From Clytia hemisphaerica (lineage: Eukaryota > Cnidaria > Hydrozoa > Leptothecata > Clytiidae), in contig CACVBU010001357.1 of the NCBI GenBank assembly GCA_902728285.1, positions 176,719 through 240,718 of the forward strand: a DNA stretch of 64,000 nucleotides. The letters are read 5' to 3'. Position 1 is the stretch's first letter. Every line of letters begins with the position of its first letter. A program made the position numbers and the translations under genes. The notes beneath the pieces were generated by a model. The model was not told the DNA's origin. It worked only from the letters and a program-made list of their open reading frames with translations, and ran no database searches. Shown here in pieces: positions 1 through 64,000 of this stretch.

Positions 1-198
1 AAATACTCTCTCTCTCTCCCTAAAAACTGTTTTCAAACAATTAAGCCTGGAAGCATTTTGCTAAGTATAATCATCAATCAACAAATTTAAAAAGAAACTT
101 AATCTAAACTTATTTGAACATACCCTCTAAGAACCTGAATCCAAATTGAGTCGTTTGAGTTAATGATGATGAATATATAGCTGGAAACTATATACAAT

Positions 199-453
199 AC
201 ACGTTTTTTTTTATAAGAACAAACTATATAAGAACATAAGGCTTCGAGGCCCAAAAATTTAAGAACATTCTAAGAACATACTAAGGCTTTGGAGACTTAA
301 AAACATGCAATTTCTTAAGAAATTACATCAAAATGCTCAAAAAATGCTGAAAATAAGAACATTTTAAGAACATTTTTAGGCTTCCAATCCAAAAAACTAA
401 GAACATCCGAAGGCTTCGAAAATTTTTGACGTTCTTATAAAAAAAAAACGTGT
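199..453. mobile_element. Fold-back element, T-run family, AAGAACAT word
   Basis: Short inverted-repeat element. The ends read ACACGTTTTTTTTTATAAGAAC on the left and its near complement on the right (GTTCTTATAAAAAAAA then ACGTGT). The interior repeats TAAGAACAT about seven times, usually followed within 10-15 bases by an AGGCTT-type motif. No protein is encoded. Related elements are at 3437, 5846, 23634, 60740, 61956 and 63423. No clear target-site duplication was seen. Confidence 0.75.
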
Positions 454-3436
454 AAATCGCCAAAACCAATTGGCGGGTTTTGAATTTTAGAGGCTCTAAA
501 TTTGCATCTGAAAGTATTTCTGATATAAGGCTGATAAATAATGGTAAAATCTTTACCATAAATTGAACCCGGATGAATAACAGTCAGCCACTACATCAGA
601 CAATATCAAATGATCTTTCAAACTTCTACATTTACAAAGTAAAAATATGCTTGTCTCAAGTAATAGACTACCGGTATCCGTTACTTTGCTTTCAAGTCAA
701 GTACTTTGATAGTGATAGTCATGATATACATTCGCTATCGCATTACTCACCAGAAGAAAATATCACAAAAAATAAAAAAAACTTTCTATAAAGAACCAGT
801 AGCTTGTCAACAGGATATCAGGATGTAAGATCGATGGATTCATTCAAAAAATGTATTTCTGATAGGATTGGTACTAAGCAAACAAAAAGTATAGCATGAC
901 AATTCAACTTTTTAGTCCTAAATACCATCTTGTTTATTTAGCACTTTCTCAATTAAATTCAGATAGCAAATTGAAATTTTTTGTCAAAATTGTAAAACGA
1001 GGAACTTTTGGTCCTTTACTCCAAAAACGGCAAAAATCAATGAAAGATAGTTCGGTTAAAAATCTACAGAATTGAATTGAAATCTTCAAGTCTAAAACCA
1101 CAAGCGTTTAAAATAATTCTATGCAACTTTACATAATAGGCGTAAAAGCCATTGCACCGTCAACGCGCTACTGTCCCACACGGCACACAACGTCAAAACA
1201 ATGTCCATGTGACATTCATAACGTTCAAATAACGTTATTTGAACGTTAAAACAACGTTGTGTGTCAGCTGGGGTAGTATTGATAATTAACTTCAATCTAA
1301 AACACAAGGGTTCTCTCACGCAGCACCGTAAAAGTACCTTGGGATCAGACTTGTACGTTTTCTGATTGTCTCGATCTCAATATCTTATCGGTAAACTACG
1401 TGATAATTAAAGATAATCAAGATTAAACAAATAGGCGGAATCTACGACTGATAATTGACTATGGTGAAACGTTATCTCAAACTAAGATATTAGTAGTGTT
1501 TATATCGTACTAAACTCGTCTTTTTTGCTTAGGACCCTTTCACTTCAAATATCAATGTATACATTTATAAGTTTTAGGCTGATTTGACTCTGGTGTTGAT
1601 TCCTTCTTTAGAAGAGAGAAGTTCGAAATGAAAATGAAATTAAAAGAGATCAGTTGAAAATCAATATCGTTCAAATTTATATGCAATTATAAATCTAAAT
1701 TACACATTTAATTGTTCATAAATTGATTTAAAACTAGTTATCTAGAGAGACGGAACCATTTTGAAGAAAAATGGAGGTCTTTAGAACAATTAAATAAACC
1801 GACATTTTAAGGTTCAATCTTTCAGTCTCGTACCCCTCAAAGTAAGTTATTTGTTTGAAGAGTGCATTTTTCATTTCAAAAAGATTATATTTCTAGCATA
1901 TTTTAAAAGAGAAAAAAATATCATAAATTGGTAAATTACGGTAAAGAGTATTTCCTTGGTTTGGTATTTTTTTTTAAACGATGACTTACCAGAAAACTTT
2001 GTGAATGACTTTAACGTGAATTAGTAGCATAGATCAATAAATTTTTGCAACAATAAACTAGTTTTTGATCTGCTATTTTGAAAAGTGCCTTCAAATCTAA
2101 TTGAGTGTATACCTCAAAAAGTAATTTTCAAATTAATTTCACTTAATAATTTTTAATTTCCGAATAATTAATTGATGGCACCAGAATCAAACAGATGTTG
2201 AAAATCAAACATAACCGCTACAATGATGGCGTCTACCACAATTTGCATACATATTTTGAGTATCTTAAACGAGAGCTATACTTATGCTAACGTTTATCAA
2301 AGCATCAAAGGGTCTGAAATTTCGTGCAATTTTTTTAATGTTTCATAATGACCCTCGCCAGCTCCCTGCTGGAGTCAACTTTGCGAATTGAGATTTTTCC
2401 AGCCAAAAGCGTCACTTGCCGTTGGGTCTTCCTCAGATCAAGTTATTTCATTTATCCATACCGTTGATTCTATCATGAAATATAGAATGATTCTAGATCT
2501 CAAATACTCACATGTAGTCTGCTTTACGATCCAAACGCTCCCATATCATAACTGATTAAGCAAGCTATCAAGGATTTTCTAGTTATTAATATTCTAAGCT
2601 TTCTCTAAGTAACCACCCAAGAAAATCTTTACCATTGAATGATCAGGCCAGCCCATATGATATCAAAAATAAACATTTGACAAAAGCGGAATACTTATTC
2701 TATATCATGTATTGACGTCATAGTTCGAAAGTCTCTTGTAAATTCAATTTATAGAATCCATCATTGTGAATACCTTACAAACTGCCGCCATGCTCTATAT
2801 TTGACAAACATCACTGCACTACTGTTTTCTATTTAATGATCAAAATGGAATCAAAATTCCTATGATCATTTATTCTGATATCACTTCGATCTGTTTTCTT
2901 ATCTTTCAAACCTGTTTATGCCAAATTTTCGATAAAGACATTCTCATAGCCTGAATGACCAAAATTGCATATCAATTTAACATCCTTTCTTCAACTCTGT
3001 CTCATCTACACATCAAGAAAACCTTTAATGTCAACGGGTAATTCATTGTTTCATTTTAACAACGCAAATAAATAGAATACAATTAGAATATCCCTTTTAA
3101 TGTTACTTCATAGGGAACAACACTCCAGCACTCCAACATTCATGCTAACCGTCATTTCAGGTTTTAGATTTCTCTCTCTCACACATGATAAGTACCATTC
3201 ACAGGCACTTTAGTTGTCCAGCCAATAATAATCCTGTCAGTGCGATACAGTAAAGAAGATGATCAAATTTCAGGCGCCTCAAATGCATTAAAAAAGATAC
3301 ATAAAGGAATACCACCGTTAGTTAAAAGCTAAGGGAAATAGCAACATGTTAACAGAGTTTAGAGATAGGTTTAAATCTAGGTTGGGAAAAGATATTTCTT
3401 TTGTAAAATATTGCGATGTTTGTGAACAAATGCACT
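454..3436. other. Intergenic, no gene recognised
   Basis: AT-rich DNA with only short, composition-driven open frames. It holds the AACGTT hairpin at 1174-1272. A stretch near 2385-2450 (CCGTTGGGTCTTCCTCAG) faintly resembles ends of Penelope-like elements but is too short to call. Hidden small exons cannot be excluded. Confidence 0.5.
1174..1272. mobile_element. Small hairpin element, AACGTT word
   Basis: About 100 bp with imperfect inverted ends: CCACACGGCACACAACGT on the left, and ACAACGTTGTGTGTCAGCTG on the right. The centre is the palindrome AACGTTCAAATAACGTT followed by its complement. AACGTT recurs several times, and a possible fragment of the same family lies near 30165-30205. It is probably a MITE; the transposon superfamily is not determined. 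Confidence 0.6.
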
Positions 3437-3695
3437 ACACGTTTTTTTTATATAAGGAACACGTTTATAAGGAACTCGAGGCTGAAAATGGTCCAAAAAA
3501 TAAGGAATTGTTAAGAAACTGCTCAGGCTGAGAACAAGGAAACAAGTTTTAAGGAATCAAATTTTTGCGAATCCAAACTTAACAGCTATGTAAATAAGGA
3601 GCTCGATAAGGAACTTTGAGGCTGAAATTCTCTGTAAAAATAAGGAACTCCAGGCTCACAGCAAAGTTAAGGTTCCTTATCAAAAAAAAACGTGT
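3437..3695. mobile_element. Fold-back element, T-run family, AAGGAAC word
   Basis: Inverted ends ACACGTTTTTTTTATATAAG and (A)nACGTGT. The interior repeats AAGGAAC or AAGGAATT about nine times, interleaved with GAGGCTGA or CAGGCT. It is closely similar, in opposite orientation, to the copy at 60740-61010: both translate to the same short stretch ([12 protein letters not shown]), which reflects shared descent rather than coding. Confidence 0.78.
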
Positions 3696-4701
3696 ACTCT
3701 TATGTCCACATGCTATTGGATATTATTTAAGCAGATTACAAAGCCATGCAGTAGAGTATCTCTTCAAAGAATATCTTTCTTCAAATGTTTCATACCATAC
3801 AATACAAAACATTTCATACTTGAGTGCCAAAACCCCGCTACTAATCACCCTGTCTCACCATCAAACAATACCAAAGCAATTCTGCATCCTCCTTTACCTC
3901 CTCTTGTAATTTTCCTAAATAAGTGAAGATTTTTCAATAGCCTCCAAAATATTATGAAATTCCAACCTTTTATTTGACATTTTAAGTTTTTAATGAACTA
4001 ATGAATTAATACAATAATGACTGGTTAGTCTGCAAACCAAGTGTACAATCAAGGTCGTAATATTTGAGAAAAAAGGGAAATCCATCGGGAAGTTTTGTAA
4101 CCACAATCGATTTGTAAGTGCTCTAAAGTACGTTCGAAAGGTAGAGTTTTAACTCTGAGTTTTAACGCTAGACCAGAGATTTGAGAAAAGAGGATAAGAA
4201 ACGCCGCTGCCGCTCGCTGTTTTCCTATTCTTTCCCTTTGAATTCGGCACCCTTTGAAGAAGCAAGGCTGTAGAATAGTTGAGCAAGAAGGAAGGCCGAA
4301 ACAAAATGGCGTTACGTACAGGTTAACCAATGTTCAAGAAAATAGTCCTTGAATAAAGCTTTCCAGTGAGTTAATTGTGAAAAAGAGACTGGGGTGTGAA
4401 TCTTTGATCTTCTGGGAGTTTCCCCTGAGAAAATCGAGGAAAATCATTCTATATTCTGGGAGTAAAGATGGCGGACATGAGGCATGCTTGAAATTTTGAA
4501 AAATTTGGACCAATTTCTTTCTGGGTTGTACTGCTCTGAATGAATTTTTTGTGTTGCAGACATAATTTGTATGGGTAGTAGGAAGGTTGATTGTGACCAC
4601 CTATGCCTTAGTCTTCCTGGGCACTCTCTAAAACTTCTCGGCATTTTGATTTAAGATGGGCAAAATCGATTGATAATTTTGTTTTTTTTTTCAACTTTTA
4701 G

Positions 4702-5371
4702 ATGAAAAAAATAGTGTAATCATAGAAAAACTTCCTCCATGGTGATGGACTTGAGATTCAGTAAGTATACTTGATTTCCTCTGTGGTACTTTTAGTTTTA
4801 TCTAGGGAAAACATTGACTTTTGGGTTGGAAATTTAAAGTTTCGGCTAACAAAAACATTGTAAAGTTCAAATAACTTCGACATGTGATATTTATAAAGTC
4901 TGACTATTGATGGGCCGTGATTTTGACTGGTCAGTGGATTGACTCACAAGGCTTGGACAACTTTGCAGCCAAAACATAATTTCATCGGTGGACTTTACAG
5001 TCTGTGTTAGGGTAATTCATACAGATTATTGCTTATACAAAAACAAAAAAACCCTAGTTTTACAGTAGATTTTTATTTTATATATTTCCAGGGCTAGTTA
5101 TCGTCATTTTCTCTATGAAATACTGTTTAAAACAACACTACCCAGAAAAACCTTCCACAGAAAGTTAAGTATGGGCCATCCAAGCACTGGTGCAATGAAG
5201 CAAAGATTGACTCAGGATGACTCAACATTTTTGCATTTTGACCGTCACGTTCAGGCATGGCAAAGTCTGCTAAAAAATGAAATTAAACCTGCAGAAACTA
5301 TATTACGTGCATTATTTAGCTTGACCAAAACAGAATGGAATAATTATGCAGAAGATGTTAATATTTTGTAA
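4702..5371 (+). CDS. Terminal coding exons of an unidentified gene
   Basis: Two exons at 4702-4741 and 5092-5371 join in frame. The first follows CAACTTTTAG and ends at CCATG before GTGATGG; the second follows TATATTTCCAG. The junction makes the tryptophan codon in LPPWASYRHFLYEIL. The second exon then runs open for 93 codons to a stop at 5369-5371, with non-repetitive, protein-like composition (motifs FKTTLPRKTFHRKLS and HFDRHVQAWQSLL). The sequence looks helical, basic at first, with no signal peptide or membrane segment in the visible part. Upstream exons were not found, so the start is unknown. I do not recognise the family. A pseudogene or a chance open frame remains possible. Confidence 0.45.
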
Positions 5372-5845
5372 ATGTTTTCTGGACAACCGTGGATATGAAC
5401 AGTTAGAACCTGGTTGAGCACCGTCCTTTGAAATTGGACATATACTTGGAAAATGTTCTCTGGAAAAAGTGGATTTCCATATACGCATTATGTAAATTTG
5501 GTCAGTCTGGAGAATTTTTATCGAATCTGTTTTTATTTGGATGTTTGTTTTGTATCCAGGTTGTCCCTGGAAAGATGGTCCAAACAAGTCATCAGAGCCA
5601 GGAAACATGTGGGCCAAAATTACCAAATGTAAACAAACTAGGAGACCCCAAAAGTGCTTCTATTTAAATTCTACAATTCTACTTGAACACATATTTTCAC
5701 TTATTGTTATGTAACAAGTTTTTCTGAGGCTGATATTATTTTTCCAATATTTTTTCCAACACATCTGTTGAATTTAGTCCTCTATGGAGCAATGATATAA
5801 TTTTCTAGTCCAGCTTTCAAGTTATACAATCTGAATCAATGTACT

Positions 5846-6000
5846 ACATGTTTTTTTTATAAGCAAGTGTCTGTCCCTATGCCAGGCTTGCATTATGCTT
5901 AGTATTCTATTGTTCTCAAACAATAGAGCCATTGTTTAGGTACCAAAAACTGAGCCTGCATATGCTTATAAACGTTATGCTTATAAAAGAAAAAACATGT
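5846..6000. mobile_element. Fold-back element, T-run family, AAGCATA word
   Basis: About 155 bp. Ends are ACATGTTTTTTTTATAAGCA and TTATAAAAGAAAAAACATGT. The interior carries TATGCTTA or its complement repeatedly, with AGGCTTGC and GAGCCTGC motifs. It has the same architecture as the copies at 199 and 3437, but a different word is used throughout. Confidence 0.65.
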
Positions 6001-7847
6001 AATTAAAAATCAGTTGGAAGGTTTTAGTCTTTTTTTATAGTCTTCTCAATTTTATTTCAATGGAAAGTCATGAGTGATATTGATTTTTTTTTTCATGCAA
6101 TACATCTTTATTTTTCCAGGTTTATAAATGAAGGTCAATCATAAAAAACCCTTTTGCGTTTAATTTAATCTTTTTTAGAAAAATTTCAAACCATTTTTAG
6201 CAGCATTTACAAATTAAAAGAGTTGCATAAATGTTTTCTACTAAGAGAAGGATATTTTTAATTTTTAATTCTCATGCACTTTTATACTGTTTTATTTGCT
6301 AGGTAGATATTTCATTATATCAAGGGAAATCCCTAGATGGAGCTGTTTTGTATAACTATTGTATTTTTTTCAATAATGTTTTTGGATTATTTTATGCTTT
6401 ATTGTTTCGAGTTCACATAAAGCTCTTAAAAGAAAGATTTCATGATATTTGTAATCTTCTAGCATTTATATCATGAATTATCATCGCTTCTTTTTTCTTT
6501 CTTTCTTTTGAGCTCTATTTTTGTCCTGTTTCCAATTTGTTCTAATACCCAACATCACTACCCGGCTGAAGAGGCCTCCATGATATTGTTTCTTAGAAAC
6601 TCTAGTCCAAGAAATAACCAAAAATTATCCTAGTCTTACAAGCTTATCATTTTTGGTTTTATAATGTGAATTTCAATTCTTTTAGCTACAGTATGTATAA
6701 ATTGATTCGGTCATTCTATAAGGAAAATATTTTGGTCAAAGCTGGGAAATTCTCCCCTTCAAGCACAACGACGAAGGCTTGAGAAACACTGCGTTCAAAG
6801 TGAAAAGTGCTTATAAAAAATATCAAAATCCGCGATTTAAAAAAAAAATTATTTCACTTTCGATATCAATCACGGCTGCCATTTTTTGTTTGTACTTCTA
6901 GTCTTGTGCGCATAACGAATCAAGCGCTCTGATTGGTCCAGAATAAAAACAATCGATCTGCCGCAGACATTTCAATAGAAACAAAAGATTCTACAGCCTA
7001 GCTTCAAATAGATGAATACCGCATTTCTTATCCTCTTTTCCCAAATCTCTGGCTAGACTGGATCTGAGGATTCAAAGTTCAAAAATAGTCCAATAAGGCT
7101 AAGAATATAGCCTGGAAGTCTGCCAACCCCTCTCAAATTGAAATATTCGATTAAATTAAAGAGATAGCCCAAAATCGACTTTCTCGCCGGAACTTTAAAT
7201 CTTGAAAAACGTTAAAATAAACGGAATTCTCATTATATTTCAACCATGATTGTAGATGTCTTACATTAAGGACAACACAAAAGTGAAAATTGAGAAACAT
7301 TAAGAAATATATCCGGTAGAAAAGATCATTCCCGCCAACGAACCATGAACTCTTATCAAATACAACAGAAGTGCTTAAACTCTTCCATCAAGCAAGAGCA
7401 GTTTGACTAAAATAAATTTGTCGGGACTTGCAAAAGGCACTTTTCTAGCCTCAATCAAATGTTCGAAAACAAAAGGATTTCAGAAATCGTGACGGAAACT
7501 TTCTCAGTAACAAATCCTTACAACACTTCCACCTAATAAATCAAAAAAGGCAAAAATGCATTTTGATGTTTTTGAAGGTTACGTGTGCAGATAATGGAGC
7601 CCTAATGGAGTATTAATTCTTCAGATTGATTGAGTCTTAGATTATTCTCGCACTTTTGAACGTCTTGTTTGTTTGACAGATTTAAAAGTCATTTGTAACT
7701 GCCGTCACAATGCAAACATTCTTTCGAATAAAAGGACCTTGACATACTATACTTTTGAACAGTTTTGAAAAACTCGATATCTGAAAAACCAAACAAGGAA
7801 TAGCAAAAGTGATCAGAATACACCTTTTCGACCGTAGCCGCCAATTG
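6001..7847. other. Intergenic, no gene recognised
   Basis: No supported gene. 7025-7062 (TTATCCTCTTTTCCCAAATC) is the inverted match of 4168-4203, so fragments of one repeat lie about 2.9 kb apart in opposite orientation around the 4.7-5.4 kb exons. Whether they bound one element is unclear. Confidence 0.45.
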
Positions 7848-8215
7848 CCGCGCAGCCCCGGGGGGGGGGGGGGGTACTAGGCTTGCGAGGTGACGGGTAT
7901 GTCTGAGCCGAAAATCGAGAATCGACCCTTTCAGAGACAAAATTTTGGTGATTTTGGGACCACTTTTTCCTAAATTTTGGTCCATTTTTTCCAAATTTTG
8001 GTTTGATTTTCACCAAGTTTTGGTCAAAATTTTTGGAAATCGTGACCCTTTGAGAGAGAAATTTTTGATTTTCGTGATTTTGGGACCCTTTCAGAGACTA
8101 ACTTTTGAATTTGTACCCCTTTGAGAGACTTTTGAGGAATGAGAAAAGGTACCCTTATGGCTCGCACATACCCGGCACCCATTTTGCCTAAGTACCCCCC
8201 CCCCGGCCGCGCGGG
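7848..8215. mobile_element. G-run fold-back element, CCCTTTCAGAGAC word
   Basis: Inverted ends: CCGCGCAGCCCCGGGGG ... GGTACTAGGC on the left, GCCTAAGTACCCC ... CCGGCCGCGCGG on the right. The interior repeats GACCCTTTCAGAGAC or GACCCTTTGAGAGA about four times, and GATTTTGGGACC. Open frames crossing it are proline-rich translations of the G-run and are not genes. Confidence 0.7.
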
Positions 8216-9865
8216 TATTTTTTTGTCTATTTTACCAACCTAAAACCGTCCAAGTCTTTTTTTCTCACCTATAGAAAAAATAAACTAACTGAATTAATTT
8301 AACTTGCAAATGAATATGTCAAAGTTAAGCATCTCTTCAATTCTAGCTTTTCTCTAGCCAAAGGATTTAATAAATCATTTCTTGAAATACCATTTTCTCA
8401 CATCGATAACATTTCACCTACAAGATGACATTTTCAAAAGAAAACCTTTGGCAAATTAAGCAAACACGCGAGCAAACTGTCACAACAAAAGTATCATCGA
8501 AAACTTTCACCATTCTCCCATGCCCTAACATAAGCATCAAGATCAAAGTTAAACTTAGTGTGAAAAATATAAACTTGCTTTGATCTTAAAAGTTTGAATT
8601 GGTTCAAGGGGTTTTAGTGTCTCAATACAGCGATATGGATATACAGCATTTTTTTATTTTCGATACCCATCCAGTTTTATAGCGCAAAGTATTAAGCAAA
8701 TAATCAGCTTTAACTTTGAAGCTTCAAGGGTCCTGCGGCACTTCTTTTAATATCTAACTCTTCTCCAGGCTGTCTCGGTCTTCATTTTAATAGCAATGTC
8801 AACCAATTTTCCATGTCAAAAATTCACACTCATGCTAGCCCTAGCGCCAATTAAAAATTTCTTATCATCGTGTGTGGGAAATTTTTCTCATCACGCGTTT
8901 ACTGTCCAGACTCGTTAAATTACGATGAACCATGGGGAACTGAAACAAATTCCTGGTCCATTTCAATAAAACAAATATTCTTCTTACCATATCAGTGCAA
9001 AAATCATTTCTAAATTAGCAACATACCAAAACAAATTTAATATAACTGATGCCTTGTCAAAAATGTCAAAAGTTTGTCGTACAGTTAAAACTCATTAATA
9101 ACGTTTGGTTATGGCCAACTGTAGGTAATCTCCGGTCCATTTCAATAAATGATACATAAAAATAACTGAATCCTAAGATTAGCTTAGTCCACTATTGAAA
9201 CAAGCTCGTCCGGTCACATTCGAATGCGTCTCTGCCGCCCTGCTGATTGACAAAGAAGACCGTTCAACCGCACTTTAAATCATAACAAATGCTACGTGCA
9301 TCTCAAAAGTCATTTCTAATCCATCATTGTAAGTATTGATTATTACATTTTTTTGCATACCATCATCTAGTTTTCCTTCCGTGTCGATTTAACATATTGA
9401 ATACGTCCTTCTGTGTTATCTTATAATGTATTGAAATTATCTTCGTACCTTTGTCAATGCAACGGTAGTGACGTAGTAAAAGGCTATTAGACGTAGATAG
9501 ATTTTTACCATACTTAATAAACCCGATTTTCGAAAAAAATATGTATTTTTAAACAAATGATTATCCAGACGATAAGTTTCAGCGACATTGACTCGTTGCA
9601 AAACAATAAAAGACTGACCAGAGAATAAAATAAAAAAACTGAATGTCTATAGATAGATTCTAAAAATTCTGAAATTTATTGCAGTCTGTTAATGGTCTAA
9701 AAAAACCTTTAGAATCAAAATACAATCAAGAATGGTTAGCCATTATTAACAAATTCTGGCTATCTGGGCCCAGTGTGAGGGTGTATTTAAATAAGCAAAC
9801 TAAGCATTTTAATTCATTACATCTATCAATACACTTAATATATTCTTAAATTCTAAGCTGAAATG
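8216..9865. other. Intergenic, no gene recognised
   Basis: AT-rich, no coding signal or clear element seen. The phrase GGTCCATTTCAATAAA occurs at 8957 and 9137 and recurs in the inverted ends of the element at 34398-34820, so repeat fragments are likely. Confidence 0.4.
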
Positions 9866-11220
9866 TCAAAATAAAAAGTTTTCCTTATCCATTTGTAAAT
9901 CGACTTTAACATGAGTATAAAGTTGTTTTTCTTCCACGCTTATCAACCCATATTGAAGGGAGTTCAGACCATCATCTTTCCAAAATTTTGTAGAGTTCCA
10001 AAGTTTGTAATTCAGTTTTTGTTGAGCCTCAATGTCACGTTTGGTGTAGCCATTCCGTGGATGGTTCATCATCGTATATCTTGCAGTTTTTATAGACTGT
10101 CTATGAACATTGAAACCATTCATTCGAAGTCTCCAATAAATATTATCATCTTCGCCTCCCCAGCCATAAAACAGATTTGTAGCTCCGTTAATTTTTCGGA
10201 AATGACTTGATAACATCGAGGATACACCACCGAAGATTTCCTTATATGGTAATATGTATCGGAAGATGTTGACACCCACTGATAAATGCGTTGGAGATGT
10301 TTTGCAACCGTAATCGATTTTATCGTTTTCAGGCAGAAGATCAACATCATGTATAATAATGCATTGATATGGGAATAATTTCAAACCTTGATCAAATCCG
10401 ATATTGAGTAGTTTAGCTCTATTGAATTTATCTTGGTCATTCTGTTCGACAACCATGATGCGATAGTGTAAATTCTGCCGCTTTAAGATTGGATGTAACT
10501 GTCGTAGAAGGATAGGTAATTGCAATTCACGGTTTCTGAAAGGGATTACAATCAAAGTGGATTGTCTTGGTTTACAATCTTCAGGTTGCCACCATCCTCC
10601 TTTCTTGACAAACTTGAGCTCGTTCTCATAAAGCCATTCTAACGAGATCTCTTGTTGTAAAACAGCGAGCGGTCCAATAAGAGAAGTTTTGTTGCATTCA
10701 ATTGCTTCACCACAATTCGTTTTTATGTAAACATCAATCTCTGGGCTGTGTTGTGAGACATTGTTGCTCTCCAGCCAGTTATTGAAATCCTTAGAGCAGC
10801 TACTTATGTTTACTGTGGAACTCAATTCATTAGAATGTATCTTTTGAACCAATTCTGATGTTTCATTAGTGTTGATTCCGGTGGAATTGTCTCGTTTAAC
10901 ACTGAGCAACTTACTTTGGATAAAAGTTGAAGAAATTTTTGCATCGAATTATCTGTGTTATGTTGCATCTGTTTCAATTTTGAATCAAATTTCTCATTCC
11001 TCTTCATAATAAGTTTACCGATTGCTTTTACCACGGTCTCGGCGTTAAGCGTTGGCTGATCATGGCCTGGTTGAACCACTTGGATGTTTCGGACATTTTG
11101 ATATTCACGATTTAAACAAAATATTGAATCTTTAAAAATTGTCACTGTCAGAAGAATGAAGAATAAAATGAAAACTTTTGAATTCGAACTCTTCGCGGTG
11201 ATAGAAGTGACTTGGACCAT
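9866..11220 (-). pseudogene. Beta-1,4-galactosyltransferase-family gene, frameshifted copy
   Basis: Second member of a tandem pair. The N-terminal part (ATG at 11218-11220) has a short cytoplasmic tail, one signal anchor (VFILFFILLTVTIFKDSIF) and a stem, and stops at 10822. The catalytic part is open in another frame from about 10909 to 9866. It has IPFRNRELQLPILLRQLHP, FNRAKL, the metal-binding DVD, YGWGGEDDN and the Met/His pair in MMNH. The frames overlap around 10822-10909. Both copies keep the same SV(L)NET stem motif, so an indel between there and the catalytic part is the simplest explanation. A GTAAGT sits at the spot, but no acceptor restores the frame. It is either a recent pseudogene or a sequence error; the catalytic motifs are intact. 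The predicted location is the Golgi membrane. Confidence 0.85.
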
Positions 11221-11943
11221 CTTGGAGGCCTTACTTTAAATAATACCGAATCTACGATTCTTTATCATTATATCTTTAACCTTGTTTACCACTTGCCAAG
11301 CTCTCTCACGGAAGTTTATCACATTTTCACACGTTTTGTTAGCAGAAAATTCTTTATACTTTATCAATTATCAGAATCTTGCAGTTGCCAAGTGATATTC
11401 CATTGAATTATTCCGCCTTCTGGTGTTTTAATTAAGCAATGGTTGCAAAATTTACTGAAAAAAGGTGTCTTTATTACTTCAGTAGACAAAAGACACGAGA
11501 ATGTGAGAGACCGGCCTCCCTAAAAGTTCATATTTTACATTTTTCAAGTAATGAAATGTTAAGTTGAGACTCGTAAGATTCGAGATAAATTTAGTGAACA
11601 TTCTTAGTCATCAAACCACGATAATTCCAAGCCAAACGGGAAAATTGTCTCCAGTGGGGGCTTTCATAGTCCTCATAGTACCTTTCTTATCAGGAGGGGG
11701 GTTTAGTATGAGAGAGAGAGAGGGATTTAAGGTATGTTGTAATATGTCTGTGATACAGGGTAGCTCCAGCTGTATAGAGAAGTGTGAAGCAAGGATTTAC
11801 TCTATAAACAGTGGCAAAAATAACTAATACAATTTTATGTCCCTTTGTTCAAAATATTTTTTTAGTATCTCTTTTCTATCCTAAAACTGAAAATAAAAGT
11901 GTCTTAAAAATATACCCTAAAATTTCGGACGCAAGCACACAAA
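11221..11943. other. Spacer between the two glycosyltransferase copies
   Basis: 723 bases that contain the promoter side of the left copy and the 3' side of the right copy. No further gene was seen. A GAGAGAGAGAGAG tract lies near 11710. Confidence 0.5.
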
Positions 11944-13359
11944 CTAAAATAAAAACTTTTCTTTATCCATTCTTAAGTTTGCTTTGACGTGAGTATAAAG
12001 TGGCTTCTCTTCAACACTAACCAAGTCATACTGTAAAGTGTTCAGACCATCCTGAGCAAAATACCGATTGGAGTTACTCAGCTTTTGATTCAGTTTCGAC
12101 TGCTCGTTTCCAGTTGGCCGGTTTTTATTTGAATGTTTCAGCATTTTGTATCGTGCAACTGAAATAGAGTGTCGGTGTACCGTCAGTCCGCTCGCCCGTA
12201 ACCGATTATACAAATTATCGTCCTCGCCACCCCATCCGTAAAATAGATTGGTAGCTCCGTTAACTTGCCGGTAATGTTTGGACCACAAGGATGAAACACC
12301 ACCAAAGATTTCCTTATAGGGGAGAATATACCTCATAGTGCTTACACCTGCTGATAAATGTTTCGGCGAAACTTGGCAACCGTAATCGATTTTATCGTTT
12401 TCAGGTAGAAGATCAACATCGTGTACGATGAAACATTGATATGGAAATAATTTCAAACCTTGATCGAATCCGATATTGAATAATTTAGCTCTATTGAATT
12501 TATCTTGGCCAGTTTGCTCCACCACTAGAATTCTGTAGTGTAATTTCTGCCGTTTTAAGATTGGATGTAACTGTCGTAGAAGGATAGGTAATTGCAATTC
12601 ACGGTTTCGGAAAGGGATTACAATCAAAGTGGATTGTTTTGGTTTACAATCTTCAGGCTGCCACCACCCTCCTTTCTTGACAAACTTGAGCTCGTTCTCA
12701 TAAAGCCAATCTAATGAGACATTAGCTTCATTTACAGCCAACGGACCAATCAAACTTGAGGCCGTTGAGCAATTCTGTATATCTTTAGCAGAGCAATGCG
12801 TTTTACGGTAAACGGCAAACTCTTCATTATCTGTTGGTGAATTTTTCGTATACCACTCTTTAAAGTCATCAGGACATCTTCCATGACTCTTAGTTGCGTC
12901 TGTAACTAAATCTTTTATTGGCGGTGGCCGATAATTATCTCTATTCTTCAAGGTCGTTTCGTTAACACTTTGAATCATATTGGTGAATAAATTCAAGATA
13001 TTTTGTAGTGAATTCTTAACATTGCTTTCGATCCCTTTTGCAGTCTCTTTAAGCTTGGAATCCAAAGTAAGTTGTGTCTCTACCTTTGTCTTGTTGAAGA
13101 CCTGTTCAATAGCACTCATCGATAAAGTAGGCCGATATTGATGGCCCGGTTGAACCAGTTGTATGTTCTTCACATTGCGATACTCACGATTGATGCTGAA
13201 TAATGAATCTTTGAAAATGATAATCAAAAGTAAAAATGCAACTACAAAGAATAATTTGCCTTGAGAATTCGACATTGTCTGTTGCCCAATCATGATTTTG
13301 TTTTCTTTCTCCTCTTCTTCTTGGCTCAAACTGGAAAGGTCTCTTTTTGGTTGTTTCAT
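11944..13359 (-). CDS. Beta-1,4-galactosyltransferase-family enzyme (GT7), likely GalNAc donor
   Basis: Single open exon of 471 codons plus stop; the first ATG in frame is at 13357-13359 (MKQPKRD). Type II membrane topology: about 35 cytoplasmic residues, a signal anchor (KLFFVVAFLLLIIIFKDSLF), a stem of about 150 residues with N-glycosylation sites, then the GT7 domain. Family motifs in order: GGWWQPEDC, IPFRNRELQLPILLRQLHP, VVEQTGQDKFNRAKL, HDVDLLP (Mn-binding DVD), GGVSSL, FYGWGGEDD (acceptor Trp and catalytic acids) and KMLKH (metal Met and His). The residue matching Tyr289 of bovine B4GALT1 is Ile in KEIFGGVSS. In insects and worms Ile there goes with UDP-GalNAc use, so a beta-1,4-GalNAc-transferase activity is inferred. 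It acts in the Golgi on GlcNAc-ended glycans. Confidence 0.93.
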   Translation of the reverse strand: MKQPKRDLSSLSQEEEEKENKIMIGQQTMSNSQGKLFFVVAFLLLIIIFKDSLFSINREYRNVKNIQLVQPGHQYRPTLSMSAIEQVFNKTKVETQLTLDSKLKETAKGIESNVKNSLQNILNLFTNMIQSVNETTLKNRDNYRPPPIKDLVTDATKSHGRCPDDFKEWYTKNSPTDNEEFAVYRKTHCSAKDIQNCSTASSLIGPLAVNEANVSLDWLYENELKFVKKGGWWQPEDCKPKQSTLIVIPFRNRELQLPILLRQLHPILKRQKLHYRILVVEQTGQDKFNRAKLFNIGFDQGLKLFPYQCFIVHDVDLLPENDKIDYGCQVSPKHLSAGVSTMRYILPYKEIFGGVSSLWSKHYRQVNGATNLFYGWGGEDDNLYNRLRASGLTVHRHSISVARYKMLKHSNKNRPTGNEQSKLNQKLSNSNRYFAQDGLNTLQYDLVSVEEKPLYTHVKANLRMDKEKFLF

Positions 13360-13860
13360 TAAACGCAAGGTACATCTAATTTAAGTAAAAGTTTGTTTCC
13401 TAGCAATTGAACGCTAAAATATGTAACGCATAGACTACATTTGCCTTTCTAGTTTACAAGGTTCTATTCATAACAATTAAAAAGCGGCCTTTCATTAGCA
13501 TTTAGCACTAATTTAAGAATTAATGTTGCTTGATTTGGAATGTAATTAAAGGTTAAAGCCCATAGTAATCTTCCTTATGAACCAACGTTTCCAAGTAATT
13601 CAAAGAGTCGGAAGTAGAGTGAAGCAATTCAATTCTAATCAAAATTATTTACCATCCAGTTTTAATGTTGAAATTTTGATTTAGCGAATGAATTCTAAAT
13701 ACATAGGGAACATATTTCATACATTTTAATAAGAACCAGAAGGTTTCGAAGGCAAAAAATTCAAGTCATTTAAACTAAAAAAGTTAACTACACCCAAAAA
13801 TAACTTGAAGCATATTTTAAAAACGAATATTTGTGTAAATTTAATAATTATTTGATGGGT

Positions 13861-14018
13861 GGTGTGTCAAAAGAAACGCCCCTATTTTTCGTTTTTTGAC
13901 GTAGAAATTTCTATCAAACAAAAACAAATGAAATGTTTGGAAATAAAGGGTACAATATTCACAAATAGCAAAATGCGCGTCAAAGATTATAAAATAGGGT
14001 CGTTTTTTTTGACACACC
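13861..14018. mobile_element. Short TIR element (MITE), TGTGTCAAAA ends
   Basis: 158 bp with roughly 28-bp inverted ends: GGTGTGTCAAAAGAAACGCC then CCTATTTTT on the left, AAAATAGGGTCGTTTTTTTT then GACACACC on the right. It lies between the glycosyltransferase pair and the PA14 gene. The ends recall Tc1/mariner-like MITEs; that assignment is inference. Confidence 0.75.
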
Positions 14019-14294
14019 CGATATAAAACATATTACTTATAAAAGATATGAAAGAAATGAAAATTTAAAACAAAAAAATAATATTCAACCAAATGAAACA
14101 AAAAAACAAAACATTCTTCCTTAACCCAAACAGAACGTTCGTTAAACGAGAAATTAAACTGTTCGAATCGAACGCTTGAACATGCAGAAAAGGAGTATAT
14201 ACAGACTTTTCTGTTTAACGTTAATTTTTGTAAAAATTTAGAACTAAATTATAAAATTTAATCAAATTTAATTGGGACTCGGGGATTTTTTAAG

Positions 14295-17200
14295 ATGTCA
14301 AGTCCAGTTTTTTGGCTATTGATTGGTGCTTTCTTATTCTGCTTGATTAATGGTAAGTGGTGATGCTCCATCATACACTAAGAGTAGAGAAGAAAATCGT
14401 ACCTTTAAGCATGGAAATTTCAAAAAATTAAGAACAGCCTGAGGCTGAGCCAATATTTACTGATTCTTATGACAAAGGTGTGTATCAGAACATCACATTA
14501 AAATCTTCAAGTGCGCAATAATTTTCCAAAATACTTATTTCTCGCATTGTTGCCTCTGGTAGGGTTAGGGTTGGGGTTAGAGTACATTTGAATTCATGGC
14601 AATGAATCAATGAATTTATAGCAAAAAACTATTGTTGTGGCGACTGTCTGATAAATATTATACTTATCATACTTTCAGGCGAGAGTGACGATTACATCAA
14701 ACAAGCGCAAGAGGAAGAGGACATTGACAAAAACGAAGGTGAGCAAATCGTGTATCAAAACCCAACTGAAGAAACAACTGAAACTTTTCACAAATATTTT
14801 TTACCACCCGTAACAGGAGAATACAAATTCTATGCCAAATGTGGAAGTGACTGTGACGTCATCCTTGGTGATGAAAGTAAACTTTCAGAGGAAAAAATCA
14901 TTTCTGTTGATGGTTCCGCTGCAGCTAAGCGAGAGTAAGTAGTTAACCTGTCTGGTACGCAAAGGTCTTACAACGTTTTGACTGTATTCTCTACCACCTG
15001 TCTTCCATCACACCGCTGCTTGTTCTATAATCTTTCTAGGATATGCTTTATAGGATCTTACCATCGTATATCTAAGTTATTTGTTAGCTTCGCTTCTTTT
15101 TAGATTTCCAGCTGAAACTGCATCTCACATAATCTACCTCAAGCAAGGTCAGAAATACTTGTTGAAGACGACGACAAATTCACCAGCAGGACCAACACCT
15201 ACGATTGGTGTGCAACTTCCAGATGACACCAAAATGATGCCTATCAAACAGACCTTATTCTTTTCGGAACAAGGAGCGGCCGATGGGAAAGCAAAGTCAA
15301 AACCGGCGAAAAATGGAACCAATATGGTTAATAAAATACCGGACTCTATAACTGGAAAGAAACATCTTTTGGGCTTAGGTAAGATATTAACTTGCCTTTA
15401 ATTTTAAATGGCTCTAGTTTTAAAACCTCTTTAAATAAATTTAATGCTCCGTGTAGTTCATCCAAAAACACACACCGTATGCTACATGTCTAGTAAAAAT
15501 CTTTAGATCCCATTCATACTACACAAATATCGACCACCACGCCCCGATGTTGAGATTAAATGATTTAGGAGAAATATTTGTTTTCTCAATTTGTTCTCCA
15601 AGGAAATATTATGACCCGAGATTTCCGAAATATAGTCTTTTCTCGTAAAAATTATCTGGATTTTATCTTATCAAAGATTTCATCTCGATTGTGAATTTCT
15701 TTATTTTTGAAATGTGTTTTTGAAAACTTCTTTGATATTAAGCTCCATTAAATGGAAAAACTTTGACCTGCGATAAATGCAAAAAAACTAATTTCAGAAA
15801 CACGTAAAATTTAGTAATTTTTCCTAATACCTGCTGGATGACCTGTATGATTATATCAGAAAAAAAATAGCAATCTAGAATTTTCTATTTGATTTGGTTT
15901 ACAGGATCATCAAAGCCAAAAACATCAATCAAACATAAATTGGAGAGCAACCCCAGCAAGACGCTCTTCAAAAAGTTGGAGCGAGCAGGTCAATTCATTA
16001 AAAGTATGGAAGACAAAAAGCTAAAGAATGATAAACTCGATTCTGGAATTACCGATATTATCAAAACATTACAAGAAAACTTAAATGGTGTAGAATCAAA
16101 ATCAAGATCAAGTTCATTGTTGGAGGTTGCTGGTATCGATCGTTCACATATCGACGAAGGTGTCTCCTCTAAAGAGAGGATTATTATCCAACTGATCGAT
16201 GCTTTGAAACGGAATCTAATCATGGAGGATAAACATCGGAAGATGAAGGAACACATGTATCAACGAAAGTTGGATCGACTGTTTCATGAAGTCAATAAAT
16301 TAAAATCTGTCCTTGGTAACACAAATATAGCTGCCAAAGCTGATTTGAATAAAGTTGACACGAAAAAGAATAAGTATACTCCACAGAGAAGTAAACCATC
16401 CATGATTGGTCAGAAACGTCACCATAAACACATCACAAGACGTCAGCATCGACACCATCGTTTAAGAAAGCCAGAACTCAATTTCGTGGATGAAATCGAA
16501 GACCCTAGTCTCATAGATGACGGTCATGTTGAGGCTAGAAATAACGATGACGGCGAAGATAGTGAGTATCCAATGTCGGTCAGGAAGATAACTCCATCAG
16601 CAGCAGCTGCTTATGAGAAAGCAATCAATCTCATACCAGAATCTGAAGATGATGAACTAATGGAGCAAGGACTTGCCAAAGCCTCAACTCCAGAATCTGA
16701 TATGTCAGCTATACGCCACAAACAAGCACACTTTGAAATGTTAAATTTAAAGAAGAAACCTACTCAATCGCTAAAAAACAATACACCAATGAATGGAAAA
16801 GAATTCAATACTGGAAAACAACAGAATCCAGATTCTTCTGAAAAACAAATGATGAATTCAGGCGATCAGACAAATCCTCAAGAATCCTTATTTGTTGGTA
16901 AATCTGAAAAACCTTCAACATCTAATCAAAGTCTATCACCGGAATATGACAATAGCAAACAACAAGGCATAGTTGAACAGTTTAATAGCGCTGAGCCCAA
17001 TCAAAGAATGAACAATCAAAACTCTGGTAGATTAGATTCCCACACTGAAGATCAAATAAAAAATTTAGCTACAACAAGTTCAGAAAACAAAATTGATAAT
17101 TCTCAATCATCCAATAACCGAAATATCGAGCCAGAAAAAGGCAAAGCTATTAATAGTGCACAAAATAATGTTCAACCTGAACTTCAAAATCCAGTTGAAG

Positions 17201-19658
17201 TTAGTATTGGTGGAAGTCAGAAAGAGAATCTTCAAAATGATAACCAAATAGGACAAATTGAAAATGAAGTCAAGATTAACCCAAACGATATGAAAAAATC
17301 GAATGATCATTTTGAAACGGATAAACCATTTTATAGACTTGCTAAAGAAGAAAGACCTTTATCACCGATGGCTAGCAATGTAGGAGACGCGTTGCCAACG
17401 GTGTCAGAAAGCCAAAGGGCTGCTCACACCGCTGGAAGCTTTATCACGAATGGTAACAAAATAGTTCCAAATACTAAGAGTAAGCAATCAGTTGTAAACT
17501 TCAAATCAGAGGATATAAAAGCCCTTGAAGACAACTTATTTGCCGCCTTTGAAAAAAGGTTAAAGAACAAAGGACTCGGTACTACTCTTGAATCTTTGCA
17601 GAAAAACAGAAACAGTGACACTGCAAATATAAGAGACTTTGAAAAGACCGAAAAAACTGTAAACCAATTAAATACTGAGAAATCTCCAGCCTTTGATGTC
17701 AATGTTGGAAAAGAATTGGAAACTCAAAACGACGAACAAATTTTGTCAGTAAACTCTGGATTACTTAAAAGTATTAAGGACACACAGGAGCTTGTAAAAG
17801 CACCCGCCAGTACTAGAAACACCATGAACGGATTAAATGACCAGCATATTGTATTAGATTCTAAAGCGACCGAATCAGCTACTTTAAACATCCAACAAAA
17901 TAATGCAGCTCCAAGTGCAAGTAAGGTGACCAATGAACTTTCAGCAAACGGTAGAGAGCTGATAAATAACCAGCATGCAAACGGACAATTTATGGGAGAT
18001 ACTGAACGTGCTCGATATATAAAGAAATATCAGAATCTTCTCCAGCCCGAGGAGAGTGTTGACATTTTCTCACGAAAAGGTGTTTTGAAATACAAGAAGC
18101 CAGAACTAGATGAGGAGGACCGTCATTATTGGCAAACAAGGAAAACAGGCGAGGTAAACAATGATAGTGAAGGTAGAGGTCGTTCTGTTAAAGAAAAACA
18201 AGATAGTCCTGGATTCGTTCGGTCTAATGAGAAGAATAACGAAGGAGGTAACTCTCATACACCAGAGGAAAAGAATCACAAATATGTCTACTTCAGAGAC
18301 GACAAGATTTATATCAAGGATCCAACAATGTTTTTGAAAAAACCTGCAAATGATATGCCGATGGATCGTGAAGAAAGTGAAGGCTTGAGACATCATCAGG
18401 ACGAGGATGAAGAAAAAGACCTTACGTATCAGAATGATCAAGAATCCCAAGAAATGAGAGGAGATGTTAGATCTACCACGATGAAAATGAGGTATAGAGA
18501 TGGAGCTTCCAATCCAACTGCCAAATTCATAAAAATCCAAAATGAAGCTCTAACAAGCTTGGGAATGGCAAATAAAGCAGAACCAAAATCGAAAAATAAT
18601 CCAACTGCCAAATTAACCACAAGCCAAAACAAAGATTTAACAAGCCTTGGTATGATATCGGGATCAGATCGATCATCAATGGTGGACGAAGCAGGAACTA
18701 AAAACATGGTGGAAGAAGCTGCATCTAAACATGAAATGATTCAAACTAACCAAGATGCTATTGACAAGATTCCAATACAATCACCAAATATTCAGAATCA
18801 AAAAGTTACAGCAACAAATCAGATGACTGACCAAGAAGAAGCTGCTGTAAACTCTGTGGAAAAGATGTCTTCTTCCATCAATGCCATGAATAATCTTCAA
18901 AACGATGTCTTTGGAAGCAAAGAAGCTGACGGTCAATATCTCATCAAAATAAGGTATGCAAACAATGACAATTGCATTTTGTTCATGTAAATTCCACTTT
19001 CGCTCTCACTCCTAGTCGATGTTTATCTTCAACGTTGGAAAGATAGAATCCGGTTTTGAATATCTTTCCCCGGACAAGCTCGATGCAATTAAAACTCCAT
19101 GTCACATCCCTCACCGAATTAGATAAGTCCGTTAAGAATTTTTCCTGTCAGAAAAAAAAACTTTTAATTCATAAGTCTCCACTTGAATATTAAGCTGTTT
19201 TTAAAGTTTTTGAATTTTGAATATTAATCGCTAATTCAAAAAAAGTGATTAAAACCTTATTGAAATATTAAGATTTAACTCCTTTACTTCTCCCCAATCA
19301 GCTAGAAACATACCTCACAGGGTCGCTGAGACAGGGTTGGCAACCAAAACTCGGTTGAATCAAATTGAATATATTTTTCGTTTTTATTTTCAGAAACTTG
19401 CTCGGCGAAATTACATTTCTGAAGGAGGAGATAAGCTCAATGAAAAGAGACAATGTTTACACCACCAGAGACAAAGATAAAATGGAGAAGGAGTTACAAC
19501 AAAAACAAAATCTACTGAATAAACTTCAAACTAAACGCAAAGAAATCGCAAGACCAGCAGCGAATATGAAACATAGTAAAGCTTTCAAACGTAGCTTCAA
19601 GAAGCTTGCAAGGAATCATAAACTACATCAGCGACATTACCACCGACATTTGTTTTGA
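14295..19658 (+). CDS. Large secreted protein with probable PA14 domain and charged low-complexity body
   Basis: Five exons, 14295-14352, 14679-14934, 15104-15378, 15905-18953 and 19394-19658, join in frame to 1300 residues. Donors GTAAGT, GTAAGT, GTAAGA, GTATGC; all acceptors AG after pyrimidine-rich tracts. Residues 1-20 form a signal peptide (VFWLLIGAFLFCLING). Residues about 40-145 match the PA14 beta-barrel pattern: FHKYFLPPVTGEYKFYAKCG, a short turn, then ASHIIYLKQGQKYLL. PA14 domains often bind glycans. Exon 4 encodes about 1000 residues rich in Asn, Gln, Glu, Lys and Ser, largely disordered, with a His/Arg cluster near residue 370 (HHKHITRRQHRHHRLR). The last exon gives a coiled coil (LGEITFLKEEISSMKRDN, MEKELQQKQNLLNKL) and a basic His-rich tail. 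No membrane anchor is seen. Function is unknown; a matrix or biomineral role is possible but unproven. Confidence 0.85.
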
Positions 19659-21280
19659 TAAGACTTAATGTTCAAAAGTATTGTTTGTTTACATTATGAA
19701 CGAGTAGATGCAGAGTGGTGCCCAGGAATTTAGGTTTACCAAAACATCAATTCAGGAAAGGCTATTCTTTATGGACATTTTCCTTTCTCAGATTTCATGG
19801 AATTTTGAATATGCGCTAGTATCGGTATCGGATACCAAACAGTTGGTCTCTTGATTAATTGATTGATGATAACCCATGATCCTTAGTATAATGATGGTAG
19901 CAATTTATGGTGAATGTCAGCATTTTTTATATGCTGCTTTCAACGAATGGATTTTTAGAGGAGTGAATTCGAATTTTATCAGACAGCAAATATGGAAACT
20001 CACTGGAAACATGAGGATAGGAACCAAAATATATTTGGCATGGATTGTGAGATGAAAGATGGTGATTTGACAGGGGAGTTTAATTTTAGGTTTTTGATAA
20101 CCAAGAAAAATATTGAAGAACTAATACAAAATAATGAAAATTTTTCATAATGTTCAACACTTTTCAGATCTGTCATTTTGTAGACGTTTGCATTTAGCCT
20201 TTTTTCTAGATTAAAGTCAACTATTTGAACAGAAGACCAGATAGACAAACATAAAGTATATCATTTTTATTATATTTACAATACCAAACTAATAATCTTC
20301 ATGAAAAATACCAATAAACTCTTGGAAAAGAAATCACTTTATAAGTTTTATTTGTGATCTTGAGCCACTGACTAAATCACAAAAAGTTAACTTTGAAGTA
20401 TCAGCAATTTTCATTCTTTTTGGTGAAATTTTTCTTTTTAAAAAGGTAAGGAGATTTTTAAATTTTCAAACAATTTCTTTTTTCAGAATATGTCAATCTC
20501 ACAGTATTCCATGTTTTTGTTAATTCAGCTTTCTCAAACAGGGTTGACGTAAGTAATAGACTTTGAAGAAATTTACAAAGTAAATTTTTTCTGAAATGAA
20601 ATAAAAAACTCTCGTACACAAAAGAGCGCAAAAGAAGGTCAAGATGGTAAGTATGGCGAATATAAATGAAATGTCTTTTATCTCATCTATTCTAATGCCG
20701 ATTGAAACTCTTACTTGCAATTTAGCCTCTAACTTTTGTTAAGGATCCCCTACATAATGGCATAGAATGTTAAACCAGATCGTCGAATGAGAAAATTGAT
20801 TGTCTCTGAATGAAATTTTTTATTCACAAAATCAAGCTTCAATATTCATATAACATAAAACATTTTAAACTCTTCGCCAATTTTTTCAACATTATTCTTT
20901 CTTCAAAAAGTAATAATTCTTTGTGTCTACCAAAATACTTCGATTACTTCAGAAAAGTAAGGTTACGTCGAAAAATCTGGCGGGAAAACGCATTTTTCAG
21001 TTATTCGAACTCCCGGTTATTCGAAGTAGATAGTTACCCCCTTGGAGATGCGAATAACCAGGAGTCTATTGTATTCACTAGTTGGGATTTTATTGGCGCG
21101 GCCTTCATCCAAGATCCTAGATGATTTCTAAGGTCACTATTTTTCTCGCTGAACACGCGTTGAACAGCGTTTATTGTCTTCAAATATTGTGGTACTCATG
21201 GTGAAAAATAGCAATGTATAGTCATTGAAATAAATTTATTTGTCCCACACATTTAGGGTGGACTCTCAAGACTTATCATC
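19659..21280. other. Intergenic between the two secreted genes
   Basis: AT-rich, no gene recognised. The right part (20935-21072) looks like the end of a pogo/Tigger-like element. The promoter of the gene starting at 21281 should lie in the last few hundred bases; no obvious TATA box was identified. Confidence 0.45.
20935..21072. repeat. Pogo/Tigger-like element end with TTATTCGAA words
   Basis: The right edge, read on the minus strand, is CAATAGACTCCTGGTTATTC, resembling pogo/Tigger terminal repeats. The interior repeats GTTATTCGAA and CCGGTTATTCGAA. The left edge was not defined. A similar end occurs at 22691-22714. Confidence 0.45.
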
Positions 21281-23446
21281 ATGAATTTAATCCTGCTGTT
21301 TTGTGTTGTCCTGTTCACATCACAAGATTGCATCAAAGCTGCAGGTCTACCTGGTAAACAATGTGAGCATATCCAGGAAGCAGGAGAAGAGCTGGCAGAA
21401 AATATCAACCAGTTTGATAAACTGTTACAAGATGTTGTGATGCGGTGTTATGAAGAAGCACAATTGATCATCGAATCTTCATTGAGATTCCTCAAAAATC
21501 ACATGGGAGGAATGAGACTATCTAAAACTGCAGGAACAGGTAATGGTGGTCTTGCTTTAAATCCAGCAGTACGTCCAGGGGAAACAATCGGAGGTTACGG
21601 TGTATGCCGCTTTCAAGGATGCTTTTTTTGACCTTTAAAGTTCCGCTAAGCATCGTAGTAACCATAATAACTATAATTCCAGGCTCCGTCTAAGGGTCAT
21701 CAAAAGCAGAAAAAAATCCCGATTTTTACTCTGACAAGACTATATTGTGGGAAAAAGTGCCAATATTCCCAAATTTTGGGCTTTTTTTCTCGATTTTTAA
21801 CCAAGGAATTTCCGAATTTAAAAATTAAGATTTTAACGTATTTGTTTTCTGTTTAGCGCCGATCGAATCAACCTCAAAAATGGCAGCCATCGGTAAATCA
21901 ATGGGTATTGCATTGAGATTGACATTTTCACAAGGTCATACGAAGTTCTTTGAATTGGTAAAGAAAGCAGGATATATGGTTGTCGAAGATTCGATTGTCA
22001 CTGGCGCATTGATTCAATATAATCAAAGTAGGTTATTCATGTTTTAACTTTTGAACCTTGAAAGAAGCCTTTATACAGAGTTTATGAAAACAAACCACGT
22101 AAGGGCTAAAATGTTTCTAAGCTTCGTTGCAAGTTTTGATTACAGCTTTACCTTTACTCGGCAGAGTACGGTGGAAGGTGGAAGAGCTTGGAGTTTTATT
22201 GCAAAACACTCATTTTCTAGATACGAAGAGAAGTGTACCACACATTACACTTGGAACACTAAACAACATCGATGACAAAATCTCAACCCTTCGACAAGAC
22301 ATGAACACATCACTGATCAGCGTTGAGAAGAACCTTCACAATGTTGCTAAACTGTTATTCACAATGCTGACTGATAGTTTGAAAGATCTTGTCACCGATC
22401 AAAATTTTAAAATTCGTAAGAATAGACAATATTTTATAAAATACGTCACAAGCAAACGCTTACATCATCTTCCAAATATTTCAATGTAATCGATTTCCAG
22501 AGGAGTTCATAAGAAGTTTACTCTATTTGTAATAGTATATAAATATCCTTGGTAAAGGCTTCAAAGCGAGGCAGTCACTGTAGTCAAAATAATTAATGAA
22601 AATATCTTTTCAACAAATTTATCGAGAAAAGCTTTCATAAAATTATAGAATATATTTAAATTATCTAAGTGTCCAGCTAAGTGGTTAAGTTCGAATTACC
22701 GAGAGTCAACTGTATTTAAGTTTCGCTGATGAATGAATTTTTCATTCTTTCAGATCTTGACAACATCCGTGGAAGCATGTCATCGTATTTGATATCTGCT
22801 GTTCATTCGGTGATTGATTCACACCATGAGAGGTTCTTCTTACTGGTGAAACATTCCGCACAATTGATTGAAATGATCGATAGCATTGTTGCCCCTATGA
22901 AAAATGGTACGGCATTGGACTCGAATCTCCTCTTAAACGCGTTACTTAAGTTTAACAGAATCAGTGCCTTGATAGAGTCACGGTTGTGGCATAATTTTGC
23001 ACCTGTAAGGGTTTAAGGTCTTTCCTGGAAAAGATTGAAGATTCCATTCTAACCCTCTTCTCTAAAATTAGGTCCCTGTTCCTTTCAGGTAAAGAGCAAA
23101 ATGTTCCAGAATAATCAGTGAAATGGAAAGATCAATTTTTTCTGAAAGAAAAAAATGGCTTAAAGCATAAGGCATTGAGTAGGTGATTAGGGTCTTAGAT
23201 TGACTTCGATTAAAGGACCATTTAATTATCGACATGAGAAGATTATATCCATTATCTAACTTGTTCGTTTCTTTAGATCCAAAGAAGTTATCAGAAGCAC
23301 TGAGCCCTGCAAAAGAATTGATCGATGAAGCGATCTCTGATTTGAAGAAATCAATTGGATTGAATGAAATGAATCGACAGTTGAAAATGAAGTTAACCTG
23401 GATACAAAAAATTTACGCGGACCTCAAAACATCTCTTCAAGGGTAG
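21281..23446 (+). CDS. Secreted helical protein, family not recognised
   Basis: Best model: five exons, 21281-21539, 21857-22027, 22146-22415, 22754-22906, 23277-23446, giving 340 residues, with all four introns in phase 1. The start is the first ATG, followed by a signal peptide (MNLILLFCVVLFTSQDCIKA). The rest is predicted mostly helical, with heptad-like stretches such as HIQEAGEELAENINQFDKLL, NNIDDKISTLRQDMN and ELIDEAISDLKKS. No membrane segment. Exon 1 could instead run to a second phase-1 donor near 21590. Exon 4 stays open to about 23004, so alternative splicing or a different fourth donor is possible. An AATAAA lies 38 bases after the stop. It lies 1.6 kb from the PA14 gene on the same strand; a shared extracellular role is only a guess. 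Confidence 0.75.
22560..22714. repeat. Intronic pogo/Tigger-like fragment
   Basis: Lies in the third intron of the helical-protein gene. On the minus strand its edge reads ATACAGTTGACTCTCGGTAA followed by TTCGAACTTAACC, the usual look of Tigger-type ends. The other end is not clear. Confidence 0.45.
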
Positions 23447-23483
23447 ACTTTCACCAAAGATGTATTGTATTGAGCGGTTTTTA

Positions 23484-23489
23484 GAATAA
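23484..23489 (+). promoter_or_regulatory. Polyadenylation signal AATAAA
   Basis: AATAAA about 38 bases after the stop codon at 23446, at a normal distance for the 3' end of the helical-protein gene. Confidence 0.6.
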
Positions 23490-23633
23490 ATCTGAGGAAA
23501 TAACAATTTGAATAGAATTTATATCAAATATATCGATATTATAGTAACCTTTATTGGACCTGATCCCATTAGAAAAAACTGCGAATCTTGTTTGTGTGAA
23601 AAATAATCTGTATGGTGAAAAATCGGACAATCA

Positions 23634-23843
23634 AATTTTTAAAGCCTTCGAATGTTCTTAACTTTTTAAGTTTTATGCCTGAAAATGTTCGTAAACATGT
23701 TTATATTTTCGCCATTTTGTGAGTATTTTCGTCCATTTTCCTTCGAAATTGGATGTCTTAAAATTTTCTTAACTTGTTCTTAATATTTTGGCCATCGAAG
23801 CCTTATGTTCTTAAATAGTTTGTTCTTATTAAAAAAAACGTGT
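23634..23843. mobile_element. Truncated fold-back element, T-run family, AAGAACAT word
   Basis: The right end TTCTTATTAAAAAAAACGTG then T matches the family. The interior carries ATGTTCTTAA and GAAGCCTTATGTTCTTAA, the complement of the word in the copy at 199. The left inverted end is missing, so this copy is truncated. Confidence 0.65.
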
Positions 23844-24106
23844 ACCTGATGTGTAACCTAGTAGTTGTTTTTCCCCTTGTTTTCGCGAAAAAACTGATTC
23901 TGACGTCATAATCAATGACTTGAACACAATCATGGTCATTTTTACGTTTTTGCGATAACTTTTTGCCATAACTTACCCGAGTCTTTACAATTGGGATTTT
24001 TTGTGACAAACATGGTCATGGTTATGGTCATGAAAACTTTGCTTTTTCTTATAAAGTAATATATTTTACACAGTTTGAAATCATAAAATACAGCAAGCAC
24101 ACACAA

Positions 24107-25432
24107 TCAACTATGTCTTGATTTTTGCATTAGAAAATCACTTTTATTTGGATTTTTAGAGACAGTTGGTATCCTTGATAATGCAGGAGACTCCATTTCA
24201 TAGATGGTAGTTTCACCAGTAGCAAAACTGTTATTACTACTGTTTTCATCTGAGTAAATGATCAGCGTCTTCGGTTTCAACAGTTTCCGTTCGTAAGGTT
24301 TGCTATTGTTATTGAAGTTTGTTATTCCAGCATTTTTGATGATTTCCTTATGAGATAAACGGTGCTCTTTTGATCTGTTTGTTGGTACACACGAAACAGA
24401 GTGTTTGATTAGAGATTTGATGGTTTTGCGGAATCTACCATGCATCTTAGCATAGATGAATACGTTAGCGCAACAGTTGGCCGTTTGTATGACTTTAAGA
24501 GCGTCGTTCCATCGAACCATGGCTTTCGAATACGGGATGCCGTCGCCGTCGATCCATGATAAGGAGAAAATGATATGCAGCAGATCACGTGGTAATACCA
24601 AGCAAATAAACATGATTTGCATCACGATAATGACACGGATGACGTGCTCTGTTTCACGTCGGCTGTTTGACATATGTTCCGGATCCGTAGGGCAATACGT
24701 ATTACGTTTCCGTAAACATAATATAATTCTCGTTGTAGTGTAGGTAAATATGAGAACGAAAAACACATCTCTTGCTAACAAAATTGAAGTCGTAATTTTG
24801 ATATACTTCAAACGATTTGACGGCGTTACTAGACAACCAACACTCCCATACGGTAACGGCTTGACGTGATGCGTCAAAGCATCCAAATAATAGGTCTCAC
24901 ATAATACAGCGAGGACGACTGCTAGAGCTACGGATACATGAATATACTTCTTTTTGAATTGACCTTGAAACGGACTACATATAGCACGGTATCGATCAAG
25001 CGCCAAAATACAAATAATTCCAACTGATATATTGATGAAAACACGACCTAAGAATGGCAAAATTTTACACCCTAACGTTCCAAAATGCCACTGTCCATAA
25101 CATGACGCAATCCAGTAAATGAAAACAAAGGGTGTGAAAATGGATGCACAGAAGTCCACAACAGCCAGGTATAAAATCAACACTTCGGAAACTGTTTTAC
25201 GAGCTGTTTTATGGAACAGACCAAAACAATAACAAATACTTGCGTTACCAAAAATACCAAGAATCATTACTAAGGTGTATACGAAAAGTTGTATGTAGTC
25301 AGGATATCTGAGTACACATGGTCCCATACGTACAGGTGGTTTTCTTGTTGTGTTGAAGGTTTTGTTGAATGTAGTGTTGAATAGAGCTTGAAATGATGTT
25401 GTAGCAAAGTAATATGTTGTGTTGTTTGTCAT
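24107..25432 (-). CDS. Rhodopsin-like (class A) G protein-coupled receptor
   Basis: One exon, 441 residues. The start chosen is the only in-frame ATG before TM1 (MTNNTTYYF). Just upstream is ATATTTCAG, which may be a 5' UTR splice acceptor. The N-terminus has four or more N-glycosylation sequons (NNTT, NTTF, NKTF, NTT). Seven membrane spans follow. Visible hallmarks: Asn1.50 in GNAS, Asp2.50 in LAVVDF, Cys3.25 in LGCKILPFLG, the DRY motif in LDRYRAICSP, a partner Cys in loop 2 (GSVGCLVTP), and a Pro in TM6 (LVLPRD). The TM7 NPxxY motif is changed to NVFIYA, an unusual loss of the proline. A basic Ser-rich tail of about 95 residues follows. It acts at the plasma membrane through G proteins. 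Ligand class unknown; a peptide or amine receptor is plausible. Confidence 0.92.
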   Translation of the reverse strand: MTNNTTYYFATTSFQALFNTTFNKTFNTTRKPPVRMGPCVLRYPDYIQLFVYTLVMILGIFGNASICYCFGLFHKTARKTVSEVLILYLAVVDFCASIFTPFVFIYWIASCYGQWHFGTLGCKILPFLGRVFINISVGIICILALDRYRAICSPFQGQFKKKYIHVSVALAVVLAVLCETYYLDALTHHVKPLPYGSVGCLVTPSNRLKYIKITTSILLARDVFFVLIFTYTTTRIILCLRKRNTYCPTDPEHMSNSRRETEHVIRVIIVMQIMFICLVLPRDLLHIIFSLSWIDGDGIPYSKAMVRWNDALKVIQTANCCANVFIYAKMHGRFRKTIKSLIKHSVSCVPTNRSKEHRLSHKEIIKNAGITNFNNNSKPYERKLLKPKTLIIYSDENSSNNSFATGETTIYEMESPALSRIPTVSKNPNKSDFLMQKSRHS

Positions 25433-25590
25433 TTTTATAATGGTAACATTTGAATCTGAAATATGACGAAAAGAAATCAAAGTATATGATGCAGTAAGGT
25501 GCTGATGATTCCCACTAACCAACAGGTACTGTGATGTATGGATTCTAAAACGGTTTACATCGATTATCAATAACCTCTTATGAATTTACC

Positions 25591-25896
25591 AGACACCTCC
25601 TTCTCACAGACCCGGTGGAATCATATCAGCCAGTGGGGGTAGAAAGAACTGACCAAAACTCGATGGGGTGTCTTATTGATAGTCCAATTCTAATGGCTGG
25701 GAATTTGAATTCCATCATTTTCTAGCCAAAGATTCATTGGAGATGGAAAAAATAGCACAATATTTTGCAGTGGAGATTTGCTTATCTGAATATTTTCAGA
25801 CAAAAATTATAGAGTATAATTTTCCACTGGGACGATATTTTGGCCAATCTTAACAGTGGGAAGGGTTCCCAGTGGGTCTATGAGAAGGGGGTATTT
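25591..25896. mobile_element. Inverted-repeat element, CCCACTGG word
   Basis: Left end GACACCTCCTTCTCACAGAC then CCGGTGGAA, right end CCCAGTGGGTCTATGAGAAG then GGGGTATT. The interior repeats CAGTGGG and CCACTGGGA. A second copy is at 33364-33595. Confidence 0.7.
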
Positions 25897-28800
25897 CAAG
25901 ACCCTATAAACAGGGGGTATGGGGTCGCAAACGCCGAACTAACGGTGTTTTATTTCACATCTAGATACCATCACTTTTTGTTCAAACACCGAAACACCTT
26001 CGATAAAAAGGGCGATTACCATCACACTGTCAAGCGCCCTGATGTCCCTCCAAAGCACTATGTAATACTCTGACAATACTCCCATTTTCCAATATACAAA
26101 ATCAAGGGAACCAGCAGCAAAAGAAATGTAATCTTTCCCACAAAATGAAAAATAGAGATATATCAATACCGTCAACCATCAATACATACAATCATAAACT
26201 CTCAATTATACAAAACGAGCAAATATCAACAATAGTCAAGAAACATTATGTTTTTCAATTATAAGCATGGCGTCAGACCAATTTCATTGCGGTTAAATTA
26301 TCTGGTTTTCCTGTTTCATTTGATGAGTTCATCGTATTTTTCTCATTAACTGGAAGATTGCTAATTTGCTTAAAATACCAAATATACATTAACGAGAATC
26401 CAAGAAAGAAAACATATTGTGAATACGAAGAGAAGATCAAATATTTTGGAATGTTATTAGTTTGTCAATTGATAATATGGCACTCAAAAAAGTATTTCCA
26501 ACAAGCAAAAAAAAAACAAAACAAGAAGAACAAAACAAAAGTTTGATTTCAATTCTTTCGGAAGTTGTCTCTTTTCTGTTTCTAAATCAAACTTTCCACA
26601 AAAAAAAAAAAACTGTCCCATTCCCGAACGAAAAGCCTTCCCGATTAGCAAACACCTTAAAGTTTATGCATAAGTTAGAAGTTTCATTTCAAGCAACTCT
26701 TTTTAACGATCTTACGAAATATTTCCTTGTCTCCTCAGAATTTCACATAGCCTTCTCTTTTGGTTGAAAAAGAATGGAAATGGAGTAAAAGCGCTATTTT
26801 GAAACTATCCTGACATGTGAAATTCTGCGTTTGATTCAAATATCATGAATTGGCGAAAACAGAGGAAAAAGTTTTTGTTAAAACCTTAAAAGTTTGTTGC
26901 AGTACTGTTTTTCTCATAAAACATGAAAATCAAGTTGTCTTGTTAAAATATGATCTACATAGCTTCTTAATTTGACCAATTTCTTGCAATGATGAATAAA
27001 AGCCATGACGTCTAATCTAGCTTAGCTCTCAAGAAAACCTTTTAATTTTAACAAAATCTCTTTAAATAACCTGTAACGAAACACCTAACTGAGATTGGCC
27101 CGCGCAATGTTATCGAACAGACATTCCAATTTACTTGTTTCTCCTTTTATCCCATCATACACTTAAAATAAACCGAAAAATTATTATAAGATATTGCCAA
27201 AACATTCCACCACCAAAAACTAGAGTATAACAAAAATAAAACTTTTAAGATTTGAGATCGTTCGACTTGAAGTTGATGTTATGACCTATCATTAGTATTT
27301 CCTCTTACTATTGTTGACAAGCTATTTATGTCCCGACTAACATTTCTTTTTAGAAGTCTCAGTTACAGCCTTCACAGGAGGCCATATTTAAGAGTCCATT
27401 ACCAAAGCAGCTCTAATGAAGGAAATAATCAAAGGTTAAGTGGAAATACATATTGTTTTAGATGGCTATTTCTGTTGGTTTTTGAAAATTGTGTATTCGG
27501 AAGGGAAAGGCTGCGCGCCTGAACCAATTTGTCTTTTTATATCCATACATCTTCACATATGGTATGAGGTTGCGCCAGCTTTTATCCCAGATGTCTATGA
27601 TCAAATTTAAGATAGAGATTAAATCCTCTCCATTCGAAGTTATATTCTTACAGCAAATGTAAAATGCTGGATGGAAGGTCCATGGGAGGGCTGTGAGGTA
27701 GAAGTTAGTTGAAATTAGCAAGGGAGTGGCTTTCCATGCAGCCCCCAGCTTTGCTCCTCTGATTTGCTTTGATTTAAACTAGAAAGACTCAAATCATTTT
27801 TCTCATCATGTCACTATCAGATTAGGTAAGCTGATATGTGAATTAACCATTTTCCCATCAGATTCTTGGCATTTAATTCATCAATTTAAAGTAACCAATT
27901 AGAGATTCAATATTATTACGCTTCAAGGCAACGAGATGACTCATTTGTTAAGAATTTTTTAAACAGCGCTTACAATGAGAGTTGGAAAACGAATTCCGAT
28001 GAAATGAAAAATAATGTATTTTGTAAAATAGTGGGGAAGCTTTTACATACCATGTGCCACAGATCTGGTAGCTCTTAAAGTTTAATTAGGCCTATTATGC
28101 CTATCCGAAATTTAAGTACAATGGAAAATATACCAATACTATCTCCACTGGAATTTTTGAGCTCGGAGCAAATTATCTTTCCCAATTGAATAGAATTTTC
28201 AACCCCCAGCCTAGTGTGCAGAGGGGTCCAGCCCCCAGCATTTTTCAGGGGGGGGGCTAAGGAAACTAGCCCCCGGCTTGATTCTAGAAGCATAACCCCC
28301 ACCTTCACAAAGCAAACTATCAAAGAAATTTAGCATGCAAATTCTCGATAAATTTATTGCGCCGCAGGGAAAGTTTTTTTCAAGAGGGATAAAACCTTCC
28401 TCACAGCATAGATTTTTAACATAGTTTAAAATATCTTCAACCTATCAGTTCTGCCCCCAGTTCTATTACACAACAGTCAGCCCCCTAACAAGCTAGCCCC
28501 CAGTATTTTTTGAAACATACAGCCCCCAATCAAGCAAAATTGGTTTAGCCCCCCCTAAGCTCAGAGGGGGGGGGTGCATTCTATGCCCATTGAGGGAAAA
28601 AGTTCCACCGTGGTTCTGAGACAGGGGTGTTTTATCAAGGTTTCCCCTGCATCTTCACAACCGTCATCGCCTGTATATGAAAAGATTGAGGTGGTTACTG
28701 CAGTGAAAAAGAGCAAAAGTAGCGCAGAATGCAAAATTTTCTTCATACATAAATTAACATAAACTTAAATTATAGATGAATTAGCTGGAAATCCAAACCC

Positions 28801-31181
28801 TGAAAAAGCAACACCGTATTTCTTATTGGTAAGCTGATGTCTTGACACACTTGCTATAAATTGTCACACCAATTTATTTGAGACAGGGGTCTACTTTCCA
28901 CTGGCCACCATGAACCACAAATTGTCTGAAACTCAAAGAATTTTTAATGATGTTATAATCATCTATACACCAAGCTAAGGTCACCATCATCCCATGTATA
29001 GGTCACCCAGTGGTAAAAAGATTTTACGAAAGTTTACGAAAGATGAGTTCGAAATTTCTCAATCAAGCTTTGTTTGTATTTAGCACTTATTTGTAACCTT
29101 GTAGATTGTCAGACGTTCTTTTGTTTTTGTCTTTGTCAAAACCATCAATACCGCTACTTTCATATTTTTTTAAAAGAAAATCTAGAAAGTTCACTTAGCT
29201 GGTCCCAATAGGATGGTGGCAGGAGCAATCCTTGGAAAGTAAATTTTAGCGCTTTTTGACGCCAAAATCCCCAATCTAAAGCGCCTTTGACGCCTACTTT
29301 CGCCCAAAAATGTTTTATTTGGAGTTGCCCCCCCTGGTAGTTCGCTGAAGGCCTTTTCGAAAATGTTATCTTCTAGACTGTCAATCTATTCATGATATAC
29401 GTAAGCATATTGCTTGTTTCTTATAAAAGAAAACATTTAAAAGGTCTTTTGTCAGGCCATCCCACAGATTGATTTTCTAACTGAAGATGTTTGTGAATAT
29501 GATTGATGGTATGATACTAAATGGTAAAGTAAACAAGTTAAGAAAAAACTCCGTAATACTTCCACGATGAAAAATTTGGTTCGTTTCTAGACGCTATCAG
29601 TACTGCTTGGTAATTTAACTGCCACACTGTCAATATTATACTTGCTGGTATGAAGACAGTGAATTGAGATAACTGTATTTAAGCTTCCTAAAATATCCAG
29701 CTACTTCAAAGTAAAAATCATTAAATAGGACCAACTATACACATTCTCTTTAGCCTCTCTAACATTGACCACGTTCACTTGAAGAAAATGTTATGATTAA
29801 TATGGCCTAATAGCCTTTTTCTCATTATATAGACCACTAGTATCCTAAAGCCAAATTTAAACTGCTTAATTGATTACTTATACTCTTAATTCAAACAATA
29901 TCCGTAATCAATCATCCTCAGCTGCTGTTAAACATCAATAAAGAAAATTTACGTAAAGAATAATTTAAAAACTTCACTATTGGCACCAAGCTCTCAAAGA
30001 CACAAGTTTCTGACGCAAATAGCCACATATTAGGAGCTCTGTTTAAAATTCTTTACTTAAAAAGCAACTAAAATAAATCTTTAACAGTTATTTTCGATCA
30101 AACAAATACTTTACTTTTTTGCATAATCATTATGTCATAAGAATTGCCAAGGGCTCCCAATTGACGTTCAAAGAACGTCCAAATAACGTTCAATGAGCTC
30201 ATAATGTTAATAAAAAATATTAAAATAAGACATACCAACTTTGTACATCCTCTTATCAGCATCAAAATCTGATTGTTTTATCTTTTAAGTCCAATAATAC
30301 TGAAGTCAAAAATACAAACTCATTACTCATAAACATACCTAGTCATTTTGAAAGTGCTACATTTTTACGTGCATAAGTTTGACTAAAAGTAATGAAAATT
30401 TAACTTTAAACAAATTACCTAAAGTTACACGATTGAAAAAGGACTAAGCTCAAGTTCACAAAGATGTACTAAAGGACCTTAAATCTCTAAAGTCAATGCA
30501 TTGAAGCGCTTACGGAATCGACGTCATCAAAACCTTGCTTAAAATCAAACCAAATCCCCTAACGGCAATAGTGATGAATTCAAGCGACCTTGAACTAGCT
30601 GCAGCAAATCCCACATCGTGAGAATAATTAAAACTAAAAGACAGAAACTGAAAAAATTAAAAAAAGTTGTACGAGCACGGGGGGAGGTGAAAAACAAAAA
30701 TGCTAAGGATTATCGATTTCATGTTTAGCATGGTTAAAGCTATAAATGTTAAGTAATGGGTCCCTTTTTAACTAATCCGTTAATAATTAATGATTAATTC
30801 CTGTACCTACTTTACTAATTAAAGACGTTTCTTTGATTAATATTTTTTCTGCAGCGTGAATCAATTATAATCAGTAAAGTGTTTACAAATTTTTCGCCTA
30901 AAGGCTGGATTGAGTCTTTTTTTAGAAGCCTGGAGTCAAGGAAATTATATGGGCTTAACGAAAGTCTGTGACTTACTTAGGAAGGAAAGGACGACGCACA
31001 TAAATAAGGGTAGAGAACTTTTGCAAAGACATGACTTTTATTTTTCTGTCAAGAAAGAGGAAAGCAAGAACAACATAAAATCCTTGTATAGAACTGAAAT
31101 GGAAATGTATTTAGTATACGACTCGGTAGTATTCACTTCGAGTATAATTTGTTGGAAAAAGCGAACATTTTACAAAATTAC
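25897..31181. other. Gene-poor intergenic stretch
   Basis: No supported gene in about 5.3 kb. A possible isolated exon at 27353-27435 (acceptor TTCTTTTTAG, donor GTTAAG) was not strong enough to call. A CAGCCCCCAG phrase at 27737 and the region 28197-28572 belong to a G-run repeat family. 30165-30205 carries AACGTTC words like the hairpin at 1174. Confidence 0.45.
28197..28572. mobile_element. G-run fold-back element, AGCCCCCAG word
   Basis: Inverted ends around GGGGGGGGGCTAAGGAAACT (28250) and GGTTTAGCCCCCCCTAAGCT (28543). AGCCCCC or AACCCCC recurs about nine times (CCAGCCCCCAGCA, CTAGCCCCCGGC, TCAGCCCCCTAA, CTAGCCCCCAGT, ACAGCCCCCAAT). The word also lies just outside the left arm, so the true left edge may be further out. 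Confidence 0.55.
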
Positions 31182-31390
31182 GCTCTTCCAGAAAGTTTTT
31201 GTACATGGGGGGGGGGAGGGTTGAGGATGTATTGGATATTTTGTCCAGGGGGAAAACTGCAAAATTTGCCGTGTTTTAGGGGCAAACTTGCTCTTATTAG
31301 GGGTGATTTTGATTGTCCAAGGGTCAACTGATGCTTGTCCGGGGTTGAGATACGTTGTCCGGATCATATTTTTTTCTGGAAGCAGAGCCC
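31182..31390. mobile_element. Inverted-repeat element, GCTCTTCCAGA ends, TGTCCAGGGG word
   Basis: Ends GCTCTTCCAGAAAGTTTTTG and TTTTTTTCTGGAAGCAGAGC. After the left end comes a G-run with GAGGGTTGAGGATGTATTGG. TGTCCAGGGG, GTCCAAGGGT and GTCCGGGGT recur. It is the same family as the nested element at 61991-62254 and the partial copy at the window end. Confidence 0.7.
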
Positions 31391-31687
31391 ATTCTGTAAC
31401 TTTTCAATTCCTAAAAAAATTTAGTCACTGGAGCCAATTTTACAATAGCCTATACCAGCCAGCGCACGGGCGTTTTTTATTTTTTGAACTTTGCATTATC
31501 TGTTCAGTCAGTGAAGAATAGCTTGTTACAGGCTGATTTTATAACTGAAGCTTTAATTTTTATGGAAACAAAAGTGAAGTATCGAGTTCGCATCATCCCA
31601 TGTTTGTTGATATGATTTTTATAATTTGCTGACAAAGCATAGGATCGGGATATTTACGACCGTCAATTTTCATACGATTTTTTAAAA

Positions 31688-32459
31688 TTTAACCCTATTT
31701 TTATCCGGGGGGGGGGGTGTTTTCCACCAGGATGGCACTCTTTTGCTAATAGCTCACTGAAAAAAAAATTTAACACTCTGAAAGTTTTTGACTTTTAATA
31801 TAATCCTATTAGCAGCATGTATACCAAATTTTACAATTATACACCAACCATCAGGTTTTATGACTTTTTTGTGCAGGCATATCATAAAATCCAGCCAAAA
31901 CCCTGTAAAATCCCAAAATCTTAAATTTAGCATAACTTTTGATCTAGGTATCCAACTGACTTCAAATTTTGACAGGTTTTAGGTATCAATAATGAATTTT
32001 AAAAAATATTTTTAAAATTTTCCAAAACTGCTGATGTCATCAAAAATGACGTCATTGTTTTTTGAAAAAATTTACTCATTTTCTGCATAGATTTTAAACC
32101 TCGATTTTATTAGTATGTTAAAAACCGGCAACTATGTTAAAGATATTCTTTTTGGCTTTTAGAAATTTAAAACAGAATTGAAAAATCTCTATTCGTTCAA
32201 CTTTAATTGCTATTTTATTGAATAGTTCTTTTTCATTGGTCAGTGGTAATTGTGAAACTTTGTGATGACGTCATCACCTTCATGATGACGTCATCAACCC
32301 AAATTTTTTTCTATGAACTCCTTTTATGGTAGAGAACATTTGTGCCAATTTTAAGTCCATACCTTTTTTAGATCAAAAGTTATGCAAGGCTGGTGGAAAA
32401 CACCCCCCCCCCCCTTGAGAATACAAAATCCAAAAAAGCCTGATAATAATAGGGTTAAA
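31688..32459. mobile_element. 772-bp inverted-repeat element, TGACGTCATCA word
   Basis: Outer ends TTTAACCCTATTTTTATC and GATAATAATAGGGTTAAA. The inner arms are GGGGTGTTTTCCACCAGGAT and GGCTGGTGGAAAACACCCCC. The interior repeats TGACGTCATCA-type palindromes (32033, 32048, 32261, 32282) and paired phrases on taking up AAAAGTTATGC. Its right third is duplicated at 46684-46860. Confidence 0.75.
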
Positions 32460-34397
32460 GTTTTAGATATTTTTTCGACCTTCAATGATATTTCTGACCA
32501 TCAAATGATATTCCCAACCTTGAAAATAATATTTCCGACCATTACAAAATTGAAATTACTGAAATTTGTTCAGACTAAATCTATAGCATGTATATTTAGA
32601 TTCATGCAGTTTTTCTTTCAAAATAACCAAAAAACCCATGTGGATATAGTAAATTTGTATACTATGTTTCTAAGTTACGCAAATTTTAAAAGACATTTTA
32701 GATGGTCAGGGGGGGATGTGAAAGTCACCTGAACCGGTTGGCGTGCTTCAAAGTTCTTTTAGATAAACAACAGTCCGGGCGAAGAACCAATTTTGGTAAT
32801 TTTCGGAAAATAGATACTAAACTTTTTTTCCCGTTTATCCAGGGGGTGATCCCAAGCCTTATTTACGTAACTGGTGAACGTCAGAATATATTATGCGGTG
32901 CTATCAGTTTGCATCGAAAAGTCGATAAACCACTAGAGAACGAGATTGATAAAGTCCGGACAAAAAATAATTATTGATATAAATAAATATTTGCGTGATT
33001 TTTAGCTGATAAAAAGGTACAATACGCCACATGATTTCAATAAATTGTGTGCTGAGTATTATGGAAAGAATACTATCTTCCAGTAAAGACATTTGTCTGC
33101 ACATAAGGTTCTGACCAGTGATAGGACGAAAAAGCACGTGCGAACACGTGTAAAGTTCTATGATATGTATCTGAGTTACAGGAATGGAAAAAAGTCAAAA
33201 AAGAGCCACTGCAGAATATGTATATTTTTTCAAATTCAACAATTTTACACAAATCTGCCTTTGTCAAATCTAGCATTCAATGCTTCTAACTGAGTGATTT
33301 TTTCTTGTAAGATCAAAATTAACAAAACCCCCTGAATAAAATGAAATAGAGTCCATTCACTTTAAACATCCCTTTCTCACAGACCCACTGGGAACCCTTC
33401 CCACTGGAAAAAATTGGCCAAAATATCGTCCCCGGTTTCTTATCCCCACTGAATTTTCGGACATGAAAACAAAAGAATCAAAATCCCCAGTCTTAAAAAA
33501 TATGGGAATATCAATTTCCATCGAGATTCAGTCCGTTATCTTCCTCCCCACTGATTGAAAAAATCCTACCGGGTCTGTGAGAAGGGGGTGTCTTTAAGTG
33601 GAAAATCTTTTTTGCTACCATACGGAAACGTTCTCAACACCTTGACTTAACAAAAAGCGGGCACACTTATAGTGAATGGATGGGCCCTAGTTATTGAAAT
33701 AAGTTATGAATTTGATTATAAACAGAAGATCTCCGCTGTCAAATAATCACAATATCTCATTTAGATCTATGCTCAGGGACGAGTTGTAAAACACGACAAA
33801 ACTTTGGATATTTTCCTCAAAAGAGGCTAAATTTTCGAAAAAGGTAGGGTTTTAAAGTATTCACAAAATCTTCATGAATTTTACCGTGAAATGTCAAAGA
33901 AATTAGCAATCGTCGGTATATCATTTAGAAAAATGTCTTTACTTCAATATTTATCAATTTTAAAATTGAAAATCTTTTTGATAACATTTTTTAATTTTGG
34001 TGTTGCAACCAGATTGGTTGGTTTCTCTAAAAAGCATACAATGTTGCGTCTCAACATACATGCGTTATCTTTATAGTTTGACATTAATGGACGTTGAATG
34101 GACATACTATCAAAGGTTTGTGTCCAGTCTTTTCACTGATATGGCATACATGTCGGGTATCTTATGTAGATTATATCTCCTACCTATTGTTATCATAATC
34201 TTATAAATAAAGAGGTGGTGATCAATTTTACCATATTGAAAATTTTTTCAAAGAAGGCAAAAATATTTAGGAAATAAACAAACCAAGGTTGGTAGCTTAT
34301 TTAATTCTAAATGTTTTAAATGTCATGAGCTAAAGAAATCTGCAAATCTAGGATTGTAACGAAAGGCTTGATTCTACTCGCTGACTTGACTATTCTG
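32460..34397. other. Intergenic, repeats only
   Basis: No supported gene. It contains the CCCACTGG element at 33364-33595. Other open frames are short and AT-driven. Confidence 0.45.
33364..33595. mobile_element. Inverted-repeat element, CCCACTGG word (second copy)
   Basis: Ends ACATCCCTTTCTCACAGACC and GGGTCTGTGAGAAGGGGGTG. CCCACTGGGAA, CCCACTGGAAA, CCCACTGAATT and CCCACTGATTG recur inside. It is more symmetrical than the copy at 25591. Confidence 0.75.
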
Positions 34398-34820
34398 TTT
34401 TAGTAGGGGGTGAGCTCTTTGGATATCTTATATGCGACGCGAACAAACCTAGTCCATTTCAAAGAATGAAGTTTTAGAGTTTTTTACGAGGCTTTTTTTT
34501 GCTAAGGCCTTAGAAAATCTTTTATGACGAATTTTCAAAGTCAATAAAAGTAAAACCCAAAACCACTTATACCAATCGCAAGCTCTGGAAATTTATAGTA
34601 AATAAAGGATATATTTCAATGAGTTTGAAACTTCGTTAAATCTTAGGGGTTAAGGAGTCTTCCTATGACGTCAGTTTTAAGTAATGAAAAATTTGCTTAA
34701 CCCTTAACAAAAACCCCTTGTCCCTAAAACTCTTTAAATACTTCATTTATTGAAATGGACCAGGTTTGATTGCGTCGCGTAAAAGATGTCAGGGGTCCTA
34801 AACCCCCCTACTATTTTAAA
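34398..34820. mobile_element. TIR element just upstream of the octapeptide-repeat gene
   Basis: About 85-bp imperfect inverted ends. Left: TTTTAGTAGGGGGTGAGCTC ... GCGACGCGAACAAACCTAGT then CCATTTCAAA. Right: the matching ATTGAAATGGACCAGGTTTG ... GCGTCGCG ... CCCCCCTACTATTTTAAA. No coding frame. It ends 58 bases before the next ATG, so it may supply promoter or 5' UTR sequence to that gene. Confidence 0.72.
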
Positions 34821-34877
34821 AGTGACAAATAATTACACTTAAATTGTAACACTTTATATATGCTTTAATTTCTCAGC

Positions 34878-35405
34878 ATGAAGGCTGCTATTTTCATTGT
34901 TTCCGCCATCTTGACTCTTAACAATGGAAACCCAATCAAAAGAAATGATCTCTTAACCGTAAACGATGGAAAGCTGTTGACCGCGAACGATGGAGAGCTG
35001 TTGACCGTGAACGACGGAAAGCTGTTGACCGTGAACGACGGAAAGCTGTTCACTGCGAACGACGGAAAGCTGTTCACTGCGAACGACGGAAAGCTGTTGA
35101 CCGTGAACGACGGAAAGCTGTTGACTGCGAACGACGGAAAGCTGTTGACCGTGAACGACGAAAAGCTGTTGACCGTGAACGACGGAAAGCTGTTGACTGC
35201 GAACGACGGAAAGCTGTTGACCGTGAACGACGAAAAGCTGTTGACCGTGAACGACGGAAAGCTGTTGACCGCTAACGACGAAAAGCTGTTGACCGTAAAA
35301 GACGGAAAGCTGTTCACTGCAAATGATGATTGTCAAAATGGTAAAGTAGCATATCAAATACTTATGAACTTCGCACGACGGGCATCTCGCAACTTTTTGT
35401 GGTGA
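34878..35405 (+). CDS. Small secreted protein of sixteen 8-residue repeats
   Basis: One coding exon, 175 residues. The first ATG comes one base after TTTAATTTCTCAG, a good splice acceptor, so a 5' UTR exon probably exists upstream. Residues 1-17 look like a signal peptide (MKAAIFIVSAILTLNNG), then NPIKRND. Residues 25-152 are sixteen copies of an octapeptide, consensus LLTVNDGK, varying at position 2 (L/F), 4 (V/A), 7 (G/E) and once K for N. A tail ARRASRNFLW ends the protein. AATAAA is present 72 bases after the stop. The 24-bp DNA repeat keeps both strands open, so minus-strand frames here are shadows. Function unknown; the repeat could form a regular beta fold or an adhesive or matrix polymer. 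No dibasic sites lie inside the array, which argues against a neuropeptide precursor. Confidence 0.75.
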   Translation: MKAAIFIVSAILTLNNGNPIKRNDLLTVNDGKLLTANDGELLTVNDGKLLTVNDGKLFTANDGKLFTANDGKLLTVNDGKLLTANDGKLLTVNDEKLLTVNDGKLLTANDGKLLTVNDEKLLTVNDGKLLTANDEKLLTVKDGKLFTANDDCQNGKVAYQILMNFARRASRNFLW

Positions 35406-35476
35406 TGTTTGCTTGGATTATAGGTTTACTACTATGTTCATTTTCATTTTATCCATTTTATTCACTGACTGCTCCA

Positions 35477-35482
35477 AATAAA
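35477..35482 (+). promoter_or_regulatory. Polyadenylation signal AATAAA
   Basis: CCAAATAAAATTTTT lies 72 bases after the stop of the octapeptide-repeat gene, supporting that frame as a transcribed gene. Confidence 0.65.
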
Positions 35483-35774
35483 ATTTTTCCAACTTTTTTT
35501 AATTTGCTTGTGTAGGGAGAGTGTAATCTGAAATTCGTAATATCTTTAAAACTAGAATCCTTGTCAATTCAAAACTAGAGATGAATCTGACTTATATTTG
35601 ATGGCTAATTTAATGGGAAATAAAGATTGAAAGATTAGAATGAAAGAGAAAGTTATTTGTATTATTGTAGCATGTGTTTTCTTTGTGTTTAAAAATTCCA
35701 GCTAATCCAAAAAATCAAAATATTGAAAAATCCTAGAAAAAACCTGTTTAAATGGTCACTTCCATTTTATAGAT

Positions 35775-35984
35775 CCATAAAAGGGAGTGGGCGAACATTT
35801 CCAGGGGGTAATCTGATAAAAATTTGAGGTAAAATACTGATTTTAGTTCGTTCATCGTCACGTTTAATATATGAAAACAGTTTTTACAGGGATTTTTTTG
35901 CAAATTTTGCCATTTTCCAGGAGTTTCCACACATTTTCAAGAATTTCTTGAAAAGGTTCGTCCACCCCCATGGATTTTTAATGG
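35775..35984. mobile_element. 210-bp inverted-repeat element
   Basis: Ends CCATAAAAGGGAGTGGGCGA then ACATTTCC on the left; GGTTCGTCCACCCCCATGGA then TTTTTAATGG on the right. No coding frame. Confidence 0.6.
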
Positions 35985-36304
35985 AGCAGTTCATTACATC
36001 AGATATTAAGTACATTATTGACTCATAAAAGAATTTAGTTTGCTTGTATTTATTTCAAACCTAGCAAGTGAAGTTATAATAGACTTTTATATTTTAAACA
36101 ATTTTTTCAATCATTTCGGAAATTTTCCCACCCCTATAAGAAAACAAATTAACAACAGCTTAACAAGAGGACTGAAGATACCAAAGGCACATGGCCGGGC
36201 ATTATCACTATGCTATTATCATCCAAACGCTATAAAAGACAAATGAATGTTTTTCACTGTAACAATGTTTGTAAAAGGTTAAACCAGCTCCTCCATCATT
36301 CAAT

Positions 36305-36310
36305 TTTATT
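36305..36310 (-). promoter_or_regulatory. Polyadenylation signal for PPIL1
   Basis: Minus-strand AATAAA (in GGGAATAAAATTG) about 124 bases beyond the PPIL1 stop codon. Confidence 0.55.
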
Positions 36311-36433
36311 CCCTCTTCAATTCAGCAAACAGAATTCTCTTTCCTGAAGCGTTGCTGTTGTGAGCTTGAAAATAAATTAATTTAACCGGGATGATTTCTT
36401 ATTGTCGTCCATGGTAGGTTGACAGAGATCTCT

Positions 36434-39400
36434 TCAAGTCTCTGAGCGAGCACAAGAAGCCTCGATGATATAAATATCTTGTAATGGCCTGAAAAAGAAG
36501 AAAAATGAAATATTAGTTAATACCTCGCGAGATCAGAATAACTTGACGATCGATTTAACTATTTGAATACTGTATTTCGCTTTAAATCATCATATATTCA
36601 ATGTTGGATTATGTTAATCAAATTGATTTGTTAGTAGTTGTAAGTTCCATATATAAAATGTATAAGTAGAGAAAATAAACCAGGAAGAATTTGAAATTTT
36701 TCGAAAATTTTCTCAAATCTCACATTAAGGGGAATAATTTTTTTTTCGCGAAACCGTTTTTTGACCCAATTGCTTTCATTTTTCTAAATTCGGATTTTAA
36801 ATATTTCGTGAGGACGAATTTTTTTTCAAAAATCACCAAAATCAATCCACACAAAATGTAATCAATTCATTAAAGTAATTTTTCTAAAGTTCTGCTCAAT
36901 ACATTCTCTTCACTCTGGATGTTTCGAATAAACAACTCACTTATCGGTGGTTTGGTCCGTTTGCACGTCACCGATTTTCTTGACCACCTTCATTCCGCTG
37001 TTCACTCGTCCGAAAATCGTGTGCTTACCTGAAGTTACACGATGAGAGAAAAATAAAGAAAACTCGAGCACCGCCTTACTATACAGATCTTTATGTTATG
37101 CGAAGAAGCACTGGCAGCGCGAACTACAATTACAAACGTGATTAGAACAGTTTTTGACTTTGATATTAAGAGAGGTTTTTAAGAAAAGTTATTTTTAGGG
37201 GGTAACCTTGGTAGATAAACTCTGAGATTAAAGTCTGTCTCGACATAATTTGCAGCGGAGACAAAAAAGGCTATAACTTTTGATAGAATTCGAATAAGAT
37301 TGCGGTTTTGTGCTTGTTGAAAAGGTAACCCGAAGTGGAATGTTATTAAAAAAAGAAAATAAATTAAAGATGGGAAAACGATGATGAAAAATGAAGAATA
37401 AGAAAATCAACTTATTGTAGAATAATGCTAAGATCCCCATTTTTATATCAGAAATTCTTTAATCTTAGAATGTCATGAATGCGAAAAAAAAAATCAAAAA
37501 GTATTCATTCAGTAGTCAAATAATACAGCTTAAAACTTTGCCCTGGTCGACTTCAAAAAAAAGTTTTTTGATGTTTTTAATTGTTTTTATGATAATCAGT
37601 TATAAACTTTCGACTATATCTTTCGATAGAATAATTCTTTCACATTAATAATGTTCAAAGATCACAGAACCACAAAACAAAAGAAAGTCCGAAAAGATTC
37701 ATTCTGACATCAAAAATCTTGAAGTAACAGATGAAGTGATCTCAAGTAAAATATGCTATATTTCGTATTCTATCTAATTCATCATTCAGGCAAAAAGTTT
37801 ATTGATTTTCTTCTTCTTCATTTTCAATCTTCACTTTCCGATCTTTGTTGAGTTTTTTCTTCATCATAATATCCCACTCCTGTTTATCTTTTCAACAAGC
37901 ACAAGACCGCTATCTAATTCGAATTCTATCAAAAGTTATAGCCTTTGTCTCCGCTGAAGATTGACGATGGAAGATTCAAACGCATGTCAAGGATGGCTGC
38001 ATCAAAGAACGACTTTACTAAGCAAGACACAAATGTTTCCCACATGCACAAAACCAGAAATCCTATGACGTAGCCTCGATCCTCTCTCCAAGCACTAACG
38101 TCATTTATAAGAGGGTTCCCAATTCTTCAAAGTACAAAGAAAAAGAAAGTACAAAAGAGAAGATTTCTTACCGTCCAACCATTGACAAGGAGCAAGTGTG
38201 ATAAAATATTGACTTCCGTTCGAATTTGGTCCACTTAAACGGAGAATACGGAAAAAGTGCAATCCAAATGAATGGTTGTCATTTGTTTTACAAAATTACT
38301 AGCCGTCCCAGCATCGCCCGAGACGACTCTTTACCATAATAATTAAGCTCGCTTTGCTCGCTGAAGAAATACGTAAAAGATTTCTTGTATTTTTCAAAGA
38401 AAATGAACAACAATATTTTCTTGTATATTGAATGGAACATAATGATTAAAACCTTTTATTGTATTTTCCAAGGAAAATCACGTAGAGAAAATGTCTTGTA
38501 TTTCCCAAGGAAAATTAGATAAAAGACATTTCTTGTATTTGGTAATGTGTTGGACGGTGAAAAAGAATGCGGCTATTATATTTTGATTTTTCCCGACATG
38601 TATTTGGTAATGGAAACAACCTGAAGCAAATTCATGTATTTTTCAAGGAAAATCGAACAAAATAATCTCTTGTATTTTCCAAGGAAAAAAAAATGCATAA
38701 GATAATTTTAATATGTTTCAAGAAAATTTTTTGCTACTTTCACCATGAGCTGATTTTGCTAGAAAGGTAATAAAAGGAGTTATTTTGAGAGCAAATCGAA
38801 TCGAAACTGCCATTTTTTCAATGTAATAGTAAGGAAAGAAGATCTTTCATTGCTAAAATCTACCACATTTAAGAGTATCTTGTAAAACTATTCTTATGCT
38901 TGGAGTAATTTAACCATCGTGGCTAGTCATATCAGGCGCAGACATTCGAGGGTGACTTTGAAAGACTTTAAATAGCTTCGAAAATTTGATATATAAAAAT
39001 AAAAAAGATAATGAGTAATTAGATTCAAAACGCTCTTAAAATGGTCAGAAAAGAGGATTACAAAAAGGAAAAAGAATACATCAAGTTTTTACGGTTTTCA
39101 TTTTAAGGCTGTAAATTGACCAATTGAAAGATCAATACAGAAAAGGCGCTAAAAAGAATTACAGTGTGCCTCAGAATCGCTAGAGAAAAGGCTTCATGCG
39201 AGAATGGGAGAGTTCAGATTTAAGCGTATTATAAAATAGAGATAGAGATCTCAATGAGCCATTCAAAACATTAAACATTAGTTCGCTTTGAAAGTCCATC
39301 ATCTCGGTGCAACAAATACGAAGGAGAGTCAGCGAAAATGAAGACACGTCTCTCAAAACATTTCATAATATAGAGGGAGAGTGACGAACCTGTTGGCCAT

Positions 39401-42247
39401 GGATAAAATGCCAGCTCCAGTGTGTTTCAAATCAGGGTGGATCTCATCCTCAAACATCGGTCTGAAAGGAAGAATAACACAAATGTTCTTATGATACTTT
39501 TGTTTTCATCCTTTTGAGAAATATGCGATGGAAACCATTGTGATCATGAAAATAATCAGCTTCTTATTTACCTTATCGGGGAAAACTTCATCGGGGAAAA
39601 GTGACGAAATATTGGCCAAGTGACGAACATTTTCCCTGACGAAATTTCCCCCGATAAGGTATATGATTAAATAGAAAGGAGGCGCATCTCTTTGCTGACA
39701 AAACAGGATAAATAAAAGAAGTTCCAAAATTTGCGCTACCGCGGCACCGAAAGGGAATAACGTTGCTTTTTCTTTCGTTTAAAAATGCTGTATAAACAAA
39801 TGGTAGTAGATACTTAAAGGAAGTATTATGAACTTAAAGTTATAAATAACACGTTATGTAAAGTGGAAATATAGTATTCAGACAGGACACTGTATATAAA
39901 GTCTGTCTCGAAATAATTTGCAGCTGGAGAAAAAAATGGCTGTAACTTTTGATAGAATTCGAATCAAGTTGCGGTTTTGTGCTCGTTAAAAAGATATTCG
40001 TGAGTGGAATATTATCAAGTAAAAAAATTGAGAAAAAAAAGGAAAATGAAAGTGAAAAATGAAGAAGAAAAAAATCAACTCCTTGTAGAAATGTGGTATA
40101 GTTATCATTTTCACAGGAGTGACTCTTCAATCTTAGATCATCATCACTGTGAAAAAATTTTTCAAAAATATTCATTTAATCAAAAGATATCAAACAAAGT
40201 TTATTGCTGGTTGATAGGTTTTTTCGTTTTTTTGTCGTTTTTTACTACTTTATAGAGTCAACCAGCAATAAATTTTGTTTGATATCTTTTGATTGAATGA
40301 ATATTTTTGAAAAATTTTTTGACAGTGATAATGATCTAAGATTGAAGAATCACTCCTGTGAAAATGACAATTATACCACATTTCTACAAGAAGTTGATTT
40401 TTTTCTTCTTCATTTTTCATTTTCATTTTCCTTTTTTTTCTCAATTTTTTTACTTGATAATATTCCACTCACGAATATCTTTTTAACGAGCACAAAACCA
40501 CCGCTTGATTCGAATTCTATCAAAAGTTACAGCCATTTTTTTCTCCAGCTGCAAATTATTTCGAGACAGACTTTAGTATCAAATCTCTCGAGGAGTCTCG
40601 AAGGAGTTTTTAGCATTCACAGACTAGTGAATCCATACCCATAAATTGAAGATCCTCCTTTCCCGGTTCCACTTGGATCACCTGTTTGTATCATGAAGCC
40701 CTGAAACAGAATATTAATTTTCAATCCATCAATCCCAAATTTCATAAATTACTTAGGGGCAAGTATAATTAAAATTAATTGGATTAATTAATTAATATCT
40801 ATTAGAGTACCTTAGAAAGGTCCTTAATACCAATCCCATATTTTTGTCTTTATCTTGACATTGCCAAGTAAGGAAACTTCACTGAAGATAATGATTGAGA
40901 TAGAGAGAAATTCAATTCAGATAAAGATACGACTTACACTAATAACGCGGTGAAATTTAGTTCGATCATAATAACCTCTTCGAGCCTACAAAATAAAAAA
41001 TATATACAGTACTCCCGCTTATAATCTCTCAACTAAAGCTTCATTTTGTGACAGTAAATATTTGGCAAAAAAACTTGATCATATAGTAACGTTTCAAAGT
41101 GTTAATTGTTGTAGATATCACTAGACGGTTCCCGTCGTCGCAAACGCCGGTTTACATTGCTCGTCAAAAGCCCTTATAATGATCAAGATGGTACAGTTTA
41201 TGCATGGTCTCTAAATCTTTAAGGAGAATTCGAATTAGTTTCTTCAGGAAGTTTGAAGGTCGTGATTTCAATTTAAAATGAAAACGGAAACTTATCAAAT
41301 AGTAAATCATCAATTTGGAGAGCGCTCAACTGTATTATCAGTGTATAAGAATTGAAAAGAAGAGTAAAGAATCTTGCTCTTTTGTTTTTGCGAATTTGAG
41401 GTTGACGCGCCTTAAAAAGAACAAATGATAAATACTTTGATTTCAAAACAATCATAATAGGCATATCGCAAATTACGGGACTTATATGCACTTCTCGTGC
41501 GGAAGACCTCCGTTTTTATCTACACTGCGTTGACATTAAAAACTCATTGTTAAGAACTATTTTGTAGAAAGTGCCATGCCGTCTTCATGATATTTTGAAT
41601 AATTGACGTCAGAATTGTTTTCTTTAGAAAGTCAGTGTAGGGGCTTTTTCGATTTGAACGTCATATCTCTTTTTGAACGGGGGTTGTGTTGGGAGAAAGT
41701 TGTAATTTTATCTCTCAATCATGAATGAAAAAATAAAATTTTTCGAAATCGCAACTGGTCTACTATTTCACAGTCGAAATGAATCATGGGAATCAGGACT
41801 GATTGCGCCCCATTAACAGTTTCCCGTTGGTTAGACGCAATAATCTTCAAAATTTTTCAAAACTTTGGACAAATAATAAGTCGTCATTAGCAGGCAGTGA
41901 TCCTGAATGCCTTCTTCGCTTTGCGACTGTGAAATGGCCTATTTTAGCGTGACAGACACAAAATATGAAATTCTTTTAGTATAGTAAGATAGATTCCTTT
42001 TGAACACAAATGCATGGAAAAACAATGAGTTGTAACTTACAAGTTCCGCGAAGTTTTTACAAGTCCTTGGTGCGTGATTCCAATACAGTTCAACATCGAT
42101 GTTCCCCTAAAACCAACCATAATATAAGAGTTAGCATAAAATTTCACAGGCTCATTTCGATTGACTCGATTTTCATCAATAAACAATTACCATTGAAGTC
42201 TGCAGGGTGACCTTGGGTGGCCTCCAATCATCTCCGGGAACTGTCAT
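36434..42247 (-). CDS. PPIL1: Peptidyl-prolyl cis-trans isomerase-like 1 (cyclophilin)
   Basis: Complete gene, eight exons on the minus strand: 42191-42247, 42041-42106, 40938-40985, 40639-40700, 39390-39461, 38172-38233, 36941-37028, 36434-36488. The parts sum to 510 bases, 169 residues (human PPIL1 has 166). It starts [20 protein letters not shown], like the PPIL1 N-terminus. Conserved active-site regions: [19 protein letters not shown] (CypA Arg55, Phe60 and Gln63 positions), [13 protein letters not shown], and the Trp and His of [14 protein letters not shown]. The C-terminus is [21 protein letters not shown]1 isomerises prolyl bonds and is a spliceosome component that binds SKIP (SNW1) in the nucleus. 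All junctions are GT-AG. Introns are crowded with repeats, including two long palindromes (37230, 39898). One or more small 5' UTR exons are not resolved. Confidence 0.95.
37230..37966. mobile_element. Long-arm palindromic element (older copy) in PPIL1 intron
   Basis: Left arm starts AAAGTCTGTCTCGACATAAT, then TTGCAGCGGAGAC and the phrase AACTTTTGATAGAATTCGAA. The right arm carries the complement (TTCGAATTCTATCAAAAGTT, GTCTCCGCTG). Arms of about 170-200 bp are clearly diverged, and the outermost right end is eroded. It is related to 39898-40574. Confidence 0.75.
38370..38710. repeat. Dispersed CTTGTATTTTCCAAGGAAAAT words in PPIL1 intron
   Basis: The phrase CTTGTATTTTCCAAGGAAAA or close variants occurs about six times at 30-90 base spacing, each followed by short unique sequence. 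A similar phrase is at 43757. The outer ends were not defined. Just left (38340) is AGCTCGCTTTGCTCGCTGAA. Confidence 0.6.
39898..40574. mobile_element. 677-bp near-perfect palindrome in PPIL1 intron
   Basis: Two arms of about 320 bp are inverted copies with only about a dozen differences by eye, around a short spacer near 40220-40250. The ends are AAAGTCTGTCTCGAAATAAT. The interior encodes nothing convincing; the matching open frames in both arms come from the symmetry. It sits between PPIL1 exons 4 and 5. The transcript can fold into a long hairpin. The high arm identity suggests a recent insertion or gene conversion between the arms. Confidence 0.9.
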
Positions 42248-43083
42248 CTTTGATTGTTTATTTCTATCTCTATTGATATTTTATGTGCTTCTGTAATCAT
42301 GAAAAATTAATGGACATTAATATACAGTAAAACATACCATGACAGCTAAAGATCAGAAACTTACAGGTACCAAACAAACAATAACTTTGTAGGTAAAGAT
42401 ATTGCATGATGGTTTATGGGATAAATTGACATTGGTTTTCCTTTTCCTTTCTTTCAAAAATACTAAAAAAATGTATAATAAATACAAAAAATAAATGGAA
42501 AATTTCCTGTCTCTGCAATGTAAAAATATTAACATTTAAAAACGTTTTAAAAAGATTTAACAAAAGTTAACAAAAGATTTTCTTAACCAAACTAGAAGAG
42601 TACTATTCAAATATAACTGGGATACATGTGAGGGCTAGGCAGTGATCATGTAGAGCAGGCTATGACAACATTGCTTCACTTGCGATTGCATCCAATTGAA
42701 ATCAAATAGACGTGAAAAATCTGTTGAAATATGAATAGCTTCGCAGGGTGGATACAAGTAAATTTGTTGCCTTTTCATCTGAAGTTCTGACCCTTTTTTG
42801 CCTCTGATACTTTCTATTGAAAGGGTTAGCGAGTTTTCTGCTAAAAATGAGCCATTCTAACATTATCTAAGAATAGTTGAATATCCCTTTTAAGTTCATC
42901 CCTTCTATCAAAATATTGAGCTAATTTTAACAAAATGGAAACATATGATAAACAAACAAACAAAATATCAAGCTTGAAATTAAAAGACTATTTTAAAGAG
43001 CAAACTTGCTTGTATTAATTAGGTATGCTTTCCCCAGTCAATTATCAAACAATTACTTTACCAGAAAACGAATTTAGAAAAAT
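42248..43083. other. Upstream region of PPIL1
   Basis: 836 bases between the PPIL1 start codon and the 3' end of the next gene. It should hold the PPIL1 promoter. No clear TATA box or repeat family was recognised. Confidence 0.4.
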
Positions 43084-43672
43084 CTAAAAATAATCGTCAA
43101 ATATACTATCCATGTTTTCATCATCACTAGTGGAAGAAAAGTGACCAGGATGTAATCTATTTTCATCACCAGTCCAAAAGTCGTGCAAAATATCAGGCTC
43201 GCTTTCGTTCACTGTATCAATGTCTGGTTGAAGCTCAAGAATATCATTTTGAGCTTTGATTTTGTATTTTGTTGCTCTCATTACAACTTCGAAATATATT
43301 TCTTGTTCTTCATCAGATGACAGCGTTGATAAGTCTAATTCATTTGTTAATAAAGAGTCAGCTAATTTCTTGTCTGTTTCATTCAATGAATGTTCTTCAG
43401 TACAATTAGATTCAGTTTCACTGATAACATCGATTATTTCTCCACCCTGATCATGACTGCTACTATCATCGTTGGAAGTAACATTAATATCTGTGCTAGT
43501 GGTTTTATTATTGTGATCAACGACAGCTCCATAAAGATTTTCCATTAAAAATGCTCCTTTTGTTTTTGTTATTTGAACCTCGTCCATTGCTAGATTTTCT
43601 TGGCTGCTACGTTTAGAAAAATAAACCTTGTATAAGTAAGAGTCACTAACCCTTAGTGATTTACTATTTGTC
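43084..43672 (-). CDS. Acidic C-terminal exon, gene not recognised
   Basis: Last coding exon of a minus-strand gene. It follows CCTCTGAACAG, with no in-frame ATG at the top of the open frame, so translation enters from an upstream exon. About 195 residues, Ser-, Asp-, Glu- and Asn-rich, predicted disordered. The end, SEPDILHDFWTGDENRLHPG then SSTSDDENMDSIFDDYF, matches the end of the exon at 46077 closely. The acidic, aromatic DDENMDSIFDDYF tail resembles activation-domain or short linear binding motifs, but I recognise no family. Upstream exons were not found. Confidence 0.6.
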
Positions 43673-43945
43673 CTGTTCAGAGGCAATTTCCCAAAATATT
43701 TCTATTCATCCGTATGTTAAAAGGAAAGTTTTCTTTTGTGTTTAGAGAAAATTCAGTTCCTGTATTTTTGAAGGAAAATGGGTTTTTATTATGTTATACA
43801 CGTTTTCTTTGTATAAGAAGCTTAACTTAGCTCAAAGCCTGGACATTCCTAATACATTTTTTAGATCACAAGGCTAACTTTTGAGCTTTAAAAAACTCGT
43901 TTTCCATTGTAAGGTATTTTCAAATTGAATCAAGGTTAAGTTAAA

Positions 43946-45762
43946 GCTCGGGGGGGGGGGCACTCGATTTCGAAACGGCAGTATGTGCCGCGCAAAATCA
44001 GCTTTTCAAAATCGTACCCTTACAGTGCAGTTCAATATGGCTAAAAAAGTACCCTTTCAGTGAATTTTCTCGTGATTTACCCAACCCTTATAGTGCACTA
44101 TATTTCTCAGCTGTAAATCTGCGTGAAAGAAGAAGGTTGGGAAATTTTCTGTTTCAAAGAAAACAAGCAACATGCTGAATGGACCTACCTAATGATTAAC
44201 ATCAGATGAAAATAAGAAAAAAGTGACAATAATTGTACAAAAATTCAGAATGGAAAAATAAAGCTTGTGTGTTGAATAATGTAAAATGGTAAAAAGGAAT
44301 TTCCCAAAATACGAAAATCACTTGAACCATTCAGGCCCAAAAAACCTTTTAAGCTGTTTTTTGCCCAAATTTGCCCAAAATAATTTTCCTTAAAAATCTG
44401 GCTTCGTCACATTTTGGGCATTGCCATTTTGCATCATTGCAAAAAATCAGAAAAAAATAATGAGTCAACTTTGAGAAAAGCTATATTTTCTTATTTGGTT
44501 AAAGGGAATTTCCCCAAAATACGAAAATCCGTTTTTTAAGGCGAAAAAGAATTTTCCGGGAAAAACCACTTCAGCCATTCTTTAGAGAATCTTGCCCTCC
44601 ATCTTTGTACAAAAAATCAGAAAAAAGTAATGACAGGATTTTGCACAAAGTCCAAAAAACCCTATTTTAGGCAGTTTTTGGCCCAAATTTGCCCAAATAT
44701 ATTTTTTTTCGAAAGTCTGGCTCCGTCACATTTTAGGCATAACCATTTTGCATCATTGTGCAAAAAATCAGAAAAAAATAATGAGTCAACTTTGAGAAAA
44801 GCTATATTTTCTTATTTGGTTAAAGGGAATTTCCCCAAAATACGAAAATCCGTTTTTTAAGGCGAAAAAGAATTTTCCGGGAAAAACCACTTCAGCCATT
44901 CTTTAGAGAATCTTGCCCTCCATCTTTGTACAAAAAATCAGAAAAAAGTAATGTCAGGATTTTGCACAAAGTCCAAAAAACCCTATTTTTAGGCAGTTTT
45001 TGGCCCAAATTAGCCCAAATAAATTTTTTTTTGAAAATCGGGCTCCGACACATTTTAGGCATTGCCATTTTGCATCATTGCGCAAAAAATCAGAAAAAAA
45101 TAACGAGTCAACATTGTTAAAAGCTATATTTTCTTATTGGTTAAAGGGAATTTCCCCCAAAATACGAAAATCCGTTTTTTAAGGCGAATAAGAATTTTCC
45201 GGGAAAAACCACTTCAGCCATTCTTTAGAGAATCTTGCCCTCCATCTTTGTACAAAAAATCAGGAAAAAGTAATGACAGGATTTTGCACAAAGTCCAAAA
45301 AACCCTATTTTTAGGTAGTTTTTGGCCCAAAATTTGCCCAAATAAATTTTTTCTCAAAAATCGGGCTCCGTCACGTTCTGGGCATTGCCATTTTGCATCA
45401 TTGTGCAAAAAATCAGAAAAAACTAATGAGCCAATCCTGAGAAAAGCTGGTAACAGACGGACAGACGAACGAACGAACGAACGAACGAACGGACATGGGT
45501 TAATTTATAGGACCTCCACCGGGGCACCCGGAGGTAGGTCCAAAAAATGAGAAAATTATTCTTGTCAGCTGTAATTATCAGACAATAGAAACTTTTTCAA
45601 ACAAACGAGAAGTAAAAACCTTTCTTTTTAATAATTATTTTGAATTTGTTTTAAAATTCGACCCTTGCAGTCCTTAAAGTGCATTTTGGGATGCTGAAAA
45701 ACCCCACCCTTAAGCGCGACACACGACGTAGGCAAGATCATATGAGTGCCCCCCCAGAGAGT
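43946..45762. mobile_element. G-run element, CCCTTACAGTGCA word, split by an insertion
   Basis: Left end AGCTCGGGGGGGGGGGGCAC then TCGATTT; right end GAGTGCCCCCCCAGAGAGTT then AAAG. Both flanks carry the family word: TACCCTTACAGTGCA, TACCCTTTCAGTGAA and AACCCTTATAGTGCA on the left, GACCCTTGCAGTCCTTAAAG and CACCCTTAAG on the right. The middle is occupied by the separate element at 44181-45541. Confidence 0.65.
44181..45541. mobile_element. GGACCTACCT-ended element with internal 322-bp tandem array
   Basis: Left CATGCTGAATGGACCTACCT, right CACCCGGAGGTAGGTCC, so the ends form a short inverted repeat. The body holds about three copies of a unit of 321-322 bp (TTGCACAAAGTCC at 44641, 44962 and 45284). 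It ends with a CAGACGGACAGACGAACGAA microsatellite and then GGGTTAATTTATAGGACCTC. The same layout is at 49643-50933. Open frames inside are translations of the array. Confidence 0.72.
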
Positions 45763-46076
45763 TAAAGTTTAATAAATTAAGTAAGACGATTTAACAGAGA
45801 ATAAAAATGAAAATTAATGATCTGTACATAGCTTTAAATAAAACACACTAAAAACAAATTATAAATAATTTGGAATTTCTATGACTGAACATGATTGAAA
45901 GCTTAATTACTAAAAAATAAAAAAACAAACAAAAAAAATTACCTAAACTTGATTTAATTTTCATGAGACGCAATTTCAAATTTCACAAAATCAAATCTTG
46001 CAAAATTGCCTGAGATTTCTGAATACCAATTTGATTTTAAAAGAGAATAAATATAATTCAAAAATTGGGAAATTTT

Positions 46077-46599
46077 TTAAGTAAAATCGTCAAATAAACT
46101 ATCCATATTTTCATCATCAGTAGATGAGAGGCTACCGGTATATGTTCTTTTTTCATTGCAACTCACAAAATCTTGCAAAACATCAGGCTCAGCATCTGAA
46201 TCAAAACACTCCACTGAAGAAATTGATTTATTCAGGTCAGACATGTTTGTTGTATCACTTTTTTCACATACTTGAAAGTTGCAATTATCATCACTTGTAT
46301 CATCAGATACTTTATTTACATTCACGGTTTGTTCTTCTCCACTTTCATCTTCTACTTCTGCTTCACTGTCACTTGTATCACTGTCACTCACATCGCTCCT
46401 TTCCATATCAGAAAGCGAATCATCGTCATCATCATCATCAATTTTTTCTTTAATCGAATTGTTGATGGTTAGATATGCATTTTTTATAGTGTCAATATCA
46501 TCTAGTTTGATTGAAGTATTGTCTTCACAGTTTTGAACTCGTTTTTCAAGTGATATCAAATCTTCCGTCCAAAACTTGGCAAGGCTAGAATAAGGCATT
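46077..46599 (-). CDS. Acidic C-terminal exon, paralogue of the exon at 43084
   Basis: Follows the acceptor ATTCCATACAG. An ATG sits at its start (MPYSSLAKFW), but it may be internal. About 173 residues. A short helical part (KRVQNCEDN, DTIKNAYLTINNSIKEKI) is followed by an Asp/Ser/Glu tract. The final block EPDVLQDFVSCNEKRTYTGS then LSSTDDENMDSLFDDFT aligns with the end of the 43084 exon. Both are on the minus strand 2.4 kb apart, so this is either a tandem gene duplication or two alternative last exons of one gene. Function unknown. Confidence 0.6.
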
Positions 46600-46683
46600 C
46601 TGTATGGAATATCAAGCCATAGTCTTTATAGGTTTAAATTAAAATAATAATTCTAAAAGATAATTTAACTCAAATTTTACCTT

Positions 46684-46860
46684 AATGATGACGTCATCAA
46701 CCCCTTTTCTCTATGAATTCCTTATATGGTAGAGAACATTTCTGCCAAGTTTTAAGTCCATAGCTTTTCTAGATCAAAAGTTATGCAAGGCTGGTGGAAA
46801 ACACCCCTCCCCTTGAGAATACAAAATCCGAAAAAGGCTGATAATAATTAATAGGGTTAA
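46684..46860. mobile_element. Truncated copy of the TGACGTCATCA element
   Basis: Matches the right third of 31688-32459: ATGATGACGTCATCAACCCC, AAGTTATGCAAGGCTGGTGG, then AAAACACCCC and GATAATAATTAATAGGGTTA. The left portion is absent. Confidence 0.75.
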
Positions 46861-47922
46861 CGAGTGTTGAATCGATATTGACAAATTTAATGATGTCATA
46901 ATCTATGCCGTGTACATTTTGTCAGCGCTGTGCATATTTTATCAACATCCTTTTCATTGGATAAATACAACTAAAATATACAAAATAAGTAAACATGAAT
47001 TTATTGTCTGCGAGCACGGTTAGCTAAGCGCACCTCTCTTATTTGTTATCTAAGAATTGAAGCGCACAAAGATTACTGTGGGAGCTGATGGCGGACAAAG
47101 ATTTTTTGAAGATATTTTCATTTATAATCCAAGGTAGAACAAACTAAACATAGAAAGGGGGTATTTTTTAGTGCTCTCAGGGGGGGGGGTACAGCCGCAG
47201 GGTACTGACCCATAGGGTACTAACCTGATTTTTAAGAAAAATTGTCTTAGGTACCACCACCCCCTTTTTAGTACCGGGTACTTACTTTTTCTTAAGGAAA
47301 CAGGGACCCCCACCCCCCCTTTTAGTACCGGGTACTTACTTTTTTTTAAAGAAAAAGGGACCCCCACCCCCTTTTTAGTACCGGGTACCGGCTTTAAAAT
47401 TACCAAGGAAAATAGGAGACACCACCCTTAAAAATTACCAAGCATGGTCCCAATCTTTCAAAAGCCAGCAAAAGCAGCTCTTTGTTGTTATTATGACTTG
47501 TATATACTATGTTTTTAACTCAGATCCTCTTAAAAGTTCTTTAAATCGAACACAACTTTTGATTACAAAGGTAAAACAAGGAAATTCCTTGGCAAAAGTA
47601 AAATATTATATAGCTGTAATAACGGCAATAAAAGTATATATCTATCAGAAGAAGTAAAAATCAAGTTGATAAAAATTTAAGAATAGTAAGAAAGCTTAGA
47701 TTGGATGAATTTCCTTATTTTTTCTTCAATAGATTGGTAATTTATTCAAATTATTCAAAACTGCGTCAATCTTATGAAAGAAGTTGAAATAGAAAATAGT
47801 TGCATTGTTGGTTCTGGTTGGCTTTGCTTAGTTGACCTGCCTCCGTCTTAATTGTCATAAACAGACAAACAATCAGACAAACAAAATATAAACCCAAATA
47901 AGCTATAGGGTATAATATGTAC

Positions 47923-48048
47923 TAGTTATCGCATGACTTCGAGTGCAATACGAGAAATATTTTACGAGTTCCGAGATTTTTCCGTAATCGGTAAAATCTC
48001 GGAACGAGTAAAATATTGAGTATTGCACGAGAAGTCATGTGATAACTA
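47923..48048. mobile_element. 126-bp hairpin element
   Basis: Almost perfect inverted repeat: TAGTTATCGCATGACTTCGA ... AAATCTCGGAACGAGTAAAA ... GAAGTCATGTGATAACTA, around a loop of about 12 bases. The name class (MITE) is inferred from the structure. Confidence 0.8.
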
Positions 48049-48124
48049 ATTTATTGTCGACTCAAAAAAATTGTCCTCTTTTTGTTTTAAAAATTACTTC
48101 CGCCTTCTTCTGCTTCTGTGTAGA

Positions 48125-48182
48125 TTCGAATGTTTTTATTCGAAAATCTAATTCGAACGTTAGATTCGAACAAAAACATTCG
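48125..48182. repeat. Small hairpin with TTCGAA words
   Basis: TCGAATGTTTTTATTCGAAA then ATCTAA pairs with TTAGATTCGAACAAAAACAT then TCGA. Only 58 bp. Confidence 0.7.
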
Positions 48183-49642
48183 ATAACTCCCGCTGAAAAT
48201 ATTCACACAAAAACAAATAGAGAAACATTTTTCGATCATTTTCGATCAGAAGTTTGTTTTGAAGAGTTGCAGATTTTTCAGAAATGTATTTGAAAGTTCT
48301 AGATTGATAATTCAAATGCAGATGACGTACAGTATTGTTTCGATAGAGAGGAAACCCTCCATCATTGGATTAATCAGATTGATAACATTCAGTCTTTTTC
48401 TATGTTTTTGTTTCAATGACATGGCCATGGGAAAGAATAGCAGAGGAAAGGAAGTCCCACGATGGAAATGTATGCTTGTAATAATGGTTAAAGAACAACA
48501 TTTTTTCAACAGCAAAACAATTTGGATGCTTTCTTGATTATCGTCAAGCTCTAAATGTTTCGAATTTTAGAAGAAAGATGTACTGTGTAATGATTGTTGA
48601 GTTGAAAAGTCAAGGACGTACGTTGTTGTCGAGAACGAGAATTAGGAGAGAACTTTTATAAAAATCACTCGTCATTTGGTTTAATACAAGACATTACACT
48701 TACCTTGTTATGTTATGAGAAATTTTATTGGCAAATATTGAAGAATCTCAAGTTTTTTTGTATGCATTGATAAAAAACTGTTTGGTTATCACACGGACAA
48801 ATTTGCCAAAAGTTGAAAATATTTGGGTCGTGTCAAGTAGTTTTATAATTAATTCTCTGTTCATCAGATTTGATTTTAGTGTCTTTTATGGAAGAACTCC
48901 AAAGTAAAAGTTAATCTGAACATATTTTTGTTGCGTTTTTCCCTTTGATTCCCAGCCAAGTCCTGTTTTGTTTTGATTTTTCTCCCGCCGCTTACCCAGT
49001 CCCCCAAAGTCAACGCGGTCATATTTCCAGACTAAAGAAATATGAAATATCGCAAATATCTCGATGCTCTCGACCAATCAAAACGCTGATATTTTTTTGG
49101 GTCGGCAATAAAAACTAAAATAAACTAACCCCTCTAACCAGGCTGTAAGAATCATCAGTTAGGATAAGAATTTTATTGTTTAAAAGACAGATTGTATCAC
49201 TTTGGATGCAACAGCTTGTAATTCTTTTCATCAGAAGGCAATGACAAACATATACCTCGTTCTAACTTGAGATATCAAAGACGAACTATCCTTCTCACTA
49301 ATTAAAACAATACTGATTTTGAACAATAGCTTTCTTTACATTAGCTATTTCAATATTTGTATAACTTAGTGGTCATAAAATTCTCCTCTTAGAAAGTAGG
49401 GAAAGTACCCATGAATTTGAATAAAATAATTCTTTATTGATAGAAACATAACAGTTCTTTTTTCTGAAAACTATCGAAACTAACAACCTCCAAACTTCCC
49501 TACATACTTGATAAGCAGGGAAAGTACCTTCAATTGGAAGGGGGAACTTTTCAATACTGTCAGATACTGTAAGCCATAACAAGGAAATCTTTCCTCATCA
49601 AAATCCTGAAATTTGAAGACAAACAAGCAACATGCTGAATGG
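48183..49642. other. No gene recognised
   Basis: About 1.5 kb of AT-rich sequence with short open frames on both strands that overlap each other and show no family. Nothing can be supported as coding. Confidence 0.4.
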
Positions 49643-50933
49643 ACCTACCTGACGATGAAACTTAGATAGCAATAAGGAGAAAAACAATCATTAAGAAAAT
49701 AAAGCGCTTAGCGAAAATGCATTAAATGTCATCATTGATTGTTAATAGGGGGGGAGGGGTTTAGGGAAAAAAGAAATAGAAAGTTCCGGTTGCAAAATTG
49801 CAAAAGTTTTATTGACAATTGAATCATGCTTGATGGTGGCATTGTTATCAATAACTTTTTTAAGTGAAAAAACAAAGAAATGTATGGAAAAAGCCCAATT
49901 CAAATCTGCAAAAACGGCGATTTCCGGCATTTTCGGCCGGAAAAATCTTTTTCTCAAAAATCGGACTCGGCAATAATTTGGGCATTGTTGATACGCATCT
50001 TTGAGCAAAAAATCAGCAAAAACTAATGATAAAATCTCGAGAAAATGCCAAAAAACAGTTTTTCCGGCATATTTCCGGTATTTTCGGCCGGAAAAAATGT
50101 TTTCCCAAAAATCGGACTCGGCCATGTTTTGGGCATTGTTATTAAGCATCTTTGAGCAAAAAATCAGAAAAAACTATTGATAAAATCTCGAGAAAATGCC
50201 AAAAAAACTGTTTTTCCGGCATATTTCCGGCATTTTCGGCCGGAAAATTTTTTTTTCTAAAATCGGGCTCCGTCACATTTTAGGTATTATCATTTTGCAT
50301 CAGTGTGCAAAATTTCATAAAAAAATATAAAGTACAGCTCGAAAAATCAAGAAATACTGTTTTTTCCCGGCGAAAATGGGCTGCACCGGGGATTTTTAGA
50401 AAGTTCCGGCTTCAAAACAGTTCTATGACGATTGAACATACTTCATGGTGGGCATTGCTATTAATGATGTTTTTGTGTGAAAAACAACGAAATATAAGGA
50501 AAAAGTCCGATGAAATCTGCAAAAATGGCGATTCCGCATATTTCCGGCATTTTCGACCGGAAAAAAATTTTTCTCAAAAATCGGACTCGGCCAAGTTTTG
50601 GGCATTTCTAATACACATCTTTGTGCAAAAATTCAGAAAAAAACTAATGATGAAATCTTGAGAAAATGCCAAAAAACCGTTTTTTCCGGCATATTTCCGG
50701 CATTTTCGGCCGGAAATAAATTTTTTTCGAAAATCGGGCTCCGTCACATTTTGGGCATTACCATTTTGCATCATTGTGCCAAAAATCAGAAAAAACTAAT
50801 GAGCCAATCCTGAGAAAAGCTGGTAACAGACGGACGGACGAACGAACGGACGGACGGACGGACGAACGAACGGACGGACGGACGGACGGACATCGGTTAA
50901 TTTATAGGACCTCTACCCCACCGGGGTCGGTCC
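49643..50933. mobile_element. GGACCTACCT-ended element, second copy with CCGGCATTTTCGGCCGG array
   Basis: Left TGCTGAATGGACCTACCTGA, right CACCGGGGTCGGTCC. The body has about four or five units of roughly 170-180 bp with TTCCGGCATTTTCGGCCGGA, TCGGACTCGGCCA, TTTTGGGCATTG and GCAAAAAATCAGAAAAAACT. It ends in a (GGAC)n/(GAAC)n tract and TTAATTTATAGGACCTCTAC, as in the copy at 44181. Confidence 0.72.
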
Positions 50934-51319
50934 AAAAATTAAACAAATGTACCATATTCAGGGCCTGAGTACTTGAAGAAAAATTGAAATGATACCCACC
51001 CCACCCTAAAATTGGTACCGGGTACTAACTTAAAATTGGAGATATACCCACCCCCACCCCAAAATTAGTACCGGGTACTAACTTTTTTGAATTTCCAAAT
51101 TAGACACCACCACCCGGCTATGGGTTAGTACCCTGCGGCTGTACCCCCCCCCTGGTGCTCTATACAATGATCGGTATTTTTTTTAAATTCTATGTTTAGA
51201 TTTTTCTACCCAGCCCTGTTGTTATGAACGTGCATCCTGTTGCTAAGACCTTTGCTTGAAATCGAAAGCAAAATATTATAGCACACACTGCCAAGTGCGT
51301 AATATCGATAAAGTGAAGG

Positions 51320-51545
51320 GAAGTCCTGACTGGACTGTACCAATAGAATGTTCGATTGTGATTGAAGTAATCGATAATGGTTGATAATAATCGAAGGTGG
51401 TCAATGACAACCTATCAATTTTATCGGTGATTGAATACTCACTCAACTCCAGATTATGGCATTTTCTTCAACCATTTTCGATTTGTTCAATCATTTCGAT
51501 TACTTTTCAATTACCTTCGATTGTATCAAATAATTGAAAATATTT
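51320..51545. repeat. Inverted-repeat region with TTCGATT words
   Basis: GTTCGATTGTGATTGAAG on the left and ATTACCTTCGATTGTATC on the right. ATCGATAATGG, AATCGAAGG, TTTCGATTTG and TTTCGATTAC recur. Likely another small fold-back element, with imperfect ends. Confidence 0.45.
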
Positions 51546-51835
51546 TTTTCTGGGCCAGATTATTCTAAAAAAAAAAGTAAAGACGAAAAACAAAATTTTG
51601 TTTATCCTTGACGTTTCGATGCCTCTTGTATCATGATCACAAGCAAATGTTAGCTTACAAGCAAAAACGTGTTAATAAATCAAAATTTCAAAATCACATC
51701 TAGCAATTATAGGTCATAAAATTTACATAATTGAACGCATACATATAATTATTCAAAAAAGCTCTAGAGGATAAGAAGATACCGTTTTATTTAAATCAGG
51801 TTTCAAATCCCTAATGATTGAGGATTCTTTTACGC

Positions 51836-53025
51836 TACGACGGAGCCGAATTATGCGAACTCGTAGGCATCTTCATCCTCGAAAAACTATCAAAACTTAA
51901 CGACAAAAACAATAATGGTTTGTATCGCCATGATGGCTTGATGCTAATCCGTTCAACCAGCAAACGACTGATCAAAAAGATGAAACAATCAATTATCAAC
52001 ACCTTCAAAGACATAGGTTTCGATATCAACATTTTAACTAACCTAAAAGTGGTAAACTTTCTAGACCTAACACTTGACCTTATCAATGGCACCCACCGAC
52101 CTTACAAAAAAACAAACGACAGACTCCTTTACGTAAACACATCATCCAACCACCCATCTAATATTCAGGAGCAGCTACGACTTCAATAAATAATAGACTG
52201 TCAACAAACTCTTCAAACAAAACTATTTTTAACGAAGCTAAGATTGAATACGAAAACGCACTCAAGAATAGCGGTTACAAAAACGTCAAACTCAAATTTA
52301 GCAAACCGAAAACACACATCAAAAATCGCATACATAATATAATATGGTTCAACCCACCGTTCAACAAAAACGTATCAACAAACGTTGCCAAATCATTTCT
52401 CCGCCTTATCAATAAATATTTTACCCACGAAAACAGTCTTCGAAAAGTTTTAAACCGAAACAACGTAAAGGTGAGCTATAGCTGCACTCAAAACATTGGC
52501 TCAATAATCAAATCTCACACCAAAAATCTTTTGTCACGGATTAACAACACAGACGAACCGTGTAATTGTACAATAAAAGATGATTGCCCCCTCGAAGGAA
52601 ATTGCCAGATCTCATCAGCCATTTACAAATGTGAAGTTACCGGGGAAAACGTACCCAAAAAGGTTTACTTAGGATTAACAGAAAGGACATTCAAAGAACG
52701 TTACAATGGACACAAATCATCATTTAATAATGAGCTCTACAAAAATAGCACTACACTCTCGACACACATCTGGGATATAAAATCAAAAGGCGTGATTCCC
52801 ACATTAAAATGGTCAATTGTTTCCCAAGCGAGGTCATACAATAACATTTCCAAAACATGCCAATTATGTCTGAATGAAAAACTCGAAATAGTTTCACTGT
52901 TTGCGAAGCATTTTCATTATTTTGTGATGTTGTTTAGAAGAAAATGCGAAAGTATCTTCAATGCATTTCTCGAGAAAAGCGAAGTAAGACTTGAAGTAAG
53001 AAATTGTAGACAAAGCAAAAAATAG
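51836..53025 (+). pseudogene. Decayed Penelope-like retroelement (RT fragment and GIY-YIG endonuclease)
   Basis: The 3' half of a retroelement polyprotein. 51836-52187 carries the reverse-transcriptase palm region RYDGAELCELVGIF, with the catalytic box as LYRHDGL in place of YxDD, and NFLDLTLDL and SNHPSNI motifs. A frameshift near 52185 moves to the next frame, which continues open to 53025. There follow a Cys cluster (CNC, then CPLEGNC), the endonuclease core KVYLGLTERTFKERYNGHK, and the late LCLNEK motif. These match the GIY-YIG endonuclease arrangement of Penelope-like elements. Sequence after about 52890 no longer looks like the family and passes into the minisatellite. 5' truncated, catalytic residue lost, frameshifted: not functional. 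Confidence 0.82.
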
Positions 53026-53039
53026 TGAAGTTTTAAAGC

Positions 53040-53625
53040 AATAGAAACAAGTGAGCAAAGTTGTAAGTTTATAAAGCAATAAATAAGCGAATGAAGTAAG
53101 TTTTGAAATAAGCGAGTTGATAAAGCAATAGATAAACAAATGAATAAAGTTGCGAAGTAGCGAGTTGATAAAAAAGCAATAGATACTGTAAACGAATGAA
53201 TAAGGTAGCGTAGTGGCGAGTAGATAAAGCAATTGATAAACGAATGAATAAAGTAGCGAATTAGTGAGTTGATAAAGCAATAGATAAACGAATAAATAAA
53301 GTAGCGAAGTGGCGAGTAGATAAAGCAATAGATAAACAAGTGAATAAAGTTGCAAAGTGGCAAGTTGATAAAGTAATAGATAAACGAGTGAATAAAGTAG
53401 CAAGGAGTGAGTTGATAAAGCAATAGATAAACAAGTGAATAAAGTAGCAAGGAGTGAGTTGATAAAAGCAATAGATAAACGAATGAATAAAGAAGCGAAG
53501 TGGTGAGTTGATAAAGCAATAGATAAACGAATGAATAAAGTAGCAAAGTAGCGAGTTGATAGAGCAATAGATAAAAGAATGAATAAAGTAGCAAAGTAGT
53601 GAGCTGATAAAGCAATAGATATATC
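53040..53625. repeat. 48-bp minisatellite
   Basis: About twelve units of roughly 48 bp, consensus GATAAAGCAATAGATAAACG then AATGAATAAAGTAGCGAAGT then AGCGAGTT. Units at the left edge are degenerate and become uniform to the right. 48 is a multiple of three, which explains the long leucine- and tyrosine-rich open frames on the minus strand; they are not genes. Confidence 0.88.
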
Positions 53626-53631
53626 TCAAGA

Positions 53632-54935
53632 ACTAAAACTTTTTGCCAATTAAATAACCCCTCATTTTTTTTCTTAAATTTTCTTACCCCCTTCCCACGC
53701 CGCCTTGACATGAGCGAGGGAACCATGTTGACCACCTCTCCTGAAAAATTCAGATCAAAACAAACAAGGAATAAATTCCTGTAACTCGATGAAAATTGGA
53801 AAAAGCTGGTTTTTGACTGTTTCTGATCCTAAAGTGCTATTTTTTGGTAAAAGCTATGCAATTCATGTTTGGATTTCTAGAAATCTTACCCATTCATTGT
53901 CAATATATTTTTTATTTGAAAGTAATTGCTTCATGGAATAAAAAGATGTAGTCAAATCTTGTAGGGTCATTTAAAAAAGAAATTTGCCTACTGGAAAATC
54001 GATTTCGCATTTTGTCATTTTACCCTATGCAAAAGAACGTGGGATGGTTTAGCGTATAAAGGTCTCGGGAATTGAATGACAAAATTTGGTTGGTTGATAT
54101 TCTGGCGTCTGCTGCACGTTCGCAATCGGTCATTTTGTCTCGTTTTAAGTTTTCAAGTTTTAATTAATTGTCTTGGGAACTTGAACTTGATTCAGGCAAC
54201 TCCCATCCTTGTTGTTGCAAATACAGCCTGTAGATGACTGATGTTGTTTTTTGGGAAGCAAATTTATGAGCGAAGAAGTTTTGCTACATTGTGTGCATGT
54301 ACCTTTAAATTTCATCCCAAGCGAAAATTTGCTATTATATAAATCACATTTTTAAACCGATGATTTTGTCAAAATGACAGAGAATGGTTTGGCTTAAAGT
54401 CACAAAAATCTTCTCGGTTTGGTAGCTAGGACAGCGAAAAATGCCGTTTTAAAATGGTACCCTAGCAGTGAACAGCAAAAAAATTACCGGAAGCCGAAAC
54501 ACAGACTTAGAAGTTGATCAAATTGCCGTGTGGCACATGCGTTTGCGTAGGGTAAAATGGCGAAATGCGAAAATCATTTTAGGCAAAATGATGTTGAAAA
54601 ATGACCATACAAGATTATTTTTATTCCTCAAATCAATTACTTTAAAATGAAAAATATATTGACAATAAATGGGTAAGCTTTCTAAGAGATCCAAACATAA
54701 ATCGCATCTTTTACCAAAAAATAGCACTTTAGGATCAGAAACAGTCCAAAACCAGCTTTTTCCAATTTTCATTGAGTTACAGGAATTAACAGGAATTAAT
54801 TCCTTGTTTCTTTTAATCTGAAATTTTCAGTAGGGGTGGCCAACATGGTTCCCTTGCTTATATCAGGGGGGGGGCAGGACAGGGGTAAGAGAATTAAAGT
54901 TTCTAAGTAAAATTTTAATTATCACTCAAAAAAGT
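53632..54935. mobile_element. 1.3-kb element with long inverted arms
   Basis: Outer arms match in inverse: GAGCGAGGGAACCATGTTGA on the left against CCAACATGGTTCCCTTGCTT on the right, then GGAAAAAGCTGGTTTTTGAC against CCAAAACCAGCTTTTTCC. Inner parts GCATTTTGTCATTTTACCCT and GGGTAAAATGGCGAAATGCG also pair. Arms are about 350-400 bp. No transposase. Confidence 0.72.
54262..54545. repeat. Direct repeat, copy 1
   Basis: Inside the previous element. Shares about 300 bp in the same orientation with 55468-55775, for example TTTATGAGCGAAG, CCCAAGCGAAAATTTGCTAT, AAACCGATGATTTT, TTCTCGGTTTGGTAGCTAGG and ACCGGAAGCCGAAACAC. Confidence 0.75.
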
Positions 54936-55467
54936 GCCTTTTTCAGGCAAATTTCCAGGGCTTTGAGCTGCTACCGTTTTTATTTCAAAGATTGAGTTTG
55001 AATTCAGCTCGAAGAACTGCGAAGAACAAAATAATCAACCAGGCTCTGTTGAATTAGTTGGGAACTATTAAAACACAAAGCTGCACAAAGAGTTAACCTC
55101 AGGATGGGCTTTTTCTGTTAATAAGGGCCTAGGACATCAAATTTTTGTCATGATTCTCATGGCTCATATACAAAAATTAGGATTGAGTTTCAAAATTCAA
55201 TCTTAAATAGATGAACGAGTATTTCACTGATGGTTATGATTTTTTCACAGAACATAATAAAACTATTAAGGAACTTGAACCTTTTTACAGAATTTCAAAA
55301 AATCTATTAGTTCTGGAGATATATTGAAAAGTTTAGACATCGGTGGTTCGCGTTCACGTTTCGCTAGCACAAATGAGTTTGAAATTTCGACTGACCACCC
55401 TACCCTACTCAAATTTTCCATAGAGATGAGGATGAGGCCATTTTCATCAGATGTAAGAGGATTTTTG
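54936..55467. other. No gene recognised
   Basis: Spacer between repeats; no coding or structural signal seen. Confidence 0.4.
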
Positions 55468-55775
55468 CGAAGCGAATTTATGAGCGAAGCAGTTTTGCTA
55501 TATTGTGCACGTACCTTTAACTTCTATCCCAAGCGAAAATTTGCTATAAAATTTGCTAATTAAATCACATCTCCAAACCGATGATTTTATCAAAATGACC
55601 TTGAATGGTTTGGCTTGAAGCCACAGAAACTTTCTCGGTTTGGTAGCTAGGACTGCGAAAAATGCCGTTTTAAAATGGTGTACCCTAACAGTGAACAGCA
55701 ACAAAATTACCGGAAGCCGAAACACGGACTTAGAATCTGAAGTTGATCAAATTGCCACGCGGGCGGCACGCATCT
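55468..55775. repeat. Direct repeat, copy 2
   Basis: Second copy of the roughly 300-bp repeat at 54262-54545, diverged by eye by about 10-15 percent, without the flanking inverted arms. Confidence 0.75.
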
Positions 55776-56289
55776 AAGCAATCTAAGCAGTGGTTCTTCG
55801 GTTTTAAATGTTTATTTTGCTGTTATATGAAAAAACTAGTTTGAACGTTGACAGAATGGATCTTCATCATCCCTTGACTTTTAACAGCAAGTATCAAGTA
55901 TCAAATAAGGTCAATCAATGAGAGGTTTTTGCAAGTCGCGCGGGCGGGCGGGAGGAGTGCTCTTTTAATGAACGAAACTTACCTTGCAAAACCAAGTGGA
56001 TATTCTATGATAAAGAAGTACGGAGGTAATCAAATTTGTCAATTTGTCAAGAAATAAATCAAAACTGGCCAAGGACCAACAAGCCATCTTTGTACATTTT
56101 TGTTTTTGTTTTATTTTTATGTTTTGATGATTTCGACAGACGATTCGTGATTCGAATAAAAATGTTCGATCGTTCGACTAATATCGTTCGATTTTATTAA
56201 GGCACCATTTACACTAGAGTAGAATAACTAGAAGGAAAAAAAAGAGCGATGCGCGGCGGGCGGCGGTGGGTGCTGTGCCTCCGTAGATT

Positions 56290-58206
56290 ACCGTGAGAGG
56301 TCCTAAAGCCGACAGCCCAGCCTAAAGCCGATGGGGTCTTTCAAAGATACAAACTAAAATAAAAACAAACCTTTTGCTGTGACGCAACCAAGATACCAAA
56401 GTGTCAACTAAACTGAGAGATTTGATACACTGAACCAATTGAATCAAATAACAATAATTGCTTCTTATAACAAAACATATTTTTTTATTGCAATATGCAC
56501 AACATCATAAATGACAACAGTAGTAACAGCATCATAAAAAGTAACGAGATGTTTTGATTTTCCAAAGCACACGAAAATAAAAAAGAGGTCTGTGTACGAG
56601 CGTGCTCATTTTGAAACGTTACGTAATCAAGCCTGGTTTCTTTTACTTTACACTGGCACTTGGCTTGATTGCGGGTGTAGGACTTTGTGTAAGGATACAT
56701 ATAGACGACGTATATTACATTATATTATATATTACATGATAAGAATACAAATAGACAACGTATATTACAATTATTATGTATTACATGACACCGTGCTCCT
56801 ATTCTAGTAAAGATAATATATGTCGTCAAAGAGTACACTTAAATGAAGAGCGGCCCGATTGCGGGCCTTCCTTAAATAAACATCCGGACTTATAGGTGGT
56901 AAATAGGGCGTTGATAGTTGCCGCCACATTGATTAGATGTTTGTTATTCAAATTAGTGCTACCGCATCCGCCCTTTTTTCAACTTCGCGCCATTTTTACA
57001 ATTAAGTCTGTTTGTTTCTTGATGGAAACCAGTCCAAGTTGTTTCGTATTTTTCCCGCACAAGTCACTTTTATTACAAAACTGCTATCGTTTTAAACATG
57101 AGCAACTGATCCAGAATAAAAGGTAATTATTTTTACAACTCGCACTTTTTAATTATAGGGTGCGCACTCGTCGGGATTTTTTGCGTGGAAAAAGTCGAAA
57201 ATCAAAATTAGAACATTCCATCCATCATAACTTATCCTTAACAACTCCAAACTTGTTCATTCTTTTTTTTTAAATACTCAGAATTTATCAGAGAAAACAA
57301 AGAAAAAAACCCTATCCCATTACCTACCTTCAATAAAAAGATATACCATTTATTAGACATCAAGGTGAAAAAATGGCGACTCGGAATTCGTGGCACCACC
57401 GTCTACCTTGACCACCATTTTTCAAATGGCTATCGCTAATGAGCTGGATTAGTTATAGACTTGCGGTTTTTTTTATAAAACGCGGGAAAGATAGTACTTT
57501 AGTTTGTCACGTGGTAGCCTTTTCGATAATCTACGGGCCGTCTTTAAATCGAGAAAAAAGAAGAAGAAATTTCGATTTTTCGGCACTTTCCTGAAATTTT
57601 TATCAAGGCTACCATATATGGTTGGAAAGCTAAGGGTTTCAGCTTTTCATTGGTAAAATTTGTTTTTAGCTATCATTTCCAGCTCATTAGCGATAGGCTA
57701 AAGTTTAACAGTCATCGGGCCGATTTTCAGACCGCGCCAGCAAAACTCCTCACGCCCCGCCACACGGAAGACTAGATTTCATCCGCCATTTTTGGCGCGA
57801 TTTTGGTGCTTCCGAAAATTATTTCTTGCTGGCGTGGTGTAAGGAGGCGATTCTTTGAAAAGTTGTTTTTTTGTGGTTTGAAAATGGAATAACTTTGGAA
57901 CTACTTAACCAATTTTAACAAATGACCCCTCATTTTTCTCACAAAGGTAAGGACTTTCAAATAAAATTAGTTTGGTTTTCAAAATTTGAGGGGAAAATTT
58001 TGGCCTGACCACCCTATTAATTACATTAATTGACATCTTGACATTACAGCTATCTTGTTAGATGTTTTGTTTCGAGAGTTCTAGCAATAGTTTATCGTTC
58101 AACTTGGAGAGGGAATGTTTGTAAACATAGAATTTTTTTTCATAACAGTTATTTGGGGGGTCGGAATTAAGCTGGGCTGTCGGCGGGCTTTAGGACCTCT
58201 CACGGT
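56290..58206. mobile_element. 1.9-kb region bounded by inverted repeats
   Basis: Left TACCGTGAGAGGTCCTAAAG then CCGACAGCCCAGC; right GCTGGGCTGTCGGCGGGCTT then TAGGACCTCTCACGGTA. The ends match over about 45 bp. The interior contains the smaller element at 57428-57698 and no recognisable transposase. It may be a non-autonomous transposon or two inverted copies of a repeat. Confidence 0.6.
57428..57698. mobile_element. 270-bp inverted-repeat element
   Basis: Ends GGCTATCGCTAATGAGCTGG and CCAGCTCATTAGCGATAG are exact inverted matches over about 19 bases. The interior has no coding frame. Confidence 0.65.
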
Positions 58207-58742
58207 ATGTGGTGTGTTTGGGGCATTAAGGCTCTTAGCTTAAGACCATGTCTCCTATAGCGGCTTTATTTATTAGAGGGATTTTTAGAGTGTCTCATAT
58301 TTGCTAGCAACTTGCGAATTGAGGTGGAGTCTGGATCGCTTCGCAACCCTTATACAATACGGCTAGTACCCTGAAATCAAACGTTGGCAAAGCAGTTTAA
58401 TCCGGCTACAGATTAAGTTTATTTACACCCTTCAAAAGTGTATACAGTGTACCCTCATAAATCGCCATAGCCTTCATACTCGTAGATATCAAGACATCTT
58501 GTGATGTTGTGACCATATACCAAACTTCCACTTATTCGCTATTTTGGTTATTTGCTCGTGTCGTTCGCTACTATGTCTACCATTTTTTGGCGCGAAACTT
58601 CTAAATGACATTGCTCCATTTTCAATTCCGCCCCTTCCACCCTCCTCTCTATAACCGCTTTATTGGGCGGGAAGACAATAAACGCCACCATCATCACTTT
58701 GCCGCCCACTTTATTCAATATTGCAGCCAAGTAGCGGCTCGA

Positions 58743-61700
58743 CCTTCCTTTCGATATTCTGTTGATTTTGCCAGTGGCCAACAGCAATCATGGTAAGTAT
58801 TTTACTGCTAAACTCTAAAAATTCGTTTATTCACTCTGAAATACTGTTTATTTACGAAAGATTAATGGTTTTACTGTAATATTTACGAACTATCAGGTAA
58901 CCACGATCGATTATTCCAGAGATATTGACGGATTGATGATGTAGGGTAGTTTAGTTTATGTCAATCACAGAAGTTGTCATCCGCTGGAAATCTTCTAACT
59001 AAATCTTAAAGAATTTTTTCATTGACATTTTCTTAACCTGATAACAGCTGTTCATAATTTTTTTGTACAGTAAACCTCTGAAGGGGCTTGAAAATTAAAC
59101 ATTAGAGGAAAAAGTCCTCTCGTGCAAATAATCTTAATTTTTTTGTTTTTCCGGTCCACTGACCAGGTGAAAATTTCCTTTGTCGTTAGTCAGGGGCAAA
59201 ATTCTTTGTCATACACCATTGTTTGTCTATTGTGTAGACTAGACAAACTAGGCTGACTTAGTTCTTGTGTATAGTTTGTCCAGTGGTGAAAAGTGTAATC
59301 ATTCAACAGCAGACATCTCACGTCTGGTGGTTCCTGATCGTGATTTGATGTCTTGAAATTTAGATTTTTTAAGGGTTTATTTATGATCTATTCCAGACCC
59401 CCGCGCTCGATAGGATCGATCATCGGAACGGCTCGATGACGGATCGATATGTGATCGATGGATTACTTATCGATCTGGATAGGAGATCGATGGAAGATTC
59501 AGCCATTAAAAAGTCTTGAGTATCGATCCTTCGTTGATCCATTATCGAGCTAGTATTTCAATCGAGTATATCGATTTGTCATCGATCGTTAATCGATTCG
59601 TCATCGATCGTTAATCGATTCGTCATCGATCGTTAATCGATTCGTCATCGATCGTTAATCGATTCGTCATCGATCGTTAATCGATTCGTCATCGATTATG
59701 ATCGATCGTCGATGAATCGATTACGATCGAGACAAATCGATAGAGTCGCTAGGGTCGATAAGATCGATAAAAGATCGATGAACGATGATAGATCGATGTC
59801 TTTTAAAAAATCTTGAGTATCGATCCTCTATCGATCTCCTATCCGGATCGATAAGTAATCCATCAATCACATATCGATCCGTCATCGAGCCGTTCCGATG
59901 ATCGATCCTATCGAGCGCGGGGGTCTGGTCTATTTTGGAATGCATGGATAGATCCAATTTATTGCTTAGTATAGTTTGTATCACCTTAGCAACCCTAAGG
60001 AAAAAAAAAATTGTTATTAATTTCGCCTAGGCCAAACAAAAGAAGTCTTGTTCCCGGAAATCGGTCAGGTGAACCTATTTTTGAAAGTCACCCGGCCGCA
60101 AAAATAATTAGTGGCCAAAATGTGGCGGAGCCCGATTTTCGAAAAAAAAATTTTGGGCAAATTTGGGCCAAAAAACGGCTAAAAAACAGGTTTCTTGGAC
60201 TTTGTGAAATATTGGATCATTGTTTTTTTCTGATTTTTTGCATGAAAGTAGGTAAAAGATGGCTCAAGCAGATTTTTGTAAAAAAAGAATTTTTCAGCTT
60301 AAAAAACCCATCTTTATCTATAAGAATCACTATTAAAAAGAAAACATCAATGTTCTTATCCGAATTACTGAATTTATTGATGAGATAGATGTTTTTTTTG
60401 CTCACGAAGTCTTAATTATGAAAGAATATTTCAAGAGAATGAAATTTTGGTTCCTGAACGTTTTTTTTATAAGAAACAAACGACTAATTTAATAGATCGT
60501 CACTATTTGTGTTCTTTGTTTAATGGTCACGTCACGTAGATATCAATTATAAATGTGTTAAATGCATAACCAGGTAGGTCCATGAAAGTATCACTTGTTT
60601 TTCTTTTATGCTCTCAGAAATTTTTTTTTTTTCAAACTCAATATTTCAGACAACAAAAAGCAAAACGTTTTCTCAAGAAAACGAAAGTTTTATAACAGAG
60701 TAAATAATATACAGCCAAGACGAACAGACGTTCTTAAATACACGTTTTTTTTTATATAAGGAACCTTAACTTTGCTCTGAGCCTGGAGTTCCTTATTTTT
60801 ACAGAAAATTTCAGCCTCAAAGTTCCTTTTGAGTTCCTTATTTACATAGCTAGTTCAAGTGAAAACTCTTACTTTTACTGTTCCTTAAAAGTATAAAACT
60901 TGTTTTCTTATTCTTAGCCTGAGCAGTTCCTTAACAATTCCTTATTTTTTGGACTACTTTCAGCCTCGAGTTCCTTATAAACGTGTTCCTTATAAAAAAA
61001 AAAAACGTGTATTAGTATTGTATAATATTTGTGACCCTTTCTGAGATATTCTATGGGGCAAAATAATGGCGTGTAGGCATTTCTTTTGGCGTTCTGTGAA
61101 CAAGTGATCAATTCAATTTAACCAATCAATGCTAACAATCCCACATCCAGGCAGTTTTTTTCTTATAAGCAAGGATTTATTATACACTGGATATACAACT
61201 AACAGATTTTTGCTGATTTCTCGTGCACTAGCTATGTCCGCAGTAATAAAAGTATTGTTCACTCTCCTTCCCTCATTAAATGATTTTTTGAAGCATTTTT
61301 ATTGCATTTCTTATCGAAAATCACTTATCAAATTCCCAAAAGAGACTTACAACTTTCCTGTGAGAGTCGAATTCTTCCACTTAATTGATAATTATAAGTC
61401 ATTATGACGTTTCAAGCTGTGAGAAAGATGCAAAAGACGTGTTGTATATAAGAAATTTAATGTTGACACCGGAAATTTTCAAACTTCAACCTCAAAAAAA
61501 CCACCTTGCCACCACGTGCCTCCATAGGATTTTCATACCACAGTGGAGCCAAGAAACTCGAGTCTTATGTATGTTAATAGCTCTTCTGGGAACAGCCTTG
61601 GGAAGATATTTCCAATTCAAAATTTTGTGTCACTATAAGCATTTTGGCTGGATTTCTTGTCTAATGATGTTTTTCACACATTAGATTTCACAACTGTATC

Positions 61701-63934
61701 TGGCTTGGAATACTAGCCTTGCTTTCAAACTTTTTTCTGCAAATGTACAAAAAGAAAGAGCTAGAGAAATTTTTTAAAATAAGACAGATAAATATTTTAA
61801 AAAATCAGACATCTTCGAGCCGCCATGACAGTTGTCCTTTGCGGACAAAGCTAGAACATCAATTGTTTTCTGAAACAAAGGAAATACAATGATTGCTCTC
61901 CATCGTTTTATGAGTCGTTTATCCAGTGTATAATAAATCTTTGTTATAAGCATATACACGTTTTTTTTTAAGAAACACGAGGCTCAGAATGGGCTTTTCC
62001 AGAAAAAATTCGTTCATGGGGGGTGGAGGATATATTATTTTTTCTGTGATCTACCCCTGGACATGTCGATTTTACACCCCCTGGACATGTGTTTTACCCC
62101 TGGACAAGCATCAAGTTGACCCCCTGGACACAAATATTTACCCCTGGACATCGCAGATTTACCCCATGGACATGGCAGTTTTTCAGTATTTTTTCAATAC
62201 CCCTGGACAATATATCCTCCACCCCCCATGAATGTTTTTTTTCTGGAAGAGCCCAATGCCTAAAAACTAAGAAACATGCTGAGGCTGAGAATGAGAAAAT
62301 AACATTTTTTGATTCGGTTTTTTTAAAAACCTTCCAATCCAGCCTTCTAGTAGGTTAATTATGTCAAAAAGTTTAGAAACATGTAAGAAACATTTAAGGC
62401 TAAAAAGGCCAATTTCTTAAGAAACATTGAGGCTGCTTGGTAGGACTAGTTTCTTAAAAAAAGAACGTGTACTTCATAAAAATCAAATTAATTACTAACT
62501 CTTGATAGACAGTGACATACCCTTCGGTTAGTAGTTCTTAAGTAAAAGGGATGACGTGCAATATGAGCATATTTATTTTTCTTATAAGCATATACTTCCG
62601 GAGAATCAAATCATTAACTCTTGATAGGACGGTGATATGACCTTTTGTAATTATTTCTTACAAATTAAACAATCCTTTTCTTAAATTGGTCTAATTTTTT
62701 AGCGATTTTGAGCCTCGCTGTTCTTTTAAAATTGTTCTTTCAAAAGAAAAGTGTATGGATTGCAGTTCATTAAAGTGAGATAAAGTAAATATTTATGTGT
62801 TCTTTTCATCAAGGCTCGATGTAAAGTACATTAAAGGAAGAAATTTTGGCGAGTGGCTGAAAAAGTTTTTTCGTAGGGAATTTAATTTGGTGGATCAGGG
62901 AAAAGCTAATTTTGGCAAGAATTTAATTTGGAAATCAGGGATCCGAAATCAGCGTGAAAACATTGATGTCAGGGTAAATTATGAAAAATCAGACATAAAG
63001 AGGAAAAACTTTAATTTGGCAGGAATTTAATTTGGCAGATGGTGGAAAAAATTTAATTTGACAGGAACTTAAAATTTGGCAGATTTTGGGCAAATCTGCA
63101 AAATTTTCTTCGCGCAAAAATTTCTTCCTTTAATATAGTTTTCAGATTAGCTTCCATCTCTACTTTTTGTTTTTTCCCATTCAGTTTAAATTATGGGCAA
63201 AATTTTTGACTTCAAGTCGTCTTGTTTTATCTTAAAAAACAACAGAATTAAAAGATTTTCAATTTTCCAAGGTTCTTATTTTGAGATCGAGCCTTTATCC
63301 TGTGGACGACATTAGCAAAAATTAGCTGTAGGTGAGATTTAATAAAAGGAAGTGCTGTTGTTTAAAAGTCAAAAAGTTAGTAGCACTTTTGAATTGATCA
63401 AAGATCTGTAGTTAAGATTGCTACACGTTTTTTTTTTTTTAAGAAACTAGTTTTACCAAGCAGCCTCATTGTTTCTTAAGAAATCGGCCTTTTGAGCCTT
63501 AAATGTTTCTTACATGTTTCTAAACTTTTTGCCACAATCGGCCTCATGGAAGGCTGGATTGGAAGGTTCTTAAAAAATAACGAATTGAAAAATGTTATTT
63601 TCTCATTCTGAGCCTCAGCATGTTTCTTAGATGTTTCTTAGTTTTTAGGCATTATGAGCCTCATGTTTCTTAAAAGTGTGTTTCTTAAAAAAAAAACAAT
63701 GTGTAATTAGAAATGTAGAAGATTGCTCAAAAAAATTATCAAGCAAATCTCTCTCTTCACGGATCTTAGACTTTATTGTGGATAACTTTTCAAATGATTT
63801 TCACCAGCATAATTTTGTTTTTATTTTAAGAGTTCACACAAGACTTTCATCATCAAGCGAAAGTTGGCTAAGAAGATGAAACAAAACAGACCTGTACCTC
63901 AGTGGATCAGAATGAGAACTGGTAATAAAATCAA
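58743..63934 (+). CDS. RPL39: Ribosomal protein eL39, 5' part (runs off the window)
   Basis: Exon 2 (63831-63934) is certain: [20 protein letters not shown] then [14 protein letters not shown], the highly conserved eL39 sequence, between TTTTATTTTAAG and GTAAGT. It starts at codon 2 in phase 0, so exon 1 must end exactly with ATG. ATG followed by GTAAGTATTT occurs at 58790-58792, and CCTTCCTTTC at 58743-58752 looks like a 5' TOP tract at the cap site. I therefore infer exon 1 there, giving a 5038-base intron that holds several repeat elements. eL39 lines the exit tunnel of the large ribosomal subunit. The last third of the protein lies beyond the window. Exon 2 about 0.97; exon 1 assignment about 0.55. 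Confidence 0.85.
59393..59928. mobile_element. 536-bp palindromic element built of ATCGAT words
   Basis: Ends CCAGACCCCCGCGCTCGATA and TATCGAGCGCGGGGGTCTGG are perfect inverses. Arms are about 118 bp with few mismatches. TCTATT flanks both sides (59387-59392, 59929-59934), a 6-bp target duplication. ATCGAT recurs throughout. The centre (59571-59700) has five copies of a 22-bp tandem unit, TCGATTCGTCATCGATCGTT then AA. Lies in the proposed RPL39 intron. Confidence 0.88.
60115..60581. mobile_element. Reverse-oriented partial copy of the GGACCTACCT element
   Basis: GTGGCGGAGCCCGATTTTCG, TTTGGGCAAATTTGGGCC and TCTGATTTTTTGCATGAAAG are the complement of the array unit at 44.3-45.4 kb. The right edge CAGGTAGGTCC matches the left terminus of that family. 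The left edge is uncertain. Confidence 0.6.
60740..61010. mobile_element. Fold-back element, T-run family, AAGGAAC word (reverse copy)
   Basis: Ends ACACGTTTTTTTTTATATAA and TTATAAAAAAAAAAAACGTG then T. GTTCCTTA recurs about eight times with GAGCCT or CAGCCT. It is the inverted relative of 3437-3695. Confidence 0.78.
61956..62471. mobile_element. Fold-back element, T-run family, AAGAAACAT word, carrying an insertion
   Basis: Ends ACACGTTTTTTTTTAAGAAA and TTTCTTAAAAAAAGAACGTG then T. AAGAAACAT recurs with TGAGGCT. 61991-62254 is a different element inserted into it; removing that leaves a body collinear with the inverted copy at 63423-63704. Confidence 0.78.
61991..62254. mobile_element. Nested inverted-repeat element, CCCCTGGACA word, AAT duplication
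   Basis: About 44-bp inverted ends: GGGCTTTTCCAGAAAAAATT ... ATGGGGGGTGGAGGATATAT on the left, ATATATCCTCCACCCCCCAT ... TTTTCTGGAAGAGCCC on the right. AAT flanks both sides (61988-61990, 62255-62257). CCCCTGGACA recurs about seven times inside. The 3-bp duplication and GGG start would suit a PIF/Harbinger-like MITE, as inference only. Confidence 0.85.
62472..63422. other. Intronic sequence, no gene recognised
   Basis: Contains the phrase GGAATTTAATTTGGCAGAT and variants several times (62876-63080: AATTTAATTTGG at six or so sites), another interior-word pattern without defined ends. CTTCGCGCAAAAATTTCTTC near 63108 pairs with GAAGAAATTTTGGCGAG near 62838. Confidence 0.45.
63423..63704. mobile_element. 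Fold-back element, T-run family, AAGAAACAT word (reverse copy)
   Basis: Ends ACACGTTTTTTTTTTTTTTA and TTCTTAAAAAAAAAACAATG then TGT. ATGTTTCTTA recurs about five times with GAGCCTCA. This is the unbroken counterpart of 61956-62471 in inverse orientation. Confidence 0.78.
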
Positions 63935-63959
63935 GTAAGTCTACTTTTTTCTCACAAAA

Positions 63960-64000
63960 GGTTCTTCCAGAGAAAAATTGAAAATGGACGGGTGGAGGCC
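63960..64000. mobile_element. Start of a GCTCTTCCAGA-family element, cut by the window end
   Basis: GGTTCTTCCAGAGAAAAATT then GAAAATGGACGGGTGGAGG matches the left end of 61991-62254. Only 41 bases are in view. Confidence 0.5.

Follow-up and report, generated by a model that had tools for sequence, protein, structure and literature searches.

Family-specific word arrays on a shared layout in TA-flanked MITEs of Clytia hemisphaerica, read as candidate sites for a protein of shifting specificity

Do the many small foldback elements in this part of the Clytia hemisphaerica genome share one design, and what could have produced it? In the 64,000-nucleotide stretch analysed here (the window), the initial annotation had described at least ten inverted-repeat families, held to be unrelated, in which a short family-specific word recurs at irregular spacing, and had proposed either template switching that copies end sequence inward or a single machinery that needs many binding sites. 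Our analysis partly confirms the observation and partly supports its interpretation; for one group of elements, many sites for a protein of shifting specificity appear to fit the sequences better than inward end copying.

The supposed lack of relationship fails for five of the eleven words. AAGAACAT, AAGGAAC and AAGAAACAT belong to one MITE group with ends TACACG-T(n)-TAAG and TA on both sides (the TA group), and the two CCCTT words form a second related pair, whereas target duplications and ends do differ among the others. The window contains the following members of the TA group:

198 to 454, forward strand: family A element with TA at both ends and the terminal inverted repeat (TIR) CACG-T(n)-ATAAG; TAAGAACA(T) at seven sites, plus the variant TAAGAAATTA and the right TIR; second word of the GGCTTCGA type at four sites
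23641 to 23844, reverse strand: older, truncated relative of family A, with word and first offsets as in A
3436 to 3696, forward strand: family B element, word TAAGGAAC, second word of the GGCTGA type, single deviating site TAAGAAACTG
60739 to 61011, reverse strand: second family B element
61955 to 62471, forward strand: family C element, word TAAGAAACAT, interrupted by N1 (61990 to 62255), one of the first two words absent
63422 to 63705, reverse strand: family C element with the full layout, second word of the GGCTCA/GGCTG type
5845 to 6001, reverse strand: family D element, TIR TACATG-T(n)-TAAG, TAAGCATA twice with a gap of 15
43797 to 43894, reverse strand: TA-group relic, profile match (E 5e-6)
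62685 to 62753, reverse strand: TA-group relic, profile match (E 1e-6)

The remaining word-bearing elements of the window are:

7856 to 8206, forward strand: P, a poly-G ended inverted-repeat element with degenerate ACCCTTTCAGAGAC at four sites, flanked by the imperfect 8-bp duplication CCGCGCAG/CCGCGCGG
43947 to 45759, forward strand: Q, related to P, with words of the ACCCTTACAGTGCA type, interrupted by about 1.4 kb of inserted sequence and flanked by an 8-9 bp duplication (AGTTAAAG as the 8-bp form)
61990 to 62255, forward strand: N1, nested, with seven ACCCC(C)TGGACA-type words in a single direction
31190 to 31394, reverse strand: N2, a diverged relative of N1
28212 to 28580, forward strand: R, with GCCCCCAG words, bounded near 28212 on the left, its right end not fixed
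47178 to 51154, forward strand: S, 4 kb, with AGTACCGGGTACT words at both ends and the 7-bp duplication GTGCTCT at 47171-47177 and 51155-51161
25591 to 25900, reverse strand: X1, CCCACTGG family
33358 to 33600, forward strand: X2, CCCACTGG family
59393 to 59928, no strand assigned: T, with long inverted repeats around a 22-bp tandem repeat packed with ATCGAT at its centre, flanked by the 6-bp duplication TCTATT
31689 to 32458, no strand assigned: W, TTAA-flanked, ends CCCTATT, three TGACGTCATCA-like sites
62831 to 63133, no strand assigned: U, absent from the initial annotation, TTAA-flanked, AATTTGGCA six times forward and once reverse

Recurrence was measured as the count of the commonest 9-mer, with at most one mismatch and on both strands; using the maximum over all words already pays for the choice of word. 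The 18 items tested from the annotated list, whole elements or halves, each had two nulls of matched length: 60 dinucleotide shuffles and 60 background stretches. The count was far above chance in 12 of them (A1, A2, B1, B2, C1, C2, P, N1, R, S1, S2 and T, with values seen in neither null), borderline in Q (1/60 shuffles, 3/60 background) and X2 (1/60, 6/60), and within chance in D (8/60, 13/60), N2 (5/60, 19/60), the first 700 bases of W (19/60, 9/60) and X1 (30/60, 47/60). The proposed check against shuffled sequence thus upholds recurring interior words for most, not all, of the elements, and D and TGACGTCATCA in W were dropped as word arrays for lack of excess. W has a copy at 91% in genomic sample C594, and the four word sites in related sequence of W lie at positions that are at least partly inherited. 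Among 11 control inverted repeats, three reached 0/60 in both nulls, namely element U and two short near-palindromes, and two more reached 1/60 shuffles and 0/60 background. As literal strings the words had been overstated, exact copies in the 64 kb being few (CCCTTTCAGAGAC twice, CCCTTACAGTGCA once, AGTACCGGGTACT three times); it is degenerate forms that recur, and in P the commonest word, AAATTTTGG in both directions, differs from the one named before. The words are nonetheless properties of families, since related copies beyond the window also bear them: 9 of 10 such stretches had 0 or 1 of 500 shuffles as high, and a fragment of P had 13 of 500. The placement of words in foldbacks holds only as an enrichment: in 264 kb, a detected inverted-repeat pair enclosed 40 of the 103 overlapping 240-base windows that had at least six non-tandem word copies, and 225 of the 3167 that had fewer. 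The majority of the word-rich windows lay outside any detected fold.

A single machinery for all families is not supported by the flanks, which show TA, TTAA, 8-9 bp, 7-bp and 6-bp duplications, unclear ones also occurring outside the TA group; on these and on the differing ends we reject one common origin for every listed word. The elements beyond the TA group are a mixture of kinds. P and Q have aligned ends in common and differ in their words (AGAGAC-type versus AGTGCA-type), and a complete relative of Q with four exact words was found in a genomic stretch. R, in which no inverted repeat was found, had 365 first-look candidates, and 27 of the 40 matches listed begin at query base 23. S is read as one 4-kb element and contains nested repeats. 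T, with 106-nt arms at 96% around its tandem array, is more aptly called a foldback that contains a minisatellite. For the words of P/Q, N, R, S, U and X a binding-site reading is possible, and less supported than in the TA group, which the idea of a machinery with many sites does fit.

As MITEs, families A, B, C and the additional family H are about 257-285 bp long, with TIRs of about 20-30 bp, a target duplication and many similar copies; most words lie between the TIRs, and word 1 of each family also lies within them. TA stood on both sides of 8/8 A loci and 20/20 C loci examined, all occupied sites and the window copy among each, and at the ends read for B and H. H was detected outside the window, in sequence flanking an A copy, by a profile of A, B, C and a further outside family, G; it is a genome-wide family. 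Each of A, B, C and H had more than 1300 first-look candidates, with 40 scored: 1978 in A (41 at 97-100% among the matches listed, query included), 1374 in B (39 other places at 93-97% among the matches scored), 1345 in C and 2834 in H (the 40 places scored all at least 94%, query included). G combines word 1 of A with a B-like second-word spacer (identity 0.75 to B, 0.62 to C and 0.46 to A, for one spacer compared), and is a partial case of an intermediate subfamily that keeps its spacers under another word. A two-word pattern for the B/C group occurred 1073 times genome-wide and 0 times in the control, and 32 of the 36 places displayed carried the same word twice, 4 being mixed.

The four families share one layout. 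Successive gaps are 15, 31, 11, 44, 39, 11 and 33 in A; 15, 33, 11, 38, 45, 12 and 34 in B; 15, 32, 11, 57, 49, 11 and 34 in C; and 15, 33, 11, 37, 57, 11 and 34 in H, so that the first gaps (15, 31-33, 11) and the last (11-12, 33-34) are common; the families also agree in word number, in word order and in where word 2 stands. None of 100,000 random placements came within 2 nt of A at six gaps (three on the left, two on the right, and the distance from the last word to the end). A search for the 15/32/11 layout that ignored the words gave 37 matches. Of these, 33 belonged to the four families and mostly lay in sequence retrieved because of copies of those families; the other four were two N-runs, a simple repeat and a coding-like stretch. 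The search missed G, and six other gap sets gave 2-4 matches each; a mirrored control (36 matches) was not valid, one of its two mirrored strands being a mere complement. Helical phasing is conceivable for gaps of 11, 33 and 42.

What differs is the words. Word 1 is TAAGAACAT in A, TAAGGAACT in B, TAAGAAACAT in C and TAAGAATRTC in H, at nearly all of nine sites. For word 2, A, B and C have a GGCT type and H has an ATGAT type, which is less regular (CATGATG twice, GATGATT once, reversed CATCATG once). With one element per family, word identity is 0.819 for the same family at other positions, 0.704 for other families at the same position and 0.690 where both differ. As strong a family agreement arose in 0/5000 label shuffles (0/20,000 for A, B and C alone; 1/20,000 for interior sites alone), and for word 2 in 1/5000 with H and 90/5000 without H. 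The words thus agree by family, and positional memory is almost absent. The layout is retained, the spacers only partly, and the layout seems to be older than the family-specific words, as families with different words have word order and gaps in common. All forms of word 1 contain the core TAAG, so that the families differ at about five bases only.

Could the words have been copied inward from the ends? Word 1 of every family does recur in its own terminal repeats, and in B a sequence that resembles a shortened end, ACACGTTTA, precedes the second word, so that one copying event at the left end is possible there. However, words 3 to 8 lack the T-run and CACG, words 3, 6 and 8 of A and B come after A-rich stretches, word 2 is absent from the ends and yet family-specific too, and the layout is common to families with different words. 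Template switching from the ends accounts for at most one site and is disfavoured for the rest; as a general explanation we regard it as very improbable.

The gaps themselves raise another possibility, since those of 11 and 33 make a sum of 44 in all four families: the words might be functionless parts of internal minisatellites, in which a 44-bp two-word unit was amplified by slippage or unequal exchange from a founder unit proper to each family, equal gaps then reflecting the unit and not shared descent of the layout. Such structures exist. T has its 22-bp array inside an inverted repeat, and a genomic sample contained several arrays (about 42-46 bp) in which each unit carries two words; two of these arrays are flanked by inverted ends of the CCCAGCAG or CCCGGCAG type. 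The spacers speak on both sides. Their homology by position is moderate (7/576 pairings as good; 32/576 without the stretch up to GGCT), and only 2 of the 4 spacers of B have their best H match at the corresponding position, which counts against shared descent of the layout; but the spacer after the second word is 0.88 identical between B and H, against 0.28-0.53 at other positions. Spacers also differ inside an element, which speaks against recent amplification, and it counts against independent founders that A, B, C and H agree in the gap order 15, 32, 11 ... 11, 33, in word number and in where word 2 stands. We consider this origin unlikely.

The reading that we prefer, with a probability of about 0.6, is that the word arrays of the TA group represent several sites for a trans-acting protein, and that after a shift in its specificity nearly all of these sites received a new word. 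The group (A, B, C and D, with H and G outside the window) would then consist of non-autonomous TA-target MITEs whose interior is a two-word array. Word 1, and probably word 2, would be putative sites of a sequence-specific DNA-binding protein, perhaps the transposase or an element-encoded accessory protein of the TNPA or VANC kind; several sites would be needed jointly, and a new specificity would exchange the words and keep the layout. Word direction relative to the element is largely uniform (A1 8:1, B1 7:1, B2 8:1, C2 8:1, the odd one being the far TIR; C1 4:2). This co-direction of the interior copies differs from the mirror-image ends expected for end recognition alone, and it counts against the reading, as do the narrow differences between the words, the less regular word 2 of H and one or two deviating sites in each family, among them a C-type word in the window copy of B. 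Within C, words vary clearly less than spacers (5/1006 versus 84/3408); the difference is not significant within A (3/1008 versus 24/2897), and within B words are not less variable (6/624 versus 21/1833). A first comparison that had indicated strong word constraint inside A, B and C was discarded, as it counted gaps and T-run length and used copies chosen by first-word patterns.

Uniform direction and irregular spacing also resemble promoter-like arrays, and each word has its separate high-copy family, as might be expected if a host factor bound the words, be it a repressor or a transcription factor that the element exploits, and if word changes amounted to escapes or re-targetings. Terminal repeats of TIR transposons are normally bound by the transposase, and it is in both of them that word 1 lies; moreover, escape would more simply drop sites than swap nearly all of them for one new word. 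A host factor is accordingly an improbable reader of these words. As to an element-encoded protein, transposase genes of the DDE_3 type with open frames are present in the genome, but none of the 115 DDE_3 matches was tied to TA-group ends, and neither an autonomous partner nor a binding protein was connected to them, which counts against our preferred reading. Pfam searches that covered 9 of the 33 listed frames of the window and 10 of the 66 listed frames of the genomic sample gave no transposase, and viral contigs contained no exact match to TACACGTTTTTTTTNTAAG.

A bolder form of the shifting-specificity reading, which we put forward tentatively and hold to be possible rather than probable, is a two-word code: a fixed scaffold of about eight word-1 and four word-2 sites would be read by an element-encoded protein, and each change in its specificity would found a new family in which words are exchanged throughout, word 1 and word 2 independently, before a burst of copies. 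If true, the words that succeed one another on a single scaffold would make a transposon arms race readable. Mutation or repeat homogenisation alone would not easily replace dispersed words in concert and leave the scaffold conserved, so these MITEs would record specificity changes of a DNA-binding protein, and the coevolution of transposon proteins and their sites becomes testable from sequence. For the annotation of repeats, the TA group illustrates that different words in the same design can reflect shared descent.

Several known systems share parts of this pattern. Among the titles listed by literature searches on word-bearing MITEs (at most 12 per search, of up to 29 found), none described an animal MITE whose words change in concert. 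The TA duplication at occupied sites, short TIRs and high copy number of the TA group are those of Tc1/mariner MITEs, from which it differs in its interior word array and in words replaced family-wide. Tetris (PMC4079207) is reportedly a TIR element with internal tandem repeats; T and the 42-46 bp arrays resemble such foldbacks or MITEs, whereas the repeats of A, B, C and H are degenerate apart from the words. VANDAL elements (MULEs) make target duplications of about 9 bp, in place of which A, B, C and H have TA and Q has 8-9 bp. CACTA elements have CACTA ends, where the TA group has CACG. That ordinary MITEs need no interior words does not set these elements apart, as transposons are known whose internal or subterminal parts carry repeated words (PMC5735166; PMC2613891; PMC3688188). 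In Galileo, several transposase sites lie in tandem repeats of the terminal DNA (PMC3688188), to which T is comparable; the terminal repeats of A, B, C and H are only about 20-30 bp. The subterminal direct repeats of CACTA elements (En/Spm, Tgm) are two-part and differ between subfamilies, coevolution with a TNPA-like protein has been suggested, and the target duplication is 3 bp (PMC2613891); the TA group is similar in its two-part direct repeats with a motif that varies by subfamily, and different in its 2-bp duplication and in words along the whole element. The Mutator-like VANDAL/VANC system of Arabidopsis has family-specific short motifs that are dense, non-coding, in one orientation and diverging together (PMC5735166), and the TA group matches it in its motif array of one orientation (4:2 in C1); unlike VANDAL, its elements are TA-flanked, very short and non-coding, with the word inside the TIR and a fixed layout instead of labile tandem repeats. 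The principle known from plant VANDAL and CACTA elements would thereby extend to another lineage and another superfamily.

The initial annotation had described at least ten 'unrelated' inverted-repeat families, each with its own recurring interior word, and had proposed a shared mechanism of origin. This observation captures something real, but the line is drawn in the wrong place. Word recurrence was assessed with the commonest 9-mer (at most one mismatch), found blind to the words of that annotation, in 18 of its elements or element halves and in 11 further inverted repeats as controls; two nulls of 60 sequences each, dinucleotide shuffles and background stretches, were treated in the same way. 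Of the 18 listed elements, 12 lie wholly above both nulls, two are borderline and four do not exceed the nulls; the literal words are often scarcer than implied, standing for degenerate families. Three of the 11 controls also lie wholly above both nulls, including a family at 62831-63133 that had not been listed. A blind scan of the window (300-base steps, at least six word copies) recovers copies A1, A2, B1, B2, C2 and part of C1 of the MITE families A, B and C, together with the repeat elements N1, P, S, T and U. The scan misses elements R, Q, N2, W, X and D, and its output further includes regular tandem arrays, a few words rich in A/T and a pair of related insertions full of repeats.

The claim of unrelatedness holds in part: several transposon lineages contributed the eleven words, yet two of these lineages account for five words, since ends and target duplications, read straight from the sequence, group in this way. 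Families A, B, C and D (the TA group) share ends with TACACG or TACATG, then a T-run and TAAG, and TA is found at both ends in all 8 A loci and all 20 C loci fetched. The ends of P and Q have poly-G and ACT in common, and the stretch ahead of the first word can be aligned in part; the duplication of Q is 8-9 bp (AGTTAAAG in the window, GCTTTTACT in the outside stretch L024) and that of P 8 bp and imperfect. With four words each in P and in a complete relative of Q as its basis, the P/Q pair appears to be another instance of related ends that carry differing words. TTAA flanks W and U, the duplications of S and T are 7 and 6 bp, S1 and S2 are interpreted as opposite ends of a single 4-kb element, and N1 is nested within a C element with AATG, likely its target duplication, on both sides.

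The point of interest is not unrelated families sharing a design, but related families with a common scaffold and a differing word at nearly every site. Split at each word, A, B and C give the same gap series, and most of their words fall in the same MAFFT columns; the six gaps were reproduced in none of 100,000 random placements, and the exact modal A series is present in 18 of 20 A copies, which were selected by a pattern containing the first word. Word 1, which recurs in the interior and in the TIRs, differs between the three (TAAGAACAT, TAAGGAACT and TAAGAAACAT, respectively). One element from each family was compared over nine homologous sites, the right TIR and eight more along the element: word identity is 0.835 within a family across positions, 0.722 at the same position across families and 0.713 when family and position are both different. 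Permuting the family labels within each position gave a pattern as strong in 0 of 20,000 shuffles over all sites and in 1 of 20,000 over interior sites only. Homogenisation of tandem repeats could make words uniform, but is disfavoured because it would drag the spacers along, and near-uniformity within an element is confined to the words. Independent mutation of the sites is likewise disfavoured, as eight sites would not then acquire one identical new word. A common reader of the words, acting through selection, would produce this.

A profile built from A1, B1, B2, C2 and the left part of G, and run over sequence outside the window too, recovered relics at other degrees of decay and a complete element, H, in the stretch L007. 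H has the same layout (gaps 15, 33, 11, 37, 57, 11, 34), with TAAGAATRTC as word 1 and an ATGAT-type word 2 (CATGATG twice, GATGATT once, reverse CATCATG once) where the others have a GGCT type. Its spacer after the second word, GAAAATGGCCAAAAAA, is almost the same as the B counterpart GAAAATGGTCCAAAAAA although both flanking words differ; B spacers find their best match in H at their own position in two of four cases and elsewhere in two. With H added, 0 of 5000 shuffles were as extreme for word 1 and 1 of 5000 for word 2, compared with 90 of 5000 for word 2 without H. In G (contig C594), word 1 is that of A, and the spacer and word 2 resemble those of B, a comparison of one spacer in an element truncated in the alignment; thus the two words need not switch together.

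Spacer homology by position has support, though modest, with 7 of 576 pairings as good, or 32 of 576 without the stretch up to GGCT. Within families, words vary significantly less than spacers in C only, where part of the constraint may stem from a diverged window copy kept in the comparison; fetched copies are best matches, so variation is underestimated. The second word of B is preceded by ACACGTTTA, which would fit a single copying or duplication of a shortened end.

Genome-wide searches used an assembly of 951 contigs (417.4 Mb), in which the window is C927:176719-240718. Apparent introns mark the window as eukaryotic, as do Pfam matches for one 7-transmembrane receptor and a pair of glycosyltransferase-7 proteins, and its gene content suggests an invertebrate animal; the two family 7 genes are adjacent and in the same orientation (9866-13380), apparently a tandem duplication. 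First-look candidates, as distinct from confirmed copies, number 1978 for A, 1374 for B, 1345 for C and 2834 for H, with 40 scored per family; the 40 scored H places, query included, match almost the entire query length at 94% or higher. R has 365 such candidates, with scored copies at 82-91%, and the words of X and U persist in diverged copies. The two-word pattern of B/C form occurs at the proper distance 1073 times (backward control 0); among 36 read in letters, the first in contig order rather than a random draw, 32 have the same word twice and four are mixed, perhaps as genuine intermediates or perhaps through later mutation. Among the A and C matches listed, three same-family MITE pairs lie about 45-85 bases apart (L029 on C300, L024 on C604, and G000:C232:2241974-2242556); the partners face opposite ways in two pairs and the same way in one.

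In T, and in the arrays near 2.7 kb and 31.5 kb of the C594 sample, an internal minisatellite lies between inverted ends. Further repeats observed are:

C594:202720-203080 and C594:231540-231840, AACGTT-rich tandem repeats (unit about 42-44 bp) between CCCAGCAG/CTGCTGGG-type inverted ends
Window 1170-1280, short element with ends similar to the CCCAGCAG/CTGCTGGG type
C419:567170-567395 and C419:568525-568776, two arrays of 42-bp units in opposite orientation, with palindromic TTAACTCGT/ACGAGTTAA words
C419:569469-597474, five long open frames, the longest 927 aa, recurring at intervals of 6.4-7.4 kb, each with D-like sequence about 26-171 bases ahead; the two frames scanned against Pfam gave no match above the cut-off
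Window about 44180-45541 and 49640-50932, a pair of related insertions that are bounded by GGACCTACC/GGTAGGTCC-like ends, contain repeats of about 150 and 320 bp and have a (GGAC)n run close to one end
Window 39897-40575, inverted repeat of 318 nt (96%, loop 43 nt), related to a diverged foldback at 37247-37962
C594:212520-213060, stretch resembling a tRNA, with an array of GAAAGATGATCTTTC-type words behind it, a candidate tRNA-derived SINE with a repetitive tail

Because the word sits in both TIRs, the sequence points to a transposase, or a partner of it, as the putative reader. The genome holds 115 DDE_3 transposase matches, some with open frames, and none of the 115 was tied to TA-group ends. 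Those with open frames on C625, C353, C491, C924, C254 and C248 are mostly spaced about 4.0-4.4 kb apart on one strand, as if whole transposons stood in tandem arrays. The TA group resembles soybean CACTA elements, described as carrying two-part direct repeats, in that the repeat motif varies by subfamily (PMC2613891), and its word arrays may be set beside Galileo, whose repeats are described as holding extra transposase sites (PMC3688188).
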